From contig JALRME010000087.1 in the NCBI GenBank assembly GCA_026120035.1, forward strand, positions 1 to 32,719: DNA of 32,719 nucleotides. The letters run 5' to 3'. Positions 1 through 32,719 of the stretch are shown here, one piece after another. Each line of letters starts with the position of its first letter. The first letter of the stretch is position 1. Origin of the DNA: Coleophoma eucalyptorum (Eukaryota > Ascomycota > Leotiomycetes > Helotiales > Dermateaceae). Below the pieces are notes generated by a model. That model saw nothing but the letters and a program-made list of their open reading frames with translations, was not told the DNA's origin and did not search any database. The translations under genes were made by a program, and so were the position numbers.

Positions 1-867
1 ATAGTGTCGAGAGACAGACCGCAATAACCCATAGAGGTTTGACTTTTTCCAAAGCGCCAATGTCTATCCGACGACATATCAGTAAGTTTCTTGCCTTCTC
101 AAGGATTAGGATAAGAACAGCTTTACCAGATATCCATCTGTCCAACCGTTAGCACAAAGCAAAGCATCTAGTTCAGCAAGACAATATATATAATATAGTA
201 CGGGATTACGCTATGAGGCTGCATGGACATCAATATGGGCCTGCCTATTACCACCCAAAAGGAGCACATCGATAGTAAACTCCCTGTGAACCAGTGATAA
301 ACATCTTCGATTCGTTCATGTGTGAGTTTTCAAACTTACATAACCAAATGGCTGTTGCTAGAATAGCGTATGTTTTATATAAGAGGAACCAGGACATGCT
401 CAAAGGTTTCAAACCTCTGGAAATAGGAATGGATAGATGAAATGAACAATGAAAAATGAGGGATGTTTCAGAAGTAGGTGCTTTTTTTGGTGTTCAAGAA
501 TTGAGATCCCCTCTGACAAATTGGAGGGATGGTGGTGGTACCATATATGTCCTATAATCACCCAAGGCACTAAATTATAATGGCGAATAGCAATAATGGC
601 CATATACATAGTGGTTACGCTGCAGTAACGGTTTAATGTGTTATAATCAGATCTGGTCAGCAAGGTCAACTGTGTAATATGCAGAATTTAGTTACTCTTG
701 CGTGTTGATGCCATCAAGATGTCGAAAAGTGGCTGACATGGTCGGCTATTTGCAGTGAGATAAGAATAGATGTTGCTTTTCACCTTCAATTCAAGAAGCT
801 TTATTGAAATCCTGTAACGCATTATTTCTAATCAACATACTAGGCGCTTGCGCTTCAAAATAAAGCC
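1..867. other. Intergenic region upstream of the glycosyltransferase; no gene seen
   Basis: I find no coding region with recognisable protein similarity here. The longest open frame (minus strand, about 409-669) has no recognisable motif and low-complexity composition, so I treat it as chance. The last 100-200 bases are presumably the promoter and leader of the gene starting at 868; the sequence just before its ATG is A-rich (AAAATAAAGCC), which suits a fungal start, but I see no convincing TATA box. Confidence 0.5.
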
Positions 868-2019
868 ATGATTAACGACTCTGCTCTTTCAGATATGGCG
901 ACCCAGAATGAGCATCTGACTGATCCCCTCCGAGTCGTGATAATTGGAGCCAGCGTCGGGGCTGGGCATAACTATGCAGCGTGGGAACTGCAAAAACGAT
1001 TCCAGGACAAGGGAATCAAGGCGGATTACCACGATTTTCTGGACAGCACCCCATGGCTAATACACATACTTCTCCGTGACGGATACGGGCCGTGCGTTAA
1101 TCACTTACCTTGGCTGTTTGCTATTGTTATGTCCGCTTCCGAGAAAAATCCAATATTCCATCTAATAATACTGTTATGTTGCTGGGTATCGACTTGGAAG
1201 GTTCTGGCATGGACTGAAGAAGCCGACATCGTAATCGCCACGTATGGACTCGCAAGCCAATCTCTCGGCTTGCTAAAACTAGCTGGTTACTTGAAGGCGC
1301 CGGTCGTATCGTATCTCTGTGATGCTGGCGCGCATGGGCTGCTTTTTCACAAAGGAGTCGATCTTAATATTGCGCCTTTTTCAGGAACTGTGTCTGACTG
1401 CAAAAGATATGGATTCGACGCAACTGAGGCAAACCCATTAGTCAGAGGAATATTCGCTTTCCCGGTTGCTAGTGGTAAACGAGCTTCAATGCGTAGACAA
1501 CTTGGAATATCACTGGACGACAAGGTCGCCTTGGTCTGCGCAGGCTCGCTAGGTCTTGGGCAGGTTTCTAAAATGGTAAAGGATCTTCTGGAGGCAAGAC
1601 AGGACATGAAAATCATAGTTCTGTGTGGTCGAAACCACACCTTGCAAAGCAGTTTTCAGGCTCAAAAGCGAGTAAAAGCAATGGGGTGGAGAAATGACCT
1701 CCCTGACCTTTTTGTGACGGCGGATGTTGTAGTGCACAATGCTGGGGGAATGGTAGTGTGGGAATCAGCGATCGCAAATATGCCCCTCATCACATATCTT
1801 GCGCTTCCAGGCCAGGGACAAAGAAATGCAGCCGTGCTTGCAGAGGACAAATTTTCGCCTTGGCCACAAAATATTAAGGAGTTAGCGAAGGAACTGGACG
1901 CAGCTTTCAAGCAAACTCGATTGCCCCCATCGCCAGCAAATATATCTGCCGATAAGGACGTTGGGGATATTATTTTGAATTGGAATAAATTAGCGTGCAC
2001 AAACACTTCAGCAAATTAA
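868..2019 (+). CDS. GT28 / MGDG-synthase-like glycosyltransferase
   Basis: Intact, intronless 383-residue protein of the GT-B fold. Near the N-terminus (about residues 22-42) is the MGDG-synthase-type signature IIGASVGAGHNYAAWEL, the SxGxGH loop of diacylglycerol glycosyltransferases and MurG relatives. The C-terminal half (about 220-360) matches the GT28 nucleotide-sugar domain: VCAGSLGLGQ, then HNAGGMVVWESAIANMPL, then LPGQGQRNA. Known members transfer galactose or glucose from a UDP-sugar to diacylglycerol or related lipids; the acceptor here cannot be read from sequence. The NAGG...E...P...LPGxGxxNA pattern resembles actinobacterial proteins more than classical fungal enzymes, and together with the lack of introns this suggests bacterial ancestry (inference). 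The start at 868 is the first ATG in frame; Met10 is an alternative. A pogo element sits about 45 bp past the stop, leaving the frame undamaged. Confidence 0.8.
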   Translation: MINDSALSDMATQNEHLTDPLRVVIIGASVGAGHNYAAWELQKRFQDKGIKADYHDFLDSTPWLIHILLRDGYGPCVNHLPWLFAIVMSASEKNPIFHLIILLCCWVSTWKVLAWTEEADIVIATYGLASQSLGLLKLAGYLKAPVVSYLCDAGAHGLLFHKGVDLNIAPFSGTVSDCKRYGFDATEANPLVRGIFAFPVASGKRASMRRQLGISLDDKVALVCAGSLGLGQVSKMVKDLLEARQDMKIIVLCGRNHTLQSSFQAQKRVKAMGWRNDLPDLFVTADVVVHNAGGMVVWESAIANMPLITYLALPGQGQRNAAVLAEDKFSPWPQNIKELAKELDAAFKQTRLPPSPANISADKDVGDIILNWNKLACTNTSAN

Positions 2020-2066
2020 TCCTCCTGAAATATGGTTTTATATTTATATGTTGGTTGATCTATATA

Positions 2067-3928
2067 ACGTGTGGCACAAGCGAATGGCCACCCCAAGCGA
2101 ATGGCCAGGTAAAGTAAAAAAACCCTACTTTTTATCTTATACTATTATTTTCTTAACAACCAACTATGGAATCTTCTTCGAATGAAAGCCGTACGATCCT
2201 TGCCCTTCAGGCTCTTAAAAATGACCCTAGTCTTACAGTTAAAAAGGCGTCTGAGATATATAACGCGCCTCGTACAACCCTAAGACGTCGTCTAGCTGGA
2301 AAACCTGCCCAAGCAAATATAACTATCAAATCACGAAAGCTTTCAGATTTAGAAGAGGAAACTATTATTCAAAGGGTACTTAAGCTAGAGTCCCAAGGGT
2401 TTCCCGTACGAATTAGTAGTGTTGAAGATATGGCAAATTTACTACGTCGCGAACGTGACGCGTCACCAGTTGGGAAGAATTGGGCTGAAAACTTTATACG
2501 ACGACAACCAGAGCTTAAGACACAAAAAATGCGTTCGTACGATAATCAGAGGGCATTATGTGAGGATCCAGATATAATTGGGAATTGGTTCAGGCTTGTA
2601 GCCAATTTTATAGCCAAATTTGGGATACGCGTCGAGGATATATACAACTTTGACGAAACCGGGTTTTTAATGGGCATTCTTGGGACTACTACTGTAGTGA
2701 CCAGCTCAGATCGTACGACCAAGCCTAAACTAGTCCAGCCTGGTAATCGAGAATGGGTTACAGTAATTCAGAGTATTAATTCATCGGGCTGGGCTATTCC
2801 GCCTTTCCTGGTTTTCAAAGGCAAATGGCATCTCGCCTCCTGGTATAAAAAAGAGCAATTTCCGTACGGTTGGAGAGCTGCTGTCTCTGAAAATGGCTGG
2901 ACAACAAATGAAGTCACTCTAGAATGGCTTAAGCACTTTGAGAAGTTTACTCGTACGAAGACAGTAGGCAAATACCGTCTCCTAGTCCTAGATGGCCATG
3001 AAAGTCACCTCTCAGTCGAATTTGAGGAACACTGTCGTACGAATAACATTCTTACACTCTGTATGCCTGCTCATTCATCTCATCTACTACAGCCTTTAGA
3101 TGTAGGGTGTTTTGCGCCTTTAAAGAAAGCATATAGCCGACAAATTGAGAATCTCGTACGGAGCCGAATTACCTATATTAGCAAAGAAGCTTTTATACCT
3201 GCATTTGTAGAAGCATTCAAAGCTACTATGACTAAAGCAAACATCCAGGGAGGTTTCAGGGGTGCTGGACTTGTACCGTACGACCCAGAGGTAGTTATAT
3301 CTCAGCTGGATATTAAGTTATTTACTCCGACACCTGAAAATTCTCGTCCGACAAGCTCCTATTCCTGGGTGTCTAAAACCCCACAAACTACAAAGGACGC
3401 AAGCTCTCAGACAACTCTGATTAAGAAAAGGATCGTACGACATCAGAGTAGCTCTCCAACTCCTATTTTGGATGCTCTAGACCTATTTGCTAAAGGTACA
3501 GCCAAAGTTATGCAAGAAAATATACTTTTGAGAGCAGAGCTTGAAAGGGTTCAACGGGCTAATAATGAACTAAGCCGTCGCCGCCGTACGAAGCGGAAGT
3601 TACTCCAGGAAGGAGGAACCCTAGATCTACAAGAGGTCCAAGAGTTGGAGACACAGACTAAAGTTCAAAGCCAAATTCGTACGGAAGAAGGCCAAAACAG
3701 AGGAAGGAAAAGACAGGGCGAATCACATGATCGGCGCTGTGGAGGTTGTGGACAAACTGGTCATAATAAACGAACCTGCCAGGCTAGTAGAGCTGCTTCG
3801 TACGATTCAGATGATATATAGCTTTTGTAATTTAGAGTTTTAGTTATAAATTTATTTGTAGTTTTATAGTAGAGAATTACTTTGACCTGGCCATTCGTTT
3901 GGGGTGGCCATTCGCTTGTGCCACACGT
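2067..3928 (+). mobile_element. Complete Fot1/pogo-type DNA transposon (pogo-1)
   Basis: A 1862-bp element with terminal inverted repeats of 44 bp at 2067-2110 and 3885-3928, differing at one position, flanked by TA at 2065-2066 and 3929-3930 (the expected pogo/Fot1 target duplication). Each terminus starts ACGTGTGGCACAAGCGAATG and carries two copies of AAGCGAATGGCCA about 17 bp apart, a likely transposase-binding pair. The single transposase gene is intact, so the element looks autonomous and recent. It contains 13 CGTACG palindromes, spaced 84-215 bp apart. Confidence 0.95.
2166..3821 (+). CDS. Fot1/pogo transposase (DDE_1 superfamily) with zinc knuckle
   Basis: Intact 551-residue transposase that would cut and paste pogo-1. 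N-terminal psq-type helix-turn-helix (about residues 8-45: ALKNDPSLTVKKASEIYNAP), then a CENP-B/Tc5-type DNA-binding region (about 60-125, ending NFIRRQPELKTQ). The DDE_1 catalytic core follows: Asp163 in YNFDETGF, Asp276 in VLDGHESH and Asp312 in QPLDVG, with the last two 36 residues apart as in pogo/Fot1. A charged coiled-coil-like stretch (about 440-490) precedes a CCHC knuckle, CGGCGQTGHNKRTC, at 525-538. The start at 2166 matches the beginning of the HTH homology. The coding DNA holds all 13 CGTACG sites in three codon phases, read as Arg-Thr, Val-Arg or Tyr-Asp/Tyr-Gly. No stop or frameshift is seen. Confidence 0.95.
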   Translation: MESSSNESRTILALQALKNDPSLTVKKASEIYNAPRTTLRRRLAGKPAQANITIKSRKLSDLEEETIIQRVLKLESQGFPVRISSVEDMANLLRRERDASPVGKNWAENFIRRQPELKTQKMRSYDNQRALCEDPDIIGNWFRLVANFIAKFGIRVEDIYNFDETGFLMGILGTTTVVTSSDRTTKPKLVQPGNREWVTVIQSINSSGWAIPPFLVFKGKWHLASWYKKEQFPYGWRAAVSENGWTTNEVTLEWLKHFEKFTRTKTVGKYRLLVLDGHESHLSVEFEEHCRTNNILTLCMPAHSSHLLQPLDVGCFAPLKKAYSRQIENLVRSRITYISKEAFIPAFVEAFKATMTKANIQGGFRGAGLVPYDPEVVISQLDIKLFTPTPENSRPTSSYSWVSKTPQTTKDASSQTTLIKKRIVRHQSSSPTPILDALDLFAKGTAKVMQENILLRAELERVQRANNELSRRRRTKRKLLQEGGTLDLQEVQELETQTKVQSQIRTEEGQNRGRKRQGESHDRRCGGCGQTGHNKRTCQASRAASYDSDDI

Positions 3929-3930
3929 TA

Positions 3931-4403
3931 CCTCTTATTTCAACTGTAATAGACAGGTCAAAATGGTAAGGTAATAATGTAGATGATTCTTCTAAGTGAG
4001 TGTGATGGAGGTCTTATAAATACTCTTATTGAGTATCGATTAGATCTCCACAGATATAGGGCTTGCATCCGAGTGCAACCACGGGAACAAGCAAGTGGTA
4101 TAACGATATTCCAAGTATATGCACATATAGGTGGTGTAGCGATATACCACCACATGCACGTGTTATAACGATGTTACGTCACGTGCAGGTGGTATATCGA
4201 TGTTCCAACATTATAACTTAGTAACTTACTTAAGTAAAATACAAAACAGCACTTCCAACCTTTTTATGGACCAAGTTTGCCTCTATGCTTCAGAAGTGTT
4301 TTATTGGAGATCCAACTCCTAGCGTACTGCCCATTATGGGGCTGTGCCTTATTCCTGAACGGGAACATTTTCTGAGGCGTTGAGTTAAAGATACACAGCC
4401 CAA
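3931..4403. other. Region between pogo-1 and the esterase remnant
   Basis: No gene recognised. It contains the tandem/inverted repeat annotated at 4095-4206. The remainder is AT-rich unique-looking sequence. Confidence 0.5.
4095..4206. repeat. Degenerate 29-36 bp tandem repeat with an internal inverted repeat
   Basis: Four related units start near 4095, 4131, 4160 and 4189, each beginning GTG(G/T)T(A/G)TA(A/G/T)CGAT (for example GTGGTATAACGATATTCC). Spacing is 36, 29 and 29 bp. Units 2 to 4 also form an inverted repeat: 4140-4162 pairs with 4180-4199 (CGATATACCACC...GCACGTG against CACGTGCAGGTGGTATATCG), so the locus could fold into a hairpin. Confidence 0.7.
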
Positions 4404-4738
4404 ATGCAAGCATATACATATGATTCGCCGAGCTCTCTTGGGAGTTCCGATTACCCTATATTTCCGTTACTCCTTACCCACCACTTCCCAACATCACGGC
4501 AATGCAAAAGGAAAGCTATGCCATGCAAGCGACATGGGCCTCCTTCGTTTCTACAGAGTCACCAAATTATTATGGACTGGACTGGGTTCCTTATTGGCCC
4601 ACATATGCTAACGGAAGCAAAAATTTGGTCTTCAACGCCACTCTCACTGACGTGTTGAACTTGCACCTAGAAGACGACACCTTTCGTTCCGAGGGTATCG
4701 CGTGGATGAATGATAAGTGGCCACTTTTTGACCAGTAG
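4404..4738 (+). pseudogene. Carboxylesterase type B, 3' remnant
   Basis: The frame at 4502-4738 reads like the C-terminus of a fungal carboxylesterase/cholinesterase-family protein: QATWASFVSTESPNYYG, then WVPYWPTY, then NLVFNATLTDVLNLHLEDDT, and FRSEGIAWMND before the stop. In the family this is the last helix-rich segment after the catalytic His, so nothing catalytic remains. Overlapping frames from about 4404 may hold the preceding part (LYFRYSLPTT) in another phase, which implies an indel. No upstream esterase body is present, so the rest was lost or never copied here. The assignment rests on a pattern I recognise from the family, without an alignment. Confidence 0.5.
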
Positions 4739-4959
4739 CAAAAATGTCTTCGTCTGCTCCAATGGGGTGATAGTGACTATACAATATATGTAGCTGGATC
4801 GCCTCCCTGTCATTCATTAGATCCGCACAACTGCTCCGTTGCACACTCCCCTCTTTAATTACCTACCCTTGGCAAATGTGCCATATACGAATGGGCCAAC
4901 ACACCCACAGAAATATAACTGTCTTATTTGCGGTAATAATATCTTTTTACTTAAGTATA

Positions 4960-6778
4960 ACGTGGTTTATCAGGACCTTGTCAATATCAGGACCTCATTA
5001 CCCTTCTAACTTTAACACGCGTTTTTTCAACAACTACTAATGTCAGTTCAAACCCAAGAAGCACGAATTGTCCTAGCTATCGAGGCTATTCGAACAACCA
5101 AAAATCTTAACCCTTCTACTGCCGCGAGAATCTACAACGTTCCGTACACTTCTTGACAGAATGAACGGCCGAACCACTATCCGCGAACGTCGGCCAGGAA
5201 ATACCAAATTGACCAGTTTAGAAGAAGATGTGATTGTTCCTAACATACTTGATATGGATGGAAGAGGGTTTGCCCCCCGGTTGGCTGGTGTAGAAGATAT
5301 AGCGAATTTCATCCTGGAATCGCGAGGAGGAGGACGCGTTGGCAAGCTCTGGGCTCATCGATTTGTACAACGACAACAAGCGCTCAAGACACGTTTAACC
5401 TCGTTTACGATTTCCAAAGGGCCTTGTGCGAAGATCCTGAGCTAATTGGAAGCTGATTTCGACTAGTGGAAAATATGAGGGCAAAATATGGTGTTTAGGA
5501 TTGCGATTTCTATAACTTTGGCGAGACAGGGTTTATGATGGGTGTGATATGTCCAGCAATGGTGGTTACACGCGCAGATCGACGTGGCAGAGGGAAAGCA
5601 ATTCAGCCTGGCAATCGAGAATGGGCTACAGCAATTGCTTGTATTATTGGCGAAGGCTGGAACGTTCCTCCATTTTTAGTAGTTCAAGGGAAAAATCATC
5701 TTGCAAATTGGTACACCAAGAGCAACTTGCCACACGACTGGGTGATCAAAACTACTAGCAATGGCTGGACTAACAATGAAACGGGTCTGGAATGGCTTCT
5801 GCACTTCGATAAACGTACCAAAGCTCGAGCAAAGGGCCTATATCGAATGTTGGTCCTTGATGGGCATGAAAGCCACAATCCGGCCGAATTTTAAGAGTAT
5901 TGCAAAATCCACAACATTATAACTCTTGGATTACCCGCAAACTCTTCTCACATTACCCAGCCACTTGACGTTGGATGTTTTAGTGTTTTGAAGCGGGCGT
6001 ACGGTTGGGAAATCGAGATTTTTATTAAGGCTCATATCAACCATATCACCAAGGTCGAGTTCTTCTTAGCTTTCAAAGCAGCGTATTTGGAGTCAATGAC
6101 AACTGATAATGCAAAGGCTGGGTTCCGTGGGGCTGGCTTAATACTTTTTGATCCTCAGGCCGTGATTTTGAAGCTAGATGTCAAGTTGCGGACTCCTACG
6201 ACTACTGGACCCCCTTCTGCCAATTCTGATCCTTGGGTTTCTCAGACGCCTCACAACCCTACTGACGCCCTTTCACAGACAACTCTTGTTAAGAATCGGA
6301 TTGCACGCCATCAAGGAAGCTCTCCAACACCGATTTTTCAAACAGTCGCTACGTTGGCAAAAGATACAGAAATATTAGCTCACCAAAATACTCTTTTGAT
6401 AGCTGAGAACAGAACACTCTGGGCCGCAAACGAAGCCCTTAGCAAACGCCGTAGGGCTAAAAAGAACCGTATCCGCCAAGGAGGTGCACTTACTGTAGAG
6501 GATGCACATGATATTATGGCTCAAAAAGAGGTGGATGAGCAGCTTGACGCGACGAGCGTGCTGAGAAGGGTAGTCGAAAGGAGGGGCAATTGAGCGGACG
6601 ACATTGTGGCACTTGTGGAAAAGCTGGTCACAATGCGAGAAGTTGTAAAATACCTGCAGATATATCTAGTTCATCAGAGTCCGAGTAATACAAGTTAATT
6701 TTATATGTTGTGGTTGCTTAATGACGCTGGAAAGTAGTAGGGTTTAAAAGAAATTGACGAGGTCCTGACAAACCACGT
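4960..6778 (+). mobile_element. Inactive Fot1/pogo-type transposon (pogo-2)
   Basis: A 1819-bp element bounded by TA at 4958-4959 and 6779-6780. The ends are inverted repeats (ACGTGGTTTATCAGGACCT at the left; the right end reads AGGTCCTGACAAACCACGT). At the left end ATCAGGACCT occurs twice, near 4968 and 4985, echoing the paired subterminal motif of pogo-1 with a different sequence. Its termini and protein differ clearly from pogo-1, so it is a separate subfamily. It has only one CGTACG (5998), without the extended flanks. Confidence 0.9.
5040..6688 (+). pseudogene. Broken pogo-2 transposase
   Basis: Homologous to the pogo-1 transposase along its whole length but carrying several lesions. 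The frame opens at 5040 (MSVQTQEARIVLAIEAI, psq-type HTH) and meets a frameshift and TGA near 5153. It resumes at about 5161 (CENP-B-like region to RLTSF near 5404) and shifts again. The first catalytic motif reads NFGETGF at about 5512-5532 instead of NFDETGF, so the first Asp has become Gly. The next part (about 5535-5891) keeps PGNREW and LVLDGHESH and ends in TAA at 5892; a further part (5988-6593) covers the C-terminal domain. The CCHC knuckle (CGTCGKAGHNARSC, about 6605-6650) lies in yet another frame. Non-functional. Confidence 0.9.
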
Positions 6779-6780
6779 TA

Positions 6781-7228
6781 CTTGGTTTTGAACATTTTAA
6801 TTCAATATAGTACATATTCAGTCCAATTCAAGTGCACACTTCTATTTGGATTACATCAAATATCTTCGACAATTTCAAAATTTCAAAAAGAGCCAAAAAT
6901 TGTTACTACCCTCCGCAGCTATCTATCGGCTCATTCCAATGCCTCTATCGTCATGCTTCGAACCTCTGAGCTTTCTCTTTCGAAGTTTGCTGCTTCCGCT
7001 GCCGTAATCAATGGTGCTCTTGGCTCTATTTCTTTCTTTAAAACTTCGAGATGTAGCCTTGTCTCAAACTTCGGATCGCATTACAGTAATCCGGTAATCC
7101 GACTCCAGTTTCCCCGCTCGGAGCTTTGATTTTCCGAGAATTGCTTACATTTCGTGACAGGACGACTGTCTTACGAAATAGTTAAAAGTAGGTTTCTGGA
7201 AGCTTCGTAATTCAGGGTCGATCATCAT
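6781..7228. other. Intergenic; no gene supported
   Basis: An open frame at 6782-7129 begins at the pogo-2 boundary and has no recognisable motif, so I regard it as chance. Nothing else is seen. Confidence 0.4.
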
Positions 7229-7780
7229 CTATTCAGCAACTTTCTTCTTCTGAATCATTGACAATTTCCACCCCATCAATTCTAGCTGTTCCCGTGCCTC
7301 CCCGTCTTCCTTAAATTCGGGTCTTACATATCCCGCGGGCCGTTGCTGTGCCAAAGCATCACAGCGAAGCTGATGAAAACTTTGGGCAGGAAGAAAAGGC
7401 TCACTCTCAATATCTTCTCCACGTTCGTAAATATGTTGGGTCAGATTTGGTGTCTCTAGTCGTTCCATTATAGGAGGCGCTCAGTTACTGTCCACAGAAA
7501 GAAGCCGTCGAGTTTTTATCGGCCTCCGGTCATCATCATTGACAGATTCAATACTTCTCTTGCTATTGATCTCTTTGTAGGACTATTACTACGAGATGCG
7601 ACCGACTTCCGTGCTAGTATATGCGCCGGTACCTGTGATTCAATCCAGTCCGCTTGTGTCTCGTCCCACTGCACGACCAACCGTGATTTCTGTCCCTCAT
7701 CAAAAGCTATAGTATATCCACGTCGCTCACCACCGCGCTCCACTATGCAAGGGCTCTTCAAAGCTGCTGATTCTAAGTGA
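7229..7780 (-). pseudogene. Unrecognised broken gene, 3' part
   Basis: Two minus-strand open segments look like pieces of one protein. The upstream piece (7761-7516) reads RRGYTIAFDEGQKSRLVVQW then DETQADWIESQVPAHI. The downstream piece (7468-7229) ends AREQLELMGWKLSMIQKKKVAE, with the composition of a real folded C-terminus. Between them a second frame (ESVNDDDRRPIKTRRLLSV) continues the composition but needs a frameshift and has an in-frame TGA near 7480. A possible splice acceptor (CACTTAG) just upstream, near 7772, hints at earlier exons, but I could not find them. I do not recognise the family. Confidence 0.35.
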
Positions 7781-8110
7781 ATAAGTTACAGTACACATCA
7801 TCAAGGACGATAGATTGATCTGCGCGTAATCATCGCTCTTCTGCTGAGCATGTGATGATCCGGTTGGAGATACAGAATTCCTATCGCAGTTGATGACTTT
7901 AAAGTGAGATTCTGGAATTTGCCAACCAGAAACTTGGGACTAACTGTTTGCCGGCACACAGTGTGCGGCTCAGCCTGGGTGAGTGCAGCTAAAAGCATCA
8001 ATGCGCTAAGACCACGGGGTTGCTCCGCAACGCCAAACGCGTGCTTTTCAGGAGGCAGAATTCCCAGTCACGACAACCACCACGGGTCATCCATACTCTA
8101 GCCACACCTG
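7781..8110. other. Gap upstream of the HNH gene
   Basis: Short open frames on both strands overlap here without recognisable motifs. It probably holds the HNH gene promoter. Confidence 0.35.
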
Positions 8111-9559
8111 ATGGACACGACTCCCAGTATCGAATCACCGCAGACGGAAATAGCTGCAGGACAAGAAAGTGTCATTGACATTCGTCCCGAAGCTCAGGAT
8201 CCTTCCACCTGTCCACCACCGCCCGTTGTGTCACGACCACCTTTCATCTCGGTGAACCCGCATCATCAAATCCGCATTCGACATCCCCATTATCCTAACT
8301 CGAGCAATGTACTCCTTACTCTCTTTGCGCCCGACAGTCCAACTGGAGGGATCGAATATGGTGTTGTGCATGCTGCTTGTGGTGTGATCAGTGGCAATCG
8401 ATGGAATGGCTGGTTTACAACAACAACTGATGGAGCAATCTTGACTCTTACCCATGGTGACATCCTCTACGAGCGCGACTACTACTTTCACCTTCCTGAA
8501 TCCTCACTTGAAACCCCATACGCGATTGTCCCGACATTCAGGGAATGGACATTTCCCCACGAGAACCTACATCCTTGCTGGCGCACGAACGAAGATCACA
8601 TACCCTCGGCACAGAGCAGATTCGCCGCACCATCGTCTCTTAGTGCAGCTATATTCAGCAGAGATCAGTCATGTCGAATGAGTGGTTTCATGGAAGGTAC
8701 ACAAGCAGCGCATCTCTGTCCACGGAGTGAGGAAGCTTGGTTCCAGCGTAATGAAATGTCGCGATATAACCTGAATCCTTTACTTGTCGCAACAGGGCCA
8801 ATAGAAGACACTGCGAATGCTTTACTGTTACGACAAGATCTCTACACTCATTTTGATGCCCACAAGTTCGTTTTCGTTCCGAAGAAAGGCAAAGGCGAAG
8901 CAAAATTATCCATTGTTACTCATATGCTTATTGCGTCAAGAGAGCTGGGATTCCTTAATCACAATGTGTGCTTGAAAGCGATTCCCGAAGTCGATATATC
9001 CTTTCTGTTTGCTCGTTTTGCATGGACAATATTTACTCTTTTGGCAGGCTTTCTTCGTGTGGGCGTAGCGCGAACGTTGATCGGGACGACAATCTCCACT
9101 ATGCCTGGCTTACCACAAACGTTCACTGCTGTTGACTGCAGAAAGTTTTTATCGGCTCCAAAATCGCGAAGTCAAAGCCCTATAAAAAGACCAAGGAAGA
9201 GATCTGACGCAGAAGTTGATGGTGATGATCATGGAAAGGGACTGCATCACAAGCGACTTAAGGTAGAAGATCTTGCAGCAGAGGCGGCCTCTGAGGAGGC
9301 CAGCGAAAGCTCCGAAGCTTTTGAGGAAGTTACGACGCCCGTAGCTGTTGACGCCTCTAACGCATTAAGGAACGACTGGCTCAAAAAGGAGCGACTACGT
9401 TCAGATCCGAACAAGGCATGGTTGCAAGAAGAAGAATGGGCTCATCATATTCGGAGTGGTGATCAGGTCATGGGCCCGGAAGACACATCGAGGCTTTACA
9501 AGTTCATGGGACATGAGCTAAGAGAATGTGAGCCGGAAGAGGAGGACGCAGTCTCGTGA
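8111..9559 (+). CDS. HNH_2 nuclease-domain protein
   Basis: Intact 482-residue frame. The central part (about residues 186-258) matches the fungal HNH_2 domain: SCRMSGFMEGTQAAHLCPRS with Cys188 and the AHL His at 201, then WFQRNEM, then DTANALLLRQDLYTHFDAHK with Asn236, His247 and Asp249, then FVFVPKKGKG. This is the ββα-metal layout seen in many fungal proteins of unknown role, often repetitive or lineage-specific. The N-terminal 130 residues carry a Pro-rich stretch followed by a β-rich part. A basic stretch, RSQSPIKRPRKRSD, at about 350-365 looks like a nuclear localisation signal, and the tail is acidic. Whether it cuts DNA is unknown. No intron is required. Confidence 0.75.
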   Translation: MDTTPSIESPQTEIAAGQESVIDIRPEAQDPSTCPPPPVVSRPPFISVNPHHQIRIRHPHYPNSSNVLLTLFAPDSPTGGIEYGVVHAACGVISGNRWNGWFTTTTDGAILTLTHGDILYERDYYFHLPESSLETPYAIVPTFREWTFPHENLHPCWRTNEDHIPSAQSRFAAPSSLSAAIFSRDQSCRMSGFMEGTQAAHLCPRSEEAWFQRNEMSRYNLNPLLVATGPIEDTANALLLRQDLYTHFDAHKFVFVPKKGKGEAKLSIVTHMLIASRELGFLNHNVCLKAIPEVDISFLFARFAWTIFTLLAGFLRVGVARTLIGTTISTMPGLPQTFTAVDCRKFLSAPKSRSQSPIKRPRKRSDAEVDGDDHGKGLHHKRLKVEDLAAEAASEEASESSEAFEEVTTPVAVDASNALRNDWLKKERLRSDPNKAWLQEEEWAHHIRSGDQVMGPEDTSRLYKFMGHELRECEPEEEDAVS

Positions 9560-9813
9560 TGCTTCTGCCAGTATAAGCACAGTTTTATGAATGATGATAG
9601 CTTGAGAGACACGGCGCTATATATTTAAGGACAAAGGCAAAATGGCAGCGGGTACATATTGAGTCTTTATAAATCGGGTCTGGGTACGGTATGGAAAGTC
9701 CCTTCTTCTTCTACGTGTTTCTCTTCTGTTGACTCACAACCCAGGACAGCAATCTCCCCTTCCTGATGTCCCTACTACTACTACTGTACTAAGGGTCGAC
9801 GTTTTCGGGTCGG
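9560..9813. other. Short gap after the HNH gene
   Basis: Presumed HNH 3' untranslated region and unremarkable sequence; a (CTA)n-like CTACTACTACTACTG run lies at about 9773-9787. Confidence 0.4.
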
Positions 9814-9946
9814 GTTATGACATATCCTGGAGAATGCCCGTGCGCCCTGCATGGCGTCCCTCCCAGAACCTGCCGTGTTATGTCATAACCTGGAATTGGC
9901 TCGTGCACGCGTCAGGTACGCGCCAGAACTCGCCGTGTTCTGTAAT
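9814..9946. repeat. Imperfect 60-63 bp tandem repeat (two units plus start of a third)
   Basis: Unit 1 (9814-9876) begins GTTATGACATATCCTGGAGA, unit 2 (9877-9936) begins GTTATGTCATAACCTGGAAT, and both end in AGAAC(C)TGCCGT or AGAACTCGCCGT. A third start, GTTCTGTAAT, follows at 9937. The units are GC-rich in the middle and could be part of an LTR or untranslated region of a retroelement, but no coding part accompanies them. Confidence 0.6.
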
Positions 9947-10027
9947 AGATTAGATTATATAGAATATGATGTACTATGAACCCTAAGCCTTTCCTCGGCT
10001 GCCCCATATTGGCTAACAAAGAGAGAT

Positions 10028-10190
10028 ATGAGTACTTCTACTGATCTTCTACGCAAGCTCCAGCTCTTCACTGACGACCAGGAGCAGCTTCTTATCTGCT
10101 ACCGGCGTGAATGTGGGCACGCGTTGGCTGTAAAGAATTTACGTGGTCACCCTCGTGGTTTTTTTTCCTTAGGCTTCCTCAGAACGATTT
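10028..10190 (+). pseudogene. 5' fragment related to a DUF3505/helicase-type element gene
   Basis: A frame from ATG 10028 reads MSTSTDLLRKLQLFTDDQEQ, then LLICYRRECGHALAVKNL, then RGHPRG. The pattern of a hydrophobic run, Cys residues and a His after about 12 residues resembles the first zinc-finger-like segment of the larger element at 27.9 kb (LVCLGDHCQCVVRPKAIVRH). It stops making sense after about 10160 and is followed by an LTR at 10214. I read it as a truncated start of a sibling element, with modest confidence. Confidence 0.35.
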
Positions 10191-10213
10191 TTAGTACTCC
10201 CTTTGTACTAAAT

Positions 10214-10456
10214 TGTAAAAACTTGCCCTACTTAGTTGGATTATCCAGTATCAGTCACGTGACCCTATGACCAACATAAGCGAGTATGGACCCAGGAAGC
10301 ATATAAGAGGGACATAACGTGGAAATTGGTTTCTTTCTCTGTTTCTTCTTATCTTTTTTGTGTCCTTCGTACGAGACCTATAGGATTCAGTCAATATAAG
10401 GTTATTGTGCTCCCAAACACCTCTATCCTGCCTTTGATCAAACTTGTGTCCTTACA
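10214..10456 (+). mobile_element. Solo LTR, copy 1
   Basis: It begins TGTAAAAACTTG and ends GTGTCCTTACA, the TG...CA ends of an LTR. From about 10260 to 10456 it matches the reverse complement of 20831-21070 closely, including AGCATATAAGAGGGACAT (a TATA-like box at 10300), a CT-rich stretch and GCTCCCAAACACCTCTATCC. It is shorter than copy 2 in its left third. No convincing 5-bp duplication flanks it (TAAAT and ATTCC), so it may be rearranged. It contains a YCGTACGR site at 10367. Confidence 0.7.
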
Positions 10457-10691
10457 ATTCCATGCACTTGGCGTTATAGTGTTGCATATGATATGTCGTA
10501 CGATATAGCTGCAGCTCGAACACTATTAATATAGCCTTGTTTGATTGCTTGTATAGCTAGAAGAAGACGACCTTCTTTATTAGAAGGTAAAGCTTGATTT
10601 GGTGGTAGCATTATAGGTAAGGTGTGATGGTAGCGTTGACGGGTTTTCGTGTTTCACTCGCTTGTGTGTCTCATTCGCTTGTGAAATACGT
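10457..10691 (+). mobile_element. Pogo-type remnant: 3' end only
   Basis: The segment 10654-10691 (CACTCGCTTGTG, then CATTCGCTTGTG, ending ATACGT followed by TA at 10692-10693) has the same plan as the right ends of pogo-1 and pogo-3: two CRYTCGCTT motifs in reverse orientation and terminal ACGT next to TA. No matching left end or transposase is seen, so this is a relic or a short non-autonomous derivative. It contains one YCGTACGR at 10495 and a small hairpin (ACCTTCT/AGAAGGT). Confidence 0.55.
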
Positions 10692-10693
10692 TA

Positions 10694-13172
10694 GCTAGTT
10701 TTCCAATCATCCCTTTCCTATGGCGCTAAGTCACTTAGAACATCTACCCTAATAATATACATACCGGTCAATTGATTTGTTCACAGGTGGCTGAGGTATG
10801 AAGATTTTGGTGCCACTGCTTCATTGTTGCCTGCTTTCTCAGTAGTCCCTCTTCATCGTTTGATTCTGACCAAAGATTTCCAATTTTGCTGAAATTTCGA
10901 AATAGAGCAATATTCTTCTATACCTAATGCCCTGGTTTCCTCGATTGATTCTTCTCATTCGTGGCTACGTGTTTTCGGGGAGAAACTCAGGGCTCGTCAG
11001 CTCTTTTTAATCACGGCAAACCAGACTTTATTGTATATATATATCGATCGGTGGCACAATTCCCTACTTCCTCTGCCTCTGGAATCACTTCTGAAACTCA
11101 CCCTGTCGGTTACTAAGCCTTTTTTGGCCTTCCACCTGTGAGACGCTTCAAAATTTGCATGTGCTACTGGCCGTTCCCATCGAGTTCTTTGGTTCGTTGT
11201 CTCTCTAGGCCCCTGTCAGCGAGAACTTGTGACCCTCGAGTACGTCTGATGATTTGATATGTACGGCAGTTATAACTTAACCATAAAGATAACAGCTCGC
11301 TTCAACTTGTTTATCATTTCAAGTCTTGATGTGAAGGATCTCAGAATCTTACTTTGACTTGCAACTCCGTTTCTTCGCGATGCGCAATCCTACTCCGATG
11401 CTACAAGCTACATACAGCTAACTAGCTTGTATATTCCTTTTCCTTCATCTTCGAACTCGACGCTAAATTTCTCCGCTATTCTTTTGATAGTCTCAGTTGA
11501 CATTTGTCCCATCACAATAACACATTCTCTTCCAGCCAATATCTTCTGAACTTCAATTGGCTTACCCGATGAAAGAATAAGCATAAGTTCAATGTCATCT
11601 AGAGTTATATCAAAAATACAATATCTTGTCGAGCTAGTCTGTACTTTTGCGTAGCCTAACGCTGTCCGTAATAGACTAGGAAATGCTTAGCGGGCAGCGA
11701 GGCAACAAGATAGCGACAGCAAGTGCCATTGTAAGCGCTGATCCGCGTGTAACGGCCGCCTACGCGCTCTAATATTACCAATGCCGGCTTGACTTTTTCG
11801 AATTTCAACGGGCCCTGTTCGCGAGACGTTGTGGTTCGAGAAAGGGATTATAATGTTGAAGCAAGGTTTGTCTAAGTTACTCAACATGTAAGTCACGATT
11901 AGTGCGGACCTCTTTCTGGGGAAAGGTGACGATTGTGCCAAACCAGTCAAATATCGGAAAGCCGGCACGCCAGAGACCTTTTGTGTGGTGGCGGTTAGTT
12001 AGTGGATCGATTCTACGCAAAAAGGTCAGCTTCAGAAGTCCACCAAGCCGATAACGTTCTGTGGGCTGTACATAGATCTATAAACCGGCGGCAGCGGAAT
12101 AAATGAACTTGATGCCTGTTATCACGTGATCGAGTTTATACCGGCGTTACTTGCCATACACTCAGATCTGCATTTCGATGCTGCGCCAACTCGTATTGAC
12201 TTAATATGTGGGGCTCTAACGGATAAAAATGATGTTTAGTTGCCACAGATCTACAGTAATGCATTGTAATACGAATTACAGAGTAAACTTTGCAGGAACT
12301 ACGCAACAATGTCAGCATTCAGCATTCAAATTGGGGGTTCGGTCACCACGCTTCATCCTGGCATTCTTTAATGTCAGCCTAGCTTATTTCTAAAGACCAT
12401 ACTTGATGATTTGCATCAGTAAAGATTGACCGGGATGTGCCAGTAAATTAGACGGATCTGTCAAAGTCCACTGATCGTTTGAGAAAGAGAACGTTAGGGG
12501 GCGGCTGGCATCTAGAGAAGGCTTATAGGTTATAGCACAAATGTCAGTCTAGGATGCCGCGATATACTTCCTTGATTCTACCAGAAAGGCAGCTTTGTCC
12601 CGGCTCCCGTGCCTTTATTCAGTGAAAACTATTGCTTTGAGAACAACCATATGTCCAAGATAAATATAGTTCAACTTCCCAAACAAAGACTCCAAGACAC
12701 TCGCATGACTGGAGCCTTTCAAGCATTCTAAGCAATCAATTCACCTCATGATGGACGGTCATAGAAAGGATCTTTGGAGGCTTTGTATCTTGTATCCTCT
12801 GCATGAAAATGGTAGTCAAAACCACCAGAGTTAAATGGTGGTTCAAGTTGTCCAAATGGAGGTTCACGTAGAGGCAGGTTGTTCTCGCAGTCTCGATCAT
12901 GTAGCGGGCATGATAAGTTGTCGGCATCTCATCCCCACTCTTGTATAAGTTTATTGTTAAATCCAAGGACACGCTTGGGGTTGGATAATAATAATAGCCT
13001 ATCTCTCCATGTTATCAGACCGGTAGAAGCTAGGCAGCTCGCCTTCCCCGACGAGGATTTACTGCTTTCTTCGAAGTTTTTATAAGAACGAAGATGTCCC
13101 CAAGCACTTCCTTGCCCCTACCCCGATTTCCACGAACAATCTTGCCCGAAGGTCAAGACTGTACTCGTCAAT
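10694..13172. other. 2.5 kb without a recognisable gene
   Basis: Open frames here are short and without motifs on either strand (for example 11687-11968 minus, 13080-13460 minus). I see no tRNA-like GTTCGANTCC box, no transposase motifs and no long repeats. It may be decayed sequence; the last few hundred bases are presumably the former promoter of the MFS gene. Confidence 0.5.
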
Positions 13173-14948
13173 ATGGCTGTCGTGAAGAACCAGGAAGCGC
13201 CGGGTACGGTGCAGTTGATTGACGAGAATGGCGAATTGCATGTTAAGCACTCGAGTGCTGCTCATGATATCGTGCTTGTTCCACTTCCATCTTGTAAGAA
13301 TTTCTGGCTTTTTGCTCCTAACAGCTGACCAACCTATTTTGTAGATGATCCCGAAGATCCTCTCAACTGGACCAAAAAGCGAGAACTCTTGCATACCTCC
13401 TGTGTTGTTATGGTAAGGAGAATTTCCAACATTATCATTATGAGAACGCCGTCCTGACAAAATTCAGTACACTGTGATGATGGTTTTTCCAAGTTTGGCA
13501 GTTTACTCAGTCACGACACCCATCTCGAAAGCTACAGAATTGTCAGTCAGCGACTTAGTTTCTGGTACAGGTGCTATGTTTCTGTTCTATGGATGGGGCT
13601 GCATCGTGTGGCAAGCATTCGCACTACAATGGGAAAGCGACCAGCATACCTCATTTCCATGGCTGCATCGATCATCATCATGGGTCTTGCGCCGCTCTGT
13701 ACGACGAATGGTCCATATCTGGCCAACAAGATCTTGCAAGGATTTTTCGGAAGCTCCTGTAGAGAGTTTGTGTGAGATCAGCATGACGGATATCTGGTTC
13801 GCACACGAACGACCACTCTATCTCGCAATCTATGGTTTAAGTTTGGCATTTTCTGGAAAATTCGCACCAGTCTTTGCTACCTTATCAATACTGGACAAGG
13901 TTAGAAGTGGACGCTCTGGTAGTGTGCTATCAGCATGGGTATCGCTTTTGTGTACTGCTTCTTCTTGATGGAAGAAACAAACTATGATCGTCACATTACG
14001 TCAACCACTTCCAGCGCAGAATCCAGCACCGAGGTAGTTGCTGAGCAGGAGAAGACTACGGGCAATGAGAAGACGGCCCCAACGACGACCGACCCTGCGT
14101 CCGAAGAAATGGGCCAGATCGCGTACCCACGGAAAACTTACTGGCAGAAACTGAGCGTCATTGACAAGAAGCGACCAAATCGTGTTCTGGACATCATGTG
14201 GGCTCCTTTCAAATTCTTCAGGTTTCCAGTTGTTGTATGGACTGGTTTCATGTACGGCACAAACGGTCTTGTCTGGCCAGGTATTCTGAATGCCACGGCA
14301 AGCCCTCTCTACACCGGCACGTATCATTTCAATAGTACCGACGTTGGATTTGCATACTTCGGAGCTGTTGTAGGCATGGTTCTCGGGTAAGTTCATCGTC
14401 CCCATTACATATGAAATCTGCTAAAACATTATAGATCCCTCTGGGTTGCATTCGCGGGACCAAAACTTGTCCTCAGCCTTGCAAGACGGAACAATGGTGT
14501 CGCAGAGCCTGAGCACATCCTGTGGCTTTTCTTGGCGTCTCTAATTTGTGTCCCATTTGCAATGCTTCTTTGGGGTCTCGGAGCGGCCTACCACGTCCAC
14601 TGGTTTGGTCTCGTATTTGCATAATGCATTCTCGCCATCTCTTCAATCCTGTGTCTCTCCACAGCTATTCAGTATGCCACCTCCACGTACCGAGACCTAG
14701 GCGGCGAATTAATCACCACGATCATCTTGATTCGGAACACGCTTTCCTTTGCAATCAACTACGGAATTACGCCATGGATCAATGCTTAGGGAAGGCGAGA
14801 TACGTTCATCACTGTGGTAGCAATCGCTTTGGTCTGTAATGGTACCATGTTTATCTTTATCAAGTTCGGTAAGAAAATGAGGGAGAGTAGCGCGCCGCTG
14901 TACTGGAAATATGTCGAACAGGCTAGAGCCAAGGGACTCGGTCACTGA
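13173..14948 (+). pseudogene. MFS transporter (DHA1 multidrug/polyamine type), inactivated
   Basis: A four-exon gene whose product would have been a 12-helix proton-driven exporter of the plasma membrane. Exons are 13173-13293, 13345-13412, 13468-14386 and 14435-14948, with clean GT-AG introns of 51, 55 and 48 bp. The cytosolic start contains DPEDPLNWTKKRE, typical of fungal DHA1 proteins. Family-like segments follow: FYGWGCIVWQAF, GKRPAYLISMAAS, APVESLCEISMTDIW with HERP, and GIAFVYCFFLMEETNYDR. Lesions are frameshifts near 13632, 13752 and 13888 (the first two restore the frame between them), TAG at 13902 and 13920 where Trp is expected, TAA at 14622 and TAG at 14787. With seven lesions it cannot be functional. 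It lies 276 bp upstream of the Zn2Cys6 gene on the same strand, a common secondary-metabolite arrangement. Confidence 0.85.
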
Positions 14949-15104
14949 GCATAGACCCCAGAATTAGAAAAGCTTCTCGAATCACAGAATCAGAAAAACT
15001 CCTTCATCTCGCCTACCTTGCAAATAGAAAAAGACTAGAAGGGAGTTACATAACAGCAAAATGCCCGATCACACGTGACTTCTCGTGACCTGTTCTTCGG
15101 GCTC

Positions 15105-15117
15105 CTCGGATGCCGAG
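15105..15117. promoter_or_regulatory. Candidate Zn2Cys6 binding palindrome CTCGGATGCCGAG
   Basis: Perfect 5-bp arms around a 3-bp centre, giving CGG-N3-CCG, the everted or inverted CGG half-site plan bound by zinc-cluster dimers. It lies about 108 bp upstream of the regulator's ATG at 15225, so autoregulation is plausible. Inference from sequence only. Confidence 0.4.
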
Positions 15118-15224
15118 CCGGGCGATCACAGTTCCTTCATCAATTCCTTCCAGAGCGCACACATACATACCCATCAGATCGAGAGTGACAGTCGAACAGA
15201 TAGCCAAGACCTGGGATACTCGAA

Positions 15225-17762
15225 ATGGAAGCCACCCGGAATGAGGAAAGTGGTGGTGATAGCCCCGCCTCGCTGATCAAGAACGCTGTGAGCCCCCCAA
15301 AACATGTCACGAGCATATTGACACTGGCTAATGAATCTATGCAGTGCGATGCTTGCCGAGCAAGGAAGGTTGGCAGGCTCTTTTCCACAGTTCTTTATTC
15401 CGCGTCCATTAACTGTAGCTTTAAGGTCCGCTGCAATCGAGCCAATCCATGCTCGAACTGCGTCGCAATCAAGGGCGTGTGTAGGTTTTCGCCAAGACCT
15501 AACGATAACCGACAACGAATTCTGATATCGAGCCGATAGTAAGTAGAGTAAAGTTCTGCCTCCATCCAGTTCCTGATTGGTTTTTATAGTGAAAACAAAG
15601 TGGAGAGTATTGACAATCGTCTTGCTGGTATCGAAAAGTCACTGCAGACCCTGGTTGTGAAGTTGAAATCGACCCCTGTGCAGAACACAGTGGTTGATGG
15701 ACCCAGTCGATTGGTCAAGCCGACTTCGAAATTGCCGATGCAGTCTAGAGCACCCAAAGCTCAACTAGACGCCACTGAAACGTTTGAGGGCGGTACATCT
15801 CTGAAAGCGCATTCGTTGCATGCAAAAGGATTATTTGAGATGCTTAGTTCTAGCACTTCTGCAAAACGGAGTGCGCGGCTTAGAGATGCACTCATTTCAC
15901 TTCAGAATACCTTAAAAGCGGAGAGTGATCCTGCAATGTTTTACGGCTTAAGATTTGCACCAGAGCGAGAGATGAAGTTTACAAGTATCGGTGATTTGGA
16001 GATGCCCCCAATGCAAGCTGTATTGGACGTTTTACGTGCTTCCAATGGTATGTACGAAACTCTCAATCTGCTTCTCATCATCTGATCATTTCCCCGTAGA
16101 GAAAATACCTCGCATGTTTTTAGAGGCACCTATTTTTGAGGTCAACCAGTTCTCAGAGATGTGCAGAAACCTTTATTTTTGTACTACAGACTATTCACCT
16201 GCACTGTTTGCCAGTGTGAATGCGGGACTGTCTCACCTCTTCACCGAAAGTGCTTTCACGAAGGAGGGCTCTGAGGCAACTGACTTGCAACGATATGCGA
16301 ATATTTGTAGTCTTAACTTCAAGCTCACAATGGAGAATCTCACTATATTCATGGATCCATCGTTAGAGTCCTGTCAAGCACTTCTATGCGGAGTAAGATT
16401 CCAGGTGTGTATGCATGGCTAGCACTAACACCTCCTAGGCTTATTATGCATGCGAGCTTGCTAAAACGTCCCTCTGTCGGCGACTGACTACAATAGCTGC
16501 GCAGATGTGCCAGGCACTTGGGTACCATAAATTACCAGCCACAAAAGTCGAGACTAAAGAGCTTCGTGCGAAGAAAATTACCTTCTGGGGTGTGTACTCA
16601 CTGGACAAAGCTTTATCGCTAATATTGGGGTGTACATCGGTACTCCAAGATGATGACATCTCCACCCCCCTACCTCTCTATCCTGAAGATCCGGTGCTGC
16701 ATCCATGGCATACTATGTTGATTGCTTGGGTTAACTTTACCAGATTCCATGGTCAAGCTTATAGCCTGCTGTATACTGCTAAAGCATTGAACGCACCTTT
16801 GAGTGAGAGGATATCAAGGATAAATCAGCTCACAGCAGAAATCCAACAGTGGCGAGAGGAAACTAGTCAAGTATTATCCTTCCTTCCAAGTTGAAATGAA
16901 GAAACTAAATTTTAAGTAGATGAAAAATTGCAAGACTCTTTACCCTGAGGCATTCGAAATGAACCTTGATTCTATGGATGTGGTTACTTGTGGCGTCCTT
17001 AGTATTATTTATCGCGCAGTCCCGCTGTCAGTTTCTGACATCTCGCCAAACTTCAGTGCCGAATGCATTACAGCTGCGCGCAATGCTCTAGATTTGCATA
17101 GGTCTGCTACATTGAAATTTCGCGACAACAATGACATATGGCAAGGATACGTGAAGTGGTGGGTCTTCTCTCCCTGACACATGCCGTAGGATACTAACTC
17201 ATCCTATGAAAGGACTCTCCTGTATAGCCCATTTGCTCCATTCATGATCGTCTTCTGCGAAGCGGTAACAACCCTGAACCTTGTAGATCTCAGTTGCCTT
17301 GCAGAATTTGTCTCTTCTATCGCACCCAGCGAAGAAATAATAGAGGGGGAGGAATCCATTGAAGAAGCATTTAACAAAGGGACATATCGTCTTTTCCAAC
17401 TCTGTTCCGCATTTTATCAAGTTGCCAAAGTATACATTGAAGAATCCCTGGATTCAGCATCTAAAGTTCCTGTCGATAAAACCAACGCTGTGAATAATGC
17501 TGGTTTAGATCAGAATGCCTCTTTTCTAATGACGCAACAGCAGAGAGGATATACAGGATTTGATGCTGTCAGTTCCAGCTTAAATCAAGGTTTTGGTGGT
17601 ATGGGCGGGTTGGGTAGCAACACTGCAGATGGTCAAAATGGGCTCTTAGGTGTTTCGGGTGTTGACAACTATATCGGTTGGTCAACAGAGGATTGGAATA
17701 TACAAGACATGTACATGATGGGAGTCTTTGACGGGAGTATTAGAGGCGGGCCTAGCGGTTGA
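15225..17762 (+). CDS. Zn(II)2Cys6 fungal transcription factor, intact
   Basis: Seven exons join in frame to 742 residues: 15225-15368, 15426-15538, 15590-16047, 16100-16392, 16439-16870, 16920-17158 and 17213-17762. All six introns (46-57 bp) have GT-AG ends, and the last has a TACTAAC branch site at about 17192. Splicing exon 1 to exon 2 completes the zinc cluster CDACRARKVRCNRANPC then SNCVAIKGVC (Cx2Cx6Cx5Cx2Cx6C). A linker and coiled coil follow (VESIDNRLAGIEKSLQTLV). The middle-homology region is recognisable at AYYACELAKTSLCRRLTTIA then QMCQALGYHKLP and FWGVYSLDKALSLILG. The Gly/Asn-rich tail (GFGGMGGLGSN) resembles an activation region. It would act in the nucleus on CGG-type sites. 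Its neighbour MFS gene is dead, yet this frame has no lesion, which is unusual. The pathway it controls is not known. Confidence 0.85.
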
Positions 17763-17922
17763 TCACATATACCATTCAGCTTATATATATGTTCGTGTAG
17801 CATGTTCTTCGTTACATCGTATTATAAGTACAAGTCTATCATCAAAATGTAATTATGTAGAGCAGGCCAGACAACTCCATCAAACGCCGTCCAAAAACAA
17901 AAAAGCAGGTTGCAATAAAATA

Positions 17923-18828
17923 TTAATACCGATCGTTATCCCAACCAGACCTCCGCGTCCCTTGACTCCCGACGCTGCTTCCCCTCCTCTTGCTCCCACC
18001 CTCGCTTCTTCGCCCATCCCACCTTTCTTCTCTTGAGCTCTTCTTTATCTTCTTCCTCTCCTCCACTCTCTCCGCAACAGCATTAAGCGCCAATCCACCC
18101 ACCGCAGCACCAACCAGCGTCAAAAATGCACTCCCATTACCCCTCCTCTCATGGCCTACATGGTCCTATGCCTTTTTTGCCAACCATCCACCAGCTACAG
18201 CTCCCACAGCACCGCCGCCAAGGCCCGACGCCGACGTAGTGAAATGCGATGATAAATTTGGATGGATTGGTCGCGAATTAGATGACCCCACACCACTGCC
18301 TTTCTCACTAGAATAAGGGCGATGAGACCTCCCGTGGCGTATATAGCTTCGATCATCATCGTCGTCACTTCCATCCGAGGACGAGGAATAAGAATCTCGT
18401 CGCTTGTTCCGAAGCGCGATGGCATTATGATCTCGGCTGTAAAAGCCGGGATGCGACATGCTTCGCCGGGTTATAGCTTGTGGTCTTCCCGAGTGGTGTG
18501 GGTGGTGCGATGGTGCGACGCCTGAATCGTCTGTGAAGTCATCCTCGTCATCGCCGTCTGAATTATATCGATCTTCCCTCCCGCTTCGACCGCGTCCCTC
18601 TCGATCGTGGTCTTCATTGACGGGCAAAGGATGTGACTTCAAAGGTGTATAATGGGAAGATTGTGTGTAGTGGTGGCCAATCGGTGGTGGTGAGTACTGG
18701 TAACCTAATTGCGAAGGCGAATTCGAGGTTGGGTACGGTGGAACATGCGCAGGTGTGTGCTGTGGAGAGAGGTGTGGAGCTTGATGACTGTAGGGATCTT
18801 GGAGCTCATTTTTGCAATCAATTCTCAA
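17923..18828 (-). pseudogene. Glycine-zipper 2TM-like protein with one premature stop
   Basis: A continuous minus-strand frame of about 301 codons interrupted by a single TAG at 18166-18168. The N-terminal two thirds are disordered: Pro/His/Tyr-rich, then Asp/Ser/Arg-rich (YNSDGDDEDDFTDDSG, RRDSYSSSSDGSDDDDDRS). Near the stop is GLGGGAVGAVAGGWLAKK, and after it LVGAAVGGLALNAVAERVEE, together the paired glycine-zipper helices of the 2TM family. A basic tail (REERWDGRRSEGGSKRRG) follows. The stop could come from CAG by one C-to-T change. It may be a recent loss, a sequencing error, or a truncated but expressed protein. I see no intron that removes the stop. The start at 18828 is uncertain because an upstream exon is possible. 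It converges on the transcription-factor gene with 160 bp between the ends. Confidence 0.6.
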
Positions 18829-20416
18829 GCACGTAGAATATTGTTGCAGTGGCCAATTTTCAAAGTTTATTGTGGTATTGTGGTGGGGAAAGTCCTATCA
18901 GAGCACATAGAGTTGCAGGACGTGGAATAGAGGGTAGTTCAGTAGCAGCACTACATTTCGCAGTTATCGTCAAGTTTTGGGTTGGCTAAAAAGGTATGTA
19001 AATTGTTGTTTTTCTATAGTACAGCCCAGCTGCATTTATATATGCAAGATCCTCGTGACAGAATAGAGTTGAAATCAGGTGACAGCAAGTAACCCCGTTA
19101 CAGTATGAGGGTTTCTTCAGAATCAATCAGCTTTCTGCATGGTCTTATAAGAGAATATGGCGTGGTGGTACATTGACGTCTTGAGTCTCATGCATGGATA
19201 TGCCGAGTCTTCCAAGACCGAATAGCGATCTTCCGCACTTCCCGAGTGGAGGACCTTCTTCTTCGTTCTACCCTTCTACGGGTGATTCGCAATCAGATTC
19301 CGAAACACGTCCGGATATCAACTGATTTCGAGATTTGAAATCGAAGCGAGGAAGGCTGTCTACCTACTTCTACACTCTTGCACTTGTTATGAGCTGAAGC
19401 AAGAGTTTTGTGCTTCAAAAAGAAGAGGGAGCAATAAGGGAGATCGCCAACAGGGGACAGCCAGTTCCAAATAAGCGGTCTGCGTATAATAATCGGGTGC
19501 CTTCTGGGCTTTTGGGGTCCTTTGGCAAGGAATAGAACTTTATTCTGCTGCACTGGCTCTGGAGACAATGTTGTCATTGCGCAGTAGTCGCTCAGCTAGG
19601 GGAATTGTAAGCATCGAGCAGCCACGGCACTCCCAGTACAGCCACGTGATTGTCGACGTATACAAGTGGGCATATAAGACCAGATCAGATCGGTTCCATA
19701 CACCACCTTGTAGCGATCCTATCTACGGGAAGGCTAGTTTGGTTTATAAAGTCTAAGAAGTCTTTAATATGGAGAAATCTTAACTCTAGCCCGATCCTAC
19801 GCTACTGTCGAGGGTTGCTGCTCGCTTAGGTTAAACATTCACCTAGCAGGCGTTGTCCTGTCTCGCCTACTAGAGACCTATTGAAAACTAGCTGCTTCAT
19901 ATCTGGACAGTCGAAGGGTCACGCCGACTACTGCTCAGTATATCTTTACCTGTTTGGTAGCCCATGACAGCTCGCCGACCGCAACCCCTCAATCAACCCG
20001 TGCAACGTCGATTTGAGTGTTTGTTTCTTACTCTTTTGTGGTTTTCAGATGAAGGATCAAACACCAAAGGCGCTCTTTGTCGCCCAAGAGATCCCAAGCC
20101 CTGGTAATTTCATTACATGGTTCTCCTTCATAGCCATGTTTGTTTGATAATCATCGAGGAATCGCTGGTGGCCAAAGTGTAGTGTCCGGGAGGGGTCAGA
20201 TGTTCTCTTACAGGATCTATCCTCTGGAATCTAGGGCAGACTCCGAAGTCCCGCTAACAACAGTTACTGGACATAGAAACGACCATCAGGGCCATTAGTA
20301 TTATCTCAATATGGATGTCGTACGAATTTAGGGGCGTAGTCGTGACGATTGTAAAGAAATCAGTCTTTTACCGAGTATGCGGATTCAACAGCAAATGGTA
20401 AGTACCACGTTACGAT
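18829..20416. other. 1.6 kb without a recognisable gene
   Basis: It contains the presumed promoter of the glycine-zipper gene and unremarkable sequence. An open frame at 19293-19577 (minus) lacks motifs. One isolated YCGTACGR lies at 20319, just outside the degenerate pogo copy. No RNA gene is seen. Confidence 0.45.
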
Positions 20417-21300
20417 ACGTGTTGCGTATATAGGCGGCATAAGCGAGTGGCGCACTCTACGAAACACTCTCTTATAAATCTCCAAGTAACTATATAACTA
20501 GAACTCCAAATAACTACTATAGTATATCATCTGAATCGTACGAAGTAGCTCTACTAGCCTGGTAGGTTCATTTATTATGACCAGTCTTTCCACAACCTCT
20601 ATAGTGTCGATTATATAATTTTCTTCGTCTTTTTATTCCTCTGTTTTGACCTTCTTCCTTATAAATCTAGGTCTTAACTTCATCTATAGCTTCTAGTTCT
20701 TAGATATCTTATAGATCTAGAGTTCCTCCTTCCTAAATTAACTTCCGTTTTGTATAACGACGACGGCTTAGTTCATTATTAGCCTTTTGGACCTTTTAAG
20801 CTCTATTCTTAAAAGTATAACTTCTTCTATTGTAAAGACACAGGTTTGATCAATGGCAGGATAGAGGTGTTTGGGAGCACAATAACCTTATATTGACTAT
20901 ATCCTATAGGTCTTGTAGGAAGGACACAAAAAAGATAAGAAAAGAAGAGGAGAAAGAAACCAATTTCCATGACATGTCCCTCTTATATGCTTATTGGGTC
21001 CGAAACCCCTCCGACTCTGCTCATACTCGCTTACGCATACTGTCTTGGGTCACATGACATGTATTTGGTCACATGACATATATCTGGATTCCCAATTGTC
21101 TATTCTGAGCAGGTCAGGTTCTTACATGTATAACCTTAGCTATACCTTTTGTAAATAGGTCTATAGCCTCTAAAATAGGAGTTAGAGAGCTATCCTAATA
21201 TCGTACGATCCTTTGTTTAATAAGAGTTGTTTGTGAACTAGCGTCCTTTATAGTTTATAGAGTTTTAGTGTAACGGTCGAAGTAGTAACCTCGTTAGAAG
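20417..21300 (-). mobile_element. Degenerate pogo-1-like copy, split by an LTR (pogo-4)
   Basis: The reverse complement of 20417-20830 matches the 3' end of pogo-1 (coiled coil, the zinc-knuckle codons, the stretch around TTCGTACGATTCAGATGATA, and a terminus with CCACTCGCTTATG). The reverse complement of 21132-21290 matches pogo-1 upstream of that (GGACGCTAGTTCACAAACAA and GGATCGTACGATATTAGGAT). The coding sense is ruined by many C-to-T and G-to-A differences from pogo-1, typical of RIP or CpG decay. For example, two CGTACG sites of pogo-1 read TATACA and TATAAG here, while two others survive (20538, 21202). The 5' half of the element is missing. Confidence 0.8.
20831..21126 (-). mobile_element. 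Solo LTR, copy 2, nested in pogo-4
   Basis: A 296-bp LTR inserted in the degenerate pogo copy. Its ends form the short inverted repeat TGTAA...TTACA. Flanks TCTAT (20826-20830) and TGTAT (21127-21131) are a 4/5-matching 5-bp target duplication, and both align to the same spot of pogo-1 near 3510. In its own orientation it has a TATA-like AGCATATAAGAGGGACAT and a CT-rich leader. It matches LTR copy 1 (10214-10456) in inverted orientation about 10.5 kb apart. No internal retroelement sequence remains. Confidence 0.8.
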
Positions 21301-21465
21301 TTCGTACTCAGAGGGTTGGGGTTGGTTGTAGAGGTAGGTGTGTCACAGGTAGCAGGTAGGTTGAGTGTGAACCGCGTTACTAACAGTCAAAAGATGTTAT
21401 TTGAGTCGAGCACGAAGCTCCTAAACTAAGGAAATACTATTTACTTATATAAACCGTCGTGCCCC
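21301..21465. other. Unassigned repeat-like segment
   Basis: Sequence between pogo-4 and the palindromic block. Read on the minus strand it includes TGTTAGTAACGCGG followed by CT-rich short repeats (CCTACCTGCTACC), reminiscent of a retroelement LTR start, but I cannot define two ends. Confidence 0.3.
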
Positions 21466-21531
21466 GTGGATCAGTTGGATCAGTTGGATCACTCACTGAT
21501 CCCACCGATCCCACTGATCCAATCACGTGAT
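21466..21531. repeat. Clustered GGATCAGT / ACTGATCC inverted repeat
   Basis: Three GGATCA(G/C)T units with 9-bp spacing on the left face three ACTGATCC or ACCGATCC units on the right, so the stretch forms an imperfect palindrome of about 60 bp. It ends at ATCACGTGAT, itself a palindrome. The plan resembles the termini of a DNA transposon, such as a pair of head-to-head ends, but no transposase accompanies it. Confidence 0.6.
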
Positions 21532-21780
21532 ATCTTACAATCCCGTGATCTCCACTGATGGTTCTCTGTGCGAGCCTCCTTCGCCGAGCCTCAGGCCATC
21601 AGCTGTCATGTGTTCGTAACAGAGCCCTCCTAATAATATAATAAGAAGTATACTAATCTCCTCCTTTTCATATAGCCTTACGGTATTAGCCCTAATAATT
21701 TAGAGGGCTCTAGTAGCTAGCGATTCGACCTAGAGTCAAGGGAGAAGAGGGTAAGGATGGACGGAATAAAGAGGAGACTA

Positions 21781-21809
21781 AGAGAGAGAGAGAGAGGGAG
21801 GGGGGGGGT
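21781..21809. repeat. (AG)n / poly-G simple repeat
   Basis: An AG microsatellite of about 16 bases runs into a G-rich tract with nine consecutive Gs. Confidence 0.85.
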
Positions 21810-21815
21810 AAGGTC

Positions 21816-22022
21816 ACGGGGTGTAACCAGTTACCCTTTTCGGTAATTCACCCTTCCCTACCAAAGGTCGACCGTCTCGACCTCGATCTACGACCGCTTC
21901 GACCTCGTTAACCTTCTCGTAAGCTCGTAAGGCGTCTAGCGATCGTAGGTGGTAGTTAAACCTCACGTTAGGGTTAGGTTGGGGTTACGATAGGGTTACG
22001 GGGTGTAACCAGTTACCCTTTT
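21816..22022. repeat. Two identical 25-bp direct repeats flanking a 157-bp segment
   Basis: The repeats lie at 21816-21840 and 21998-22022 and share the core GGGTGTAACCAGTTACCC, itself partly palindromic (GTAAC/GTTAC). The enclosed segment has GTTAGGGTTAGG (21967-21978), two units of the usual fungal telomere repeat, and further GGGTTA-like runs. Confidence 0.7.
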
Positions 22023-22091
22023 GGGACGTCCCGTGATTGAATCCTTCAATTTCGAGGCGGGCAAAGCTCGCGACTTTGCGAAGCCGCCTCG
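22023..22091. repeat. Palindrome GGGACGTCCC and a strong GC hairpin
   Basis: GGGACGTCCC is at 22023-22032. The hairpin 22053-22091 has outer arms CGAGGCGG / CCGCCTCG and inner arms GCAAAG / CTTTGC (22061-22066 and 22074-22079). It sits directly before the truncated pogo-3 sequence. It could be a transposon terminal structure or a relic of a structured RNA; the sequence does not decide. Confidence 0.6.
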
Positions 22092-22116
22092 CTTAGCTGG
22101 CCGCCGACCTACCAAT

Positions 22117-23219
22117 GGACAGGGTTTATGATGGGTGTTATATTTGCAAGCATGGTAGTGACTACGTCAGAGGGCCGTAGTAGGGCAAAATTAACTCAGC
22201 CTGGCAACCGGGAATGGGATTCAGCACTTCCATTGTTATACGGAATCTCATACGAAAGGTGGATATAGGCTATTGATCCTTGATGGCCACGAAAGCCACC
22301 ACTCGATGGAATTTGAGTTATACTGTCAAGAGCATAAGATTATTACGCTCGGTATGCCTCCACATTCTTCTCATATCCTTCGGCCACTATACGTGGGCTG
22401 TTTTGGGCCATTGAAGCAAGCGTACGGCTGTCAAGTAGAGGGCTTGATGCGAGCTCATATTAACCATATAAGCAAGTTTGAGTTATTGTGTGGATTCCAA
22501 GATGCCTTCTTTACTTCTGTTACAGAAAAAAACATACGAGGTGGCTTTACTGGAGTTGGCCTGGTTCCGTACGACCCAGAGAGGGTGCTTTCTAAGCTCG
22601 ATGTACAGTTAAGGATCCCGACACCTCCTGGGCCACCTCCAGCTACATCCAATACTTGGATTTCTAGGATACCACACAATCCAATAGAGGCTGGTTCACA
22701 GACAACTATTATCAAGACTCGTATTTCTAATCATCAGAATAGCTTACCAACACCTTTACTAGATGCTATCGATCATTTTGCAAAGGGAGCGAAGGCAATA
22801 ATGCACGAGGTAGCCCTTCTTCGTAGCGAGGTCTCTGTACTACGTAGGGCAAATGAAGACTTAAGTAAACGTCGGGGGGCTCCAAAAACACGTATAAAGC
22901 TTGGAGGGGCCCTTAGTATATAAGATGCGAATGACCTACTAGATCAAAGGGATATAAATAAGCAGGTAGAGCAAGAAACACACCAGAATAGTAGTCGAAT
23001 TAGAGGGGCGCTTCCGAAGGTACGGTGTTGTGGTGTCTGTGGTAAGCCTGGCCATAATGCACGTACCTATCAAGAGGCTATAGAACCATCTGATTCAGCT
23101 ATTCCAGATGTATTTATAGCTAATTAGTAGTGTTGCTATTGTTAAATTGAATGTAAAAGTTATAGAGTTGTAGAAAGTGGCCCACTCGCTTATATGGCCC
23201 ACTCACTTATAAATCACGT
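22117..23219 (+). mobile_element. 5'-truncated pogo-type transposon (pogo-3)
   Basis: The right end is intact: two CCCACTCRCTTATA motifs at about 23180-23210 and terminal ACGT at 23216-23219, followed by TA. The left end and the N-terminal half of the transposase are missing, because sequence similarity starts abruptly at the GFMMG motif near 22119. An internal deletion joins PGNREW (about 22200) to a point just before LILDGHESH. It is closer to pogo-2 than to pogo-1 in the parts that can be compared. Confidence 0.85.
22119..23126 (+). pseudogene. Broken pogo-3 transposase
   Basis: The N-terminal DNA-binding domains and the first catalytic Asp are absent. An open segment, 22273-22923, holds the second catalytic motif (ILDGHESH), while the third has changed from the expected QPLDVG to RPLYVG, losing the Asp. 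The C-terminal region to GGALSI follows, then an in-frame TAA at 22921. The remaining frame reads to a damaged zinc knuckle, CGVCGKPGHNARTY, in which the last Cys is Tyr, and stops near 23126. Not functional. Confidence 0.85.
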
Positions 23220-23261
23220 TATTATTATTTGCATACAAATACTGGATCTATAATATAAACC

Positions 23262-26200
23262 TCAAATACCGAGTTGTTTTAACATCTCAGTGCAGAGATG
23301 CTGTATTGAAATGCCATCAAGAATCTTGAGAAGTGGGAAATCTATGTTCAGCTCACTAGCAATCCAGGACTTGATCTCCACTGCGATCAATGAATCCATC
23401 CCGAGGCGATTCAATCTCATATTGATGGAGACACCTTCCACAGGAAGCAGCAGCGACTGAGAAAATTGTTCGACAACATATGGAAGTAGAGACGCAATTG
23501 TCAACTGGCTCTGAGGAATACTCGACAGTTTTTGTCGTGCTTCGCCAGCTTCGGCGTTAGCCTCACTTTCGATCATGGCTGTCCTGTTCTCATCTACGTT
23601 GTAAAACGCAAAGAGTGGGTTTTTATGCCATCTAGGTTGGCCAACCTCGGCAATGGTCTTTGTAGTTGCCTTTTCTAAACCACTTATGATAACAGGGCTT
23701 TGTTCAGAGGTCGGCTGTCCAACTGTGATGGCCTCGAAAAATATGCTATGAAGCTCCTGCTCAGATAAGACAATGCAGTTAGACTTTCGCAAGTGATTTG
23801 TCGCATTGTCACACTGTGTAGTGAAGAATCCGACTCCTGAAACCATTCCAAGGTCGATGACAGACGCAGCCAGACCACGTTTGCGACGTTGGGCTGCAAT
23901 TGCCTTCATGGACCTAAAGAGAAAAGCCTATTAGCCAAGTATAACTTCAAGATGGAGAGCCTATACGAACATGCAAGCAGCACTATAATTTGACTGTCCT
24001 GGAATTCCAACTACCGATGCAACACTTGACATCATGATGAAAAAGTCCAAGTCGCGGGTTTCAAGGACTTCGTCAAGATTGATGCTTCCTAGGGTCTTGG
24101 GTCTCACAGTCTCCTCGAAATTAAAAACTGTCATATTCGAAAACAACCCATCACTCAATACCTAGTTCAAGTTCATCAGCTGCTATAAAATTGAAGGTTA
24201 GGGGCTTGATGATCTGAGCAACTTACCATTGCACCATTCAGAACACCGCCAATAGGTGGCAATGCCGATTCGAGATTGGCAATGCAATTCTCAAGCGCTG
24301 CTTTATCAGAAACATCGAGAGGGAAGACGGATTTGACGGAAACCGAAGCACGAAGTTCATTCATCCAAGCACAATCACTTCTTACGGTTCTGCTCATAAT
24401 AGCGAAGTGTTTTGCTCCTTGGGTGATCATTTCTCTGATCAACGATTGACCAAGAGTGCTTGTCATCCCAACCATGATATAAGTCTTGTTTGAAAAGAGC
24501 ATCCTTGCCCTTTGGCGTGGTAGAACTGCAACTTCGATCTTGTCCAGCCCAGTCCATTGAAAGATCGTCCTTCCAAACATGACACTGTCTCCATCGGACT
24601 TGTCTGATACATTTTGGACTTGGAGAATGCTTCCTGGATCACAATATGTCATCCATTTAAAATATTCGCTGATGTAATTTTTCAAGTCGGCCAGCATAGA
24701 AGGTATGGTATCTTGGTTCTGGAAAGAGCCAAACGATGGCACAGAGTAATAGCTGTCTAAGTTTCGATATTGACACGATTTCGGTAGCATCTCCTGTAAC
24801 TTTGGTCTCTGCCGTTGGCCTTGAAAGGCAAGTATATTGCAAGCTTTCAATGTTCATAAACATGCGAGACGAACTGCCGCAGTACACCTCAATGTCAGAT
24901 ATGAAACCCATAGCTTTCTTTTCCTTGGCAGGCACTTCACTTCCAATGTATGCGTGAATTGCGAGTGAGGGTTCGTATGACAAACCATATGCTGTCAATG
25001 GATCAATACGGATCTTGGATATAGCATTAGGCACAAAAGTGTGCCGTAATCTGCCATCACCGGTATGTGCAAAAGCTGCTAAAACGGCCTGGAAGCAGAC
25101 ATCGAGGAGGGCAGGATGAATAAGGTAATCAGTTGAAGGCATCACAACTTGGGGTAAAGCTGTAGCTGCAGCAAAATCAACACGTCGTTTTACTGATTCT
25201 AGTTTGAATGGTGCGTCGTATTTGAGTCCGATAGTTGCGAGATCTGCATAGAAGTGGTCTGCATCTACAGATTTTAGTGAAGCGGGCTCCTCTGGTTTTG
25301 GTGGGAAGATATCGACCGACAAAGATCCAAGTTGGAGATGAAAAGTAGCACTGAAAACCTCGGTGGGGCATTCGACAGTGCCAATCTTGCTTGAATAACA
25401 AGTAAATATGGCCGTTATCACATCATCCCCAGCTTCGGATTTGGTGATTGCAACTTTAGATATTATCTCCTCCTTGGAATCTTCTTCCAAAACGATTGCC
25501 CTTTTTATTGTGATATTGTCGACATCAATATAGGCAATTGGCTGATCTTGAGATACGACCAGGGCAGATTCGATGGCCATGACACAATATGTAGCTCCAG
25601 GGAGGACATATTGCCCCTGAACAACATGTCCACGAAGCCATGGTAATTCACTGAGCTGGAGAACGTTCCTCCACACCATTTCTACATCAGAGACCCGCGG
25701 CACGCGAGATCCTAAAAGGGTATGGAAACGGGGCCGGTCAAGAAACTCTCGGGACAACCGAGACTCTCGCCAAAAGAGACGGTCATGATCCCAGCTAAAC
25801 CTAGGGAGAGTCATAAGTGAGTAGGACTCTGGATTAACCGATCCCAGGAATGCCTCCCTATATTTGCGAAAGTTGATCGTGGAGCCAGTGTTTGCCCACA
25901 CAGCACCAAGAGCGTCAGATAGCCCTTTCTCCGATGGTATGTCGCGAGATAATACTCCTAAATAAGGTAATTTTCTTCTTAATTTTGCCTCGGTAATTTT
26001 GGTAGATGGACCTTTAAGAGCAGGGTGTGGTCCAACTTCAAGCACCATACTATATTCAAATGTGGATAGGGCCTTTTCGATTGCCTGAGAGAAATACACT
26101 GGCTTTACCATGTTGTCAATCCAGTATTGGACCCCTAGGCATGGATCGGACAAGAACGGCTTCCCTTGATTTCCTGGGACACTGGAGAACCAGGAACAAG

Positions 26201-27870
26201 ATGCATCTCCAGGGAGTACCTTAATATTAACCTCTTTGAGGAATTTCCCGTACACTTCGCCGCATGGGCCCATGTGCTCAGAATGATAAGCTTTATCGAC
26301 CTGAAGAATTCTTGCAAATACCTTGCTACTTGTCAGATGTTCATTCAGAGCCACGATTGCGTCCTTGTCACCAGATAAAGTACAGCTTTTGGGACCGTTA
26401 CAGGCGGCAACTGAAATGTAACAATCATTCTCCCTTGAATAATCATGACAGAGTGCCTCCGCATCTTTTTGACTTAATCCGACAGCCATCATGGCACCAG
26501 GTTGACCCTTGCGACCTTGGGAGTTATGTGTAGATTGCCCACGGTAGTATGCAATACGAATAGCATCTGATTCAGAGATGAAACCAGCAGCATATGCGGC
26601 GGCTATTTCTCCTGATGAATGGCCAACAACAGTATGAAGATGTGCTCCACTAGCACGGAGGATATTAACTAATCCAATTTGAATGGCTGTGCATGTTGGT
26701 TGTGATATCTCGGCTGTGTGCATGCTAGATTCCTAGCCCAGGGCGATTAGCTCACTTGAAAGCTTCCAGGACGGCGGCTGCGGTAATGCTTCTAGAGAAG
26801 CCTGCAAAGAATCAATGGTACGTGTGAACAGTGGACAGGTCTTGTACAATTCTCGTCCCATGCCTGCCCACTGAGCACCTTGTCCAGTAAAAACACCCAA
26901 AATATGAGTCGATGTTGTTTCAGTACCTATCTCTCCGCCAGGAATTGAACCGATAATCTCGAGATTACTTTCAATTTCTGCAATAAGCTCTACCGGGGTG
27001 CTGCCGGAAAAAGAAGCCTTTACACCCCAACAAGACCTTTTGGTTTGCATTTGCCAGCATAGATTATCGAGATCAATTCGTGGATTGTCTTTCAAGTACT
27101 GGGCAAAAGACTTGAGTTGGGTGCGTAGAGTTGTCTCCGAATGTGTAGAAAATAGTAATGGAGTCATGACCGTTACCTTATCAGCATTCGGCTTCGATTC
27201 TGATTCTATACCTTGAAAGCTCTCCAAGATAGCATGAGCGTTGGTCCCACCAAAGCCAAAATTATTGACACTACATCGAAGCGTCTGCTCTCGTCCGCTT
27301 GATGGCCAGGGTACTGATTTCGTTGGGACCTGCAATCTGGCAGTATGAGCTTTGACAGCAGGATTCATTGACCGGAAGTGCATGTTTGGGGGAATGGTGC
27401 GGTGTTGAAGAGCTAGAGCGGCTTTTAATACGCTTACAACTCCGGCACCACCCTCCAGGTGTCCAACTACGGTTTTCACCGACCCCACCCACAATTTTTC
27501 AGCATTCTTCTCGCTGGCAGTTTCGGCGGGGAAGAAGGCTAGTTTGATTGCCTCGGCTTCTGTGGGATCACCAGCAGGCGTTCCTTAAGGCAGTTTAATA
27601 TCTACTCTCTTTAGGCGATAAAAAGGGAGAACTATTTACCTGTGCCATGTGCCTCAAAATATTGACATCTATCTTCGTTATTGGTGCAATCTAATCCTGC
27701 TCTCTTGTAGGTTGATCGTATTAACTCTGCCTGAGCAACAGCGCTTAGTAGAGTGATGCCTGTAGTCCGACCATCTTGATTGACTCCGGTTTCTCTAACA
27801 ACGCATCGTATAACGTCTCCACTTGAAGTGGCATCTTTGACCTTCTTCAGAAGCAGTACGACAAATCCCT
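23262..27870 (-). pseudogene. Type I polyketide synthase, 5'-truncated and internally damaged
   Basis: Domain order on the minus strand is KS (C-terminal part), AT, DH, KR, ACP, as in fungal reducing synthases. KS starts at 27870 just after where the GEG motif should be, so about 230 residues with the active-site Cys are missing; EAHGTG (27645) and VVGHLEG remain. AT has GQGAQW (about 26890) and GHSSG (about 26620). DH has LRGHVVQGQYVLPGA and HPALLDVCFQA. KR has GMTSTLGQS and GQSNYSAA; ACP has GMDSL. Introns at 27584-27639, 24162-24226 and 23914-23970 join correctly. Lesions are an in-frame TAG at 26733-26735 in AT, and a frame change at 24660-24850, where only about 300 bp separate DH from KR, so any methyltransferase and enoylreductase domains are gone. 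There is no terminal thioesterase. Product unknown. Pogo-3 ends 41 bp from the stop, and the helicase element abuts the truncated KS. Confidence 0.85.
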
Positions 27871-27883
27871 AACACTATTATTC

Positions 27884-27970
27884 CCCATTTACAGTGTAAA
27901 TGGGTTTTTTCCCCATACAAAAAATGTCTGTGTGTAGTCTTGGCGTACAATCTCATTTACAGTGTAAATG
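27884..27970. repeat. Pair of palindromes at the element's left end
   Basis: Copy 1 (27884-27904) has perfect 10-bp arms, CCCATTTACA and TGTAAATGGG, around a single G. Copy 2 (27954-27970) has the 8-bp arms CATTTACA and TGTAAATG around the same G, centre to centre 68 bp. Between them ATGGG and CCCCAT face each other across TTTTTT. The ATG at 27968, the first codon of the long frame, falls inside copy 2. The layout suits a protein-binding or recombination site (inference). Confidence 0.8.
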
Positions 27971-30900
27971 GGTTCTAGGGTTAACTTTTATTTCCTTAAT
28001 TCTACTACTATTCGTACGAAGAAATATGTCAAATCATTCAGAGAATCAGGCTCAACCTATTCCCCAAATTTGAGTCATTTACTCTACTTAAATGTGGATT
28101 TTCAAGTACTGGTCTGTTTGGGCGACCACTGCCAATGTGTTGTGCGCCCGAAGGCAATTGTACGACACCTCCAAATCTACCATCAGACTCCAATTGAACT
28201 ACGCCAGCAGATTCAACAGTATATTCAGTTATTTCCCTATTCGTACGACCACTCGACAGTCCAGCTACCAAAGGATGGTTTATTCCCCCAACCGTATGTC
28301 CAGGTGGTAGATGGATTCCAATGTCACCAGTGCCCCTTTAAAACCCAGAACCGCGCTGTTGTCCGACAGCATGTAAATAAGGACCATAGGAAGCAGAGGG
28401 TCAAAGATCAAGATATCTTTACTTCCGTACGAATGCAATCATGGTTCAAAGGTAAGAAGCAGAGGTATTGGGTGGTAGATGAAAATGCTATACCATCTAC
28501 TATAGCTGCTACCCAGCCCGGCCCAGAATCCAAGGGCAGTCAAGCCCAAGGAATATCAGGTTTGATTTCCTCAGCCGGGCGGGTTAAATCAGCTACTAAT
28601 CAATAAACACCAGCTTCGTACGACAAGATGGAACGGGAGATCCAGCAGTGGATGAGCCAGGCTCAAGAGCGCCGGCTGACCCTGCTCGCCCAACCAGCCG
28701 CTGTAGAGCTGGATCCATGGCTGCGATATACCAAGTGGTATACCGTCCTCAACCAGTCTAAGCATGACCTCGTCCAAACCTCTACATACCTCCGGCTTCC
28801 AGACCCTATGGAATCCGGCTTACACCGGGTCGTACGGGCCTGGAAGCGTATCTTCGACCGGTGCTTGGATACACTAGAAGCTACCGACCACAAGGACACT
28901 TTGAAATGGTGGGGTTCGCCCCGGATTGAGGTTGCGAGCCAGCGGCCATTCGAGCTACCCCAGAGTTCCCGGACGCTAGCCCGGTACAGCGTCTTCTGGG
29001 AGCAATGCCTCTGTTACCTACTCCGTACGAGCCCCCCTGAATTGGATGGTGAGACAGAGACGGGGGTAAAGTTTACCCAGGAGCAGTGGGAATCCACTCA
29101 GAAAATCCAAGAACATCTGAAAATCCAGCCCCAGAATGATCCGTACAATGAGGAGGCGGACCAGGACCCCGAGCTTACAATAGAAGTTATGAATCTATGT
29201 CAATTGATTTTAGTACAAGACTGTAGTAGGATCCCCTTGTACGAATCACCGTTAATGCACTACCTAGCTGTCCAAGGAATTGACCCTAACGCTAAGGTAT
29301 TTCGGACTTCCTTCTCCTATACCCCAATTCTAGCTAGCATCTTATGGGTGGCTCGGCTCGTCTTGCTTGAGGTCGCCGTACCAGCTCAAGCATGGACTCG
29401 ACTAGGGCTCCGAGGCAAAGCAGACATCCCCTCTATCCCCGTACGAATCCATAAGATCCGGTCGAGGCACCTATGCGAGGGCTCGTTTGGTCCTACATCT
29501 AGTGTTCTTAGCCAGCTGGCGATGGGAAAGAAGGCTAATTCCATACATGAAAGACCATCCAATATCCACTGGTCTACCGACTCTAAGACCATCTACTTTG
29601 GAGGGATGCCAGTACCACTAAACAAGATCCGTACGATGGGCTTAGCTCTTACAAGTGAATGTCAGGAGCTACTCCAGGGACTAGCATTCGGCCAAGAGCT
29701 TCCTACCATCCAGCTGGACCAAGTGGTAGATAGTATGGCATGGAGTGGTGAATTCCGACAGTCTGACTATAGCTTCATCAGTAGTTCTAAGAACAGCCCA
29801 CAGCTTTGGGTCGGGTACTTCTACTTGCTTAAGCTCGCCCAAAAAGGCCATGGTCAGATGATTGACCATTCGTACGAAGACGCAAGGTGGATTGAAGGTA
29901 AAAAGCAGGCGTATCTCACCCAAGAAAGCCAGTTTTTAAAGAAGCTGATGGTACAACTTTATATTACCGGGGGCCAGCCGGCCCGAGGTCCAGAGCTAGG
30001 GTCGGTGAAAGTCAGTAATAGTGTCTACTCAGCTCGGAACCTCTGCGTTATCAACGGACGGATGTGCTTCTTAACAATGTACGATAAGTCACGAAAGCGT
30101 CGAGGGAATTCCGAGTATATCGTACGGTGCTTGCCCGACCTAGTTAGTTAGATCTTGGGCCAATACCTTGTCTTCGTCCGGCCATTTGCTTGAGTCCTAG
30201 ACGAAAGGTAAAGCGAGTTCTTATTTGTAGACAAACAAGGACTATGGGCTGGCGAGCAATTGAGCCGCGAGCTAGCTAAAGCTACCAATAAGTACCTCGG
30301 TGTTCGTCTGACGATAGTAGGGTGGAGGTACGTCGCTATTGGGATTTCCGTACAATGCTTGATGCAGTATAGTAAGGTGTGGGAAAAGGAGACTAAGTCG
30401 GACGACTAAGGGGAGGACGAGGCCGAGGACGAGGACGACGAAGAAGCAGAGGCTAAGATGAAGGACCATGTGCTCGTACGGCAGGCTGGGCATGGCCAGA
30501 GAGTCGCATAGGCCCACTATGCCATTGATGGGAATTTTCTCTATCGGCTTGGACCCCAGCTGATCTCAGCTTTTGAGCATGCATCTCTGGCATGGCACCA
30601 GCTCTTCAGGTGGGATGCTACGGGTGAGATTGACCGTACGAAGCCTCAGCATCGCCGGCAAGCTAGCCAACCACTAGAATCCCCTCAGGTAAAGAAGGAG
30701 CGGATTGGACCAGCCCCAACCAGCCAGCATCTTGCCCGTTCCAGGCGCGGGCCCGACCTGGGATCCGCGAAGGCCCGGCTAGGGCTCGTCCGGATCTTGG
30801 GTGCATCTGCCTAGCCTCGGTCGGAGGCACAGGCCCGGGCCCTCGAGCTGGTCTATCACCCTCCTCGGACGTCCCTGATTGTCCTCCCGACTAGCAGTGG

Positions 30901-32515
30901 CAAATCCATCCTCTTCTTCTCGGTCGCTGCGATAGTTGACCAACAGACGGTGGTTGTTGTAGTCCCCTTTCGAGCCTTGATTGACGATCTTGTCGTACGA
31001 GGATAAGAGCTTGGTCTCTATTATCACGAGTGACGGCCGGGTTCCACCTATAGCCTAGCTTAGTTGGTATTGGTTAGTACCGACCAGGCAGTCCAGCCCG
31101 AGTTCTTACACTGGGCTAAAGGACTCGAACTTTATAGTGAACTCGCCTACCTCTTCTTTGATGAAGGGCACGTAGCCTTGACCGACCGATCCTATCGTAC
31201 GAACCTACAGGAACTTTGGAAACTACGTTATCTGAACTATCTATTTACCGTGCTTACTGCTACGCTTATAGTTGATTTGGAGGAGAAGCTCTTAGAGGAG
31301 CTATTGATTCCTAATGCAAAAATCTTTCGCCGACCAACCGTACGGCCCAAGGTCAAGTACTAGGTTGTCGATAGTCAAGGACAGATACTATCAACCAAAG
31401 CCATCGAATATATCCAGCGGATTGGACGATTACTAGATCACAAGCGAGAGGTGGTATACGTACGAAGCTATAGCATAGGGGAGATGATCAGTGAGGAACT
31501 CGACTGTCCCTTCTATAAGGCTACTACTCAGGACAAGAGCTAGGTCTTGGATACATGGGCATATGGGCCGGGAGGCTGGATTGTTACCACCGGGGCATTA
31601 GGAACCGGGATCAATATCCCCGGAATCATCTATATTCTCCATGTCGACCGACCGTACGGACTCACCAGTTTTGTACAGCAGTCCGAACGAGGCGGACGGG
31701 ATAGCGAGGTAAGCGAATCCATCATCTTTGTTAACGTTACAAGCACCCAGCCATACTACCGACCGAGTCTGATGAGTGCATACTCGACCGAGAAGGCCGA
31801 TAAGCAGGCCTTGACCGAGTTCATACAGAGACTAGGTTGTCGGCGCTAGGTCCTCGGACGACATATGGATGGGCCTTAGGATAGCCAGGTTAGCTGCCGA
31901 GCTCAAGACTGGGTGTTGTATGACTTCTACCGGCGGCAGTAGTATCAAGAGAGGCTCCTCGCCAAGCTCGAGGCAGCATCTTCCGAAGACCTCCCGGCCT
32001 CGGCCTCGACGCCCGACCCGAACGAGGAGAGAAATGGTGTCTAGCTCATCCAGGAGACATCGTACGAAACCGAGCACCAAGCCGAGCAGATGGTCCGGGT
32101 CCTTCAACATCTCACCAAGTCCTGCTTCTTCTATTAGCTCCTCCTTCACCCCCTCGACTCGGGATCTAGAGAGGATCAGCCCAGCCATTCGTACGATGAA
32201 TGTCGTAAAGCCATACAGTATAGTTGTGGCCGTCAAGAATTCTTCCAGTGGGCTAAGGAGCTCAAGCTAAAGGCGGGGCATAACTGCTACAAATGTGGGT
32301 TATCGTAGACGTCTGCCGGTAGGTGGAGGATGGCAGCTCATGTGAGTATCCCTTGGTAGGTCTTTAGGGGATCTTCATCCTACACCAGCTTGGCTTTCTT
32401 GAGCGGATTGCTTTAGGGTTGGGATTCTCTAGATCGTACGAACAAGACATTTGGCTATAGATACAAAGAATGTCCGAGGGGAGAAGAAGCTACTACGAGA
32501 GTAACTAGACGATAG
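27968..32515 (+). pseudogene. Fused zinc-finger / tyrosine recombinase / RecQ-like helicase gene, nonsense-mutated
   Basis: One frame of about 1515 codons with no indel but 20 internal stops. Domains: two C2H2-like fingers of the DUF3505/OrsD type (about 28115-28190 and 28318-28385; FQCHQCPFKTQNRAVVRQH, then RMQSWFKGKKQRYWVVDE). A helical region at 28628-29930 follows. The tyrosine-recombinase signature is Arg in ARGPEL (29984), Lys in YDKS (30086), Arg in GWRYVAIGI (30326), His in AGHGQ (30491) and Tyr in HYAI (30518), the last two nine residues apart as in the family. RecQ motifs follow: LPTSSGKS (Lys 30902), FDEGH (31160), VLTATL, and QQSERGGRDSEVS (about 31676). A CYKCG knuckle is near 32290. 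Stops are 14 TAG, 4 TAA and 2 TGA, consistent with coding-strand C-to-T changes of Gln or Arg codons. 28628-30148 is stop-free. Not functional as it stands. Confidence 0.75.
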
Positions 32516-32566
32516 TATAGCAGATAGCTTACTTAGAGCTCTATATTAAATCATAAGGAATAATAA

Positions 32567-32586
32567 GGAGGGAGGGGGAGGGAGGG
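32567..32586 (+). repeat. G-quadruplex-capable tract
   Basis: Four runs of three or more Gs separated by single As (GGGAGGGGGAGGGAGGG) lie just after the last helicase codons and 40 bp before the next transposon. Confidence 0.75.
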
Positions 32587-32626
32587 TTATTCTAGAAGAG
32601 AATGTTTAATTAAGTACTTTAAGCTA

Positions 32627-32719
32627 ACGTATATGATAAGCGAGTGTACCATACAAGCGAGTGTACCACTTTCTTAACTACCCTATATGAAATTACTAAA
32701 TCTACTATACCAACCCTAT
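32627..32719 (+). mobile_element. Left end of another pogo-type transposon, cut by the window edge
   Basis: TA at 32625-32626 is followed by ACGTATATGATAAGCGAGTG and, 17 bp later, a second AAGCGAGTGTACCA, then ACTTTCTTAACTACCCTA. This reproduces the left-end plan of pogo-1 (ACGT terminus, two AAGCGARTG motifs, then a CCCTA-containing leader). The transposase, if any, lies beyond the window. Confidence 0.7.

Follow-up and report, generated by a model that had tools for sequence, protein, structure and literature searches.

Short binding words repeated within one transposable element have precedents. En/Spm and Ac hold numerous short subterminal repeats that bind transposase, and in this respect resemble the elements described here with their word YCGTACGR; those repeats, however, are clustered near the ends and serve one family's own transposase. 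In S. pombe, homologues of CENP-B take part in the silencing and clustering of Tf2; the CENP-B box is longer and non-palindromic. CENP-B/Abp1, which keeps Tf2 under host surveillance, is a sequence-specific DNA-binding protein acting on a transposon family, like the factor we propose below, whereas YCGTACGR tiles the coding regions of two families and is apparently kept by selection on the elements. In Magnaporthe oryzae, another fungus, palindromic motifs of MoIsw2 overlap transposable elements; the likeness is one of description. The available part of that paper places most of these motifs between genes, with more than one motif in only a few of the ChIP sequences (PMC11481914). Sequence-specific anti-silencing by the VANDAL/VANC system of Arabidopsis involves an element-encoded binding protein and loss of methylation. 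It depends on a short motif whose Y ends are degenerate, and the parts of the report at hand describe VANC motifs as dense in the target transposons and rare elsewhere, the VANC6 set being present also in the unrelated repeat AT9TSD1 (PMC5735166). YCGTACGR is alike in both respects, occurring in unrelated families. VANC motifs are, however, mainly non-coding, in one orientation and spread by tandem repeats (same parts of PMC5735166), whereas YCGTACGR is palindromic, coding, in all phases and dispersed rather than tandem, and it belongs to a fungus rather than a plant, with a reader that is putative. Finally, the telomere-linked helicase genes (TLHs) of Fusarium oxysporum are likewise many-copy helicase genes at chromosome ends, beside telomere repeats and often truncated, and the available portion of that paper does not mention an internal word like YCGTACGR (PMC12857005). 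Searches for the CGTACG word, and for elements in which palindromes are evenly spaced, turned up nothing similar.

The window, by which we mean the entire 32,719-nt contig stretch and not a single feature, has 13 copies of CGTACG within the transposon pogo-1 and a further 20 within an element of the telomere-linked helicase (TLH) family, whose helicase is of RecQ type. All 33 positions listed in the first-pass annotation are correct, 32 of them have a pyrimidine before and a purine after, and the pogo-1 sites do fall in the three codon phases 6, 4 and 3 times (Table 1). The list was incomplete for the window, missing six YCGTACGR (10368, 10497, 20319, 20537, 21202 and 22568), of which two belong to pogo-1-type fragments, one to pogo-3 and one to a 296-bp repeat, two more being unassigned, and the CGTACG at 5998 and 22421, said to break the flank rule on both counts, break it at the 5′ flank and obey it at the 3′ flank, where a G follows both. 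The large excess stands, with the expectation raised from about 0.5 and 1.1 to about 0.7 and 1.2: no other 6-mer is as strongly over-represented as CGTACG, whether in pogo-1 (13 against 0.71 expected, P 1e-12) or in the TLH element (20 against 1.19, P 4e-18), when a second-order Markov model is the reference. The flank rule is obeyed by 21 of the 22 TLH and 17 of the 19 pogo site columns, and both repeat families carry YCGTACGR family-wide, beyond the window copies.

Two outcomes had been set beforehand as refutations of a DNA-level function: that the word is about as dense in ordinary genes, and that codon-shuffled copies contain it as often. CGTACG is absent, as first reported, from six host-type ORF regions that together span 11.1 kb, and no similar density was seen there. 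In 3000 synonymous-codon shuffles per ORF, the pogo-1 ORF has 13 CGTACG against a shuffle mean of 0.80 and maximum of 6, and TLH ORF2 has 6 against 0.59 and 4; in TLH ORF1 (3 against a mean of 0.29) the shuffle maximum equals the observed number, and the near-intact TLH copy L036 has 13 against 1.28 and a maximum of 6. The excess is thus present in the pogo-1 ORF, TLH ORF2 and L036, and, neither refuting outcome having been seen, the proposal that two unrelated elements share a function at the DNA level is supported. Counting as protein-allowed also the positions that the sites themselves create, CGTACG uses 13 of 14 such positions in pogo-1 and 12 of 15 in L036, against 0 of 7 and 0 of 24 for four control palindromes, and neither element is enriched in the remaining two-CpG palindromes that were counted.

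Table 1 Features of the window. Fractions give the copies or aligned rows that have the site; TLH counts include the window copy, and pogo row counts from the site at 2535 onward include the window copy and pogo-2
Feature	Position	Strand	Basis or occurrence
pogo-1, complete pogo-family DNA transposon	2065..3930	+	terminal inverted repeats
Intact 551-aa transposase ORF, contains all 13 pogo-1 sites	2166..3821	+	Pfam domains
YCGTACGR	2189..2196	.	4/26 aligned rows, L005-L008 clade only
YCGTACGR	2404..2411	.	8/26 aligned rows
YCGTACGR	2535..2542	.	20/29 aligned rows
YCGTACGR	2711..2718	.	26/29 aligned rows
YCGTACGR	2862..2869	.	4/30 rows, L005-L008 clade only
YCGTACGR	2951..2958	.	17/30 aligned rows
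YCGTACGR	3035..3042	.	14/29 aligned rows
YCGTACGR	3154..3161	.	1/29 rows, window copy only
YCGTACGR	3276..3283	.	25/29 aligned rows, conserved PYD
YCGTACGR	3433..3440	.	22/27 aligned rows
YCGTACGR	3584..3591	.	11/27 aligned rows; CGTACG preceded by A in a further 7
YCGTACGR	3677..3684	.	4/27 rows, L005-L008 clade only
YCGTACGR	3798..3805	.	14/27 aligned rows
pogo-2, ~55% identity to pogo-1, terminal repeats unlike those of pogo-1	4958..6780	+	contrast case
YCGTACGR in partial 296-bp repeat copy (10288-10456)	10367..10374	.	15/21 covering copies
Degraded pogo-1-type fragment, sites 20537 and 21202	20467..21268	-	matches 20467-20826, 21127-21268
YCGTACGR in pogo-3 fragment	22567..22574	.	
TLH family copy	27868..32626	+	OrsD zinc-finger domain, Pfam-less middle, RecQ-type helicase
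ORF1 with OrsD domain (PF12013)	27968..28606	+	Pfam
YCGTACGR	28012..28019	.	14/14 copies
YCGTACGR	28241..28248	.	14/14 copies
YCGTACGR	28425..28432	.	13/14 copies
YCGTACGR	28616..28623	.	10/14 copies
ORF2, 507 aa	28628..30151	+	ORF translation
YCGTACGR	28830..28837	.	11/12 copies
YCGTACGR	29023..29030	.	9/10 copies; tenth copy cut off at site
CCGTACAA in window copy	29141..29148	.	place is a site in 6/9 copies
YCGTACGR	29439..29446	.	6/8 copies
YCGTACGR	29629..29636	.	4/7 copies
YCGTACGR	29870..29877	.	6/6 copies
YCGTACGR	30120..30127	.	5/5 copies
YCGTACGR	30474..30481	.	5/5 copies
YCGTACGR	30634..30641	.	4/4 copies
YCGTACGR	30993..31000	.	4/4 copies
YCGTACGR	31195..31202	.	4/4 copies
YCGTACGR	31338..31345	.	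4/4 copies
ACGTACGA, the TLH element's single CGTACG off the flank rule (5′ A)	31458..31465	.	
YCGTACGR	31652..31659	.	3/3 copies
YCGTACGR	32060..32067	.	3/3 copies
YCGTACGR	32189..32196	.	3/3 copies
YCGTACGR	32434..32441	.	3/3 copies

The 45.26-Mb genome contains 5235 CGTACG and 2103 YCGTACGR; contig C3 up to 1.195 Mb has 32 YCGTACGR, on average 37 kb per site where the Markov model would give a site every 20-31 kb, so that along most of C3 the word is at no more than chance frequency. pogo-2 has a single CGTACG (5998) and no YCGTACGR, and CGTACG is absent from the one Gypsy copy examined, the sole copy of another superfamily read at length. The 296-bp repeat, which also interrupts the degraded pogo-1-type fragment, has YCGTACGR at the same position in 15 of the 21 copies covering it.

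pogo-1 has arms of 49 bp (2065-2113 and 3882-3930; 96%) with TA at start and end, and 64 stretches in the genome match it, counting itself and pieces of terminal repeat. Its transposase matches DDE_1 (3.7e-34), HTH_Tnp_Tc5 (2.3e-4) and HTH_psq (7.2e-4), both HTH matches lying just under the Pfam cut-offs; the DDE domain, tandem HTH and terminal inverted repeats with TA place it in the pogo superfamily (Tc1/mariner). Its near-full relatives have 3-13 sites each, in part shared and in part clade-specific. The pogo tree yields 17 site columns; random sequence evolved along it in 200 runs gave 0.57 on average and never more than 5. Amino-acid differences accompany four of the 13 pogo-1 sites: the L005-L008 clade has SRT at 2189 (SQL/SRI and others in relatives), PYG at 2862 (PAG/LAS and others) and IRTE at 3677 (ISIE/ISTE and others), and the window copy has LVR at 3154 where relatives have mostly IIR.

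The second element, first described as a recombinase-helicase element, is a member of the TLH family, with a RecQ-type helicase and copies adjoining telomere repeats, rather than a demonstrated transposon. Stops break the frame of the window copy after 30151, and a Pfam search at E up to 1 finds nothing in ORF2, whose likeness to a recombinase is by eye only. L036 carries DEAD and Helicase_C domains, and its closest solved structures are Bloom helicase (2e-15) and RecQ (1e-14). TTAGGG arrays are found at 7 TLH loci, representing six chromosome ends; at four of the six the array is joined directly to TLH sequence, in L040 it lies ~75 bp away and in L037 ~1.2 kb past the aligned part.

Comparison of copies shows how closely the word is held. 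Seven TLH copies share 70-76% identity with the window copy. They keep 67 of 75 sites against 40 of 159 other RIP-inert two-CpG hexamers, cells that are not independent because the copies are related to each other; for L035 to L037 alone the figures are 18/19 and 13/53 (P 7e-8). Mismatches at offsets -1 to +6 number 5, 1, 5, 0, 0, 4, 1 and 7 (n = 75), against 11 at -2, 19-32 at -6 to -3 and 20-25 at +7 to +10. Y or R is preserved in every one of the 12 end mismatches, all transitions, and 9 of the 11 core mismatches, mostly transitions, are at offsets 1 and 4, the inner CpG positions. Judged from these alignments, the TLH footprint is the symmetric 8-bp YCGTACGR. Codons within TLH sites are unchanged in 36 of 37 cases against 131 of 213 comparison codons, and synonymous codons are frozen in 6/6 comparisons (P 1.8e-6 to 0.009), a freezing that exceeds what the protein requires. 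In pogo, sites are retained only modestly more than the inert control hexamers (61/130 against 70/240 from L005; 43/70 against 56/119 from L014), the column-level footprint is weak, and synonymous codons are frozen in 6 of 8 comparisons at P < 0.05 (the other two 0.06 and 0.15). DNA-level constraint at synonymous positions is strong in TLH and weaker in pogo, and the symmetric footprint together with the frozen TLH codons strengthens the DNA-level reading suggested by these sequences.

The mean gap between sites is 134 bp in pogo-1 and 233 bp in the TLH element. In both the spacing is evener than random placement (0/20000), in agreement with the earlier description of sites as spread out and not clustered. 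Against protein-allowed positions the P values are 0.36, 0.07 and 0.10 for evenness and 0.14, 0.009 and 0.05 for the minimum gap, so that even spacing hardly goes beyond what the proteins permit. As a separate observation, the mean gaps are close to the homology lengths of 155 and 220 bp given for triggering RIP in Neurospora in the available part of the source (PMC4858203). CGTACG contains no RIP target (no CpA, no TpG). RIP around TLH sites is lower in 13 of 14 tests, five with P < 0.05, and around pogo sites higher in 10 of 12.

From these data YCGTACGR is very probably a selected recognition site in duplex DNA. Selection on the DNA itself would point to a protein recognising both repeats, and we infer, with good though lesser confidence, that the reader which binds the word is a protein. 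One sequence-specific factor, most likely a homodimer, would act along the entire body of TLH genes and pogo-1-type transposons; bound within one or two nucleosomes of every part of the element, it would thereby make host repeat defence (RIP, heterochromatin, methylation) less effective, in a role whose logic is like that of VANC in Arabidopsis. Any such shield is incomplete, because the majority of the element copies examined are RIP-mutated. That the site favours the elements against silencing is possible rather than probable; the reading as a whole, a binding site for one dimeric factor on both families that most likely resists repeat silencing, hangs nearly in the balance. More doubtful is a further step, in which both families would have converged on one host-borne address as a coding-embedded anti-defence code, written into coding sequence by point substitution at the sacrifice of some amino acids and distributed over the entire element, with the dimeric factor coating each element and shielding it from repeat recognition or silencing.

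Alternatively, the factor reading these sites might belong to host surveillance, resembling CENP-B/Abp1 or being linked to a remodeller, and might cluster or silence the repeats; the elements would then retain the word because a restrained or clustered state in the nucleus lets the host survive, or because they depend on that factor for replication or end maintenance. The pogo-1 transposase has HTH_psq and HTH_Tnp_Tc5 in a CENP-B type architecture, allowing for matches just under the cut-offs, and pogo transposases are akin to CENP-B; the frequency along C3 is compatible with mild avoidance; and precedents exist, in the available accounts, in the silenced and clustered Tf2 of S. pombe and in the MoIsw2 sites overlapping transposable elements (PMC11481914). 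We consider it unlikely, as elements should lose a purely harmful silencing mark, whereas synonymous positions are held and sites are present at new places in single pogo clades. A site for DNA methylation or the maintenance of hemimethylation, with two symmetric CpGs, would explain the transitions at inner CpGs in TLH cores; however, CpG methylation needs no 8-bp word, fixed TA centre or Y/R ends, and the lack of enrichment of other two-CpG palindromes also makes this explanation improbable.

We give a similarly low probability to a site-specific nuclease or recombinase target, perhaps of a TLH-made enzyme driving exchange or end-healing between copies. A palindrome is typical of homodimeric cutting sites, and at one of the six capped TLH ends, in copy L038, the TTAGGG array starts within CGTACG (CGTAC/G at 31459); a second end reads CCGTAC/TTAGGG, though aligned relatives have no site there. 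Four of the six junctions lie elsewhere, however, at 31459 the CGTACG is preceded by the wrong base, pogo elements move via their terminal repeats, and twenty cut sites in one gene would be self-destructive. The word might also act in RNA, by affecting how element transcripts are processed, exported, degraded or dimerised; all 13 pogo-1 sites are within the ORF and therefore within its transcript, but the constraint is symmetric about the dyad, with both ends degenerate alike, and a single-strand RNA motif needs no palindrome, which leaves this highly improbable. Absence of function, with a RIP-inert word outliving decay in the many RIP-mutated copies or elements derived from a CGTACG-rich donor genome, was already disfavoured and is scarcely credible: other RIP-inert hexamers are kept far less in TLH (only modestly less in pogo), and inertness can neither yield an excess in an intact ORF at GC 0.43 nor explain clade-specific sites.

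If the preferred reading is true, one short word marks selfish DNA in this fungus, in a subtelomeric family of helicases as well as in a DNA transposon, under selection of a strength that freezes synonymous codons and apparently alters amino acids. Conservation within transposon genes would then not be solely at the protein level, and the idea of sequence-specific anti-silencing would extend from plant non-coding repeats to coding DNA. The word would also give a sequence handle on a putative factor that works where fungal genome defence meets its targets.

The two elements that carry the palindrome YCGTACGR (core CGTACG) belong to unrelated families. pogo-1 is a complete transposon of the pogo family with an intact transposase of 551 aa. 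It has at least 64 matching stretches in the genome, counting itself and terminal-repeat pieces; these come from the 40 of 284 candidates that were scored, and the site counts rest on 30 of the 64. The second element has at least 50 matches, 13 of the 50 listed hitting only the last 100 bases, beyond the element, and many copies of its family lie near contig ends. At six chromosome ends bearing it, TTAGGG arrays abut its sequence at four, lie ~75 bp from it at one and ~1.2 kb past the aligned part at another. In a near-intact copy, L036, the encoded helicase is of the RecQ type, matching Bloom helicase at 2e-15; ahead of the helicase, the window copy also encodes an OrsD zinc-finger domain. 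These two domains, together with the copies at TTAGGG-bearing ends, identify the element as a member of the telomere-linked helicase (TLH) family. It had been described as a recombinase-helicase element; the helicase part of that description stands, whilst the recombinase label found no confirmation. Two queries against viral contigs found no relatives.

Coordinates of elements, repeats and site pairs (window positions unless a contig, C, is named)
Feature	Position	Remarks
pogo-1	2065–3930	
pogo-2	4958–6780	
Repeat of 296 bp, candidate solo LTR	20831–21126; 10288–10456	first inserted in a pogo-1-type fragment
AAGCGARTG words common to several pogo terminal repeats	2065–2113; 3882–3930; 10649–10696; 20439–20456; 23176–23193	some doubled
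Polyketide synthase gene	23262–27494	split across several frames; acyltransferase and dehydratase domains
TLH, window copy	27868–32626	27 main-frame stops
Terminal repeat of another pogo family	32624–32719	identical over 95–99 bp at at least seven other places
TLH, near-intact copy L036	C100:1812–6571	97% identical to window copy; 7 main-frame stops
Two YCGTACGR 138 bp apart	C7:488752; C8:799495; C16:711914; C19:276165; C26:446347; C93:613	outside the pogo and TLH matches listed

CGTACG occurs 41 times in the whole window, and no other 6-bp palindrome comes near this number, the commonest being TATATA with 21. All 33 positions listed in the first-pass annotation (13 in pogo-1, 20 in TLH) were correct on recount. 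Judged against a second-order Markov model, CGTACG has the strongest excess of any 6-mer in both elements, with 13 found against 0.71 expected in pogo-1 and 20 against 1.19 in the window copy of TLH. The window is contig C87 of a 45.26-Mb genome, probably a fungal one to judge from the genes and from decay resembling repeat-induced mutation. This genome holds 5235 CGTACG (1 per 8.6 kb) and 2103 YCGTACGR (1 per 21.5 kb). Contig C3 has 32 YCGTACGR listed up to 1.195 Mb, or 1 per 37 kb, somewhat below the Markov expectation of 1 per 20 to 31 kb, itself derived from small samples; the last 60 kb of the contig then contain dense clusters. Six ORF regions of host type in the window contain no CGTACG, as had been claimed for its host-type genes, and two arbitrary 6-kb stretches have none either.

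Site conservation in TLH was followed in an alignment of 14 copies, namely the window's and 13 others that are 69–97% identical to it, out of the 50 listed matches once the last-100-base and other short pieces were excluded. Counted from the 5′ end, sites one to six occur in 14/14, 14/14, 13/14, 10/14, 11/12 and 9/10 copies, and in the 3′ half every one of the 11 window sites beginning with 29871 is kept in all copies reaching it (3 to 6). Three mid-element places are less constant (6/9, 6/8 and 4/7), the word at the first of these being lost or absent in the window copy. In seven diverged copies the sites were retained in 67 of 75 cases, compared with 40 of 159 for hexamers with two CpGs that are inert to repeat-induced mutation (RIP); for one copy alone, L037, the difference has P = 7e-8. 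Mismatches across the eight positions number 5, 1, 5, 0, 0, 4, 1 and 7 of 75, a mirror-symmetric footprint of 8 bases, with 11 (left) and 25 (right) of 75 at the bases just outside. At the footprint ends the only changes are T→C and A→G. Where L037 encodes the same amino acid, 36 of 37 codons whose third base belongs to a site are unchanged, compared with 131 of 213 occurrences of those codons outside sites, and five further copies agree (P up to 0.009). Retention, symmetric footprint and frozen codons thus point, from sequence comparison, to selection on the DNA word itself in TLH.

The sites of pogo show more turnover in an alignment of thirty loci plus pogo-2. Some are old, being present in 26/29, 25/29, 22/27 and 20/29 rows, and others are confined to one clade. 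pogo-2 (~55% identical) lacks YCGTACGR; its terminus is also unlike the pogo repeats bearing AAGCGARTG. On a tree of the 22 near-full copies, from which eight fragments and pogo-2 were left out, each copy has 3 to 13 sites, and these form 17 site columns, compared with a mean of 0.57 and a maximum of 5 in 200 random-sequence runs on the same tree. At pogo-1 sites 2190, 2863, 3155 and 3678 the amino acids differ from those of site-less relatives, although some of these differences, in dead relatives, may stem from RIP. The pogo-1 protein permits 14 placements of YCGTACGR, of which 13 are occupied, and 7 in total of four control palindromes, none of them occupied; the comparison is partly circular in that the sites help to create the positions permitting them. 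Retention of single sites is only modestly above control (61/130 compared with 70/240), which suggests upkeep of site number more than of place.

A preference for certain codons or amino acids might have produced the excess, and the first-pass annotation had proposed codon-shuffled copies as the comparison. In 3000 synonymous shuffles, the 13 CGTACG of pogo-1 compare with a maximum of 6 and the 6 of TLH reading frame ORF2 with a maximum of 4; the 13 of L036 likewise exceed all shuffles (maximum 6), and the 3 of the short ORF1 were equalled at best. Every codon phase is used, as had been reported, and with the frozen synonymous sites these results exclude this explanation. Inertness to RIP could also spare the word, but as sole cause it is rejected for TLH by the inert controls and only weakly for pogo. 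Protection of the surroundings from RIP had a mixed outcome: close to sites, RIP is reduced in 13 of 14 tests on TLH (5 with P < 0.05) and raised in 10 of 12 on pogo. One telomere array starts inside a TLH CGTACG, at the equivalent of 31459 (CGTAC/TTTAGGG), and another copy has CCGTAC/TTAGGG; these copies are L038 and L043, at the ends of C3 and C86. Telomere healing at sites is kept as a lead only, one of six junctions being exact and four lying elsewhere.

The sites are spread along pogo-1 with gaps of 84–215 bp, in agreement with the earlier description, and along TLH with gaps of 120–416 bp, the means being 134 and 233 bp. The coefficient of variation is 0.27 and 0.37, respectively, compared with 0.89 and 0.93 for random placement, and none of 20000 random placements was as even in either element. 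Among copies with at least six sites, which are related to one another, evenness reaches P < 0.05 in 8/9 of TLH and 14/16 of pogo. Most of this significance is gone when draws are restricted to protein-permitted positions, so the spacing may be a by-product of which sites exist and is not counted as independent evidence. Nucleosome or helical phasing was rejected since the best values (z = 5.99 for 200 bp, the highest of 70 periods; z = 4.15 for 10.2 bp, the highest of 21, two elements summed) are, by our estimate, within the range of that many trials.

The word is identical in both families, with little constraint beyond the eight bases. Genome-wide, 76 site pairs lie 223–253 bp apart, compared with 20 for the reversed pattern, and 50 lie 108–138 bp apart, compared with 22; 28 of these 50 begin inside a listed pogo or TLH match. 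The six places with a 138-bp pair outside such matches are perhaps another family. Sampling of other transposon families was limited to fragments, pogo-2, pogo-3 and a single Gypsy copy. In this Gypsy copy, whose reverse-transcriptase frame is open over 841 aa, the 4.4 kb read contain no CGTACG. The 296-bp repeat may be a solo LTR because duplications of 5 bp flank some of its copies (L027 GGGGT, L057 TTAAC, L068 CCTCT). It carries one YCGTACGR at a fixed position in 15 of the 21 copies covering it, by eye no more than its 77–98% identity predicts, and was rejected as a third site-keeping family. Four members of the pogo family whose terminal repeat ends the window (L058, L061, L063, L064) have 2–3 YCGTACGR each in the parts read.

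Fission yeast CENP-B homologues are a precedent for factors that read transposon DNA. MoIsw2 of Magnaporthe is another, as far as the accessible text describes it (PMC11481914). The nearest known system, judged from the accessible text, is VANC of Arabidopsis (PMC5735166), in which a short motif is likewise dense in VANDAL elements and one motif set is common to VANDAL and an unrelated repeat; the VANC motifs, however, lie mainly in non-coding tandem repeats and in a single orientation. The literature accessible, with most subscription journals outside its scope, gave no report of the CGTACG word in fungal elements, and neither did that on evenly spaced palindromic motifs. In the part available of PMC4976313, CGTACG occurs in a SELEX oligonucleotide table.

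A symmetric duplex footprint, the use of every phase and the sharing of one word by unrelated elements are the mark of a dimeric DNA-binding protein, and such a putative protein would recognise YCGTACGR in both families. The sites cover the whole body rather than the ends, which speaks against a transposition signal and in favour of a factor that would act along the length of the element, for example on chromatin state or repeat recognition. For Neurospora RIP, a perfect homology of only 155 bp is described as sufficient and one of 220 bp as giving substantial RIP (PMC4858203, accessible part); the nearness of the two mean gaps to these lengths is suggestive only. Since it is the elements themselves that keep the word, the putative binding would most likely benefit the elements.
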